Shown here: piece after piece, positions 1 to 64,000 of the stretch
Layout of the letters: every line of letters starts with the position of its first letter
Position numbering within the stretch: position 1 is the first letter of the stretch
Source: Pomacea canaliculata
Taxonomy: Eukaryota > Mollusca > Gastropoda > Architaenioglossa > Ampullariidae
Assembly: GCF_003073045.1 (NCBI RefSeq)
Contig: NC_037592.1
Location: 8,100,047-8,164,046 of the forward strand
Direction: 5' to 3'
Length of the DNA: 64,000 bases
Notes under the pieces: model-generated
Seen by the model: only the letters and a program-made list of their open reading frames with translations
Database searches by the model: none
Told to the model about the DNA's origin: nothing
Program-made: the position numbers and the translations under genes

Positions 1-535
1 GGACTGTGTTAAAAAAAAAATTAGCAGCCTTGTGTTCACCCAGGTAGTTTGTAAGGTCTTAGACCTAGCCCTCGATCTATTCTCTTTTCTTCTATTGTCA
101 TATCATCAAGTCAAGTTGAAGGACTAAGATTTTTAAAGGAAATTTTCCCATTTCAATATTTACCTGATGATTTGAATTTCATTCCTTCCCCAACCCCTCC
201 TCCGCTTCTTTACTTTTTAGAAGAAGTCATCAGCTGAAAGAAGGGCCTTTTGATGGTACTCATGGGAAGGTAACTGGCCTGATAAACTACACCTTGCTTA
301 TTAGTTTATTGTCAAGGGAGGGAACTCTACGGCTGATGTTTTATTTGATAGTTAACTCCTATAGTCATGTCATCAGGTAACTATTGAAGAAAGAATTTGT
401 GGGGTAAAGACGTTTTTACTTTTTTAGCCAAAAATTAATCACATAATGCATTGTTGACCATTTACTAGTTTTGTGTTTTCTACAATGTACAGTTCATATA
501 AACTGACGATGAAGATTTTTTTTTATTGTGGACAG
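1..535 (+). other. intron of NUP160 (left edge)
   Basis: No coding exon is supportable here. The 3' splice site is the cag before 536. Short stretches near 95 and 363 (TCATRTCATCA type) resemble the arms of the small inverted-repeat element found again at 7834-8160, so this intron probably holds old MITE debris. Confidence 0.6.
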
Positions 536-3500
536 GTTGGAGCAAAGCTGCAGGGAGTTTTTGCTGACAGTGTTACAGGATTAGTATGCCTGATCAGGAA
601 AGCAAGTATTAGTTACCTTCGACCATGCGAGCTATTGGAGCGTCTATATCTCTGTGAAGGAGAAAGGCTGACGCCAGAGGAGCTAAATGATCTGCAGTTT
701 GGTATAGAAGGCAAGTATTTAAGGCAGCACATGCTTTCCATTGTTCAATGCATAGACATGTATTAAGTACATAGACATATATTTTACTCTGTTCATGAAG
801 TGATTTTAAGTGAGAGATATACATGATCTCCAGAAACAAAAGATATTCTGTACCCTAGTGGCTGTCCTGGTTTCAGATTTTGATTCGGACATGGTGTTCT
901 TTCTCTGCATGTGGCATCTGTTTACAGGGCTGGCTACATTGCCATAATATAGCCTTAGTTGCTGGCACATATTAAAAAAAAACCAATGCTTTCCAACCCC
1001 CCCCCCACTCCCTTCAAAGAGTTATAATAAAGGTCAGGTGGTCTATTGGAACATTACTGACCTGGTGTTTAGCAGTAAAATCATGCCCTGAGTTATTTTA
1101 TCCTCATTTTTAGGTGTTTCTCCACATATGGTAAGTGAAGAGATCTACAAAATCTGCCGGATTGCGCAGCTTATAAGGTCTGAAATCTCCGATGACATTG
1201 CAGCACAATTCCTTTTAGAGCTCAGGATGTTGGAGTCACCAGTAGCACTAGCAGAAAAGATTGTTGACACACTTTTCTTTGAAGAAACGTGAGTTTTTGT
1301 CTTAACATAGACAAGATAGATACTCTGAGTTTGCACAAATTGCCATAACTTACAGAAAAATAAAATTGTTGGGTTTTGGATATTATGGAAGTGTTTGCTA
1401 AGGATGCTGTGTCTTGGGGTTTTTAAACTCTTTTATTCTCCCGCTGCGATCCCCATGACCGACCCTCTACACTCTTTCTCCTTCTATCATCTGTGTTGGC
1501 ACTTTATATCTCTCAATCTCCACGTCTGTTTAGAATCCTATATCTCTGATTTATAACTTGATTTATAGCTGTTCTTTCTTTTTCTACAGCGACTTAGAGT
1601 CAGAAGTGGGAGAAGTGGTGAAGATGAGACTTCAGGACGTGAAAAATCTGCTGGAAAGTCTAGATCTTCTGCAGCAAATTCTTGACCTCCAGAACACTGC
1701 AGATACCCAGTCATTTATGGATGATTCAGGTGAATGTTTTTTGTTGTTGTTTTTACTGTAATGTATATTTCTTTGATTTTATGTTGAGTAATGTAGAGTT
1801 GTAGATTGACCATTCCATTGTAAAGGGAGAAAGTATGTGTGCAAAGGATGAATATGGAACTTGTAAACATGCAGATTATGTAAAATAAACAAAGAGACTA
1901 GTACGACTGGGCAAGTTTCAGTGTTTTGTGAATTTTATTTGGTATGTTTTTAACATGCTCTTTCTTTGTTTCAAAAAACGGTGCCTGCTACTATCAGGCT
2001 ACTATTTAAATTCTGTATGTGTATTCTTGCTGCTTTTTAGTCGTCATTTTTTTTTATTCAACAAGAAATTCCTAGCAGTTTGCATTAGCACTTGATAAAC
2101 TTCACTCTTTTGGCAGCTGCAGATGCAGTTCGTCATTTGAACTACAGCCATTTGTTCACAAGCACAGAGGCTTCAGCTATTATTTCTCGCTCATTCGAAC
2201 AAGTGTGTCTGACACGCCTGTCTTTTCTGCGGGACTTGATTATACTGCAGGTCCTCTCACTGCGCCTGGGAAAAAAGGTTGGTGGTACTTCACAGATTAT
2301 TGTGCACAGCCACTTTATATAAAACTTTTTTGCACACAGATGTGTGTGCATGCACCCTGCGCTTATTTTTTACATCCTTTTTATGTGGTCAATATTTGCT
2401 GTGAGTTGGTTATTTGGTGTTGGGCTGATGTAAGTCATTAATGGCTTGATTAATATTTTTTTTTTAATAAGTTATCGTTACTTATGTGCAGTACACCCCA
2501 GGAACTGGAATCAACCAAAATCAGCAGCAGGAATTGCTACAAGTCTATAGTAACTTAGTGCGCAGCTACAGTATTCTGTACTGGACAACACAGGCCCTCA
2601 CCGTTACCAATACAACTGCTGCCTTGTAAGATTATTTTGCTTGAGGGCAGATATTTTATGTAATTGTGACTTTGATAATAACTACATTGAGAGTTGTGCA
2701 GTTTAGTTTCAGTGCTTGTTATGTCGTGCAGCAGGATTAAGAATTGTTTTATTCTTTTAGATGCTAAATCATAAGTGCCATGCATACTTCTTTGTAAAGA
2801 ATTGTTTTCAGACCAGAAGAATTGATTAAAGGGCTATAGCATATGTAAACAGCATGAGACTTTGTGGTCCTTTTGATGTCTGATGTAACAATGTTTGTAA
2901 TCTCAGGGATAGGAACATCCGTCGACTGGCCAGTCTGGAGCTGCAGGAGAGTGGCGGTTTCTCACCATCTTGCCCAGGTTATTTTCTCAGTTTATTTCAG
3001 ATTTTCTTGACATTTGGAAGTTGTTTAAATTAAGGAGTTTTGTTTACTGCTTTTTGAAAGGCAGCTTTCTTTAATAGAATCTGCTCTTATTAAATTCTTT
3101 GTTGTTTTGAGTTTGCTTTTTTATTTATATCACTTGTCTTGTTAGCCAGAAGGGTTCCTATTGATCATGTGGTGTCATATCTTGTTGGCTTTCTCTTTCA
3201 GCTACCGCTACCCTGTCAGTTCTTGAATCATTTGTCCGAGCGTTGGGAGGTACTCGTGCACGTCGACAGGTTGCTCTCATGCAAGAGCAAGATTCACTAG
3301 CTACATGGTCACATGACTTGATGGCATTTGTTCAGGCATTGGAATCGCTGGTGTATCCTTTATTATTTTGTTATAGTTAATTTGAATGGTGGCTTGCCTT
3401 TTGAATCTTTTTGTTCCTGCGGCAGTTTCCAGTTAATGTGCTTTAGACACATGGCTAAATGCTTATAAATAATGCTTTAAAACTGACACCAGAGATAATG

Positions 3501-6500
3501 GAGATCTGTTTAGTCAACATTTATTAGCACTCATAATAGTGGATTTGATATCAGAGGACAGAATGCTTCCTCTTAATTTTAATTGAATTATTAGATTGAA
3601 ACTCCTTATCACGTACTAAAAAATGTTGGGTTTTTTTTTTTACATATAAAATATATTGTAGTTTGATTTTTTAAAATTTATGCTTATATTTTATGTTATA
3701 TACAGGGCATAGCATTGTACGCCGTTCGGCGCATTTACGCCGACTTGACTTCTGACTTACGCCGATTTCGAAGTAGCGTACGCCGATCGCGCTCGCCTCG
3801 TCAGTAGCACATTTTGTACTCAAACGGTCTCCGGTTCCCAAACGGTCTCCGATTCTTGCATTTTGTGTTACTTCCTTTGCGCGCCACACGTGTTGGCTTT
3901 AGTCAGTTCTTACGCTGCGCGGCATTTGCGAGTACAAAGAAAAAAGCTTGTGGTACGTTCGACGATGGCAAGATCTGACATCGTACGGCGCGGTGAGCTA
4001 TTCAGCGTGTGGTGGGGTGGAGTTTCGCAGGACAGGTTTCCTCTCCTGTGTGCAGCAGCAAAAGCGTTGCTCAGTTGCTTCCTTGGCCCAATTGTGGAAT
4101 CCACCTTCAGCGAGATGGGAAAGATCCTGTCCAAGGAAAAGACCAACATGGATGTTGACACATACATGGCCATGCAGACTGTGAAGTCAAGACTGGCTAC
4201 AGCCAAGAAAACAGCAGTGGAGTACTTTGCTAAGGCAGACCCCATCAAAGAACCTGTGAGCAAGCAGCTAGTTGAGAACATGAGGAATGCTTGGATTGAC
4301 AATGAAGAAAGAAAAGCCACAAACCAGGAAACCAGGAACAAACTTTGCCATGAAATGGGCTTGGAACCTGATCAGAAACTGCCGTCTAAAGCAAAAGAAA
4401 AAAGGAAAATACTGGATGAAGCAGTGCTCGAAAGAAAATCTAGCAAGAAGCAGAAAACAAACAGCCAGAATGACAATCCTGACCAAGAAAGGGTTGTCAA
4501 CGGCCAGAAAGCAGATGCTGTCAAGGATAATGTTGTCAACAGCCAGGAGGATGCTGGGGAGGATATATCTGACCAATTAGTTGATGTGGCAGTTGTCGCA
4601 GACAAACCAAAGAAGCAAGCAAAGCTGTCTTCATTCTTTAGATTTGACTGTGCATAGAAAAGAAAACAATGCAAACTGATATTGTGACAATTCCTGCTAG
4701 TTTTATTGACAGCCTAGTAAAGTGTCAAGGATAATGAAGATGCTAACCAAGGAGTGAATGTTGTCAGCAGCCAGAAGGGTGCTGGGGAGGATATTCAAAA
4801 CGCTGACCAAGTAGTTGAACATTGTGACAGTTGTCGCAGACAAACCAAAGAAGCAAACAAAGCTGTCTTCATTCTTTAGTTTTGACAGTGCATAGAAAAA
4901 AAAAAACCAACGCAAGCTGATATTGTGACAATTCCTGCTAGTTTTATTGACAGCCAAGTAAATAATTATATAAGTATAATTTGTGTGTGTGTGTTTCATT
5001 GGTCACAATGGATTTATGTTTGGTATACATGTGTGTGTGTGTGTCTTGTTAATGTTATTGTGAATGAAAATATTTGCAAAACGTTGCAGGAAAAGGGTGA
5101 AATTAATGCTTCAAAAACTGAAAATCTTTCAGCTGACCCCCCAGTAGGGGTTTTGCCCCTACACCCCACCAGGGGTACGTCGGCCCCTGGACCCCGACCC
5201 TGTAAGCGGAACTCAAGTTTTCCAATGCTATGCCCTGTATATAGTTTTATATGCATTTCAACATTTGTCAAGATTCATTGTACTTTTTTTTAATTTTCAA
5301 ATTATAATATACATCTTTAACTTCTGACTAAGCTGGCCTTTGAGCGACGAACCCATCTTTCCAGAATTTTTGGCAGGCACCTGTCAGTACCTAGCATTGC
5401 AAGAATATATTCGTCAGCTCCGACCGTGGTGCACATGGAATGATGCTGCTGCCATGTTCTTCCTGGGGCTGTCTTACCTCCACTTTGAGTTAGTATTCTT
5501 CCCGTCTGTCATTGATCTGTGATTTTTTTGTTTTTCTTTACACAACTGCTAGGTCTTGCCTTTTGGGCAAGCTAAAGCAGAGATTTATAAATTTCTATCG
5601 CTGTAAAGGAGTACAAGCTTTAGGTATCCTAAATCGGTTTTGATGGTGGCCTGCTTAATGTTTATTTAAACATCTCAGCACCATACCCTCATGGCATTGG
5701 TGAGTGTGATAATTTTTAACTTAACTGAGGCAGAAGATGGTTTGAGAATGGCTTCATCTTTTAGGGCTTGTCAACTCGGTTTAGACCTCTTTTCCTTGCA
5801 TCAGCTTCGGCTCCTTTAGAGGTCATTATTCCGGGGGAGATAATTCATTTGGTTAAAGAGCAGTTGTTTCCACTAGGCTTCTACTAGTTGGATCATCTGG
5901 TAAATGAGAAATGATAATTTTGAAGGAAATTTTGTTTTCAGTGAAGCTCAGAAGGCACGGCAATGTTTCATTAGTGCAAGTGAAGGAATTGCCACAGAGA
6001 CTTTCCTGTCACATAGACTACTTCATAGAGAAGAAGCCAGTCACCCTCAGCAAACTATCCTGTTCTACTTAAAGGTAACCTTGAAAGTGTATGAAGTGTA
6101 AGATTTACTTAAAACATGTTGTGAGTTAATGGTTGATCATCAGTTGGGAGTAAAGGAAAAGTGGTGTACTGAAAGGTATCTTTTATTTAAGGATAATTAT
6201 TTTAAAGATAATTTGATAAAGCCACTTTCTTTGTCTCAGCTTGTGGCTGTCAAACTATGTAACTGTGAAGTCTTTAAGCAATGTCTGTTGAATAATCCAG
6301 GTCATTAAGCTGTTTGAAGAGTATGGCATGCCAGACATTGTGATCTCCCTTGCAAATGAGGCTGTTCGGCAAGCAGAAGATGATGATCCTAACCTGGTAA
6401 TAACAATAGGAAGCTAATGGATTATAGTAATGTAGACAAGAATTATTTGGGATGCAGCTAATTTACTGGAAAAAATAGAACCAGTTGTGTTCTGAAGATG

Positions 6501-9500
6501 ATCAGAAAGGATAAATTACAAAGCAAATTGGCTGAACTAATCATATTTTTTCATATGTTATTTAGCTAAGACATGCATATAATTAAATTTCTACATGACA
6601 TCTAAGTATCATTTATTCCTATCAGCTGGCAAGGCTGTTGACTGTAGTTGGGTAAATCCATGATGAATATATGCAGTTTATTCCAGAAATAATAACACAT
6701 GCAATGTGCAGTCCCTGCTGCATTAAAAGTGGGTAGACAGACATTAGCAGGCCAAGCTTTCTTAGGGTTTTTGTTTTTCCTCCCCCTTTACGTCTCCTTG
6801 TAAACTAAAGGGTTGACTGATATCTGCTAGACCAACAATATTGTGTCATCTGTTCGGGCTGTGTATAATTTCAGGCTACCTTGCAGTCAAAGGTGTTTAA
6901 ATATCAGCTGGAACTTGGTCACAATCAAGAGGCTTATACTGCTATGATGGCCAACCCAGACCCAACTCGGTAAATATTGTTAAGCTTTTTAGCTTTTCCT
7001 GTAATCATTTTGTCTGTGTTTTGTTTTTGATCTAAGGAAAGAAGAGCTATACCTGACTTGGAATAGGTTAAGTGGAGGAAAGGTAAATTTTGTTTTTATA
7101 GCATTTAGCATATCTGTCCTTGTTACATGTTTCAGGCGTAAGGACTGCCTTCGTCAGCTTGTTGTAGTGCTTTGCGAGCGAGGAGAATTACAGACCCTTG
7201 TTGAGTTTCCATATAAGGATATGCAAGAGGAGGTAAATGAATTGTGTTTCTTCTTTGTACTATATGGAGTTATACTAGCTACATCAAATTCCAGCTGTCA
7301 GACCTGACCAGTGAACAGGGAGAACATAAAGTCAACCAACTCCCGTCCCTCTTCCCAATTCCACCCTTGCCAGTGAGTTTTTTGACCGGCTTCATGCAGT
7401 TCAGATATGTTTTTAAGTTACCTTGTTTCTGTGGCTTCTTGGACTTGCCGCATGGGGCCTGTGGTGTGCTGAAATCTCTCAGTTCTAACATATTTGCTGT
7501 ACCAACTGCCTGGCCTGCTCTGCAGACTTGTGGGGTTTCCTGCTCTTTGTCCTTAGAATAGATGGGTGCTGGTGGTCAGAGATGAACACGTCAGGAAAGT
7601 AACACCTCAGCTGGGTTTATACACTCTGTCTTCTTTAGAGCGAATAAGGTGAGGTTAGACAGCCATTAACACCTTGTCCCTCCACTCTGAGTGAAAGCAG
7701 TTTTACAGCACCACTACTTTTTTTGGGTGGGGGGCGGGGGAAGGTTACACTATGCTGCCTAACTTGAATTGAGTTCAGTAAACTTTCTTAGTGTTATTTA
7801 TCACGCATCCCACCTTTTCGTTATTCTTCATATAGTCATGTCATCTGGTACAGTACGAAGAAGAAATGCCGTTTTTGATGGTAAAATTTCTTTGAGTACT
7901 TATCAGATGACATGATCCTTTAGTTCCCTCCCACCTCTGTATTGTGGGTTTCTTCTCAGCCAGGGGAAGAACTGGAGAAGAGCTCACTGGCTGGGACGGG
8001 TGGGATTGGGATGAGTTGGTTGATTTTGTGTTCTTCCTGTTCATTTGTCAGGTCTGACCAATTGGTAGTGGACAGCTGGAATTGATGTAGCTAGTCATGA
8101 TAACTCCATATAGTCATATCATCTGATAAGTACTCAAAAGAATTTTACCATCAAAAATGGTATATTTTATGAGGATAATGCTCAGCTTCCTTATGATCAA
8201 CCTTGTGGGAAAAAGAGCTGGATGTTATAAATCCTTGAGCTTATTTAAATCACAATGCAAAATACTAGTTTTATTTTGTTATTTTTATCATCAGGTTGAA
8301 GTTGTGTTAGAAAAGCGAGCTCGGTCTGTGGATCTGGCCACACACAACTACTATGACTTGCTGTATGCATTCCACATATACAGAAACAACTTTCGCAAAG
8401 GTCAGTTGATTCCTACTGACTGCTATATAGGTGATTATAGTAATTGGAGCATGCTGACTGCTTGATCAATGCTGGCCTGCTAGCAATGCTAGAGAATTGA
8501 AAATAAGAAAGTGTTATTGCTGACAAGCCTTTTCCCCCTTTGATTTAAAACTTTTATGAAGCCCAAATCCAGAAGTTGACTGAATAATCCATACTATCAA
8601 AGAGATTTTTTTCTTATAGATATTTGTAGATATATGGATATCTTCTCCTTTCTGTGTGAGTGAGAGTTGTTTGTTGTAATGAACTTGTAATATGTTAAAC
8701 ATTTATGTTGTCAACAGCTGCCAGCATTATGTGTGAGCATGGAATGCGTCTAGGGCAAGAGATACCAGGGTTAAAGGGATTGCAGCGCCAGGCGCAGTGC
8801 TACTTGGCAGCCATGAATGTGTTGCGGCTAGTGAAGGAAGACTATGCATGGATTGTCAAACCAGTGCTATGCACAAAAGATGTGAGTAAATCTGTCTGTT
8901 TCTGTAATATTAATTCCCATTTCATTGTGGCCACCCACTCAACACCAATATTGGGTAAGAGGCAAAGATGGTGAGGTGAAGAACATATATGATCCTTAAT
9001 TCAAGGTAATTTTGTAGCAGATAGATTTCCTAGAAGAGATGAGTTTGGGGAGATAGCACAGTGAGTCTGTATCTGATTCATGATTGTATCTGTACAGTGT
9101 ATTATGCTGTTATGCATCAGTCCCAGGCTCTGTTTCTCAATGTTTGTCCTAGATTAAATATTTGGTTGTCCGAGAATATCAGAAACACTACTAATAGAAA
9201 CAGAACATGGATTTAATATGGTATGAGTGATGACAACATGAAATCATTGCATAATTGTCATCACAAGTGAGGATTAGGTTTAGAATGCTTGTTCTAGTCT
9301 TTTGATTTAAAAATACTAGGAAGTACTGATGACAAGCTGATAACTTTGGCTTGTTTATTTTTTTTAAAAAAAACAGACAGAACTACCATCTGATGCAGAC
9401 AGCCCATACAAGCACAGTGTTGATGGCAAAGATAAACAGAGGTCACATGGTGAGTCAAGACACTATAACACTTCACAAAGTGTTATAAATCCTTTGGTTT

Positions 9501-12500
9501 CGTGTCAGAATTTTCTAGGGAGCTGTTGTGTACATTTTTTGGGATCATACTTGTTATAAAACGCTGTATTACTTAAAGATCACAAGGGTTTGGTGGTTTA
9601 TTTGGTTTTTTTTATGGGGGTAGCTATGTAATATGCACTCTGCTTATTTATTCCTTGTTTTCAGTAAAGACTAAAAGTTTTCAAGTTAATGATGATGCTA
9701 ATGTTGAGTTTGAAATATTTCTCTTTTGCAGACAAGCAAAAGGTAGAGCTTCTAGAGCTCAGTCAGCTTGAAAAAGAATATCTTCTCCTAGACGCTCGTT
9801 TACGACTTATTCGCAAAAATCCTGATCCATCTCTTATGTCAGGTAAGTGTTTCCACAGAATCATTCCTGAGACCTCTTGCCTTCCTCTTTTTTCCTTTCT
9901 TTAACACCTTTCATTTAATGTCTTGTTTCTCCTACTTATCCCTTATCACTATTCTCCTTTTTTCCACATTTTTCTGTCTCAAAGCCTGAAAGGTGAAAAA
10001 GAATAGGGTCAAAATTCTGTTTTTAAAAATTTTTTTTATTATTTAAGTGGTAATTTTTCAGATGACCTGCTTTTAAATTTTTGAGACGAGAGGACAAGGT
10101 CTCTTTATTCATTTTTATAGTATAATTTTTGAATGATGAGTATTAAAATCTCCCTGAATTGTTCTTATAGAGCCCACTTCTGAACTTCCAAAAAAGGTCA
10201 ATGTGATGTTACTGGAGAGTATTACAATTATGTCTTAGAGAATTAGATATTCAGGCATTTGTGTAACTGCATAGGGCCCACACCTGGAGCACATGAAATG
10301 GTGGGAATACTGGTGAATGCTGGGCTCTATGATTTGGCACTTACTGTGTGCCATGCATTTTCCATCAGCCTGTATTCTGTATTCAGCTCTCTGGCTCTCA
10401 GGTGAGAATCCTTTCATTAATATTGTCCTTATTTGACTTCTAATTTGTTTGCTGAGACAGGTGCAATGAATGAGATCATTGTCTTATACTGATGCTATGT
10501 ATCCTTTGAAACTATTGCAAAATCATCTCCTATCATCTGTCAACATTTTCAGATGTGTCAACCTGTCTCGGGCCAGTTCCCACTTCATGGTGATTGACAA
10601 CAATGAGGCAACAGCAGCGTGGGAGTGGCTGCGAGAAAATGACATCCGGTCAAACACTGCTTGCAGAGATGGCAGGTTAGAGACAGTAATGTCCTCTACA
10701 AAGATTTTGCCAGGATTTTTTTTTTTTACCTTCTTCTACTTATTCTCCCACTACATCTACCTGAGCAATTTTTAGTGAGAATGCCCTGTATCTTCTTCGG
10801 CCTCAAACCCAATAGAGCATTTGATAACTTGCACATACTAGACATCCATCTTTTTTATGCTAGATGCTCAAATCATCATGTCACTCACTATGTCAGATTT
10901 TCACATCATGTTTGAGACACATCACCCATAATTTACAGTGAACACCATTCTGCTAAGGTCACTACTCATCAGTTTCTTTTTTATCCAGTGCTTCCGATCA
11001 TGCATGGAGACTTCTGCAGTGCTACCTGGAGCGCTTTGAGGAGTCTGATGTTCGTTACCACCGCTGTGTGGCCGAGAAACTCTTATCTGAAGGTTTTCCT
11101 CTTCCTGCCTGGCTGGTGAACTCCTTCAAGGTAGGACAGCTGTAGTTTGTTTTTATTGTAGTTTTATGCACTAATGGTTTTCATGTAGAGTGAAGCTGGA
11201 AATCATCAGGTAACTGACATTGCTTGCAGTAGTCAACAGTAAATTTTCAGCATAAGAAATTTCTTAACTAGGGCATCACTCAGAGACTTTGGTCAGTGAG
11301 AAACTCTTGTGTGTATCAGGTGCTAAGTGCTTCTCAACTTTTCCGGGTGTACCTGGACTATGATTTACTACAAGCTGCTGCACAACTCTGCATGGAGTAC
11401 CTGGATGCCTTGTTGGGGGTACTTCAAGGCCAGGATTCTCCAGCATTTGGGCTAAAGGTGAGTGGTCTTCAGCCAAACATTCTAATTAGTATTTGACAAC
11501 CTCTTGTGGAGTTTTTTGTTTGCTCTAGCTAAAATATTTTGGCATTGGTGAAAATCATGGAAATTCCAACTGGCCAAGTAATGAAATGGAAGATAGCTGG
11601 CTATGCACGTAAAAGGTTTTTTTCCTGTCTTATAGTCTGCATGTATATTCAACATCTTGTATAATGCTATCTCCCGCCAAACATCCTAAAGTTGTATTAC
11701 AACATTTTATCAAAGATTAGTCTCCCCTGCATAACAATAGCTCTGTCATTTGCATAGCCAGAAGTGGACAGCAGCATGAACAGTGACTCTTGTCACACTT
11801 CTCACAATTTTTTTTGCCATTCATCCATACACACACTTTCTTACGATTAAATGACAATTTTTTTTTTTTATTATTATTAAATATATTGTTGGGTGAAAAT
11901 AACTGACAGATGAAGTTTTTACTCTCTGCCAACACCCAGCTGTAATCTTTGCTTCTGCATTCGACTTAATGCTGGGTTGGGCATCTCCTGGATTCATTCA
12001 GACTACCATATGGTAGTAGAATGTTCTAACAGCACATGATAAAGTCCTTCCAATCTTTGCTACTGTTACATTTAGAGACTTCTCTCTGAATGCTTACCTG
12101 TCCTAAACTACCTTTTTCCAAGAACCAGTAAATCAGAATGCTTTTCGGCCTAGTTGACTTAGCAACATTAACATGCTGAGTTAACCAACTATTCTAACCT
12201 ATGTTGTTATTGAAGTCAACATGGGACTTTACCTTCATTAATTGTTTTGTTATAAATTAGCTTTAGTCATGACACCTATTATAGAGATTTAAGATTTTAT
12301 GGTCATGACGTGATATACTAAGGGGTACATTGCGTCAGTCACATAGCTTCCTTAAAACTTGAGGCTGCAGATCAATAAAAATAGCTTCTCCTTAACCAAC
12401 CATTTGCAAAATGATACAGGTTGATGATGATTACAATTTCTGCAACATTTTTAGATGAAATCTGTGCTGGCAAAACTGTACCAAAATCTTAAGTTAGGTT

Positions 12501-13207
12501 GTGTTGCCAACTGTAAAATTTAGAAACCCTTGAAATCCTTTTGTTGCATTTGTTCTACGTGTACAATCATATGTGGCAGTTATATTTTGAAAAGGGCTTA
12601 AAAGAAGTTAATTGTAATAGGGGCTGCTGCAACATGGTCCCATGTCAGTGTGGGTGCCCTACACATGTGTTGACCAGCTTTTGAGGGCACTTAAACAGCA
12701 CCAGGAAGATGACTCCTTCAGGCAGGTAAGATGTCACACAACTACTTAACTAATGAAACATCATGAAATCTTAAAATATTATCTTGAGACTCTTTTTTAA
12801 GTAGGCTTGGGATTTAACAAATAATTCTGCTGCAATGCAGTATATCCCCAGAAATCATACAAAACCCATGTTTTTGCATTTTTGTTTTTCTTTGTTGACA
12901 TTGTCACTTACAGCACAATAGCTTCAACTGATTTTCTTCATTCCTTGCAAGTCAAGTTTGTAAAAGATCTTTCTTTTCGAGTTGCTTATTCGATTTATTT
13001 ATGATCAAAAATGAAGAAGTTACCTTACATTTTGTTGTGTATGACTGTTTATAAATGCATACATGTGCACACCTAAATATAGCAAAATGCCAATTCTATA
13101 TGTATCATTAATTTTTGCCTTGTTTTTGCTTCCAGCTATACAGACAACTTGATGAAAAAATTGCAGTTTATCAAAAGAAGATTTCAGAATTGTCCGGAGT
13201 TAGCTGA
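536..13207 (+). CDS. NUP160: NUP160 nucleoporin, C-terminal 22 exons (5' partial)
   Basis: Y-complex (Nup107-160) scaffold nucleoporin of the nuclear pore. Exons placed by splice sites and phase: 536-710, 1114-1288, 1590-1729, 2117-2277, 2492-2625, 2907-2977, 3202-3352, 5333-5488, 5942-6074, 6301-6396, 6875-6969, 7136-7232, 8295-8400, 8718-8881, 9377-9449, 9732-9842, 10275-10401, 10553-10675, 10989-11130, 11320-11457, 12621-12725, 13136-13207 (stop TGA). They join in one frame to 914 residues. Diagnostic stretches match vertebrate NUP160: DCLRQLVVVLCERG, THNYYDLLYAFHIYR, GMRLGQEIPGLKGL, YAWIVKPV, and a YLERF...FPLPAWLVNSFK run near the end. The visible part is the alpha-helical region; the N-terminal beta-propeller (about 500 residues in human) lies left of the window. 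Small exons 9377-9449 and 10275-10401 were found by similarity and phase. ATTAAA at 13442 is a likely poly(A) signal. Housekeeping gene; the family assignment is firm, a few exon edges less so. Confidence 0.93.
711..1113 (+). other. GC-AG intron of NUP160
   Basis: The exon ends ...ATAGAAG and is followed by GCAAGT, a strong U1 match with GC in place of GT. The acceptor is TTTTTAG at 1107-1113. Phase and protein continuity across the junction (IEG-VSPHMVSEE) support GC as the real donor. Confidence 0.8.
858..1006 (+). mobile_element. tRNA-derived SINE, 5'-truncated copy
   Basis: This is the same family as the complete insertion at 22316-22486 and the copy near 63488. Shared signature: GTTTACAGGGCTGGCT followed by a ...GCCATAATATAGCC...TTGCTGGCAC block and a C-rich run. 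The tRNA-like head is missing here. It sits inside the GC-AG intron of NUP160. Confidence 0.65.
3703..5237 (+). mobile_element. hAT-type DNA transposon, internally deleted
   Basis: Terminal inverted repeats CAGGGCATAGCATTG (3703-3717) and its exact complement (5223-5237) bound a 1,535 bp element inside the U12 intron. Flanks read TATATA on both sides, which could be part of a target duplication but lies in AT-rich DNA, so a clean 8 bp duplication is not proven. Internal sequence holds one reading frame with a hAT dimerization segment and an imperfect tandem duplication of its 3' part (about 4512-4720 and 4721-4962). Confidence 0.82.
3965..4657 (+). pseudogene. hAT transposase remnant with C-terminal dimerization region
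   Basis: The open frame encodes 230 residues from ATG 3965; the frame is open further upstream to 3863. Residues about 23-66 read FPLLCAAAKALLSCFLG...ESTFSEMGKILS, the typical hAT C-terminal dimerization motif (FPLL..A..LL....ES.FS..G). The rest is charged, Lys/Glu/Asn-rich, ending KLSSFFRFDCA. The full transposase (usually 600 or more residues with a BED finger and RNase H-like catalytic core) is absent: a short head seems joined directly to the dimerization region. It is therefore probably a deletion derivative that cannot transpose alone. A second broken copy of the tail follows at 4721-4962. Confidence 0.75.
7263..8109. mobile_element. foldback element with long terminal inverted repeats
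   Basis: About 120 bp at 7263-7380 (starting TATGGAGTTAT, then ACTAGCTACATCAA) reappears inverted at about 7985-8108 with small differences. Arms include CCAGCTGTC and GTCAGACCTGAC in matching order. The element fills most of the NUP160 intron between 7232 and 8295. No transposase frame is visible, so it is non-autonomous. Confidence 0.7.
7834..7918. repeat. small palindromic MITE-like repeat (related half at 8110-8163)
   Basis: The arms AGTCATGTCATCTGGTA and its near complement ...TTATCAGATGACATGA bound this segment. Its right half (TTTTTGATGGTAAAAT..TTTGAGTACTTATCAGATGA) is found inverted at 8110-8163. Similar arm fragments lie at 95-110 and 355-380. This suggests a dispersed small inverted-repeat family. 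Confidence 0.55.
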
Positions 13208-15110
13208 TTTGTGAAAAAGACATTAAAATGGGACATAGCTGCTACTTTGTGGAGCAACATGGAAAAGACTTTAAAATCATGTGCAAAATTGTTTTCAAAA
13301 TCTGACTCTTCATCGTTTTAATGGTGACTTAAAGGAAAGTAAAAAAGTTGGAGTTCATGTGATTAGTATGAAATGTGATGTATGGTGCTCTGGTGTTTGT
13401 GTCATGTAAAAATGCATCATGTAACTGATTAACAAAGATATATTAAAATATGCCTTCAACAGATGCTTTGAGCTTACCCTTACTATTCCACACTGTTGTA
13501 ATATCTTGTCTGTGCAAGCAGACACTAGACTGGGCTCATTGTACTGGTGCTTGCATGCTTACATGTTCATTTACTAACCACACACCTAATTCAGGGGCGT
13601 AAACGTCTGGTCCATGGACAGTATAAGATTCACAAAATCATCCTTGCCAAAGCAGCCGCTGTCAGGATTCGAAATTCAATAAATTTGGGGACTTTCTTTT
13701 ATATAGCAACATAAAAACATCCACTATGGGATAGACAGGATGTATACAAGTACATGACACACGTATGCTATAAAAATCACAGGAACTAGCTATGGTAGGT
13801 AAAACTTTATGACTTATATTGGCTGCACATTAACAAACATGCATTATTTCCTTTGGTGTTTAAAATGCATGACTTTAAATAGTATACAAAGCTCATAAAT
13901 AATAAATTATTAACAGTACATGTAACCAGGCAACAAAGATACTGAACCAGGCTTAACACATGACCTACATGCATGCTTCATGTCAGACAATCCCAGAACC
14001 TGTTTAATGTGGCCAAGCACTTGTCACCTACTTTCACTTTGTATATCAGATAAGAATGACTAATCTTTTTATCATATATTTTTTAATTTACATTCTAGCA
14101 ATACAATACAATACAGATCTTTCTCAGTGGCTGCAGTCAACCAGTAAACAGCTTGAACTCTAGCACACAGTGCAGTCCGTTAACAGTTTTTAAAAGAACA
14201 CAACTTTGTGTCTAACACAACAATCAGAATAATTTATAACAATAAAGACAAGATAGCCCCTGTAACATTTCTATGAGAGCAATGGTAGCACAAGTATTGT
14301 TCCCACAATGTAACAGTTCTGAAAGCAAGACATTAAATTAAAACAATTATATCACTAGCTGTAAAAATAATTCAAACATGCTTAGCATTCTAATACAGGG
14401 CAAAAAAAAAAATCTATGGCTTGCAGAAATGGTTTTTAACCATGTATGTATGTTTTCTTAAATCTAAATTAAAAGTATTCAGGGACCTTGCAGTTGTGAA
14501 AGCAAAGCATCCTAAATTTTTTTCATTTGAGAATGCAACTTTATTCTGAAATTTGCGCTAAGATGTTGCCATGACTCCATGCAAAGGCACAAAATTGCCT
14601 TTAGAAATCTGTACTGGTAGTTTTGTCTAATGAGGTGGACAAGCTTTAGAATAAATTTTCTGTCTTGTAATTATAAGAATATTGCATTAAACAGAAGCAC
14701 ACACTTAAGGAAAGTTTTGTGTATTACAGGTGCTTAATTAGATTGTGGCAAAGATTTTCTAAGCAGAAGTCCAATTATGTACCCAGAAATATTTGACAGC
14801 TGACTTTCTAATAAGCTTTCATAAGGACAATGCACAACTTAGTTTAGTATGGGCTGTACTTGATGAGAAATTCCTGCAGAGAGTAAGAAAAATATTGAAA
14901 AAGTTATGATCTAGTAGGTCCAAATGGAACATCACATACTTTGTATTCTTTCCTTCAAACTTAACAAAAAACTACACTAACAAAAAAACCATCACAGTAT
15001 TCCATACAGTAAGTTAATTTGAAGTGACTTCCTTTAAAAATTCAGAAAATGACACAATTTTAAAAAAAAATTTGCAGTTGCTCATTGAAAATAGTCTACA
15101 GGCGGTCATG
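13208..15110. other. convergent 3' UTRs of NUP160 (+) and the TCFL5-like gene (-)
   Basis: AT-rich sequence without coding potential. The NUP160 3' UTR probably ends after ATTAAA at 13442. The remainder down to the stop of the minus-strand gene at 15111 is best read as its long 3' UTR; TTTATT (AATAAA on the minus strand) occurs near 14548, but the cleavage site is not resolved. Confidence 0.55.
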
Positions 15111-18100
15111 TCAGAAGACAGCTTCATAGTCTCTACATTTTTTAAAAGGGATAGGCATAAATAGTTCACTCAGTTATGAAATGTCAAAAGGGTTTGAGCA
15201 TTTGCCGATTACAAGTTATGTCTGAAAATTTTCTACTTAAGAGTTATCTTTTGTTTTTGAGAAGAAACTGCTGCACTCAGAAGCAAAATAAATTTTCTGC
15301 AGACATAACATCCCTCGAAATTTATTTTGTATATGATACCACAGTTGATGAATCTTACCTTATCGTGTGATGACCTCCTACAAAGTTTTTGAGGAAATGG
15401 ATGTAACGGGCAGAGAATTCAAACACTGTTGCTTTGTCCGTCTTGTCAGACATTCCTGGCACAAGCTGCCGCATCAGGTCACAAGCTTCCTTGATGCGTG
15501 CCCTGCACATTTTACAGTCTTGATGAGCCAACAATCTCCTGGAACTCTTCTTCATTTCAAATGATGGAAATGCTTACTATAAATCATCTCTTTATTATTA
15601 CTAAATGAAGCAAATTGTTGTTTCAGTGTGAAGACCCACCTTCTCCGCCTTTCTTTCATGTTGTGATTTTCTCTTACTGGTTCATCATCTGAAATTCCTG
15701 CAGATGTCTTCATTAAAGGTGGCAGAACACAAGCTGAAGCAGATTGTTTGTTGCAAGCAGGGCTTGCCAAAGCCAGCAACTCTCTAGCAGCTGCTACAGG
15801 AGCCATGTTCTCCTGTGACTTAGTCTGACCCGTGGTTGAGAGAATGCTACTCGATGTTAGCTGAGACACAGCAAAATTAACTCTTAGTATTATTTAGAAA
15901 TGCGTTGTGAAATGTCAATATTACTTCTGTCCTATGGTAGTTGAGAGTTTCCTTGCAAACCAAAGCAAACTAAGAAAGTCATTTGATTCTCGTCATGTCA
16001 ATAATAATATTACCATCAGGAAAGACAGAAGAACCAGCATGATAAAGAAACAAAGACCTCTGAAGAAGAAAAACTTGTATTTAGAAAGATAAGTTGGTCT
16101 GGCCCTGTAAGCTGATAATACATAATTGAAACAGAGAGGGAAATTAGAAAGTCAGTGTCTTCCTCTAATTTACAAAATGTGTCATTAGTCAAGTGTCTTA
16201 ATTATTAATTTCCACAAAAGGCACTGACACTAAATGAAAATAGTTACTTCCATAGTTATATATCTGTAAGCTACATACTAATGACTCGATCTGAAATATT
16301 TCATGCTGGTTCAGGAATATTACTATGAACAGTTGGCAAATAAAAGCCAAAGACTAGATTGCTATACTTTTATCAAAACCTTACACAAAATGATATAACA
16401 GGAAGTCAAATAGCCATCATTGATCGCTATTGATTCAAAATCAATATAAAAAGTTAGTGCATTTTTTTCTGCTCCTATGATAATTACTGGTCAGTGGATA
16501 CAAGAAAGTAATAAACAGTAACAATATAAATGCAATCACTTTCCACTCAAATTTTTCTCCTTCCCCAAAATTTGTTTGTAATGACTCAGTACTACGGTAC
16601 TATTCCTTCTGTTTGACTTGTCAATATATCTGACCTGTTTGGCCAAGATGGCTGATACCATGGCCACTTGTGCGTTTGACTGCTGGCTGGCCTGAAGTGG
16701 AGATTTTATTTTTTGCTGAGAAATTTGGTGCTGATGTTGATTATTCACTTGTGACAGTTGTTGAGGAGGTGGCAGCTGAGTAGCAGGTAAATCTTTGCTC
16801 CTGGTGCAAATGGCTCGGCTGCTGGTGATGCTGTTGTAGATGCTGCTGCAGAGAGGAGATTGCATTGAGATCGCTGACAGGCGAGAGCAAGACAAGCTGA
16901 CCTGTGCGAGGGTGAGAGGCATACAGATACCTGGGTGTGGAGGTTGCCATGCTGACAGGTAAGCGAAGAGCCTGGAATGGATGCTGCATGTCCACTGTCC
17001 CTGCTGTTATCAAAGTCACTAGTGGATCATTAACCATGCTAGCACCAGCACTGGTGTGGTGTTGCCACCTACGTTGGATGGGGTGGAAACATTAACCGGA
17101 GCTGAACTGCCAACTGGTGCAGCACCACAAACAGAAAAGCTAGAACTGTCACTGGAGGAGGGGATGGCTGCTGGGCATGTTTCACCACTGTTTGCTGGAT
17201 GCTGGTTCGAAGACACTGGAGGCAGGACTGTGGACAAGATCTGATACCTGGACCCCACATAAAATCATTTAATGTAATGTTCCACTTCACAAATTCCCTG
17301 CTTGGATATTCTCTCTTTTTTCTCTCCATCTCTTTCCTATGTTAGATTATTGTGTCAGGCAAACACAATTTCACACACACAGAAGATTCATACACAATTA
17401 TGCATAAATTTACACATTGAATAGCACAGGAAGATGTGACCTTGGAATGATTTGTTCTTGAACTATACTACCCTGAAGCACATTTAACCATTGACCTCCA
17501 AGGACTGATTATGAAGGTTCTGCTATGGACTGGAAGCATTGTGGGAACCTGTAATTGACTGATAATCTATGGTTATGCTAGGGTTGTTGATAAGGAGTGA
17601 TCCCTGGGGTGTGGATGCTACCTTTGGTACAAAATTAAGGCTGCTTCCCCCCAATTTTTCTCTAGCATATTTATACCCACCAGCTGCAGTCGTTGCCAGG
17701 GATACAAGGGCTAAGACTTTGAATAGGACTGCCTTGAGGCAAGAGGGGAGGCAGCAGGCCATGAACCATGGAGTCTCCATTTCGTGCAGCCAAGGTCATG
17801 TAGCCCGCCACCGTGCAGGTGCTTCTCTCTGCTTGCTCAGTCTTGATACTAGAAGTTGCTGGATCTACAGGCTGTGACTTGATGCCTGCTCTAAGATTGT
17901 TGTGCTCCCTGTACAGCATGCCAAACCAATCACACTTAAGTGGCCCATAATAGTAAATCTCTTCCTTTAACTCCCTCACCCGAAAGATTTCAGTCAGTTT
18001 TAAAACTTGCAGAACTCGGAAGAGGTGTAGTTTTTTTTTTAATGGATTTATACTACATTTGACACATCCTTATCCAAACGACCGGAATCAATTTCTTAAG

Positions 18101-18884
18101 TGAAAGCATAAGAAACATCTTCCATCCCATTTTCACCTTCCTCTTGTATTCAGGGGGAAATATAACAAATTTACAATCTGGATATTTTACTGTCGATTTG
18201 GATAATTTTTTTTTTAATGGATTGGGGCATTATTATTGTTTCGAAACGGATTATAGTATAAATGCTAACTCACTGCGGTTGGTCCCTTCCCACTGCCGCT
18301 TGTGTAGACGTCTCTGTTGAGGTGGTGTCTTCCGCTCCTATGCTGCTTCCATCAGTAGACTGTATGGATTCTGCCTTTGCGCTCTGTTCATACGGCATCT
18401 TTTTCCTGTCTTCTTGGCTTCTGGATGAATCTATAGCAAGTTTCTGGCCAATCATGTGTTTCTCTTTAGCGCATGTGTTTGTGCTTTCAACTGTCAGCGC
18501 TTCTTGTACTCCCTGTATTTTGTTCTGTGTGGGGGATTTATCCAGTGAACATAATTTTTTGGCTGGAGGACATGGGGAACACTCAAATGCTGGTGTGCTG
18601 CCATCTAAAGTGTTGAAATCTCCATCCCCTTTTGATGTAAAAGGAAAAGCTAGTTTTAATTCTGCAGAAAAGCTCTGACTGTGTAAAGGCGACAACCGAA
18701 AGGTTTGCTGCCCACAGGCTGAAGTGATCTGTGCCACTTCATTGGACTCTTCCGTATGGTCAGGTGAGATGGCCCGAGTCAGGGAGGAATTAAAAGAAGC
18801 TGAAGTTGTCTGACTGGTATCATAATCTTCTAGCACCAGAGTTTCCTCGGCTGAAGAATACAGCTTTCTCTTTGCTTTAGGCAT
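15111..18884 (-). CDS. TCFL5-like basic helix-loop-helix transcription factor
   Basis: Nuclear DNA-binding protein of about 634 residues. Exons in transcription order: 18884-18274 (ATG at 18884), 17974-17681, 17247-16635, 15860-15640, 15502-15359, 15132-15111 (TGA). Phases agree at all junctions. The bHLH is split by an intron after the basic region: RENHNMKERRR from exon 15860-15640, then ARIKEACDLMRQLVPG, loop MSDKTDKATV, and helix 2 FEFSARYIHFLKNF from the next exon. The DKAT loop, the LVTLI segment in the third coding exon and a final short exon ending DYEAVF parallel vertebrate TCFL5. A Q-rich stretch precedes the bHLH. The start is a MPKAKRKLY basic segment directly after a splice acceptor. 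Exon 17247-16635 is only readable by switching frame near 17040 and back near 16800. A SOHLH-like factor is a less likely alternative. Confidence 0.82.
15861..16634 (-). other. intron of the TCFL5-like gene
   Basis: Bounded by a GTCAGA donor (minus strand, next to 16635) and a CTCAG acceptor next to 15860. AT-rich; nothing else recognisable. Confidence 0.7.
17248..17680 (-). other. intron of the TCFL5-like gene
   Basis: Donor GTGGGT abuts 17681 and acceptor TCCAG abuts 17247 on the minus strand; phase 2 to 2 keeps the frame. No other feature seen. Confidence 0.65.
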
Positions 18885-19702
18885 CTGAATAATAAGACAA
18901 TCAAGTGAGTGTAATGCAATTTTAACATAATCCAGCAGATACTTAAGTGTGTCTTTGTTTAAAACTAACACATAATATTTTGCTTTGATTAACTGCAGAT
19001 GCTCTTTTTTTCTCAATCTTTTAAGTTGTAATAAACCCTGGTGTATTCTAATTTAGTTTAATACAAACCTTGTGATGGGCATAATTATGTATCCTAAATG
19101 ATCTGCCCTTGAGTACTCCCTTGAATGAGTGCAAATCTATGGCTAGTCACCCATGACCAGGTAAGGGCACCAAGTATTTTATCACTTAGATCTATTGCTG
19201 GGCTGAACACAGCTCCTTCAAGTCGACTGAAAAAAGTATTCAGCAACTACTCCATCTACTTTATCTCTTATTCTGTATAATTAAATAAGCGCATTGAGGG
19301 AGTGTAACTACATGTTGCAATCAGATTGCTTTATACCCGTTTCATGTCAGCCCAGCAGCATTTCCCAAGACCAAAATTAGTAAAACAAAAATTGTATTTG
19401 ATCTTGTTTCCTTCTAGTTTCACTATTCTTGACACAACTGTGTCGAAAAAAAACATTGTAACTCTTTCATTGTCACTGGAAAAAGCAAAGACCTCTAAAA
19501 TTACCCTGTAAGGTCCTATATGTGCATGCGTCAGCATATCAGTGTCTAGATCTACAGCTGAATATTTTTAAACATACAATGTTCTTCTTGATGCAATGTA
19601 CCGTAACGGTTCTAACAAAGTCTACGATTACGACTCTAAACACTAACAACTCACGTGTTGCTTACCACGTCAGTCTGGGACAGGGTTATTTTATATACTT
19701 AC
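18885..19702 (-). other. 5' intron of the TCFL5-like gene
   Basis: The minus strand has a GTAAGT donor at 19702-19697 and a TTATTCAG acceptor directly before the ATG at 18884. The start codon is therefore the first coding triplet of exon 2, and exon 1 is untranslated. Confidence 0.65.
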
Positions 19703-19900
19703 ACTGGGGAATTAAAAGTATAGGTGCACAATGAAGAATATCTCTCGACTTGGAGGTCGCGGGAAAAGACGTGCCTGTCACGAAGAGCGCGCTGGCTGCG
19801 TTCTCCTCGAGATAATGATGGCGCTTGAGTGACACGTGACGCAGCGCACGCGCCCAAACAGCGATTGCGCAGTTTGGCGTGGACGTCATTTGTTCTGACG
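19703..19900 (-). promoter_or_regulatory. 5' UTR exon and CpG-rich promoter of the TCFL5-like gene
   Basis: A GC/CpG-rich island stands out in AT-rich surroundings. It holds an E-box CACGTG (19833-19838), an NRF1-like GCGCACGCGC (19844-19853) that overlaps a CACGCG box, and a CRE-like GGACGTCAT (19881-19889). The likely untranslated first exon ends at 19703 with a GTAAGT donor on the minus strand. The exact transcription start is not visible. Confidence 0.6.
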
Positions 19901-20189
19901 TAGTACGATGTCACGACAAGCCTGTAGGCTTAAAATAAAAAAAGTTCTATTTATAGTTCACAGCAGAGCAGACAACTTACATCGTGCAGTGTGTTTGATA
20001 AGTGCGTGCAAGTACATTCTGAATGTAGATTATGTGCTAGATGAAAACAACAAATTTTACCTGAAATTGTAAAAATGTTCCAGTTATTTTACTGTAAGAG
20101 TGGCCTAGTATAAGCTGGTTTAGTTTTTTTTTATATATAATTATAGGCTGAGATCAGTAATTGTAAGATGACACTTTATTTATACCCCA

Positions 20190-20315
20190 GAGGACAATTT
20201 TGACATGGAGCTCTTTGGTGGAAGTGTCTTCCCTTTCATGTCATCAATCTACCCACCATCGAATCCCTTAACCCTGCACTAAAAACATGTTCCAAGAGCA
20301 ATACTTTTGTATTGT
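20190..20315 (+). mobile_element. LINE ORF2 3'-end remnant
   Basis: Matches the 3' part of the remnant at 46785-47030 (TCTTCCCTTTCATGTCA, then ATCTACCCACCATC and ACTAAAAACATG). Degraded and not coding. Confidence 0.5.
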
Positions 20316-20454
20316 CAAAACGTGCGTGCTTTTGTTTACTGAGGACCATCTGTTGCTCGCTGTGGGGTGTGATCAAGTGACCGTTGAATGTATTGGGTGT
20401 GAGCTTGCCTGGTAGTGTGAATTGGTTGAAGCTACAGACCTATATTCAACATAC

Positions 20455-20755
20455 AGGTACGACCGTTCGATTTTACGACCACAAATGTGACTGGTATAGA
20501 ATTACAACCATGACTAGCAAGGGAGCAAAGGGAAAGTGAGATTTTCCGGATTGGTCATACGATAATTTCCGTGGACTCACCACACCTGCGCCACACACAA
20601 AATTACCAGCCAATAAAATGAAATAAGGAAGAAGGAAAATATTTCCAAAATATCATGTGGCTTAAAGATGATAAAAATATAATTAACCATCATAATGTAC
20701 TTACGGTAATTTACCATGGCCGACTTACGACCGGTTTGTCGTAACCAAAAGTTAC
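20455..20755. mobile_element. degenerate inverted-repeat DNA element
   Basis: Related to the better preserved copy at 48015-48350: TACGACCGTTCGATTTTACGAC at the left and CGACTTACGACCGGTTTG then TCGTAACC at the right. The outer parts of both terminal repeats are lost. Confidence 0.5.
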
Positions 20756-20867
20756 TTCAATTAAAGTGCTTCAAGTGTTTGTTGTAGCCACATTATCTTG
20801 GTAGCTAAAGCTAAATAGCTATATATGTTGATAATAAATTTAACGATCTCATAAATGTGTAGTTTAC

Positions 20868-20964
20868 CTAAAGGTCTTTGTGGAGAGCCAATGATCTTAC
20901 TGGCACTCTTGACTACCCTCGTCAAACAAGCTTTATCTTTGACAGAGAGAACGCCAAACGACAT
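20868..20964 (-). mobile_element. non-LTR reverse transcriptase C-terminal fragment
   Basis: The minus strand encodes KDKACLTRVVKSASKIIGSPQ, the post-RT tail motif (..RL.RVV..ASKI.G..Q) also seen in the LINE at 55260-55330. About 30 residues only. Confidence 0.55.
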
Positions 20965-21774
20965 CGATATATTGAATATTAAGAGGCTTTCGATTAGGCT
21001 GCGATATACTAACTCGAGGACAGGGCTACTGACACCAAATTCTGCAATTGCCTCAGCAGGAACAGGCGCTGATGTGCTTTCCTGGAAACAACGCTGGTGT
21101 GTTCTGAAAGAAAAGAAATCTGTAGCACCTTGCTCTGGTCTTATTTGCTGTGTGGTCTAAAACTCACAGCTTCCAGCATCTAGACCACCCTGATAGCAGC
21201 TACCTCATGTTCCCATCCAAAAGTCACACCTCACCACTTCAAATGGCTCTACCTTGATGTTTGTCTGCTAAAGACTTTAATACTCTTATTTACTAAGAAC
21301 GCGTTCGTGACATTAGCTAAGTTCCTTTGGGTTGAAAGTTCGTAAGTGTAAACAATATTGAGCATAAAACAGTAATTGTCATAACCAAAGAGAAACTCGA
21401 GTAGCAAACTCAAGTCAGTGTTGTTGTCCCTGATCTCAGCTGCAGTGTTTTCAATGCATAAGTGTGGAACCTCTTCTAAAGTAGGATAGAATAAAGAAAG
21501 GTGAGCTTGGTATTAGTGTAATGTGGTCCATCCACCAACCCGCCCCTCCGCTGTCTATCCTCCGCCCTCTTCTTCCCCGCTGGTCACTTCAAGTGCGCCC
21601 TGTAATAATGGGTTTTCCTGTACTTTATGAACGGAGAAACTCGGTGGTGAAGTCAACCTAGAAGCCGAGGAAAAGGTGTCCATTCTGTGAAAATTATCTT
21701 TTTCCTTAACATTTTTTCATCACTAGTTCGCCTAATAGGTAGAACCGGGCCTGACTGGGAGGAGCGCGCAGAAT

Positions 21775-21956
21775 GGAAGGGAAAACCGTGAGCTAAATTT
21801 AGCAGCGAGCTACACGACCAGCGATTGGTTGAAGTCCGTGGGGAGGCTTGAGACTTAAGTACCGACCATCCCAGACACCCGACAACAGTTGCGACCAGCA
21901 TCTCGATCTGTTCCCTGATCTTTACTGCATATTCTTGTGGTTTCTTTGCCAGTCAA
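21775..21956 (+). promoter_or_regulatory. core promoter and 5' UTR of CD225 copy 1
   Basis: This block recurs before copies 3-8: GGGAAAACCG/GGGAAATCCG, GTGAGCTAAATTTAGCAGC, an inverted CCAAT box (ATTGG, 21824-21828), a TATA-like ACTTAAGTA (21853-21861), then a conserved leader to the ATG. Conservation over diverged copies suggests function; the start site is inferred to lie about 70 bp before the ATG. Confidence 0.6.
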
Positions 21957-24920
21957 ATGGACTCGAAACAAGGTAAATAAATTAATTCAAATATTACTGG
22001 ACAGGAATCAAACCTCTTTTTTTTTATTCATAGAAAGTAAATTAAAGTTACAACAAATGATTTACAATTTGATTAAATTCTGAAATTTCACAACTTTTAA
22101 AAACTTGGCTGGAGCTGCATGATTGTTCGTGTCTCCTTCCCGTACATAAGATTCCAAATAATCGTCAAAGGGTTTAAGTGCCTGGACTTTCCGAGCGCCT
22201 TAGTACTTGGAGGAAAAGATAAGATGTTTTGGAGTGTTTGAGTAGGAGGAAAGAAAAAGGTTATACATCTGTTTGAATGTTCCTTGTTCTAAAATACTTT
22301 TGAACAGCTGTAAAGGGGGGGGGGGTTGGTTTTCTACGCCGTGCCAGCAACTGAGGCTATATTACGGCAAGCAGCCAGCCCTGTAAACAGATGAAAGAAC
22401 AGCGTGCCCGAGACGAGAAATGAACTCTGGGCAGCCAACCTTCACTGTATTGGTGACAGGTGCTAACCGTTGCGCCACCGGGCAGCTGAACAGCTGTAAA
22501 GAACGCCATAATAACATGCATAATTTGCAGCCAAATGATCTTATGTGTTTTATTATAATTATTTGTTGTTGTTGTCCTCTGAATAAACCTTATTAAGTCG
22601 ACTAAGTTGGATAAAACCGAATGTCACAACCTTGTCTAGGTGTCTGTAATGACGACAATCTCAAATTTTTAGATGATCGGTTTTCTCCAATATCTTCATC
22701 GGAGTCGATACCTGCAACGAATGTTTGAGTAAATACCATTAATCAGCGCTTTTTTTTCTCCTCCACAATCCCAACAAATCTTCTACAGCAATAATTCTTT
22801 ATAGACAGTTTTACGATTTATTGCAAGTCAGTGGAGTAAATGTCATTTTACGACAATCTGTATGTAAAGAATTGTCAAAAATCAAACTATGGAGTTATTA
22901 CAAACCCCGTCCCAAGTGAAATGATATTCTGAATTACTTCAACCTCTATCCGAAGTCGGACGGTTCAAACATTTCCGGTTTTTAATTTCCGTTTCCAGTT
23001 TTGCTGCGATAATACAAGAGACTAAGATAATACAAGACCCTTAACAGAAGTTTACTCACCCACCGCCTTTTTCAAGAGTTTCTCAACAATGATAGCAATG
23101 ATTTTTGCAAAAGGTGGATGGTGGTGTGTACAATGGCTAAAGTGTCGCAAAAACTAAAAACCACCAAGGCCTTAAAATCACTCTGTTCTATGAATTTCAA
23201 ATTTAAATTGCCGCATTTGTTTTATTACAATTCAAAACTAAATGTCCTTTTGTGACAGTAGCATAGTAATAAGTTGACATAAAACTACTTATACCTCGTT
23301 ATTTGTAATTAAAATGTTAATGCGAGGAGTGCATCACTTTAAACATCACTTTGCTGACATATGACGACTGTCAACCGCGGACCACCTGACTTATGCCCAT
23401 GGTCCGCGGACCACATTTTGAGAACCACTGCTGTAGCATTACTGTGAACGAGACTTTCCCTTGTTGACTCATCAGTAACAGTTGAGATGATGTTGTTTGC
23501 AACAGGTAACCAGTCCCGATATCCCCAGCAGGGGAACGCTGCACAACCACAGCAAGGCTACAGCTACAACCACAACTCTGCAGTCGTCGTAAGCAAACAC
23601 TTCTTTATTGTTTATTATTTTGCTTATTTTTCTGTTTTTATGTCGATTTATTCACCTTAATATTTATTTACAGGTTACTCAGCCAGTAACTGCAGTTCCA
23701 GTGGTGAACAGTGTGCCAGACAACATGGGCTTGGCTATCTTCACCACAATCTGCTGCTGTTGGCCGATCGGTCTTTTTGCCATCATGAAGGCATCCCAGG
23801 TGAGAGCCAAAGTATCTATAATCATTTTTGTTAAGGAGATTGATACGGGTCCACCGCAACCTAAATTATTAGAACATATTATATATTTATTTCTAGTGCT
23901 ATACCTACTCTTACTGAAGGGCAGTGAGCACAGAGGAGAAAAATGCTTCTCAGGCAAAGATCCATCTGAAATAAATTTTTGAATGATTGTGTATTATAAC
24001 GGCACCACAAAACACTTTCCAATGAGAAGTTCTTGGGGTTTTTTTTTAACCAAAAGGATGCCAGGTAATGCGCATTGGGCGAGGACTCCGCTAACTGTAG
24101 ATCAAACGACTGAATAGCGACAATTGAGTTGATGTGTGGTCATGCTGGAGAAAAAAATGTAGAGAAAGGCAACCGCAAGCAAAGTCTTTAATTTTTTTCG
24201 TGAGGTAAAAGATTAGGAAAAAAAGTTAAAGCTTATCAATGATCTCTATCTTAAGCAGAAATCACTGTAAACACAAGAAAAGCTCAGGGGAAAAAGAAGC
24301 TAATTTCGCAGGACTTTTTGAATGTCTTTTTACATAATGCCTTAGTCTATTAAATACCTCAAAGTTTTCCTCTGAGCTCGTACTGAGCCCGAGTAGTGAC
24401 AAATAACTAACAGGATAATAAATTGATTTTATCTGTGATCAAACCTCTCGACTAAAACGTGGCTTTGTTTCCATAGACGATACGATGAAATAGCAACGAC
24501 AAACTGAGAAGTACCAATAAACAAATATTCATTCGATAATCCTCAGTCCTCTTAGATCACAGATGGTGTGTGGATGTATAGGTTCATGAGTTCGATCGAC
24601 CGAGGTGATCAATTTTTAATAAAATCATATGCAAACGTCGAGGAGGGCTCAGACTTATCACGTCCCTCCGATACGTGGAGTGCGAATACATTACTATTTT
24701 CATCACTCCAGTCCTTTTTCCAGTCATCTCCCTTTCCCCTACCTTTACTGTGTGTGAAAGGGAAGTAAACCGAGACAACCAAGGATAACAAGTTGCAGGT
24801 AGAAGGGTTTCCGAGATACTCTGCAACTTTACATTGCATGCATGTACTGAAAAGACTTTCCAGTTTTGCGAGATGATGTAGATGTAGTAGTAGTAGTAGT
24901 AGTAGTAATAGTAGTAGTAG

Positions 24921-25009
<89 letters not shown>

Positions 25010-25703
25010 GGGCTTCTGCTTCTGCTAAGGCTAAATTCTTTGGGGAACCCTTCTTCAGATTTTTAAGGGGTCCCTGTTCTTCGCCCAAATTTGAAGGGGA
25101 CCCCATTGACGAAAATTGAAGGGGTCCTCCGAACTTTTAATGCGTACTGTAAGCAATTTTTGCGTAAGCAGAAACCCTGATAATAATAATAATACTTCCC
25201 AGTTCCAGTCACAGCTGAACTGCATGACCTGGTTGACTAGAGAGAGAGATGTCTGTACATTCCGATAGTTTTATACTGTGAGCATAGAGGGAGATGGCTG
25301 TGTTTGTGAGAGAGATGTGAGATAGAAAAGGAGTGAATGAGAGAAATAGTTTAGCAGGCAGTCATTTAAAGAGAAAAAGGACTAAAGTAGTTTGTGTTAT
25401 AATTTAAAATACTGGTGTAAGAAATAGTCAAACCACTCAAAAACACTCTTCAGTTCATGAAACCTAGCTATCGTAAAACAGAAAAAAGATAGAAGTTGGG
25501 GTTGGGGTGAAGGGAGGATGATACTACATGTTTATTTGTTTGTGTTCTGTGTGCAGTCCCGCACAGCCTTAGCATCAGGAGACACCCAACGAGCTCAGAA
25601 CTTAAGCCAGGAGTCTCGCCGCTTGTCCCTGGTTGCCATCGCATTTGGATGTGTCGCAATCGTCATTGTCATCATCGCAGCTGTCGTCTCGGCGACCATA
25701 TAA
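21957..25703 (+). CDS. CD225 (IFITM/dispanin-like) membrane protein, copy 1
   Basis: Predicted 123-residue membrane protein. Exons: 21957-21972 (MDSKQ), 23506-23588, 23674-23799, 25557-25703 (TAA). Residues 6-33 form a Gln/Tyr-rich cytosolic tail. Residues 34-75 carry the first hydrophobic helix, NMGLAIFTTICCCWPIGLFA, with a Cys triplet like the palmitoylated cysteines of IFITMs. Residues 76-123 carry the conserved loop (SRTALASGD..RAQ.LS.ESRRLS) and a C-terminal membrane helix rich in Val/Ile. The split between exons 3 and 4 falls at the same place in the CD225 domain as in vertebrate IFITM genes. Copy 1 ends SATI, has Gln instead of Glu before the last junction, and keeps a good promoter. 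ATTAAA at 25954 is a likely poly(A) signal. The most diverged intact gene on the left of the array; role inferred from the family only. Confidence 0.88.
22316..22486 (-). mobile_element. tRNA-derived SINE with perfect target-site duplication
   Basis: On the minus strand it begins with a tRNA-like head (GGTGGCGCAACGGTTAGCAC as A box, a GAGTTCATTTC B-box-like site), then GTTTACAGGGCTGGCT and a C-rich tail. It is flanked by TGAACAGCTGTAAAG at 22301-22315 and 22487-22501. Every other array copy has this 15-mer once, uninterrupted (for example near 27868, 33351, 49830), which proves the insertion. It lies in intron 1 of copy 1. Confidence 0.88.
23155..23430. mobile_element. hAT MITE fragment in intron 1 of copy 1
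   Basis: Paralogous introns run from GCAAAAACTAAA into other sequence; here a foreign block follows and ends TTTTGAGAACCACTG at 23430, the classic CAGTGGTTCTCAAA hAT terminus. A GGTCCGCGGACCAC palindrome lies just inside. No matching left terminus was found, so the copy is truncated. Confidence 0.6.
24885..25007. repeat. trinucleotide microsatellite (TAG)n/(TAA)n
   Basis: Runs of TAG then a long TAA run in intron 3 of copy 1. Related but differently composed tracts occupy the same place in copies 2-5. Confidence 0.9.
25008..25179. mobile_element. hAT-type MITE inserted in the (TAA)n tract
   Basis: Termini AAGGGCTTCTGCTT and, inverted, CAGGGTTTCTGCTT. ATAATAAT flanks both sides (25000-25007, 25180-25187), consistent with an 8 bp duplication, although the host tract is itself a repeat. 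Interior has palindromic AAGGGGTCC/GGGGACCCC pieces. 172 bp, no coding capacity. Confidence 0.7.
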
Positions 25704-26040
25704 CTACCAGAATAGTTACTGACGACGTCAGAGCTTTCAGACCGGGAATCCTGTTCCTGGAGGGAGCATGTGGTTGCTGAGGAACCGGATATAAGACTGT
25801 CTCACACCCGGCAGCTGTCGAAGAAAGACTTTAATGCAAGACGCACACATTTGTTGCACTTTGTAGCTAATAGACATGATGCACGTGAGCGCGTGCGTGA
25901 GTGCTTTGTTGCACACCCATTGACTTTTGTGACAATGTAGACGAAAAATAATGATTAAAATGATGGATTAGACGAGCTTTTAACAAATTGTTGTTTACTG
26001 TTTTGTTGTTGATGATCTTTTAGACTTTAGAGAATACAAA
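25704..26040 (+). other. 3' UTR and downstream flank of copy 1
   Basis: Conserved block after every exon 4 (GACCGGGAATCCTGTTCCTGG, then GAGGAACCGGATATAAGAC). ATTAAA at 25954-25959, and at the matching positions of copies 2-4 (31989, 36508, 41033), is the likely poly(A) signal. Confidence 0.6.
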
Positions 26041-27480
26041 GGTTCGCGGATGTCTGTACAAGGACATCCACGCCACCAAGTTTGGATGGTTTGGTAGTTA
26101 GGCGTGTGAAAGATATACAGAAAATTATCGTCGTAGGTGCTCAGGTTTTTGTATGGTCAGCGTGGTTGAAGTAAAGACACAACACACTTCTTCTGCAGAT
26201 TGATGAAGTCTGAACAGAATAATTATCAAGTTTGTTTTCTGGAAATAAAGATCTCTGAAAGTGAAAGGAAATGTTGATGCCGCCGTGGTATACCACGCTG
26301 CAACTTGAGGAGTCCATCGTCTTCTGTGAATTGTTACTTCCACATCACTCGCAGCTCTGTCTTTTAAAAACTTCACTCGAAACGATGCCAAAACTAAGAT
26401 TGAACACAGTTTTACTTGCTAATAATAAATGTTTCGACCACCATTTTGTAGTAAGTGCAAGTGATTCTACACACGTATCGATGAGACCATTTCGATTTGA
26501 GTGGGGTGAAGGTTATGTGTATACATTATTTTCCGAAATCGTCCATATGAGAACTTGGTCTTATCATATCATCCTGTTTGAATCTCATTAATTTTGAAGA
26601 CGTTGTAGTAGATTAGCCATGTGTAGAATTCACATAAACAATCCGATTACACTCTGTAAGTATTCTGTTTTCATGTTTGGGCAAGTTGACGATCAAGATA
26701 GTTTGATGACGCGATGACCTCTTCACGCTGTGTTCAAACTTCTCAAACAGGATGTATTGCCTGTGATCGAGGTTGCGAAATGTTTTGGACACAAAGGCTC
26801 GAGGACGTCTGTACACAGATATCAATGCCACCAATTTTGGATGGTTTGGTAGTTAGGGAAAGAAAATTATCATCTTATGTGCTTCAGGTTTTGTTTGGTC
26901 AGCGTGGTTGAAGTACAGACATAACACACCTGTTCTGCAGATTGATGAATACTGAACAGTATAATTATCAAGTATCTGCTGTATATTGCTGTTTTGTGGA
27001 AATAAAGATCTCTAAAAGTGAAAGGAGATGCTGATGCCGCCGTGGTATACCACGCTGCAACTTGAGGAGTCCATCGTCTTCTGTGAATTGTTAATTCCGC
27101 ATCACTCATAGCTTTCTCGCTAAAAAAAATTCACTAGAAACGATGTCAAAGCTAAGATTGAACTCAGTTTTATTATCTAATAATATATGTTTCGACCACC
27201 ATTTTGTAGTAAGCGTGCATGATACCATATACACCTCCGTTAAGACCATTTCAATTTGAGTGGGGTGAAGGTTTTATGTATACATTATTTTCCGAAATCG
27301 TCCATATGAGAACTTGGTCTTATCATATCATCCTGTTTGAACTGACTGGTGGGGACATTATAACATCACCAAGGAAAGAGTATGTCACAACCGGTGAGCA
27401 CTGGGAGGCGCGCGCAGCATGGAAGGGAAATCCGTGAGCTAAATACAGCAACGATCAACAGTTGCGACCAGCATATCGAT
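26040..27480 (+). repeat. upstream module present twice (26040-26600 and 26600-27480)
   Basis: The module that precedes the promoter of most copies (AGAATACAAAGGTTCGCGG ... TTTCGACCACCATTTTGTAG ... ATTTTCCGAAATCGTCCATA) occurs here in two tandem versions about 75-85 percent alike by eye. The second version resembles the one at 48490-49300. It contains no supportable gene. Confidence 0.7.
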
Positions 27481-27529
27481 CTGATCCCTGATCTTTACTG
27501 CATATTCTTGTGGTTTCTTTGCCAGTCAA
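27415..27529 (+). promoter_or_regulatory. truncated promoter block of CD225 copy 2
   Basis: Has GGGAAATCCGTGAGCTAAAT and the 5' leader, but the ~75 bp in between with the inverted CCAAT box and TATA-like ACTTAAGTA of the other copies is missing: CAGCAACGA joins directly to CAACAGTTGCGACCAGC. Copy 2 may be poorly transcribed or use another start. Confidence 0.6.
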
Positions 27530-30500
27530 ATGGACCCGAAACAAGGTAAATAAATTAATTCAAATATTACTGGACAGGAATCAAACCTCATTTTTTTAAT
27601 TCATAGAGAGTAAATTAAAGTTACAACAAATGATTTAGAATTTGATTAAATTCTGAAATTTCACAACTTTTAAAAACGTGGCTGGAGTTGCATGATTGTT
27701 CATGTCTCCTTCCCGTACGTAAGATTCCGAATAATCGTCAAAGGGTTTAAGTGCCTGGACTTTCCAGGTACATGGAGGAAAAGATAAGATGTTTTGGAGT
27801 GTTTGAGTAGGAGGAAAGAAAAAAGTTCTAAGTCTGTTTGAATGTTCCTTGTTCTAAAATACTTTTGAACAGCTGTAAAGAACACCATAATAACATGCAT
27901 GATTTGCAGCCAAATGATCTTATGTGCTTTATTATAATTATTTGTAGTTGTTATCCTCTGAGTAAATCTTATTAAGTCGACTAAGTTGGATAAAACCGAA
28001 TGTCACAACCTTGCCTAGGTGTCTGTAACGACGACAGTCTAAAATTTTAGATGATCGGTTTTCTCCAATATTTTCATCGGCGTCGATTCCTGCAACGAAT
28101 GTTTGAGCAAACACCATTAATCAGAGCTTTTTTTCTCCTCCACAATCCCAACAAATGTTCTACAGCAATAATTCTTTATAGACAGTTTTACGATTTATTG
28201 CAAGTCAGTGGAGTAAATGTCATTTTAAGACAATCTGTATGTAAAGAACTGTCAAAAATCAAACTATGGACTTCTTGTGAATACTGTTTCAGTGGTCTAG
28301 CCATTAGGCCTTCGATTACTAGCTCGTTTCCAGTTTTTCCTCCGTCTATATTTCTGATTCCATTCTCTCTCCCCAGCCACATTGTCACTCTCTCTTCTCG
28401 TCCCCTTCACTACTGGTGCACACCTTCAAAATTCTTTTTATTCAAAGGCTGGCGGGCTCAGTTTTTACAGTTTGCAGGCCATCTGCAGGACAGATTTCAA
28501 ATGAAAGATTGAAAGTAACAAGTACAGGAAAACAGGATTGTACCTGAGCATACTGAAATTGTTGAGGTCTGGCGAAAGGACGCACCGAGGCCTGACTCTC
28601 ACAAGATAACATGCAGTACAGTGTACACGCACGCACCCACACGGACAACCCTGGAAACAAATAAATCCCCAGGGCGCTGACATGAACGAATGTCGCAAGT
28701 GCTGGGCCATGTTTGATAAAGACAGACCCTGTATCCATTCCAGGTCATGTTCGATAAAGCCTGTAGGTGCCCACCTCGTTTAATCACGGGTGGTGGTCAC
28801 ACGCTCAATGACTCACAACTGAGCTGACGAGAAGCGAAAGCAAGTTCGCGAACTAAATCGACGAATTTTCTTTTTTCAACAAGACTGTTGATTGTACCAA
28901 GTTCGCAATTGTACTAAAGCTTGACATTTTAAGAAACATGCTATGCAGAGAAATAAATAAATAAATAAATTTGTAAGAGGTTCCATATATTATCTCAATT
29001 GAGATTCACTTGAAACACTCATGCGATACCCATACGTCCCGACTGTGTGTCCTTTGTGTTTATGAAATCAGAGACACCTCGAGTGCCCATCTTCTGTAAA
29101 ATGAAACGATGTATATCATCCAAGATGAGTACAACCGAAAATTCCCCTAAACGGACAGCCCTTGAAAAATTAAGCTGTCAGCCTGTCTCTCCTCCCTCCT
29201 GTTCTATGTTCTCTTGCATCTTATTTTCCATTGCGTATACGACGACAGTATATAGATCATCACATCGTTAGAACTATAATGAAGTGAATTACTGTAATTC
29301 TGCAGTAGTAACAATTACTGTGTGTTACTGATGTAGCTATATCTGTTACACAACTTGATGCATTCTCATACAGCTGCAACAATTATTGCCAGTTCATATA
29401 CTGTGAGAGTATAAGTTGTACTGTAGTTGTACCAGTTGTTGTGACATTTCTCTACTTCTAACTAATCCTCTAGCGGTGTAAACTGCTGTGAACTTATCAT
29501 GATGCTTTAGCATTACTGTCAACGAGACTTTCCCTGTTGACTCATCAGTAACAGTTGGGGTGATGTTGTTTACAACAGGTAACCAGCCCGGATATCCCCA
29601 GCAGAGGTACGCTGTACAACCACAGCAAGGCTACAGCTACAACCACTCTACAGTCATCGTAAGCAAACCCACTTTTTTTATTGTTTATTATTTTGCTTAT
29701 TTTTCGGTTTTTATGTCGATGTATTCACCTTAATATTTATTTACAGGTTACTCAACCAGTAGCCGCCGTTCCAGTTGTTCACAGTGTGCCAGACCACATG
29801 GGCTTGGCTATCTTCACCACACTCTGCTGCTGTTGGCCGATCGGACTTTTTGCCATCATGAAGGCATCCGAGGTGAGAGCCAAAATATCTATAATCATTT
29901 TTGTTAAGGAGATTGGTACGGGCCCTCCGCAACCTAAATTAATAGAACATTTTATATATTCATTTCTAATGCTATACTACTCGTACTGAAGGGCAGTGAG
30001 CACAGAGGAGAAAAATGCTTCTCAGGCAAAGATCATTACATCTGAAATTCATTTTTGAATGACTGTGTCATAACGGGACCACAAAACACTCTCAATGAGA
30101 AGTTCTTGAATTTTTATTTTAAAAAAAAACAAGCAAACAAAAAAAAAAAAACCACCAGGATGCCAGGTAATGCGCATTGGCGAGAACTCCGCTAACTGTA
30201 GATCAAACGACTGAATAGCGACAATTGAGTTGATGTGTGGTCATGCTGGAGAAAAAAATGTAGAGAGAGTAACCGGAAGGAAAGTCTTTAAATTTTTTCA
30301 TGACGTAGAAGATTCGAAAAAGAAGTTAAAGCTTATCAGTGATAGCTATCTTAAGCAAAATCACTGTAAACACAAGCAAAGCTCAAGGTGAAAAAAACTA
30401 ATGTCGCAGCACTGTTTGAATGTCTTTTTAAATAATGCGTTAGTTTATTAAATAGCTCAAAGTTTAACTCTGAGCTCGTACTGAGCCTGAGTAGTGACAA

Positions 30501-31736
30501 ATAACTAACATGATAATAAACTGATTTTATCTGTGATCAAACCTCTCGACTAAAACGTAGTTTTGTTTTCATAGACGATACGATGAAATAACAACGACAA
30601 ACTGAGTCAGAAACGACCTCATGGGGAAGGTGCCAATAAAAAAATATTTATTCGATAATCATCAGTCCCTTAAATCACAGATCGTGTGCGGATATATAGG
30701 TTCATGAGTTCGATCAACCGAGGTGATCATTTTTTAATAAAAACATGAGCAAACGTCGAGGAGGTTCAGACTTCTCACGTCCTCCGATACGTGGAGTGCG
30801 GATACATCACTATTTTCATCACTCCAGCCTTTTTCCAGTCATCTCCCTTTCCCTACCCTTACTAGTGAAAGGGAAGTAATCATGTGCTTGTTCAGAATGC
30901 GACGGGTAAAGCAGACAACCAAGGATAAGAGAAGTTGCAGGTACAAGGGTTGCCGAGATACTCTGCAACTTTACATTGTAACATGTACTGAATAGACTTT
31001 CTCTCCAGTTTCGCGAGATGTAGTAGTAGTAATAATAATAATAGTAGTAGTCGTAATAAAAATAATAATCATAATGACGACGACGACGACGACGATGACG
31101 ACGATGATGATGATGATGATAATGATGATAATAATATACATGCATGCATGGACTGAACAGACTTTCTCTCCAGTTTCGCGAGTATTATTATTATTATTAC
31201 TACTACTACTAATACTACTACTACTACTTCCAGTTCCAGTCACAGCTGAACTGCATGACCTGGTTGACTAGAGAGAGAGATGTCTGTACATTCCGATAGT
31301 TTTATACTGTGAGCATAGACGGAGATGGGTGTGTGTGAGAGAGATGTGAGATAGAAAAGGGGTGAAACGAGAGAGATAGTTTAGCAGGAAGTCATTCAAA
31401 GAGAAAAAGGACTAAAGTAGTTTGTTATAAATTTAAAATACTGAAGTGTAAGAAATAGTCAAACCACTCAAAAACACTCTTCAGTTCATGAAACCTAGCT
31501 ATCGTAAAACAGAAAAAAGATAGAAGTTGGGTTGGGGTGAAGGGAGGATGATACAAGATGTTTATTTGTTTGTGTTCTGTGTGCAGTCCCGCACTGCCTT
31601 AGCATCAGGGGACTTCCAACGAGCTCAGACCTTAAGCCAGGACTCTCGCCGCTTGTCCCTGTTTTCCATCGCCGGTGGATGTGTCTCAATCGTCATTGTC
31701 ATCATCGTAGTTGTCACCATGGTCACCAGTAATTAA
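27530..31736 (+). CDS. CD225 (IFITM/dispanin-like) membrane protein, copy 2
   Basis: 123 residues. Exons: 27530-27545 (MDPKQ), 29579-29658, 29747-29872, 31587-31736 (TAA). Tail residues 6-32 (QPGYPQQRYAVQPQQGYSY); CD225 first helix GLAIFTTLCCCWPIGLFAIM; loop SRTALASGDFQRAQTLSQDS; second helix rich in Val/Ile, ending TMVTSN. It differs from copy 4 by His for Asn just before the first helix (PDHMG versus PDNMG). Exons 2-4 belong to the first of three almost identical 4.5 kb units, whereas exon 1 lies in an older, diverged block. The core promoter block is deleted, so expression is doubtful although the reading frame is intact. Poly(A) signal ATTAAA at 31989. Confidence 0.85.
31020..31240. repeat. 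trinucleotide microsatellite cluster in intron 3 of copy 2
   Basis: TAG, TAA, GAC/GAT and TAC runs, with ACTTTCTCTCCAGTTTCGCGAG present on both sides of part of the cluster. The same composite lies at 35540-35745 and 40062-40273. Confidence 0.85.
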
Positions 31737-32689
31737 TAACTACTACAATAGTTACTGACGACATCAGCTTTTCGGACCGGGAATCCTGTTCCTGGAGAGA
31801 GCGTGTGGTTGCTGAGGAACCGGATATAAGACTGTCTCACACACGGCAGCTGGCGAAGAAAGACTTTAATGCAAGACGCACACATTATTTGCACTTTGTA
31901 GCTGATAGACATGATGCACGTGAGCACGTGCGTGTGTGCTTTGTTGTACACCCATTGACTTTTGTGACAATGTAGACGAAAAATAATGATTAAAATGAAG
32001 GATTAGACGAGCTTTTAAGAAATTGTTGTTTACTGCTTTGTTGTTGATGATCTTTTAGACAGAGAATACAAAGGTTCGCGGATGTCTATACAAGGACATC
32101 CACGCCACCAAGTTTCGATGGTTTGGTAGTTCGGCGAGTGAAAGATATCCAGAAAATTATCGTCGTAGGTGCTCAGGTTTTTGTATGGTCAGCGTGGTTG
32201 AAGTACAGACATAACACACCTCTTCTGCAGATTGATGAAGTCTGAACAGAATAATTATCAAGTTTGTTTTCTGGAAATAAATATCTCTGAATGTGAAAGG
32301 AAATGCTGATGTCGCCGTGGTATACCACGCTGCAACTTGAGGAGTCCATCGTCTTCTGTGAATTGTTACATCCGCATCACTCGCAGCTCTGTCTTTTAAA
32401 AACTTCACTCGAAACGATGCCAAAACTAAGATTGAACACAGTTTTACTTGCTAATAATAAATGTTTCGACCACCATTTTGTAGTAAGTGCACGTGATTCT
32501 ACACACGTATCGATGAGACCATTTCGATTTGAGTGGGGTGAAGGTTATACGTATACATTATTTTCCGAAATCGTCCATATGAGAACTTGATGTTATCATA
32601 TCATCCTCTTTGAGCTGTCTGGCAGGGACATTACAACATTACCAAGGAAATGTCACAACCGGTGAGCACTGGGAGGCGCGCGCAGCGTG
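31737..32689 (+). other. 3' flank of copy 2 and upstream module of copy 3
   Basis: 3' UTR with ATTAAA at 31989, then the upstream module from about 32055. No separate gene; the minus-strand frames here are repeated passively in each module. Confidence 0.6.
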
Positions 32690-32870
32690 CAAGGGAAAAC
32701 CGTGAGCTAAATTTAGCAGCGAGCTACACGACCAGCGATTGGTTGAGGTCCGTGGGGAGGTTTGAGACTTAAGTACAGACCACCCCAGACACCCGACAAC
32801 AGTTGCGAACAGCATCTCGATCTGATCCCTGATCTTTACTGGAGTTTTTTGTGGTTTCTTTGCCAGTCAA
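32690..32870 (+). promoter_or_regulatory. core promoter and 5' UTR of CD225 copy 3
   Basis: Full block: GGGAAAACCG, inverted CCAAT (ATTGG 32738-32742), TATA-like ACTTAAGTA and leader. Confidence 0.6.
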
Positions 32871-35800
32871 ATGGACCCGAAACAAGGTAAATAAATTATT
32901 TCAAATATTACTGGACAGGAATCAAACCTCTTTTTTTTAATTCATAGAGAGTAAATTAAAGTTACAACAAATGACACAATTTGATTTAATTCTGACATTT
33001 CACAACTTTTAAAAACTTGGCTGGAGTTGCATAATTGTTCATGTCTCCTTCCCGTACATAAGATTCCAGATAATCGCCAAAGGTTTAAGTGCCTGTACTT
33101 TCCGAGCACCTTAGTACTTGGAGGAAAAGATAAGAACGATCGTCTACCCTAGGTCTATGATATTTTACAACTAGTAAAATAACTGCACGAGAATCCATCA
33201 AGCTGTGCAGTGCTGTGAAGTTTTCCTAATTTTGTTGGCTTTTGTTTGTTGCGATATTTGGTACGTTATTTGCATGTTTAGTGTTTGAGTAGGAGGAGAG
33301 AAAAAGTTGATAAACCTGTTTGAATAAGTTCCTTGTTCTAAAATACTTTTGAACAGCTGTAAAGAACGCCATAATAACAGGAATAATTTGCAGCCAGATG
33401 CTCTTCTGTGCTTCCTTATAATTATAAGTAGTTGTTATAATCTGAATAAATCTTATTAAGTCGACTAAGTCATAACAAACCCTGTCCCAAGCCAGATGAT
33501 ATCTTTAATTACTTCAACATTATCCGAAGTCTGACGCGTGAAACATTTCCTGTTTTTAATTTCCGTTTATGTTAATAAAATTAGAGACACCTCCAGTGCC
33601 CCATTTTCTGTAAAATGAAACGATGTATATTGCTGAAGATAGGTACAACCTAAAACTCCCCTAAACGGACAGCCTGTGAAAAATTAAGCTGTCAGCCTGT
33701 CTCTCCTCCCTCCTGTTCTATGTTCTCTTGCATCTTATTTTCCATTGCGTATACGACGACAGTATATAGATCATCACATCGTTAGAACTATAATGAAGTG
33801 AATTACTGTAATTCTGCAGTAGTAACAATTACTGTGTGTTACTGATGTAGCTATATCTGTTACACAACTTGATGCATTCTCATACAGCTGCAACAATTAT
33901 TGCAGTTCATATACTGTGAGAGTATAAGTTGTACTGTAGTTGTACCAGTTGTTGTGACATTTCTCTACTTCTAACTAATCCTCTAGCGGTGTAAACTGCT
34001 GTGAACTTATCATGATGCTTTAGCATTACTGTCAACGAGACTTTCCCTGTTGACTCATCAGTAACAGTTGGGGTGATGTTGTTTACAACAGGTAACCAGC
34101 CCGGATATCCCCAGCAGAGGTACGCTGTACAACCACAGCAAGGCTACAGCTACAACCACTCTACAGTCATCGTAAGCAAACCCACTTTTTTATTGTTTAT
34201 TATTTTGCTTATTTTTCGGTTTTTATGTCGATGTATTCACCTTAATATTTATTTACAGGTTACTCAACAGTAGCCGCCGTTCCAGTTTGTTCACAGTGTG
34301 CCAGACAACATGGCTTGGCTATCTTCACCACACTCTGCTGCTGTTGGCCGATCGGACTTTTTGCCATCATGAAGGCATCCGAGGTGAGAGCCAAAATATC
34401 TATAATCATTTTTGTTAAGGAGATTGGTACGGCCCTCCGCAACCTAAATTAATAGAACATTTTATATATTCATTTCTAATGCTATACCTACTCGTACTGA
34501 AGGGCAGTGAGCACAGAGGAGAAAAATGCTTCTCAGGCAAAGATCATTACCATCTGAAATTCATTTTTGAATGACTGTGTCATAACGGGACCACAAAACA
34601 CTCTCCAATGAGAAGTTCTTGAATTTTTATTTTAAAAAAAAACAAGCAAACAAAAAAAAAAAAAACCACCAGGATGCCAGGTAATGCGCATTGGGCGAGA
34701 ACTCCGCTAACTGTAGATCAAACGACTGAATAGCGACAATTGAGTTGATGTGTGGTCATGCTGGAGAAAAAAATGTAGAGAGAGGTAACCGGAAGGAAAG
34801 TCTTTAAATTTTTTCATGACGTAGAAGATTCGAAAAAGAAGTTAAAGCTTATCAGTGATAGCTATCTTAAGCAAAAATCACTGTAAACACAAGCAAAGCT
34901 CAAGGTGAAAAAAACTAATGTCGCAGCACTGTTTGAATGTCTTTTTAAATAATGCGTTAGTTTATTAAATAGCTCAAAGTTTAACTCTGAGCTCGTACTG
35001 AGCCTGAGTAGTGACAAATAACTAACATGATAATAAACTGATTTTATCTGTGATCAAACCTCTCGACTAAAACGTAGTTTTGTTTTCATAGACGATACGA
35101 TGAAATAACAACGACAAACTGAGTCAGAAACGACCTCATGGGGAAGGTGCCAATAAAAAAATATTTATTCGATAATCATCAGTCCCCTTAAATCACAGAT
35201 CGTGTGCGGATATATAGGTTCATGAGTTCGATCAACCGAGGTGATCATTTTTTAATAAAAACATGAGCAAACGTCGAGGAGGGTTCAGACTTCTCACGTC
35301 CCTCCGATACGTGGAGTGCGGATACATCACTATTTTCATCACTCCAGCCTTTTTCCAGTCATCTCCCTTTCCCCTACCCTTACTAGTGAAAGGGAAGTAA
35401 ATCATGTGCTTGTTCAGAATGCGACGGGTAAAGCAGACAACCAAGGATAAGAAGTTGCAGGTACAAGGGTTGCCGAGATACTCTGCAACTTTACATTGTA
35501 ACATGTACTGAATAGACTTTCTCTCCAGTTTCGCGAGATGTAGTAGTAGTAATAATAATAATAGTAGTAGTCGTAATAAAAATAATAATCATAATGACGA
35601 CGACGACGACGACGATGACGACGATGATGATGATGATGATAATGATGATAATAATATACATTGCATGCATGGACTGAACAGACTTTCTCTCCAGTTTCGC
35701 GAGTATTATTATTATTATTACTACTACTAATACTACTACTACTACTTCCCAGTTCCAGTCACAGCTGAACTGCATGACCTGGTTGACTAGAGAGAGAGAT

Positions 35801-36256
35801 GTCTGTACATTCCGATAGTTTTATACTGTGAGCATAGACGGAGATGGGTGTGTGTGAGAGAGATGTGAGATAGAAAAGGGGTGAAACGAGAGAGATAGTT
35901 TAGCAGGAAGTCATTCAAAGAGAAAAAGGACTAAAGTAGTTTGTGTTATAATTTAAAATACTGAAGTGTAAGAAATAGTCAAACCACTCAAAAACACTCT
36001 TCAGTTCATGAAACCTAGCTATCGTAAAACAGAAAAAAGATAGAAGTTGGGTTGGGGTGAAGGGAGGATGATACAAGATGTTTATTTGTTTGTGTTCTGT
36101 GTGCAGTCCCGCACTGCCTTAGCATCAGGGGACTTCCAACGAGCTCAGACCTTAAGCCAGGACTCTCGCCGCTTGTCCTGTTTTTCCATCGCCGGTGGAT
36201 GTGTCTCAATCGTCATTGTCATCATCGTAGTTGTCACCATGGTCACCAGTAATTAA
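32871..36256 (+). pseudogene. CD225 membrane protein copy 3, frameshifted as read
   Basis: Exons: 32871-32886 (MDPKQ), 34092-34171, 34259-34383, 36107-36256. Relative to copies 2 and 4, exon 3 has three single-base indels (one C lost near 34267, one T gained near 34286, one G lost near 34313), making it 125 bp and giving a stop right after VTQQ. Exon 4 has a paired loss and gain in TCC/TGTTTT that only changes Leu to Cys. All changes sit in homopolymers within almost identical repeats, so assembly or polishing error is a serious alternative to true decay. Promoter and splice sites are intact. Confidence 0.75.
35540..35745. repeat. trinucleotide microsatellite cluster in intron 3 of copy 3
   Basis: Same composite TAG/TAA/GAC/GAT/TAC tract as in copies 2 and 4. 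Confidence 0.85.
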
Positions 36257-37204
36257 TAACTACTACAATAGTTACTGACGACATCAGCTTTTCGGACGGG
36301 AATCCTGTTCCTGGAGAGAGCGTGTGGTTGCTGAGGAACCGGATATAAGACTGTCTCACACACGGCAGCTGGCGAAGAAAGACTTTAATGCAAGACGCAC
36401 ACATTATTTGCACTTTGTAGCTGATAGACATGATGCACGTGAGCACGTGCGTGTGTGCTTTGTTGTACACCCATTGACTTTTGTGACAATGTAGACGAAA
36501 AATAATGATTAAAATGAAGGATTAGACGAGCTTTTAAGAAATTGTTGTTTACTGCTTTGTTGTTGATGATCTTTTAGACAGAGAATACAAAGGTTCGCGG
36601 ATGTCTATACAAGGACATCCACGCCACCAAGTTTCGATGGTTTGGTAGTTCGGCGAGTGAAAGATATCCAGAAAATTATCGTCGTAGGTGCTCAGGTTTT
36701 TGTATGGTCAGCGTGGTTGAAGTACAGACATAACACACCTCTTCTGCAGATTGATGAAGTCTGAACAGAATAATTATCAAGTTTGTTTTCTGGAAATAAA
36801 TATCTCTGAATGTGAAAGGAAATGCTGATGTCGCCGTGGTATACCACGCTGCAACTTGAGGAGTCCATCGTCTTCTGTGAATTGTTACATCCGCATCACT
36901 CGCAGCTCTGTCTTTTAAAAAACTTCACTCGAAACGATGCCAAAACTAAGATTGAACACAGTTTTACTTGCTAATAATAAATGTTTCGACCACCATTTTG
37001 TAGTAAGTGCACGTGATTCTACACACGTATCGATGAGACCATTTCGATTTGAGTGGGGTGAAGGTTATACGTATACATTATTTTCCGAAATCGTCCATAT
37101 GAGAACTTGATGTTATCATATCATCCTCTTTGAGCTGTCTGGCAGGGACATTACAACATTACCAAGGAAATGTCACAACGGTGAGCACTGGGAGGCGCGC
37201 AGCG
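36257..37204 (+). other. 3' flank of copy 3 and upstream module of copy 4
   Basis: ATTAAA at 36508 and the shared upstream module; no separate gene seen. Confidence 0.6.
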
Positions 37205-37387
37205 TGCAAGGGAAAACCGTGAGCTAAATTTAGCAGCGAGCTACACGACCAGCGATTGGTTGAGGTCCGTGGGGAGGTTTGAGACTTAAGTACAGACCAC
37301 CCCAGACACCCGACAACAGTTGCGAACAGCATCTCGATCTGATCCCTGATCTTTACTGGAGTTTTTTGTGGTTTCTTTGCCAGTCAA
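37205..37387 (+). promoter_or_regulatory. core promoter and 5' UTR of CD225 copy 4
   Basis: Same block as copy 3, with ATTGG near 37255 and ACTTAAGTA about 30 bp further on. Confidence 0.6.
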
Positions 37388-40300
37388 ATGGACCCGAAAC
37401 AAGGTAAATAAATTATTTCAAATATTACTGGACAGGAATCAAACCTCTTTTTTTTAATTCATAGAGAGTAAATTAAAGTTACAACAAATGACACAATTTG
37501 ATTTAATTCTGACATTTCACAACTTTTAAAAACTTGGCTGGAGTTGCATAATTGTTCATGTCTCCTTCCCGTACATAAGATTCCAGATAATCGCCAAAGG
37601 GTTTAAGTGCCTGTACTTTCCGAGCACCTTAGTACTTGGAGGAAAAGATAAGAACGATCGTCTACCCTAGGTCTATGATATTTTACAACTAGTAAAATAA
37701 CTGCACGAGAATCCATCAAGCTGTGCAGTGCTGTGAAGTTTTTCCTAATTTTGTTGGCTTTTGTTTGTTGCGATATTTGGTACGTTATTTGCATGTTTAG
37801 TGTTTGAGTAGGAGGAGAGAAAAAGTTGATAAACCTGTTTGAATAAGTTCCTTGTTCTAAAATACTTTTGAACAGCTGTAAAGAACGCCATAATAACAGG
37901 AATAATTTGCAGCCAGATGCTCTTCTGTGCTTCCTTATAATTATAAGTAGTTGTTATAATCTGAATAAATCTTATTAAGTCGACTAAGTCATAACAAACC
38001 CTGTCCCAAGCCAGATGATATCTTTAATTACTTCAACATCTATCCGAAGTCTGACGCGTGAAACATTTCCTGTTTTTAATTTCCGTTTATGTTAATAAAA
38101 TTAGAGACACCTCCAGTGCCCCATTTTCTGTAAAATGAAACGATGTATATTGCTGAAGATAGGTACAACCTAAAACTCCCCTAAACGGACAGCCTGTGAA
38201 AAATTAAGCTGTCAGCCTGTCTCTCCTCCCTCCTGTTCTATGTTCTCTTGCATCTTATTTTCCATTGCGTATACGACGACAGTATATAGATCATCACATC
38301 GTTAGAACTATAATGAAGTGAATTACTGTAATTCTGCAGTAGTAACAATTACTGTGTGTTACTGATGTAGCTATATCTGTTACACAACTTGATGCATTCT
38401 CATACAGCTGCAACAATTATTGCCAGTTCATATACTGTGAGAGTATAAGTTGTACTGTAGTTGTACCAGTTGTTGTGACATTTCTCTACTTCTAACTAAT
38501 CCTCTAGCGGTGTAAACTGCTGTGAACTTATCATGATGCTTTAGCATTACTGTCAACGAGACTTTCCCTGTTGACTCATCAGTAACAGTTGGGGTGATGT
38601 TGTTTACAACAGGTAACCAGCCCGGATATCCCCAGCAGAGGTACGCTGTACAACCACAGCAAGGCTACAGCTACAACCACTCTACAGTCATCGTAAGCAA
38701 ACCCACTTTTTTTATTGTTTATTATTTTGCTTATTTTTCGGTTTTTATGTCGATGTATTCACCTTAATATTTATTTACAGGTTACTCAACCAGTAGCCGC
38801 CGTTCCAGTTGTTCACAGTGTGCCAGACAACATGGGCTTGGCTATCTTCACCACACTCTGCTGCTGTTGGCCGATCGGACTTTTTGCCATCATGAAGGCA
38901 TCCGAGGTGAGAGCCAAAATATCTATAATCATTTTTGTTAAGGAGATTGGTACGGGCCCTCCGCAACCTAAATTAATAGAACATTTTATATATTCATTTC
39001 TAATGCTATACCTACTCGTACTGAAGGGCAGTGAGCACAGAGGAGAAAAATGCTTCTCAGGCAAAGATCATTACCATCTGAAATTCATTTTTGAATGACT
39101 GTGTCATAACGGGACCACAAAACACTCTCCAATGAGAAGTTCTTGAATTTTTATTTTAAAAAAAAACAAGCAAACAAAAAAAAAAAAAACCACCAGGATG
39201 CCAGGTAATGCGCATTGGGCGAGAACTCCGCTAACTGTAGATCAAACGACTGAATAGCGACAATTGAGTTGATGTGTGGTCATGCTGGAGAAAAAAATGT
39301 AGAGAGAGGTAACCGGAAGGAAAGTCTTTAAATTTTTTCATGACGTAGAAGATTCGAAAAAGAAGTTAAAGCTTATCAGTGATAGCTATCTTAAGCAAAA
39401 ATCACTGTAAACACAAGCAAAGCTCAAGGTGAAAAAAACTAATGTCGCAGCACTGTTTGAATGTCTTTTTAAATAATGCGTTAGTTTATTAAATAGCTCA
39501 AAGTTTAACTCTGAGCTCGTACTGAGCCTGAGTAGTGACAAATAACTAACATGATAATAAACTGATTTTATCTGTGATCAAACCTCTCGACTAAAACGTA
39601 GTTTTGTTTTCATAGACGATACGATGAAATAACAACGACAAACTGAGTCAGAAACGACCTCATGGGGAAGGTGCCAATAAAAAATATTTATTCGATAATC
39701 ATCAGTCCCCTTAAATCACAGATCGTGTGCGGATATATAGGTTCATGAGTTCGATCAACCGAGGTGATCATTTTTTAATAAAACATGAGCAAACGTCGAG
39801 GAGGGTTCAGACTTCTCACGTCCCTCCGATACGTGGAGTGCGGATACATCACTATTTTCATCACTCCAGCCTTTTTCCAGTCATCTCCCTTTCCCCTACC
39901 CTTACTAGTGAAAGGGAAGTAAATCATGTGCTTGTTCAGAATGCGACGGGTAAAGCAGACAACCAAGGATAAGAAGTTGCAGGTACAAGGGTTGCCGAGA
40001 TACTCTGCAACTTTACATTGTAACATGTACTGAATAGACTTTCTCTCCAGTTTCGCGAGATGTAGTAGTAGTAATAATAATAATAGTAGTAGTCGTAATA
40101 AAAATAATAATCATAATGACGACGACGACGACGACGATGACGACGATGATGATGATGATGATAATGATGATAATAATATACATTGCATGCATGGACTGAA
40201 CAGACTTTCTCTCCAGTTTCGCGAGTATTATTATTATTATTACTACTACTACTAATACTACTACTACTACTTCCCAGTTCCAGTCACAGCTGAACTGCAT

Positions 40301-40781
40301 GACCTGGTTGACTAGAGAGAGAGATGTCTGTACATTCCGATAGTTTTATACTGTGAGCATAGACGGAGATGGGTGTGTGTGAGAGAGATGTGAGATAGAA
40401 AAGGGGTGAAACGAGAGAGATAGTTTAGCAGGAAGTCATTCAAAGAGAAAAAGGACTAAAGTAGTTTGTGTTATAATTTAAAATACTGAAGTGTAAGAAA
40501 TAGTCAAACCACTCAAAAACACTCTTCAGTTCATGAAACCTAGCTATCGTAAAACAGAAAAAAGATAGAAGTTGGGTTGGGGTGAAGGGAGGATGATACA
40601 AGATGTTTATTTGTTTGTGTTCTGTGTGCAGTCCCGCACTGCCTTAGCATCAGGGGACTTCCAACGAGCTCAGACCTTAAGCCAGGACTCTCGCCGCTTG
40701 TCCCTGTTTTCCATCGCCGGTGGATGTGTCTCAATCGTCATTGTCATCATCGTAGTTGTCACCATGGTCACCAGTAATTAA
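37388..40781 (+). CDS. CD225 (IFITM/dispanin-like) membrane protein, copy 4
   Basis: 123 residues, intact. Exons: 37388-37403, 38613-38692, 38781-38906, 40632-40781 (TAA). Its protein equals that of copy 2 except Asn in PDNMG. Layout: MDPKQ; Tyr/Gln/Pro tail (6-32); first hydrophobic helix with CCCWPIG (about 48-70); SRTALASGDFQRAQ loop (75-95); second helix and TMVTSN end. It has a complete promoter block and a good poly(A) signal (ATTAAA 41033), and all splice sites are canonical. It is the best preserved member of the recently amplified group. Confidence 0.9.
40062..40273. repeat. trinucleotide microsatellite cluster in intron 3 of copy 4
   Basis: Same composite tract as in copies 2 and 3. 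Confidence 0.85.
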
Positions 40782-41734
40782 TAACTACTACAATAGTTAC
40801 TGACGACATCAGCTTTTCGACCGGGAATCCTGTTCCTGGAGAGAGCGTGTGGTTGCTGAGGAACCGGATATAAGACTGTCTCACACACGGCAGCTGGCGA
40901 AGAAAGACTTTAATGCAAGACGCACACATTATTTGCACTTTGTAGCTGATAGACATGATGCACGTGAGCACGTGCGTGTGTGCTTTGTTGTACACCCATT
41001 GACTTTTGTGACAATGTAGACGAAAAATAATGATTAAAATGAAGGATTAGACGAGCTTTTAAGAAATTGTTGTTTACTGCTTTGTTGTTGATGATCTTTT
41101 AGACAGAGAATACAAAGGTTCGCGGATGTCTATACAAGGACATCCACGCCACCAAGTTTCGATGGTTTGGTAGTTCGGCGAGTGAAAGATATCCAGAAAA
41201 TTATCGTCGTAGGTGCTCAGGTTTTTGTATGGTCAGCGTGGTTGAAGTACAGACATAACACACCTCTTCTGCAGATTGATGAAGTCTGAACAGAATAATT
41301 ATCAAGTTTGTTTTCTGGAAATAAATATCTCTGAATGTGAAAGGAAATGCTGATGTCGCCGTGGTATACCACGCTGCAACTTGAGGAGTCCATCGTCTTC
41401 TGTGAATTGTTACATCCGCATCACTCGCAGCTCTGTCTTTTAAAAACTTCACTCGAAACGATGCCAAAACTAAGATTGAACACAGTTTTACTTGCTAATA
41501 ATAAATGTTTCGACCACCATTTTGTAGTAAGTGCACGTGATTCTACACACGTATCGATGAGACCATTTCGATTTGAGTGGGGTGAAGGTTATACGTATAC
41601 ATTATTTTCCGAAATCGTCCATATGAGAACTTGATGTTATCATATCATCCTCTTTGAGCTGTCTGGCAGGGACATTACAACATTACCAAGGAAATGTCAC
41701 AACCGGTGAGCACTGGGAGGCGCGCGCAGCGTGC
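40782..41734 (+). other. 3' flank of copy 4 and upstream module of copy 5
   Basis: ATTAAA at 41033 and the shared upstream module; no separate gene seen. Confidence 0.6.
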
Positions 41735-41914
41735 AAGGGAAAACCGTGAGCTAAATTTAGCAGCGAGCTACACGACCAGCGATTGGTTGAGGTCCGTGGG
41801 GAGGTTTGAGACTTAAGTACCGACCACCCCAGACACCCGACAACAGTTGCGAACAGCATCTCGATCTGATCCCTGATCTTTACTGGAGTTTTTTGTGGTT
41901 TCTTTGCCAGTCAA
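41735..41914 (+). promoter_or_regulatory. core promoter and 5' UTR of CD225 copy 5
   Basis: Complete block with GGGAAAACCG, ATTGG near 41783 and ACTTAAGTA. Confidence 0.6.
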
Positions 41915-44652
41915 ATGGACCCGAAACAAGGTAAATAAATTATTTCAAATATTACTGGACAGGAATCAAACCTCTTTTTTTTAATTCATAGAGAGTAAAT
42001 TAAAGTTACAACAAATGACACAATTTGATTTAATTCTGACATTTCACAACTTTTAAAAACTTGGCTGGAGTTGCATAATTGTTCATGTCTCCTTCCCGTA
42101 CATAAGATTCCAGATAATCGCCAAAGGGTTTAAGTGCCTGTACTTTCCGAGCACCTTAGTACTTGGAGGAAAAGATAAGAACGATCGTCTACCCTAGGTC
42201 TATGATATTTTACAACTAGTAAAATAACTGCACGAGAATCCATCAAGCTGTGCAGTGCTGTGAAGTTTTTCCTAATTTTGTTGGCTTTTGTTTGTTGCGA
42301 TATTTGGTACGTTATTTGCATGTTTAGTGTTTGAGTAGGAGGAGAGAAAAAGTTGATAAACCTGTTTGAATAAGTTCCTTGTTCTAAAATACTTTTTTTT
42401 GAACAGCTGTAAAGAACGCCATAATAACAGGAATAATTTGCAGCCAGATGCTCTTCTGTGCTTCCTTATAATTATAAGTAGTTGTTATAATCTGAATAAA
42501 TCTTATTAAGTCGACTAAGTCATAACAAACCCTGTCCCAAGCCAGATGATATCTTTAATTACTTCAACATCTATCCGAAGTCTGACGCGTGAAACATTTC
42601 CTGTTTTTAATTTCCGTTTATGTTAATAAAATTAGAGACACCTCCAGTGCCCCATTTTCTGTAAAATGAAACGATGTATATTGCTGAAGATAGGTACAAC
42701 CTAAAACTCCCCTAAACGGACAGCCTGTGAAAAATTAAGCTGTCAGCCTGTCTCTCCTGTTTTATGTTCTCTTGCATCTTATTTTCCACTGCATATACAA
42801 CAACATATCGACAATAATAAAGTTAGAACTATAATGAAGTGACCCACTGTAATTCTGCAGCTGTAACATTACTGTGTGTTACTGATGTAGCTATATCTGT
42901 TACACAACTTGCTGCATTCTCATATAGCTGCAACAATTATTGCGAGTTTATATAATGATATAATAATTTTATAATAAAGTGATCGTATAAGTTGTACTGT
43001 TTTACCAGTTGTTATGACATTTTTCTATTTCTAACTAATCTTCTAGCGGTGTAAACTGCTGTGAACTTATCATGATGCTCTAGCATTACTGTGAACGAGA
43101 CTTTCCCCTGTTGACCCATCAGTAACAGTTGGGTTGATGTTGTCTTCACGGACTTTGCAGCAGGGAACCAGCCCGGATATCCCCAGGAGGGGAGCGATGC
43201 ACAACCGGGGTACACTGTACAACCACAGAAAGGCCACAGCTACGACCACTCTGCAGTCATCGTAAGCGAACCCACTTTTTTATTGTTTATTATTTTGCTT
43301 ATTTTTCGGTGTTTATGTCGATGTATTCATCTTAATATTTATTTACAGGTTACTCAGCCAGTAGCCTCCGCTCCAGTGGTGAACAGTGTGCCAGACAACA
43401 TGGGCTTGGCTGTCTTCACCACATTCTTCTGCTGTTGGCTGATCGGTCTTTTTGCCATCATGAAGGCATCCGAGGTGAGACTCAAAGTATCTATAATCAT
43501 TTTTGTTAAGGAGATTGGTACGGGTCCACCGCACGCTAAATTAGTAGAACATATTATATGTGATCAAACCTCTCCACTAAAATGTGGTTTTGTTTTCATA
43601 GACGATACGATGAACTTGAAATAGCAACGACATAATGAGTTAGAAACGACCTCATGGAGAAGGTGATAATAAACAAATATTTATTCGATAATCCTCTGTC
43701 CTCTGCGATCACAGATCGTGTGTGGATGTATAGGTTCATGAGTTCGATCGACCGTGGTGATCAATTTTTAATAAAAACATTTGTAAACGTAGAGGAGGGC
43801 TCAGACTTATCACGTCCCTCCGATACGTGGTGTGCGGATACATCACTATTTTCATCACTCCAGCCCTTTTCCAGTCATCTCCCTTTCCCCTACCCTTACT
43901 AGTGAAAGGGAAGTAAATCATGTGCTTGTTCAGAATGCGACGGTAAAGCAGACAACCAAGGATAACAAGTTGCAGGTACAAGAGTTGCCGAGATACGCTG
44001 CAACTTTATATTGTAGCATGGACTGAATAGACATTCTCTCCACTTTCGCGAGATGTAGTAGTCGTAATAAAAAAAAAAATAATAATCATAATGACGACGA
44101 CGACGACGACGATGACGACGACGATGATGATGATAATGATGATGATAATAATAGCTTCCCAGTTCCAGTCACAGCTGAACTGCATGACCTGCTTGACTAG
44201 AAAGAGAGAGATTTCTGTACATTCCGATAGTTTTATACTGTGAGCATAGAGGGAGATGCGTGTGTGAGATAGAAAAGGGGTGAATGAGAGAAATAGTTTA
44301 GCAGGCAGTCATTCAAAGAGAAAAAGGACTAAAGTAGTTTATGTTATAATGTATAATACTGGTGTAAGAAATAGAGTCAAACCACTAGAACAAACATTCT
44401 TCAGTGCATGACACCTAGCTATTGTAAAACAGAAAAAGAAAGAAGTTGGGGTTTGAAGGGAGGATGATACATGATATTTACTTGTGTGTGTCCTATGTGC
44501 AGGCCCGCACAGCCCGAGCAACAGGGTCCGTTGAACTAGCTCAGACCCTAAGCCGGGAGTCTCGCCGCTTATCCCTGATTGGCATCGGCGTTGGATGCAT
44601 CGTAATCGTCATTACTATCGTCATTACTATCAATGGTAGTCAGCAGAGCTAA
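41915..44652 (+). CDS. CD225 (IFITM/dispanin-like) membrane protein, copy 5, form a
   Basis: 129 residues with the first of two possible last exons. Exons: 41915-41930, 43164-43261, 43349-43474, 44503-44652 (TAA). Exon 2 encodes QPGYPQEGSDAQPGYTVQPQ, a longer tail than copies 2-4. Exon 3 reads TTFFCCWLIG where the others have TTxCCCWPIG: one Cys of the triplet and the Pro are lost. Exon 4a is diverged (ARTARATGSVELAQTLSRES...), has Ala for the usual Ser at its start, and ends INGSQQS. Exon 1 and promoter come from recent unit 3, exons 2-4 from an older block, so this is a chimera created by exchange in intron 1. Possibly a copy with changed lipidation or function. Confidence 0.85.
44060..44152. 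repeat. microsatellite in intron 3 of copy 5
   Basis: TAA, GAC and GAT runs; a shorter version of the copy 2-4 cluster. Confidence 0.85.
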
Positions 44653-45076
44653 TAACTAGCTGTGCCATTTGGACCATGAGACGAAGTAGGCAGTCGACTA
44701 GGGCGCAAAAATGTCTTGCTGGTTTGTTTGTTTTGGGGTTTTATGCGTTTCAGTGATAAATAATGTTAGGGAAAAATCTCATTTCCATTGAATGGCATTT
44801 GTAGGACACTTTTCCTCTGCTTGTATATTGACTTCACCACGCTAGTCTCTCAGTGCATGTATTATACGAAAGTCCCACCATCCGAGGGCACATCTGTAGT
44901 GACCAGCTAACCAAGGTGGGAGTGGAGGGTGGGAGTGCAATGGGGCGGGTGACAGGGAACAAAAACTCTTCAGAGCATGAAACCTAGCTAAAGTAAAACA
45001 GAACAAAGATAGAAGTTGGGGTTGGACTGAAGGTAGGATGATACAAGATGTTTATTTGTTTGTGTTCTGTGTGCAG

Positions 45077-45250
45077 TCCCGCACAGCCTTAGAATCAGGG
45101 GACATCCAACGAGCTCAGACCTTAAGCCAGGAGTCTCGTCGCTTGTCCCTGTTTTCCATCATCGGTGGAATTGTCTCAATCGTCATATTCATCATCGCAG
45201 CTGTTTTCTCGATCACCAATAGAAGTAGTTACTACTACAAAAGTTACTGA
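45077..45250 (+). CDS. second, alternative last exon of CD225 copy 5 (form b)
   Basis: Good acceptor (TGTGTGCAG) and an open exon encoding SRTALESGDIQRAQTLSQES, a second membrane helix and the tail SITNRSSYYYKSY, TGA at 45248. Phase fits splicing from exon 3 at 43474, giving a 137-residue form b. Sequence just upstream (AAACCTAGCTAAAGTAAAACAGA) repeats that upstream of exon 4a, so an exon with its flank was duplicated. The tail is of the copy 6/7 type. Whether both forms are made needs transcripts. Confidence 0.8.
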   Translation, partial: SRTALESGDIQRAQTLSQESRRLSLFSIIGGIVSIVIFIIAAVFSITNRSSYYYKSY

Positions 45251-45720
45251 CGACGTCAGAGGTTTTCAGACCGGGAATCATGTTCCTGGAATGAGCATGT
45301 GGTTGCTGAGGAACCGGACATAAGACTGTCGCACACCCGGCAGCTGGCGAAGAAAAACTTTTTTGCAAGACGCACACATTTTTTTTACACCTTCCCAGCC
45401 TGAAAGAACTCATGGGACCCTGGTGGGGAGAAAGTTGGTGCCCTCGAGGGTTTTTGAAGAGGGGCCCTTTTTTTCCCCACGAAAGCCCCACCAACCTTTC
45501 CACGAAAGCCCCATAGCATACCCACCAATCGCCCATGAACATTGGTCGTTTCCCACGAAAGGCCCAACAATTTCCCCACTCCCCCCCCCCTCTTGCTGCA
45601 TCCCTCACCCTATCTCACACTTCTACCTACACTGGTACACAGGCTGGCACACCATGAAGAAAACATTCAACAGCTTTTTAAAATCTCTTCGTTTCCTCAC
45701 AACACACAAATAGTAGGCAA
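45251..45720. repeat. 3' flank of copy 5 with C-rich CCACGAAAGCCCCA repeats
   Basis: After the usual 3' block the sequence turns into C-rich DNA with three spaced copies of CCACGAAAG(C/G)CCCA (about 45478, 45501, 45553). Overlapping frames on both strands are a by-product of composition. Origin unknown. Confidence 0.55.
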
Positions 45721-46450
45721 GAGATATCATTAAACAATTTTATTATTTACAACAAAAACTATTTTAACAGTTTACATTATTTAAAGCATTAAAGTTGTTT
45801 TTTTAACATAAAACAAACATTCATCAAATTATTTACATAAAAATTACAGTCAAAAATTTTTTACCGCATGGAAGTTATTTTTGAAATAATTATTTATAAC
45901 ATAACATCAAACAATTTATTTACATAAAAGATAGAAAAATATGACACCAAAAATCAATCCATGAGTGGTGGAATCACTGTCGAAGAAAAGAAATAAAAAG
46001 TCAATGACAATGTATTTACATATTTTGATTTTTGCTATGTATGTAGAACAAACCCCTCACATAGACGATATCTTAAAGCTTTCATAAATCTACTAATTCC
46101 TAGTGAGATTACAAGAACTTGAACAAGACTCGAATAAAAAGATTTTTAAATGCCATTTGTGTGTTTAAGAAGTTTTAGATACTATCTGAAAGTAGCCAAT
46201 TTATCTTTAGTACAAAAGGTAAGGTAAAGAGGTCTACTGAATAAATCCACAAACAATAAAACAATGCTCACATTCATAATTTTAACTTGACAAGCTCATT
46301 GTTGTAATTCCACTCATCATTAGATGTCATCACCCTTCGAATCATTCCTCAATCCATGTCTCTTGGACTGCGGCTGTGCACAAAAGGAAATTGTAAGGTA
46401 GACTTGAATACTATTGTACACAATAATAAATTTGTAAATGTAGAGAAAAT
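45721..46450. other. AT-rich spacer
   Basis: Very AT-rich with repeated TTATTTAC-type words. No gene, RNA or element recognised. Confidence 0.5.
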
Positions 46451-46784
46451 AATGCTTAGATTCGTGTGCGTGTAAGTACATTCGAAAAGCGTAGATTATG
46501 TGTTAGATGATTTTTTTTTACCTTATATAGTAAAAATGCTCCATTTATTTTACTGTAGGATTGTTCTAGTATAAGCTGGTTTAGTTCCTTTTTTAATTAT
46601 AGGCTAAGATCAGTAATTTTCAGATAAAACTTTATTTATATCCCAGAGGGCAATTTTGACATGGAGTTTATAAGTTACGGATAACACCCACACCCGAACG
46701 TACACACAAAACAACAACAAAACGGGAAAAATGTTAGCTTTTGCCAATCAAAAAGGCTTAACTCATTCAGTTTTCGCGAAATTT

Positions 46785-47340
46785 TTATCATCTATGTGTC
46801 AAATACATCCCAGCCAGATTACTCCGCTCTTTGTTTGATGGCAGTACGTAGGCTCACTATCCCTGTCACCAGAACAACCACGTATGGTCGCGGGACTTTT
46901 AATTACCATGCTACAAAACACTGGAACCAAAGGGTATCTTCTTTGGTGAAACTGTCTTCCCTTTCATGTCAGCAATCTACCCACCATCCAATCCTTTCAA
47001 CGTGAACTAAAAACATGTGTTCCAAGAACATTAATTACTCCTTACTCCAATCAGCATAGTTGTGATTATAATTAATTGACAAGTCCATCTGCTCGTCTTC
47101 TTCATCAGATTTATGACACTCTCCATCCTTACTGCTTGTTTCCTGAGTCCTATTTGTGCTTTCTATGTTTGCATTTTACTACTTGTCCGTATAGTTGTTT
47201 TTCCTTCTGTCCTCGATGGTATTCTGTCCATGTCTTCTACTTGTCTCGAGCTCTGCATAAGCTGGACTATGCGCCAAATAAATCACACGTTGGTGTTGTT
47301 GCTATTGTTGTTGTTGTTATTATTATTATTGAGAAACGTG
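46785..47340 (+). mobile_element. LINE ORF2 C-terminal remnant and 3' tail
   Basis: Encodes LTIPVTRTTTYGRGTFNYHA followed by KHWNQ, the end-of-ORF2 signature of non-LTR retrotransposons, then runs into frameshifts and a (TTG)n(TTA)n 3' tail at about 47300-47330. Confidence 0.65.
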
Positions 47341-48014
47341 AAAGACTGCTTCTGTTCATCAGTGACTTACCGAAAAGAAAGTAGGGGGTGGCTGCCTACC
47401 CCTACCTCCACACCCCAAGGACGTCGCAGGGGATGGACACAAAAGAAAGACCTTTCAGGTATGGAGATTGGGAACCTGCATTAGAAAACAATTAAGTATG
47501 TGTTTTAATGTTTAGATGTGATCCTTGAAAAATGAGAAACATAGATTATATAACATAAGAACATCCAGGAATTAGAAATACTTGAACAACTATATGGGGT
47601 TGAGAGGTTCAACGAAGGTAGAAACTTCGGAAACGTTATAAACGCTACCTTGACACTCGGCGCTAAGCGAAAAATTGGTTTGAATCCCTCCCTCGAAAAA
47701 TAAAGCTATAAGTCCTTGATAGGGAGCCAAGGTGAACATCCAGAGCTAAACAACGCTTCAAAACTACAACGGGTCACAAATATTGCTTGTGTATACGCGC
47801 GCGCGTACAGTCTTTTTTGAAATTAGTTTTCACATGTGTTCAATAAAATTTAGTTTGTATTATCAACACGCGTGTGCTCTTGTTTACTGAGGATCATCTG
47901 GCGTTGTTGCTCGCTGTGGGGTGTGATCACGTGACCGCTGAATGTTTTGGGTTGTGAACATGCCTGGGAGTGTGCATGAATAGGTTGGAGCCTCAGACCT
48001 ATATTCAACATACA

Positions 48015-48350
48015 GGTAGTCGTCGACTTACGACCGTTCGATTTTACGACCACAACTATGACTGGTATGTATGGCCACGACTGGCAAGGAAGCAAAATGA
48101 ATGTGAGAGTGTTTCCACGGTGGTAACACGATAATTTCCGTGGTCTCACCATTCCTGCGCCACACATGATAATAAACATTACCAGCCTATAAAATAAAAT
48201 ACGGAACAAGGAAAATATTTCTAAAATACCATATGGCTTAAAAATGATAAAAATATCATCACCCAGCATAATACACTTACGGCAATTTACCATGGCCGGC
48301 TTACCACCGGTTTGTCGTAACCAAACGTGATCGTAAGTCGACGACCAACC
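48015..48350. mobile_element. non-autonomous DNA transposon with ~20 bp inverted repeats
   Basis: Left end GGTAGTCGTCGACTTACGAC; right end is the complement of GGTTGGTCGTCGACTTACGA. About 335 bp, no coding capacity. The superfamily is not identified because a clean target duplication is not visible. Confidence 0.7.
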
Positions 48351-48489
48351 ATTGTAGGCCAGTGGTTGAAGCGGTTGGTCGCACGTTGTTTCAGTGTCTC
48401 GAGTGTTTGTTGTAGCCACATTATCTTGGTAGCTAAAGCTAAATAGCTATATATGTTGATAATAAATTTAACGATTTCATAAATTTTAA

Positions 48490-49311
48490 AGACGTTGTAG
48501 TAGATTAGCCATGTGTAGAATTCACATCTGAATACACTCTGTAAGTATTCTGTTTTCATGTTTGGGCAAGTTGACGATCAAGATAGTTTGATGACGTGAT
48601 GACCTCTTCAAGCTGTGTTGAAATTTCTCAAACAGGATGTATTGCCTGTGATCGAGGTTGCGAAATGTTTAGGACACAAAGGCTCGAGGACGTCTATACA
48701 CAGATATCCACGCCACCAATTTTGGATGTTTGGTAGTTAGGGAAAGATATGCGCAGAAAATTATCATCTTATGTGTTTCAGGTTTTGTTTGGTCAGCGTG
48801 GTTGAAGTACAGACATAACACACCTGTTCTGCAGATTGATGAATACTGAACAGTGTAATTATCAAGTATCTGCTGTATATTGTTGTTTTGTGGAATTAAA
48901 GATCTCTAAAAGTGAAAGGCGATGCTGATGCCGCCGTCGTATACCACACTGCAACTTAAGGAGTCCATCGTCTTCTGTGAATTGCTACTTCCGCATTACT
49001 CGTAGCTTTCTCTATAAAAAAAAATTCACTAGAAACGATGTCAAAGCTAAGATTGAACTCAGTTTTATTTGCTAATAATATATGTTTCGACCACCATTTT
49101 GTAGTAAGCGTGCATGATAACACACGTTCCGTTAAGACCATTTCAATTTGAGTGGGGTGAAGGTTATATGTATACATTATTTTCCGAAATCGTCCATATG
49201 AGAACTTGGTCTTATCATATCATCCTGTTTGAACTGACTGGTGAGGACATTGCAACATCACCAAGGAAAGAGCATGTCACAACCGGTGAGCACTGGGAGG
49301 CGAGAGCAGAT
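48490..49311 (+). repeat. upstream module of CD225 copy 6
   Basis: Closest to the second module at 26600-27480 (shared GAAGACGTTGTAGTAGATTAG and GACCTCTTCA). Confirms that these two blocks share a more recent ancestor than the rest of the array. Confidence 0.65.
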
Positions 49312-49494
49312 GGAAGGGAAATCCATGAGCTAAATTTAGCAGCGAGCTACACGACCAGCGATTGGTTGAAGTCCGTGAGGAGGCTTGAGACTTAAGTACC
49401 GACCGTAACAGACACCCGACAACAGTTGCGACCAGCATCTCGATCTGTTCTCTGATCTTTACTGAAGTTTTTTTGTGGTTTCTTTGCCAGTCAA
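49312..49494 (+). promoter_or_regulatory. core promoter and 5' UTR of CD225 copy 6
   Basis: GGGAAATCCATGAGCTAAATTT, inverted CCAAT (ATTGG near 49361), ACTTAAGTA and leader all present. Confidence 0.6.
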
Positions 49495-52400
49495 ATGGAC
49501 CCGAAACAAGGTAAATAAATTACTTCAAAATTACTGGACAGGAATCAAACTTCTTTTTTTTTAATTGATAGAAAGTAAATTAAAGTTACAACAAATGATT
49601 TAGAATTTGATTAAATTCTGAAATTTCCCAATTTTTAAAAACTTGGCTGGAGTTGCATGATTGCTCATGTCTCCTTCCCGTACATAAGATTCCGAATAAT
49701 CGTCAAAGGGTTTAAGTGCCTGGACTTTCCAGGTACATGGAGGAAAAGATAAGATGTTTTGGAGTGTTTGAGTAGGAGGAAAGAAAAAAGTTCTAAGTCT
49801 GTTTGAATGTTCCTTGTTCTAAAATACTTTTGAACAGCTGTAAAGAACACCATAATAACATGCATGATTTGCAGCCAAATGATCTTGTGTGCTTTATTAT
49901 AATTATTTGTAATTGTTATCCTCTGTGTAAACCTTATTAAGTCGACTAAGTTGGATAAAACCGAATGTCACAACCTTGTCTGGGCGTCTGTAATGACGAC
50001 AATCTCAAATTTTAGATGATCGGTTTTCTCATCTTCATCGGAGTCGATTCCTGCAACGAATGTTTAAGCAAATACCATTAATCAGAGCTTTTTTTCTCCT
50101 CCACAATCCCAACAAATGTTCTACATCAATAATTCTTTATAGACAGTTTTACGATTTATTGCAAGTCAGTGGAGTAAATATCATTTTACGACAATCTGTA
50201 TGTAAAGAACTGTCAAAAATCAAACTATGGACTTCTTGTGAATACTGTTTCAGTGGTCTAGCCATTAGGCCTTCGATTACTAGCTCGTTTCCAGTTTTTC
50301 CTGTATCTATATTTCTGATTCCATTCTCTTACTTCTTCTCCCCAGCTACATTGTCACTCTCTCCCCTTCTCTACGGGTGCACACCTTAAAAATTCTTTTT
50401 ATTCAAAGGCTGGCGGGCTCAGTTTTTACAGTTTGCAGGCCATCTGCAGGACAGATTTCAAAGGAAAGATTGAATGTAACAGATAGAGGAAAACAGGATT
50501 GTACCTGAGCATACTGAAGTTGTTGAGGTCTGGCGAAAGGACGCACCGAGGCCTGACTCTCACAAGATAACATGCAGTACAGAGTGCACGCACGCACGCA
50601 CCCACACGGACAACCCTGGAGGCCACTCAATCCCCAGGGCGCTGACATGAACGGATGTCGCAAACGCTGGGCCATGTTTGATAAAGACAGACCCTATATC
50701 CATTCCAGGTCATGTTCGATAAAGCCTGTAGGTGCCCCCCTCTTTTAATCACGGGTGGCGGTCACACGCTCAATGACTCAAAACTGGTTTGATGAGCGTT
50801 AAAATATTAACAATAAATTGTCCGTCCTTCCCACGCTAACCGTACGGCTGAAAGCACTTGGCTGTTTTTCTGGAAATCTCTTAAATTAGCAAAAATTTGG
50901 TTCATGTTACATAAGCAGTCCATATCAAGCCAATTCGAGACGGGAGACCTCTAGGGCAGATCTGGGCAAGGGGCGGCCCGCGGGCCGCATCCGGCCCGCC
51001 TCCTGTCTCTGACCGGCCCGCCCGATGGGAGCCCGCCAATATATTTACTATATATACAGTATCGGGTAAAACTGAGTTAACTATATTAGTCCGGCCCTCT
51101 AAAACCATCCCAATTTCTCATGCGGCCCCTTGGGAAAATTAATTGCCCACCCCTGCTCTAGGGTATCTTCCAACTTTTTAAATTCTATTTTAGCTTTTGT
51201 TTCGATTCATACATTCGAGACAGCTACTGCTGATCTTTAGAGATTGCCTCCGGGACACAGCGAAAGTACACAGGGAATGAAGGGATGGTGGAAAACTAAA
51301 TAGGCGGTTAGAGATTGAGAAGAAATCAGCAAAATGTAAAATGCAAAGACTGTCGGGAAAAAAACCAAGAAACTAATTTTGTGTCTAAAGAGTTGACACA
51401 TGGACATATCGTCGACACGGGCTGTATAGATTCCGACTTCTTGCTGCTACTACTACTTTTACTTTATAATTGACAGTGATGGGATTGATGTTTTGCAGCA
51501 AATCAGCAGATGTGGTTGCATTTTCTTCAAAACGTTTGCCTTTTTCAACAACAAAAAAAAAATTTGGTTTTGACCAAAGATCAAGGATCCTTTTTGTTTC
51601 AACTAATGATCACATTTACTATAAACTTTCGCTTGGCCGTCATTGGTAGCTTGGATATTCCAATCCCTTGCTCCGCATAAATCAACAACTGCAATCTTCG
51701 CCCAAGGAACCTTAATTGGGACAAAAAAGGAAAAGGACAAACAACTGTGATACATTCGTGACACAGGAGTCATTACAAACCCTGTCCCAAGACAAATGAT
51801 ATCTTGAATTACTTCAACCTCTATCCGAAGTCTGATGTGTCAAACATTTCCGGTTTTTAATTTCCGTTTCCAGTTTTGCTGCGATAATACAAGAGACTAA
51901 GATAATACGAGAGCCATAACAGAAGATTACTCACCCACCGCCTTTTTCAAGAGTTTCTCAACAATGATAGCAATGATTTTTGCAAACGGCGGATGGTGGT
52001 GTGTACCATGGAAAAAGTGTCGCAAAAACTAAAGATACAATATTCAGGATGGAAAAACCTTTGTAGGAGACCGAATAACTAGGCACCTACACTGAGGTCG
52101 TCAACATCTGCATCTTCTGCGAGAAGCGAAATCAAATTCAAGATACCAGACTGAGAACTGAATGGATATAGTGTGGCAAAAACAAAAATACAATAGTCAG
52201 GATGGACAAGAGGTGACCTTCTTTGTGTGACACTGAATAACTATATAGACACCTACAGTGTGGTCATCAACATCTACACTGAGATTTACCACCGGATGTA
52301 TTGCGAGAAGCCAAGGCGAGTTAATGAACTGAATCGACAATTTTTTTTTTTCAACAGGACTGTTGATTGTACCAAGTTAGTGATTGTACTAAAGCTTGAC

Positions 52401-53778
52401 ATTTTAAGAAACATGCTATGCAGAGCAATAAATAAAAATAAATAAATAAATAAACTCGTTAGAGGTTCCATATATCATCTCAATTGAGATTCAGTTGAAA
52501 CTGTCATGCGAAACTCATATGTCCCGACTGTGTCCTTTGTGTTTATGAAATTAGAGACACCTCGAGTGCCCCATTTTCTGCAAAAATGAAACGATGTATT
52601 TTGTTCAAGATGTTGTAAAATTCCCCTAAACCGACAGCCCGTGAAAAATTAAGTTGTTTGGTAAGTCTGTCTCTCCCTCTCTCCCTTTTTGTGTCCTCTT
52701 GCATCTTATTTCTCATCACATATACGACGACAGTATATTGACAGTCATATCACTAGAACTATAATGAAGTGACCCACTGTAATTCTGCAGCTGTAACAAT
52801 TACTGTGTTACTGATGTAGCTATATCTGTTACACAACTTGCTGCATTCTCATACAGCTGCAACAATTATTGCGAGTTTATATACTGTGAGAGTATAAGTT
52901 GTACTGTACTTGTACCAGTTGTTGTGACATTTCTCTCCTTCTAATCCTCTAGCTGTACATCTGTAAGTTTGTAAGTTTGTAAGTTATCATGATGCTCTAG
53001 CATTACTGTCAACGAGACTTTTCCCTGTTGACCCATCAGTAACAGTTGGGGGGATGTCTTGACGGGCTTTGCAGCAGGGAACCAGCCCGAATATCCCCAG
53101 CAGGGGTACGATGGAGGGTACGCTTCGCTACCTGGGTATGTTGCACAACCGGGGTACGCTGCACAACCGGGGTACACTGTACAACCACAGCAAGGCCACA
53201 GCTACAACCACTCTGCAGTCGTCGTAAGCAAACCCACTTTTTTATTGTTTATTTTTTTTCTTTTTTCGGTTTTTATGTCGATTTATTCACCTTAATATTT
53301 ATTTATAGGTTACTCAGCCAGTAGCCGCCATTCCAGTGGTGAACAGTGTGACAGACAACATGGGCTTGGCTATCTTCACCACAATCTGCTGCTGTTGGCC
53401 GATCGGACTTTTTGCAATCATGAAGGCATCCGAGGTGAGACTCAAAATATCTATAACCGTCTTTGTTAAGGAGATTGGTATGGATCCACCGCAACCTAAA
53501 TTAGTAGAACATACTATATATTCATTTCTAGTGCTATACCTACTCTTACTGAAGGGCAGTGAGCACAGATACAAGATGTTTATTTGTTTGTGTTCTGTGT
53601 GCAGTCACGCACAGCCTTAGCATCAGGGGACTTCCAACGAGCTCAGACCTTAAGCCAGGAGTCTCGCCGCTTGTCCCTGTTTTCCATCGCCGGTGGATGT
53701 GTCTCAATCGTCATTGTCATCATCGCAGTTGTTGTCTCGATCACCAATAGAAGTAGTGACTACTACTATAGTTACTGA
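49495..53778 (+). CDS. CD225 (IFITM/dispanin-like) membrane protein, copy 6
   Basis: 153 residues, the longest member. Exons: 49495-49510, 53078-53223, 53309-53434, 53605-53778 (TGA). Exon 2 is expanded and encodes serial PGY units (SLPGYVAQPGYAAQPGYTVQ). Exon 3 has the usual FTTICCCWPIG helix, with Thr for Pro in SVTDNMG. Exon 4 encodes the loop, the second helix and a Tyr-rich cytosolic or luminal end (SITNRSSDYYYSY). Intron 3 is only 170 bp because a deletion joins GGGCAGTGAGCACAG directly to the ATACAAGATG before exon 4; in the copies 1-5 it exceeds 1 kb. Intron 1 is 3.6 kb and holds a hAT MITE. Promoter complete; the ATTAAA of copies 1-4 is changed to ATTTAAA. Confidence 0.88.
50956..51155. 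mobile_element. hAT-type MITE with 8 bp target duplication
   Basis: Ends CAGATCTGGGCAA and (inverted) CAGGGGTGGGCAA; exact flanking duplication CTCTAGGG at 50948-50955 and 51156-51163. 200 bp, GC-rich interior (GGCCCGCGGGCC palindrome). In intron 1 of copy 6. Confidence 0.92.
52428..52455. repeat. (AAAT)n microsatellite
   Basis: Short ATAAATAAATAAATAAA tract in intron 1 of copy 6; equivalents at 28950-28971 and 58079-58115 vary in length. Confidence 0.85.
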
Positions 53779-54074
53779 CGACGTCAGAGCTTTTCAGACC
53801 GGGAATCATGTTCCTGGAGGGAGTGTGTGGTTGCTGAGGAACCGGATATAAGACTGTCTCACACCCGGCAGCTGGCGAAGAAAGACTTTAATGCAAGACG
53901 CACACATTATTTGCACTTTGTAGCAGATAGACATGATACCCGTGAGCACGTGCGTGTGTGCTTTGTTGCACACCCATTGACTTTTGTGACAATGTAGACG
54001 AAAAATAATGATTTAAATGATGGATTAGACGAGCTTTTAACAAATTGTTGTTTACTGTTTTGTTGTTGATGATC
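53779..54074 (+). other. 3' UTR and downstream flank of copy 6
   Basis: Conserved block GACCGGGAATCATGTTCCTGG to GATCTTTTAGAG; interrupted at its end by a MITE. Confidence 0.6.
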
Positions 54075-54082
54075 TTTTAGAG

Positions 54083-54538
54083 CAGGGATGCCCAACCTAC
54101 GGCCCCGGGCCATATCCGGCCCGCGACGCGGTTCCATCCGGCCCGCGAAACTTCTTCCCACAGTGCAGGAAATCGGCATGTTAGTAATAATAATGAAAAA
54201 AAAAACCCGAAAAAAAAAAAAACGAAAAAAGGGAAGAATTATTTATCCCTAAGTAGGGGCGTCTCTCAATCTTTTTTTCGATGGACGAACATTTCGATTC
54301 AGTGCTCCGACTTGGTGTCTCTACCATGCAGCCGGACATTCAGAAGTTGGTTTGGGGTAAACAACTTCAAATATCCCACTAATTACTACATAATTAATGG
54401 TAAGTACAACTTGTTTCTAATAAAAATGGTATCTGCTCTACTTTTTTCTCTTTTCGTATTTTTGCGGTGAAGCGGCCTGTGACACGCATTTCGGAAATGT
54501 GTATGGCCCAGCAGGCCACAAAAGGTTGGGCATCACTG
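54083..54538. mobile_element. hAT-type MITE with 8 bp target duplication and paralogous empty sites
   Basis: Ends CAGGGATGCCCAACCT and (inverted) CAGTGATGCCCAACCT. Exact duplication TTTTAGAG at 54075-54082 and 54539-54546. Copy 7 shows the uninterrupted site (GATCTTTTAGAGAATAC near 60318). 456 bp, no transposase. Confidence 0.93.
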
Positions 54539-54875
54539 TTTTAGAGAATACAAAGGTTCGTGGACGTCTATACAAGGACATCCACGCCACCAAGTTTGGA
54601 TGGTTTGTTAGTTGTGCGTGTGAAAGATATACAGAAAATTATCGTCGAAGGTGCCCAGGTTTTTGTATGGTCAGCGTGGTTGAAGTACAGACATAATACA
54701 CTTCTTCTGCAGATTGATGAAGTCTGAACAGAATAATTATCAAGTATGTTTTCTGGAAATAAAGATCTCTGAATGTGAAAGGCGATGCTGATGCCGCCGT
54801 GGTATACCAAGCTGCAACTTGAGGAGTCCATCGTCTTCTGTGAATTGTTACTTCCGCATCCCTCGCAGCTCTGTA

Positions 54876-55795
54876 TACTGTGTATTCTCTGTATACACCA
54901 TTGAGATGCAAATAAATAACGGAATTCTTTGTTTAGTTAAATATGCAGACGACATGGCTCTGATTGGTCGCCTGAGAGATGAGAAATCTTTGGCCCACTA
55001 TACCACACAAGTGCAGGCCCTTTGCGAGTGGTTCAAAAGCAGCTACTTAGAACTTAATGTTGGAAAAACGGAAATGTTTGAATTTCACTGAACATGTAGG
55101 GACAGTGCATAAGAAGGCACAACAACGGTTGTATCTGATCAGGAAGCTTCGCAGTTTTAATGTAAGCGAACACATTTTGGGATATGTCTATCGTGCGCTG
55201 GTAGAAAGCATAATTACATTCAACATTGTCTCTTGGTATGGCCAGACAAGCGTGACAAACAAGAACAAACTGAGGCGAGTCATAAACACAGCCAGCAAAA
55301 TCGTAGGCTCACAACAGCTGACCCTTTCCCACCTGTACGATTCAGCTCTTGTCCGGAAAGCAAAACAAATCATGCTTGACCCCACCCATCCACTCAACCC
55401 CCGCTTCGAGCCTATGCCCTCAGGACGGAGATTGAGGGTCCCTCTTGTGAAAAAGAACGTTTATAGAAGGTCATTCATTCCATCGGCCATCTCTGCTCTC
55501 AACAAACAAAAAACTGTTATCATGTAGTCATGGGAACTGGTGTATTGTCCTTTTGATGCGGGCGTGTGTGTGTGTGTGTGCTCACTTCTGCCATTGCTGA
55601 TGTTATTGTTGATATTTTTTATTTTCTCTCTGACTGCTTGCATGCTGGAAGACACATCTCCTTTGCTGGACAATAATCTTATCTTATCTTATCTTATCTT
55701 ATCTTATCTTATCTTATCTTATCTTATCTTATCTTATCTTATCTTATCTTATCTTATCTTATCTTATCTTCTTATCTTATCTTATCTTCTACACA
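54876..55795 (+). mobile_element. 5'-truncated LINE (L2/Rex1-like) with (ATCTT)n tail
   Basis: Encodes the RT active-site region KYADDMALIG and downstream ELNVGKTE (about 54940-55080). After a frame break follows the post-RT tail: KKAQQRLYLIRKLRSFNVSE, WYGQTSVTNKNKLRRV, ASKIVGSQQ and RRSFIPSAISALN, to a TAG at 55525-55527. It ends in an (ATCTT)n array. Flanks belong to the array's upstream module, so the element landed there; about 110 bp of the module (AAACTTCACTCGAAACG ... GTAAGTGCA) is missing at the junction. Confidence 0.88.
55672..55789 (+). repeat. (ATCTT)n microsatellite, LINE 3' tail
   Basis: More than twenty ATCTT units with two irregular ones near the right end. Confidence 0.95.
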
Positions 55796-55984
55796 GGTAT
55801 CGATGAGACCATTTCGATTTGAGTGGGGTGAAGGTTATATGTATACATTATTTTCCGAAATCGTCCATATGCGGACTTGGTCTTATCATATCATCCTGTT
55901 TGAACTGACTGGTAGGGACATTACAACATTACCAAGGAAAGCGTACGTCACAGTCGGTGGTCACTGGGAGGCGCGCGCAGCGTG

Positions 55985-56168
55985 AAGGGAAATCCGTGAG
56001 CTAAATTTAGCAGCGAGCTACACGAGCAGCGATTGGTTGAAGTCCGTGGGGAGGTTTGAGACTTAAGTACCGACCGTAACAGACACCCGACAACAGTTGC
56101 GACCAGCATCTCGATCTGTTTGTTCCCTGATCTTTACTGAAGTTTTTTGTGGTTTCTTTGCCAGTCAA
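55985..56168 (+). promoter_or_regulatory. core promoter and 5' UTR of CD225 copy 7
   Basis: GGGAAATCCGTGAGCTAAATTT, ATTGG near 56032, ACTTAAGTA and leader present. Confidence 0.6.
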
Positions 56169-58079
56169 ATGGACCAGAAACAAGGTAAATAAATTACTTC
56201 AAAAATTACTGGACAGGAATCAAACTTTTTTTTTAATTCATAGAAAGTAAATTAAAGTTACAACAAATGACAGAATTTGATTAAATTTGATTAAATTCTG
56301 AAATTTCACAACTTTTAAAAACTTGGCTGGAGCTGCATGATTGTTCATGTCTCCTTCCCGTACATAAGGTTCCAGATAATCGCCTATTTGCATGTTTGGT
56401 GTTTGAGTAGGAGGAGAGAAAAAGTTGATAAACCTGTTTGAATAAGTTCCTTGTTCTAAAATACTTTTGAACAGCTGTAAAGAACGCCATAATAACAGGA
56501 ATAATTTGCAGCCAGATGCTCTTCCATGCTTCCTTATAATTATAAGTAGTTGTTATAATCTGAATAAATCTTATTAAGTCGACTAAGTTGGATAAAACCG
56601 ATGGTCACAACCTTGCCTAGGTGTCTGTAATGACGACAGTCTCAAATTTTAGATGATCGGTTTTCTCATCTTCATCGGAGTCGATTCCTGCAACGAATGT
56701 TTTAGCAAATACCATTAATCAGCGCTTTTTTTTTCTCCTCCACAATCCCAACAAATCTTCTAAGATCAATAATTCTTTATAGACAGTTTTACGATTTATT
56801 GCAAGTCAGTGGAGTAAATGTCATTTTACGACAATCTGTATGTAAAGAACTGTCAAAAATCAAACTATGGACTTCTTGTGAATACTGTTTCCGTGGTCTA
56901 GCCATTAGGCCTTCGATTACTAGCTCGTTTCCAGTTTTTCTTCGTCTATATTTCTAATTCCATTCTCTTACTTCTTCTCCCCAGCCACATTGTCACTCTC
57001 TCCTTCTTGTCCCCTCCTTACTGTTTGCACACCTTAAAAATTCTTTTCATTCAAAGGCTGGCGGGCTCAGTTTTTACAGTTTGCAGGCCATCTGCAGGAC
57101 AGATTTCAAAGGAAAGATGGAATGTAACAGGTAGAGGAAAACAGGATTGTATCTGAGCATACTGAAGTTGCGAGGGCTGACTCTCACAAGGATAACATGC
57201 AGTACAGAGTGCACGCGCGCACCCACATGGACAACCGTGGAAGCCACCCAGGGCGATGACATGAACGGATGTCGCAAACGCTGGGCCATGTTTGATAAAG
57301 ACAGACCCTGTATCTATTCCAGGTCATGTTCGATAAAGCCTATGGTGCAGATATCGTCATTGGTAGCTTTGAGATTCCTATCCCTTGCTCCGCATAAATC
57401 AACAACTGCAATCTTCGCCCAAGGAAGCCTTACATGTGACAAAAAAAAGGAAAAGGACAAACAACAATTGTGATAGATTCGTGACACAGGAGTTATTACA
57501 AACCCTGTCCCAAGCGAAATGATATCTTGAATTACTTCAACCTCTATCCGAAGTCTGATGCGTCAAACATTTCCGGTTTTTAATTTCCGTTTCCAGTTTT
57601 GCTGCGAAAATACAAGAGACTAAGATAATACAAGAGCCATAACAGAAGATTACTCACCCACCACCTTTTTCAAGAGTTTCTCAACAATGATAACAATGAT
57701 TTTTGCAAAAGGCGGATGGTGGTGTGTACAATGGCTAAAATGTCGCAAAAACTAAAGATACAATATCCAGGATGGAAAAGCCTTTGTAGGACACTGAATA
57801 ACTAGGCACCTATACTGAGGTCGTCAACATCTGCACTGATTTATTTCTGCATCTTATTCGAGAAGCGAAATCGAATTCAAGATACCAGACTGAGAACTGA
57901 ATGGATATAGTGTGGCAAAAACATAAGATACAAGAGTCAGGATGGACAAGAGGTGACCTTCTTTGTGTGACACTGAATAACTATATAGACACCTACGTCT
58001 GGTCATCAACATCTGCACTGAGATTTACCACCGGATGTATTGCGAGAAGCCAAGACGAGTTCGTGAACTGAATCGACAA

Positions 58080-58114
<35 letters not shown>

Positions 58115-60025
58115 ATTCGTTAGAGTTCCATATATCATCTCAATTGAGATTCAGTTGAAACTCTCACGCGAAACTCATATGTCCCGACTGTGTCCTTTGT
58201 GTTTATGAAATCAGAGACATCTCGAGTGCCCCATTTTCTGCAAAAATGAAACGATGTATATTGTTCAAGATGAGTACAACCGAAAATTCCCCTAAACGGA
58301 CAGCCCGTGAAAAATTAAACTGTTTGTCAGTCTGTCTCTCCCTCTCTCCCTTTTTGTGTGCTCTTGCATCTTATTTCTCATCACATATACGACGACAGTA
58401 TATTGACAATCATATCACTAGAACTATAATGAAGTGACCCACTGTAATTCTACAGCTGTAACAATTATTGTGTGTTACTGATGTAGCTATATCTGTTACA
58501 CAACTTGCTGCATTCTCATACAGCTGCTAACAATTATTGCCAGTTTATATACTGTGAGAGTATAAGTTGTACTGTAGTTGTACCAGTTGTTGTGACATTT
58601 CTCTACTTCTAACTAATCCTCTAGCTGTACATCTGTAAGTTTGTAAGCTATCATGATGCTCTAGCATTACTGTGAACGAGACTTTTCCCATCACTAACAC
58701 TTGGGGGGATGTCTTGACGGGCTTTGCAGCAGGTAACCAGCCCGAATATCCCCAGCAGGGGTGCGATGGAGGGCACGCTTCGCTACCGGGGTATGTTGCA
58801 CAACCGGGGTATGCTGTACAACCACAGCAAGGCCACAGCTACAACCACTCTGCAGTCATTGTAAGCAAACCCACTTTTTTATTGTTTATTATTTTTCTTA
58901 TTTTTCGGTTTTTATGTCGATTTATTCACCTTAATATTTATTTACAGGTTACTCAGCCAGTAGCCGCCATTCCAGTGGTACACAGTGTGCCAGACAACAT
59001 GGGCTTGGCTGTCTTCGCCACAATCTGCTGCTGTTGGCCGATAGGAATTTTTGCCATCATGAAGGCATCCGAGGTGAGACTCAAAGTATCTATAATGGTT
59101 TTTGTTAAGGAGATTGGTATGGGTCCACCGCAACTTAAATTAGTAGAACATATTATATATTCATTTCTAGTGCTATACCTATTCTTACTGAAGGGCAGTG
59201 AGCACAGAGGAGAAAATGCTTCTCAGGCAAAGATCATTACCATCTGAAATAAATTTTTGAATGATTGTGTATCATAACGGGACCACAAAACACTTTCCAA
59301 TGAGAAGTTCTTGGATTTTTATTTTTAAAAAAAAAGGATGCCAGGACTCCGCTAACTGTAGATCAAACGACTGAATAGCGACAATTGAGTTGATGTGTGG
59401 TCATGCTGGAGAAAAAAATGTAGAGAGAGGCAACCGGAAGCGAAATCTTTAATTTGTTTAGCGATGATGATGATGATAAATTAATAATAATGAATGTTTC
59501 CCAGTTCCAGTCACAGCTGGTTGACTAGAGGGAGATGGCTGTACATTCCGATAGTTTTATACTTTGAGCATGGAGGGAGATGGGTGTGTGAGAAAGGGAG
59601 AAAGAAAGAGAGATGTGAGATAGGGGTGGAATGAAAGAGATAGTTTAGCAAGCATTCATTCAAAGAGAAAAAGGACTAAAGTAGTTTGTGTTATAATTTA
59701 GAATACTAAAGTGTAAGAAATAGAGTCAAACCACTAGAACAAACACTCTTCAGTGCATGAAACCTAACTATCGTAAAACAAAAAAAGAAGTTGGGTTGGG
59801 GTTGAAGAGAGGATGATACAAGATGTTTATTTGTTTGTGTTCTGTGTGCAGTCCCGCACAGCCTTAGCATCCGGGGACTTCCAACGAGCTCAGACCTTAA
59901 GCCAGCAGTCTCGCCGCTTCGCCCTGTTTTCCATCCTCGGTGGAATTGGCTCAGTCATCATTGTCATCATCTCAGTTGTTGTGAGGATCAACAACAGAAG
60001 TAGTTACTACTACAATAGTTACTGA
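56169..60025 (+). CDS. CD225 (IFITM/dispanin-like) membrane protein, copy 7
   Basis: 147 residues. Exons: 56169-56184 (MDQKQ), 58733-58860, 58948-59073, 59852-60025 (TGA). The tail is of the expanded type (CDGGHASLPGYVAQPGYAVQ). The first helix reads LAVFATICCCWPIGIFAIM, keeping the Cys triplet. The loop is SRTALASGDFQRAQTLSQQS followed by RRFALFSILGG instead of RRLSLFSIAGG. The second helix has a charged VVVRINNRSS end and the tail SSYYYNSY. Intron 3 is 778 bp. Promoter present. It is closest to copy 6 in layout. The poly(A) region has lost the ATTAAA seen in copies 1-4. Confidence 0.87.
58079..58115. repeat. (AAAT)n microsatellite in intron 1 of copy 7
   Basis: About nine AAAT units, replacing sequence present between CGACAAT and the repeat in copy 6. 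Confidence 0.9.
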
Positions 60026-63000
60026 CGACGTCAGAGCTTTTCGGACCGGCAAATCCTGTTCCTGGAGGAGCGTGTGGTTGCTAAGGAACCGGATATAAGA
60101 CTGTCTCACACCCGGCAGCTGGCGAAGAAAGACTTTTATGCAAGACGCACACATTTTTTGCACTTTGTAGCAGATAGACATGATACCCGTGAGCACGTGC
60201 GTGTGTGCGATTTGTTGCACACCCATTGACTTTTGTGACAATGTAGACGAAAATGATTAGAATTATGGATTAGACGAGCTTTTAACAAATTGTTGTTTAC
60301 TGTTTTGTTGTTGTTGATCTTTTAGAGAATACTGTGCAAACTCTGACCGTCGACTTATTTCATCCTTTTCCTGTCTTTCGGAGAATACATCTTTCATTCT
60401 GACATATATAACCCGGTGATAAAAGACTGATGCTAAATTCAGTTGAAGCAAAGTATTTTGTTAAAATATTAATAAATGTTCTATCTGTCCATCATCTAGT
60501 TTTATTCCCGTCTACAATTCTCGCCACCCTACACTTTCGAAAATTAATGTCTTTCTTCAACAAGCACTTTTGACTGTAAAAAGAAAAACTGATATCTGAT
60601 CACATGCTGACATATTTTAAATAAAAGATGTCAAACACTTCTGAAAGTCGTCAATTATTAGGGTAGAAGAGAGGGTGGAAATATATTCCTGACTGAGATA
60701 TCTTTTTTCATGCCCTGAATGCTTACCTGAACAGGTTTATCATCTCCAGAGGAAAATGATACAAACAACATACAAATTCTATGACCGAAAAGACAAATTC
60801 CTTGCTTGATTGCAGTAGTGTCCAGCTGTTGAATGGGTACCTGACACTTTTTGATTTTGGGAAAGGCAGGGACAGGAGATTGAGACTGCCAGAAAGCTGC
60901 CCCCTCCCAAAGACTGAAAGGTCAGAAGACTGCAATTATTGCCCTTTTAAACTGGCCTTATTAAAGGGATTGTAAAGGCAAAAAAAACTGTATAGAATCT
61001 CGTAAAGAGTCGAATCATTTTGAATCCCGTCTATTTTTGTGTCTGTTCAGGTGGGAAAAGATGAATGTTTTATAGGAATTACACGGGACTCTTTCGTCCT
61101 CCGATGACGACAACTGGATTCCAATAAGCGCTGATGCAGTGATATGGTTGGAACATTGCTCATAACCATCTTGAATGTTATCACTAAAATATGTCACTAA
61201 TCCAAGTAAAGACACACCACTGATTTCTTGAGTTCAAATCCTAACAATGACCGACACTTCCTGTCCCTCGCTGACGTCACACAGTACGCCACAGCCTTAT
61301 CACCGCCGTTGCAGCCTTTTCTATACATTTAAGACTTTGCAAATATGGGCAAGCATATGCACGCAAATTTATATGAACAGTCTCTAATGACTTGAATTAA
61401 AAACGGGTCTTAAGATTTCTACATTTTTAGGAAACACATTGCAGCATATTTCATGAGAGTTTATATGATGCTATCAATAACATGATAAATGCTGCTAAAG
61501 TTCTTGTACTTTTGGTTGGAAGGCTTCTGGAAAGGAATTGTGTGGTGTGGGGAGCAGGCAGTTGAATGGTGACACTATTTGTGTTCAGGACAAAAGGTGA
61601 AATAATTTAGATTATGTTTGGTTGAAAATGGTTTTACTATTGTTGTTGTTGTTGTTGTTGTTTTTTTTTCTAAGTGTATCATTCTCGTGTTTTAGGTTTG
61701 CTTGTGACCCTGAAGTATACTGTGGCTTCAGGTACAAATGCATTAAATGGAAACATTTGTGTTTGAACTTCTAACCATCACAATTTCCTTCTGTGCACAT
61801 CACTGGGGGTGTATCTGAAGTGGAGATTAATGCCACCGCTAGCAAGTAGCTAGGAAGTCAGAGGCAGGAATGGAGGGAAGTCAAAGGACAAAGCCATTTG
61901 ATGGTAAGTGAGATATTTGAATATTACATTTTATATTATTTTATAAATATCTTATATAAATGACATGTATTATTTATCTTGTTATATGGAGTAATGCATA
62001 GGGATTGATTCTATAATATGGGCTAGATTCTTAAGTCAGGGTTCAATGTTAGTGACTATCTTCACTTGTGATTGTTATGTTGAATATGACTAAACTTGAT
62101 GAACTACAATATTATATTAAGTTAGTGTCGATTGTCATTGTTTTTTTATATAAGTAGCAGAAGAAGAACACCTTAACCTATACCTAAAATTCAGTTCATC
62201 TGATTTTAACCTACTGTAATTTAAATTGGAATGGATTTCAGAAGCTTTAAGTCAAATCGGTCGATAAACATTAAATTAGAATATTCTAATCTTAAAAATA
62301 ACGATAGCAGCAGCTAAGTAAATCAGTGTGTAACAGAGTGCATGGGAGTTATTTCCCGAACACCAAAATAACAAACACGTCAACATTGTCGCGGGTGACA
62401 GGTGTTTTTTATTCTATCGCCGGTGGATATAGTTCTGGCCAAGGAGAATCATTCACATCTACCTCCCACGGTCTCCATGACTCGTAGCTCTCACCTTTTT
62501 CCCTCACGTTCTGTCGTCTATCCGTAATCTCTTGCCTCGACCCTGACACCCGACTTCTCTCCAAAACATACCTGCACCCCCCATCCTATCACTAAGTGAC
62601 CCCTTCCACTCTAATTCGGTCACGGGGTCGTCACCCGGCCTTTCCCTCTGTGTGGGTGTGTGGGTGTGTGTTTGTGCGTGCGTGCGTGCGTCGTGCCATG
62701 TTCCATACTAATATAAGTGCATTACTATAACAATTTAAAGAATGTTATGATAAAAGACAAGAGTAAAAATTTTCTCTATTACAAAACTGATGACAATAAC
62801 AGCTTAACTTTAAAGAAAAAATATTTTCCCATAAGCTTCATCAAAAAAAAAAAAAATAATGGTTTGCTTATTCTGACCGCAGGATTGGGAATTAAAGTAG
62901 GAATTAAATTCTAAACTTCTTTCCAAACACCTATAGTCAGCTACAGCACATTAAAGATAAAATAATTTTCTCACGAGATCTGTACCATGAGTCGTTGCCA

Positions 63001-63330
63001 TGATGTCAAACAATACAACTGACAACTTAAAGTTTGACAAGCATGTGTAAATGAATATCTTGATTAATATCTGTGGATTTCTATTAATAAGGTGTGTGTG
63101 TGTGCGCGCGCGGGCGCGGGCGTGCAACTGAGAGCCAAATAAACAGCATAAAAGTGTTACATAAAAAAATACAAGCTATAGAGATCTTAGCAGAAGTAAA
63201 CAAAATTAAATTTAGCCTGACAGTTTATAGATAAGTAATGAAGCAGTGCAGACTCAAGTGCAATAAAACAGATCATCTTGCACATAAAGCATCAAGCAGT
63301 TAAGACAGACAACAAAGAATCCAGCGCAAA
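60026..63330. other. intergenic spacer between copies 7 and 8
   Basis: The first ~300 bp are the usual 3' flank. From about 60340 the sequence is unique within the window. It is AT-rich, with (TTG)n at 61641-61660, a GTGTGGGTGT/GCGT tract at 62650-62690 and a GT/GC tract at 63093-63124. Small open frames here have no supporting splice or codon signal. No gene recognised. Confidence 0.55.
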
Positions 63331-63334
63331 AATA

Positions 63335-63729
63335 ATAAAATGTTTCAACGACCATTTTGTAATAAGCAGACATGAAAATACACACGTATGGGCGAAACCA
63401 TTTCAGTGTGAGGGGGGTGAAGGTTCTGTCCATACAACATTTTCCGAAACGTCCGTAGGCGAACTTGATGTTATCATCATCTTTGAACAGGTTAGCGCCG
63501 TCACTAATACATTGAGGGTTGGCTGTCCTGGGTTCACCTCTCGTCTTAGACACGCTGTTTTTTCTTTGCTTGTAGAATTTGTTTACAGGGCTGACTGCTG
63601 TGCCGTGATGTAGCCTCGGTTGATTACAACACCAATTACATCCTCACCTCTGATGTTAGTGACGTTACAGCGGTTACCAAGGAGGGCGTACGTCATAGCC
63701 GGCGGCCACTGGGTGGCGCGCGCAGCGTT
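63335..63729 (+). repeat. diverged upstream module of CD225 copy 8
   Basis: Shares TTTCAACGACCATTTTGTA, ACCATTTCAGTGTGAG, ATTTTCCGAAACGTCC and the GGCGCGCGCAGCG element with other modules, at clearly lower identity; it is interrupted by a SINE. Confidence 0.65.
63488..63640 (+). mobile_element. tRNA-derived SINE in the module of copy 8
   Basis: GGTTAGCGCCGTCACTAATA head, TGGGTTCACCTCTCG B-box region, GTTTACAGGGCTGACTGC and GTAGCCTCGGTTG body; same family as 22316-22486. Confidence 0.75.
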
Positions 63730-63929
63730 CAAGGGAAATCCGTGAGCTAAATATAGCAGCGAGCTACACGGCCAGCGATTGGTTGAAGTCGTGCGTCAGA
63801 TTGTGACTTAAAGTACCGACCACCACAGACACCCGACAACAGTTGCGCCACAGCCAGCAACCATATCGCCTGTTCGCTGATCTTTACAGTCCATTTTATT
63901 TTTGTTGGCGGAACGTATCTGTCAGTCAA
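63730..63929 (+). promoter_or_regulatory. core promoter and 5' UTR of CD225 copy 8
   Basis: GGGAAATCCGTGAGCTAAATA, ATTGG near 63778, ACTTAAAGTA and leader present; the leader is the most diverged of the set. Confidence 0.6.
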
Positions 63930-63945
63930 ATGGAGGAGAAACAAG
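63930..63945 (+). CDS. CD225 copy 8, exon 1 only (runs out of the window)
   Basis: ATG with MEEKQ and a GTAAGC donor at 63946, in the same promoter context and phase as the other exon 1 copies. Exons 2-4 must lie to the right. It differs in protein start (Glu-Glu) and in intron 1, consistent with an older copy. Confidence 0.75.
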
Positions 63946-64000
63946 GTAAGCTTTTCAAATATTACTGGACAGGAATCACACCTATATGCTTTTTTTTAAT

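Follow-up and report, generated by a model that had tools for sequence, protein, structure and literature searches.

Lineage-specific expansion of PRRT1-like CD225 genes into a tandem array in the gastropod Pomacea canaliculata

Most knowledge of CD225 proteins comes from vertebrates, in which one branch is antiviral and another synaptic. The locus described here, in the gastropod Pomacea canaliculata, carries many CD225 genes side by side. The window (the whole stretch of 64,000 nucleotides that was analysed) holds seven four-exon genes and an eighth exon 1, all head to tail on the + strand (Table 1). An initial annotation had described a tandem array of at least eight genes on one strand of an invertebrate genome and had viewed it as a lineage-specific expansion, and this description was borne out. 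The array did not stop at the window edge, however. The exons 2-4 of unit 8 lie outside the window, and extension of the contig, as had been proposed for counting the copies, revealed 12 exon-3 copies on the genome contig, corresponding in this assembly to 12 units that span about 71 kb and reach about 93.0 kb in window coordinates. Units 9-12 form a second subclass (B), eight promoters belong to subclass A, and three of the 12 units (3, 11 and 12) are disrupted in the present assembly. The array is a lineage-specific tandem expansion of an already known family. Multi-copy CD225 genes of gastropods are already on record in Aplysia, whose immunome is reported to count 10 IFITM/dispanin proteins among the antiviral genes on the basis of their domain (PMC9334734), and are also indicated in Lottia by the neighbouring locus numbers LOTGIDRAFT_234301 and _234302, although the Lottia pair constitutes its own lineage in the tree (100/100 as a pair).

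Table 1. Exons and kB-like promoter sites of the array, in window coordinates
Feature	Position	Strand	Remark
Unit 1 exon 1	21957..21972	+	
Unit 1 exon 2	23506..23588	+	
Unit 1 exon 3	23674..23799	+	Cys-rich first helix
Unit 1 exon 4	25557..25703	+	loop and second helix
Unit 2 exon 1	27530..27545	+	
Unit 2 exon 2	29579..29658	+	
Unit 2 exon 3	29747..29872	+	
Unit 2 exon 4	31587..31736	+	
Unit 3 exon 1	32871..32886	+	
Unit 3 exon 2	34092..34171	+	
Unit 3 exon 3	34259..34383	+	out of frame as assembled
Unit 3 exon 4	36107..36256	+	
Unit 4 exon 1	37388..37403	+	
Unit 4 exon 2	38613..38692	+	
Unit 4 exon 3	38781..38906	+	
Unit 4 exon 4	40632..40781	+	
Unit 5 exon 1	41915..41930	+	
Unit 5 exon 2	43164..43261	+	
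Unit 5 exon 3	43349..43474	+	
Unit 5 candidate second terminal exon 4a	44503..44652	+	subclass-B type, in intron 3; open frame, AG acceptor
Unit 5 exon 4	45077..45250	+	subclass-A type
Unit 6 exon 1	49495..49510	+	
Unit 6 exon 2	53078..53223	+	
Unit 6 exon 3	53309..53434	+	
Unit 6 exon 4	53605..53778	+	
Unit 7 exon 1	56169..56184	+	
Unit 7 exon 2	58733..58860	+	
Unit 7 exon 3	58948..59073	+	
Unit 7 exon 4	59852..60025	+	
Unit 8 exon 1	63930..63945	+	
kB-like GGGAAA(A/T)CC, unit 1 promoter	21779..21787	+	
kB-like site, unit 2 promoter	27425..27433	+	
kB-like site, unit 3 promoter	32693..32701	+	
kB-like site, unit 4 promoter	37210..37218	+	
kB-like site, unit 5 promoter	41737..41745	+	
kB-like site, unit 6 promoter	49316..49324	+	
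kB-like site, unit 7 promoter	55987..55995	+	
kB-like site, unit 8 promoter	63733..63741	+	

The exons measure 16, 80-146, 126 and 147-174 nt, and across the eight exon 1 copies and the seven exon 2-4 sets every internal boundary carries the expected AG acceptor or GT donor. The four-exon plan described earlier was confirmed, with the correction that the third exon of unit 3 has 125 nt and is out of frame. All six intact joined models matched Pfam CD225 (PF04505) with 71-76 bits (E 1e-19 to 3e-21), above the curated cut-off of 27.1 bits, as did four of four further models (62-69 bits), among them a hybrid with exon 4a; the assignment to the CD225/dispanin family was in this way confirmed by the very HMM check that had been suggested for it. 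The GDxQRAQ loop (7/7 window units) and the Val/Ile second helix of the window models were also as described, and so was the Cys triplet of the first helix in every intact model but unit 5, which reads FFCC. In the alignments, a double Cys in helix 1 and an Asp before it are present, with the exception of unit 10, which has a single Cys (FCF). The loop G-D motif is found in units 1, 2 and 4-8 and is replaced in subclass B by GY (units 9, 11 and 12) or RY (unit 10), the corresponding position of exon 4a reading GS.

Regarding the branch of the family, the CD225 blocks of units 7 and 2 are 46% and 43% identical, respectively, to the PRRT1 of PDB entry 9zks, whereas they share 25-29% identity with the mammalian IFITM rows that matched. 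This PRRT1 was the sole CD225 match of the PDB searches, with E values of 1e-13 for one sequence and 1.8e-29 for the profile, and database proteins from P. canaliculata bear the name PRRT1-like. In a phylogenetic tree whose deep forks are mostly unresolved, the array forms one clade with proteins of Littorina saxatilis (PRRT1-like) and Babylonia areolata (96/97), and the five IFITM rows make up a clade of their own (100/99), with the array outside. The position equivalent to IFITM3 Gly95 is Arg in 6/6 subclass-A rows and in none of the 21 other rows of the alignment. This glycine, part of a GxxxG motif, is reported to be necessary for oligomerisation and restriction, the human G95W/R variants being partly inactive and the PRRT2 G305W/R variants showing loss of function (PMC7665892). 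The separate clade and the replaced glycine speak against membership of the IFITM (DSPA) subfamily, and the closeness to IFITMs implied by the initial annotation could not be sustained. Judged by their sequences, the array genes are PRRT1-like, being closer to PRRT1 than to IFITM.

Further features agree with PRRT1/SynDIG4 (dispanin subfamily D), namely a CD225 domain with CCxWPxG, a Pro/Gln/Tyr-rich tail and an Arg six residues N-terminal to the Gly of GD. The CD225 exons are preceded by exons 1 and 2, and an intron interrupts the loop between the helices, with exon 4 starting just 5' of (S/A)R in units 1-12; additional N-terminal exons and a loop intron are what PMC3282796 describes for PRRT1/SynDIG-type dispanins, vertebrate PRRT1 included, and the loop intron is also a conserved feature of the CD225/dispanin superfamily as a whole (PMC3282796). 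The array departs nevertheless from PRRT1/SynDIG4 and from its snail relatives in its 12 tandem units, the length of its tail (58-97 residues ahead of the Cys motif), the Arg of subclass A at the Gly95 position, the missing Asp of GD in subclass B, and the absence of an N-terminal PPxY from the 6/6 intact models among units 1-7, this motif being present in the three closest relatives (P0011, P0012 and P0015) and overall in 20 of the 36 relatives examined. With IFITM1-3 (dispanin subfamily A) it has in common the CD225 domain, adjacent cysteines, gene clustering and the Arg equivalent to IFITM3 R85, kept in 9/9 array models, but it differs from them by a WP pair that they lack and by having four exons instead of two, besides the glycine and tree position given above.

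Since units 2-4 are almost identical, the exact copy number depends on the assembly. Over 4513 aligned nt, units 3 and 4 differ in only 5 substitution columns (two short runs) but show 13 one-base indels (12 within homopolymers), unlike the control pairs 1/4 (73 substitutions, 2 one-base indels) and 6/7 (41 substitutions, no one-base indels). The breaks of unit 3 look like homopolymer sequencing errors, and units 3 and 4, perhaps with unit 2, could represent a single locus counted repeatedly, making the array in part an assembly artefact. This seems rather unlikely: units 2 and 4 differ by 20 substitutions, in addition to 19 one-base indels of which 18 fall in homopolymers, and units 1, 5, 6, 7, 8, 9 and 10 stay distinct whatever units 2-4 prove to be. 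The third intron of unit 5 holds an exon-4 copy that had been overlooked (exon 4a), of the type found in units 9-12. A database model, P0003, connects exons 1-3 of unit 4 with exon 4 of unit 5. Repeated unequal crossing-over probably generated both the copies and a hybrid unit.

In subclass A, codons 25-46 of helix 2, a partition picked after data inspection, gave an omega of 3.2 (p = 0.009), and codons 25-48 gave 2dlnL 4.75 (p ~0.03); a simple count of changes yielded one-sided p values of 0.05-0.08. The helix-2 nonsynonymous rate exceeded that of the 3' noncoding flank in 5/5 pairs tested (p 0.00004 to 0.029; 3e-6 for pairs 1-2 and 6-7 pooled), a contrast that gene conversion in the flank could imitate in part. 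Whole exon 4 showed an omega not different from 1 (2dlnL 0.52, 5 sequences), and in subclass B neither the loop (omega 2.3, p = 0.16) nor helix 2 (omega 2.0, p = 0.25) reached significance, so that the helix-2-only pattern is unreplicated there. These null results, together with the three broken units and with helix-2 replacements that are mostly exchanges among hydrophobic or small residues, would fit an array that drifts without special function, its copies kept by unequal crossing-over and its second helix preserving hydrophobicity alone. Such drift is nonetheless improbable, because relaxation yields omega values of at most 1, not 3, and the adjoining loop of subclass A has an omega of 0.34 (p = 0.049), indicating that exon 4 is constrained beside helix 2.

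The interpretation that we favour, and regard as probable, is that the array consists of lineage-specific PRRT1-like CD225 genes whose products regulate vesicle fusion or cargo trafficking and have been diversified by selection. The product of each intact unit would be a small membrane protein of single-pass type II topology, with a cytosolic tail rich in Pro, Gly, Tyr and Gln, a Cys-rich first helix that is presumably palmitoylated and inserted in the membrane, and a basic loop with an R-SNARE-like central Arg, followed by one predicted transmembrane helix (the structure model is poor, with a mean pLDDT of 61). We infer binding to SNAREs or cargo, most likely at the plasma membrane and endosomes, and selection on the transmembrane helix of subclass-A copies would perhaps have diversified their partners. 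By analogy with PRRT1, the closest characterised relative and an AMPA-receptor auxiliary factor (PMC11798926), the proteins might instead be auxiliary subunits that control how much of a receptor, for glutamate or another ligand, neurons or sensory cells keep at the surface and in endosomes. We hold this to be doubtful, as a dozen fast-evolving copies would in our judgement be unusual for a synaptic component, and the PPxY of the three closest relatives is absent from the intact window models.

A role in membrane defence, as the initial annotation had supposed, is a guess. It stays viable because helix 2 of subclass A changes above the neutral rate and because each of the eight promoters of subclass A has a conserved kB-like GGGAAA(A/T)CC site that occurs at no other place in 110 kb, neither of which amounts to proof; no viral-challenge report on these genes was found in the literature search listings. 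The best-known mechanism of this kind appears disfavoured. If the proteins acted like IFITM3, they would form oligomers, make endosomal membranes stiffer and keep viruses from entering; the array would be an arms-race expansion, as its tandem growth, its fast-evolving helix, the promoter site, the retained Cys motif and central Arg, and the ranking of the Aplysia proteins with antiviral genes (PMC9334734) might suggest. We consider this distinctly unlikely given the separate clade, the Arg that subclass A has in place of a glycine whose substitution partly inactivates the human protein (PMC7665892), and the rarity of a YxxPhi signal resembling that of IFITM3 (1/9 array models), even if P0011, P0012 and P0015 also do without it. 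As a speculation of low probability, a PRRT1-type trafficking protein could have become a multi-copy, diversifying immune or barrier repertoire independently of the vertebrate IFITMs, having abandoned the Gly-dependent oligomerisation motif and PPxY, with variation placed in the transmembrane helix, one subclass under Rel/NF-kB control and a unit 5 able to swap two terminal exons.

Whatever its function, a young and large array of the PRRT1 branch in a mollusc makes it possible to test directly whether CD225 genes have repeatedly expanded in clusters and evolved fast outside the IFITM branch, and it supplies natural variants at Gly95, PPxY and GD, positions that are known or suspected to be important in the human relatives.

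The eight exon 1 copies and seven sets of exons 2 to 4 proposed in the initial annotation were all found at their positions on the + strand, the proposed span (21957-63945) running from the first base of exon 1 in unit 1 to the last base of exon 1 in unit 8. Exon 1 carries 16 coding nt (phase 1) and encodes MDxKQ (MEEKQ in unit 8), exon 2 a tail rich in Gly, Tyr, Gln and Pro, exon 3 the Cys-rich first helix and exon 4 the loop and second helix, with internal exon boundaries being AG/GT without exception. The assignment to the CD225 family was confirmed by a model search with the joined exons, which matched all six intact models (E 1e-19 to 3e-21). The unit 1-2 spacer holds a local duplication of 0.55 kb, its two copies being 84% identical.

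The annotation had counted at least eight genes, a minimum that stands, but the array does not end at the window edge. Retrieval of 46 kb past the window revealed units 8 to 12, giving a total of 12 units on a single strand (see table). A CD225 search of the genome (440 Mb, 24 contigs; window at C3:8100047-8164046) returned at least 36 exon-wise matches, 12 of them exon 3 copies from this array. A second, far more diverged CD225 cluster, with genes in both orientations and first helices of the CFCPIG or FLNLI type, lies on another contig (L021-L027, C10:16.18-16.34 Mb), and three further matches (L015, L016 and L017, on C1 and C9) have both helices in a single open frame and seem to lack the loop intron. 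NUP160-like nucleoporin exons lie upstream, on the strand of the array, and match the Pfam model Nup160 middle TPR (E 5e-16 and 3e-13, with weaker matches in the pieces on either side); amid them is a hAT-type transposase piece, whose Dimer_Tnp_hAT match (E 3e-4) falls narrowly short of the cut-off.

Positions of the array and associated features, in window coordinates
Feature	Position	Strand	Remark
NUP160-like exons	458-9901	+	upstream of array
hAT-type transposase piece	3749-4654	+	amid NUP160-like pieces
Array, units 1-12	21957 to about 93016	single strand	
Duplication, first copy	26036-26582		unit 1-2 spacer
Duplication, second copy	26791-27341		unit 1-2 spacer
Exon 4a	44503-44652	+	unit 5 intron 3; AG acceptor, 49 open codons
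PPAY-coding stretch	68682-68736		unit 8, in genome-search locus L009
Unit 8 exon 3	69052	same strand as array	fetched flank
Unit 9 exon 3	76849	same strand as array	fetched flank
Unit 10 exon 3	83701	same strand as array	fetched flank
Unit 11 exon 3	87926	same strand as array	fetched flank
Unit 12 exon 3	92078	same strand as array	fetched flank

The units fall into subclass A (units 1-8) and subclass B (units 9-12). In the latter, the first helix carries CCFWPIG (FCFWPIG in unit 10), the loop has GY instead of GD (RY in unit 10), and the start of exon 2 is extended, with PPAN (units 9 and 10) or PPAS (unit 12) at the place of the PPxY of relatives. Units 8, 9 and 10 yielded full open models, all three matching CD225, provided that an inner exon 2 acceptor is used in unit 8 and that exon 4 of unit 10 starts from 84723; in the assembly, units 11 and 12 are disrupted. 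The DNA of unit 8 retains a PPAY-coding stretch as found in other snails, and since its frame does not agree with that of the remaining exon 2, use of the inner acceptor is probable.

Unit 5 contains a second, putative terminal exon, exon 4a, which over its first 132 nt is 89, 86 and 78% identical to exon 4 of units 12, 9 and 10, respectively, vs 66-74% for the subclass A exons. This greater proximity to subclass B argues that unit 5 is a hybrid, best explained, as we infer from the sequence, by unequal crossing-over within intron 3. A candidate transcript joining exons 1-3 to exon 4a still scores 67 bits against CD225; neither AATAAA nor ATTAAA occurs in the 349 nt downstream of exon 4a.

Unit 3 is out of frame as assembled. 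Its alignment with unit 4 (4513 nt) shows 5 substitution columns and 15 indels, 13 of them one-base and 12 of these in homopolymers, vs 73 substitutions and 2 one-base indels for control pair 1-4, 78 and 3 for pair 1-3, and 41 and 0 for pair 6-7. Homopolymers also hold 18 of the 19 one-base indels between units 2 and 4 (20 substitutions) and 22 of the 23 between units 2 and 3 (26 substitutions). This excess relative to the controls suggests that the break in unit 3 is probably leftover sequencing error within a near-identical repeat. The number of copies represented by units 2-4, near-identical as assembled, is provisional and needs long reads.

Seven of the ten database proteins that matched come from P. 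canaliculata, all from one contig of 43,189,359 bases (a length that C3 shares), under the name 'proline-rich transmembrane protein 1-like' or as C0Q70_04841, _04843 and _04847. P0006 corresponds exactly to the unit 1 model and P0005 to that of unit 2, while P0001 and P0002 match units 7 and 6, respectively, apart from a single extra Ala that follows MDxKQ, a surplus that fits alternative use of a tandem (NAGNAG) acceptor at exon 2. Others among the database models appear to be artefacts of annotation; P0003 links exons 1-3 of unit 4 with exon 4 of unit 5, and P0007 bypasses the break in unit 3.

Sequence comparisons place the array nearer to PRRT1 than to the IFITMs. Among solved structures, PDB searches returned a single CD225 match, the PRRT1 of PDB 9zks. 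Over the CD225 block, identity to this protein is 46% for unit 7 and 43% for unit 2, vs 25-29% to the matching mammalian IFITM rows. A Trp follows the cysteines in 22/22 non-IFITM rows and in 0/5 IFITM rows. A tree was built from 27 rows, namely 20 drawn from 63 database relatives, 5 drawn from 120 listed IFITMs, and in addition unit 5 and the PRRT1 fragment. In this tree, where 14 of 24 inner branches stay open and deep forks are mostly unresolved, the six Pomacea rows grouped with the Littorina and Babylonia proteins and P0011, one of the three closest relatives (96/97), and the IFITM rows formed their own clade (100/99). PRRT1/SynDIG types are described as having a loop intron and additional N-terminal exons, and the IFITM type as two-exon (PMC3282796); the array resembles the former in both features and differs from the latter.

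The Arg matching IFITM3 R85, centre of a proposed R-SNARE-like motif (PMC11730294), is present in all nine array models. The position of IFITM3 Gly95 is Arg in 6/6 subclass A rows and in 0/21 other rows; the three closest relatives (P0011, P0012 and P0015) have Ala or Ser there, and PRRT1 has Ser. A PPxY within the first 60 residues occurs in 20 of the 36 relatives with a sufficiently long tail, the three closest included, and in none of the six intact models from the window; in unit 8 a PPGY is present further in. YxxPhi was found in one of nine array models, the three closest relatives also being without it. Type II topology and palmitoylation are predicted by analogy with the family (PMC11798926).

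Maximum-likelihood estimates for subclass A (units 1, 2, 5, 6, 7 and 8), under a helix-2/loop partition picked post hoc with the data already seen, gave omega 0.34 for the loop codons (p = 0.049) and 3.2 for helix-2 codons 25-46 (p = 0.009), or 4.7 (p = 0.005) with unit 1 dropped, and 2dlnL 4.75 for codons 25-48. Omega did not differ from 1 over the whole of exon 4 (2dlnL 0.52) and was about 0.6 in exon 3 and 0.77 in the 27-codon core of exon 3, neither being significant. Helix-2 changes numbered 28.5 nonsynonymous and 6.5 synonymous (one-sided p 0.05-0.08). Within the independent pairs 1-2 and 6-7, 24.5 of 103 nonsynonymous helix-2 sites had changed vs 36 of 522 sites in the flank (p = 3e-6), synonymous helix-2 sites were not above the flank (p = 0.33), and nonsynonymous change exceeded synonymous change in helix 2 (p = 0.045). 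For subclass B, omega was 2.0 in helix 2 (p = 0.25) and 2.3 in the loop (p = 0.16; both from units 9, 10, 12 and exon 4a), and 0.31 in exon 3 (units 9-12, p = 0.051); exon 4 again shows the higher rate of the two exons, but loop and helix 2 do not repeat the contrast seen in subclass A.

All eight subclass A promoters carry one GGGAAA(A/T)CC, 105-197 nt upstream of the ATG, and these are its only occurrences on either strand of 110 kb, with none before units 9-12. Because the eight promoter copies share descent, they represent one conserved element and not eight independent events. We take the motif to resemble a Rel/NF-kB site; the strict Rel/NF-kB consensus has no match within the window, and the looser GGG(A/T)4CC occurs at five additional places. 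An inverted CCAAT box is present in seven of the eight promoters.

Multi-copy dispanins have already been recorded in gastropods, with 10 in Aplysia (PMC9334734); the literature searched yielded no record of the P. canaliculata array itself. For its proteins, the role in membrane defence put forward in the annotation is possible but unproven, and an IFITM3 mechanism is disfavoured. The tandem lineage-specific expansion that the annotation had proposed is borne out and, with 12 units, goes beyond what could be seen there: the array is real, and PRRT1-like CD225 genes have multiplied in it recently, in tandem and in a lineage-specific manner.
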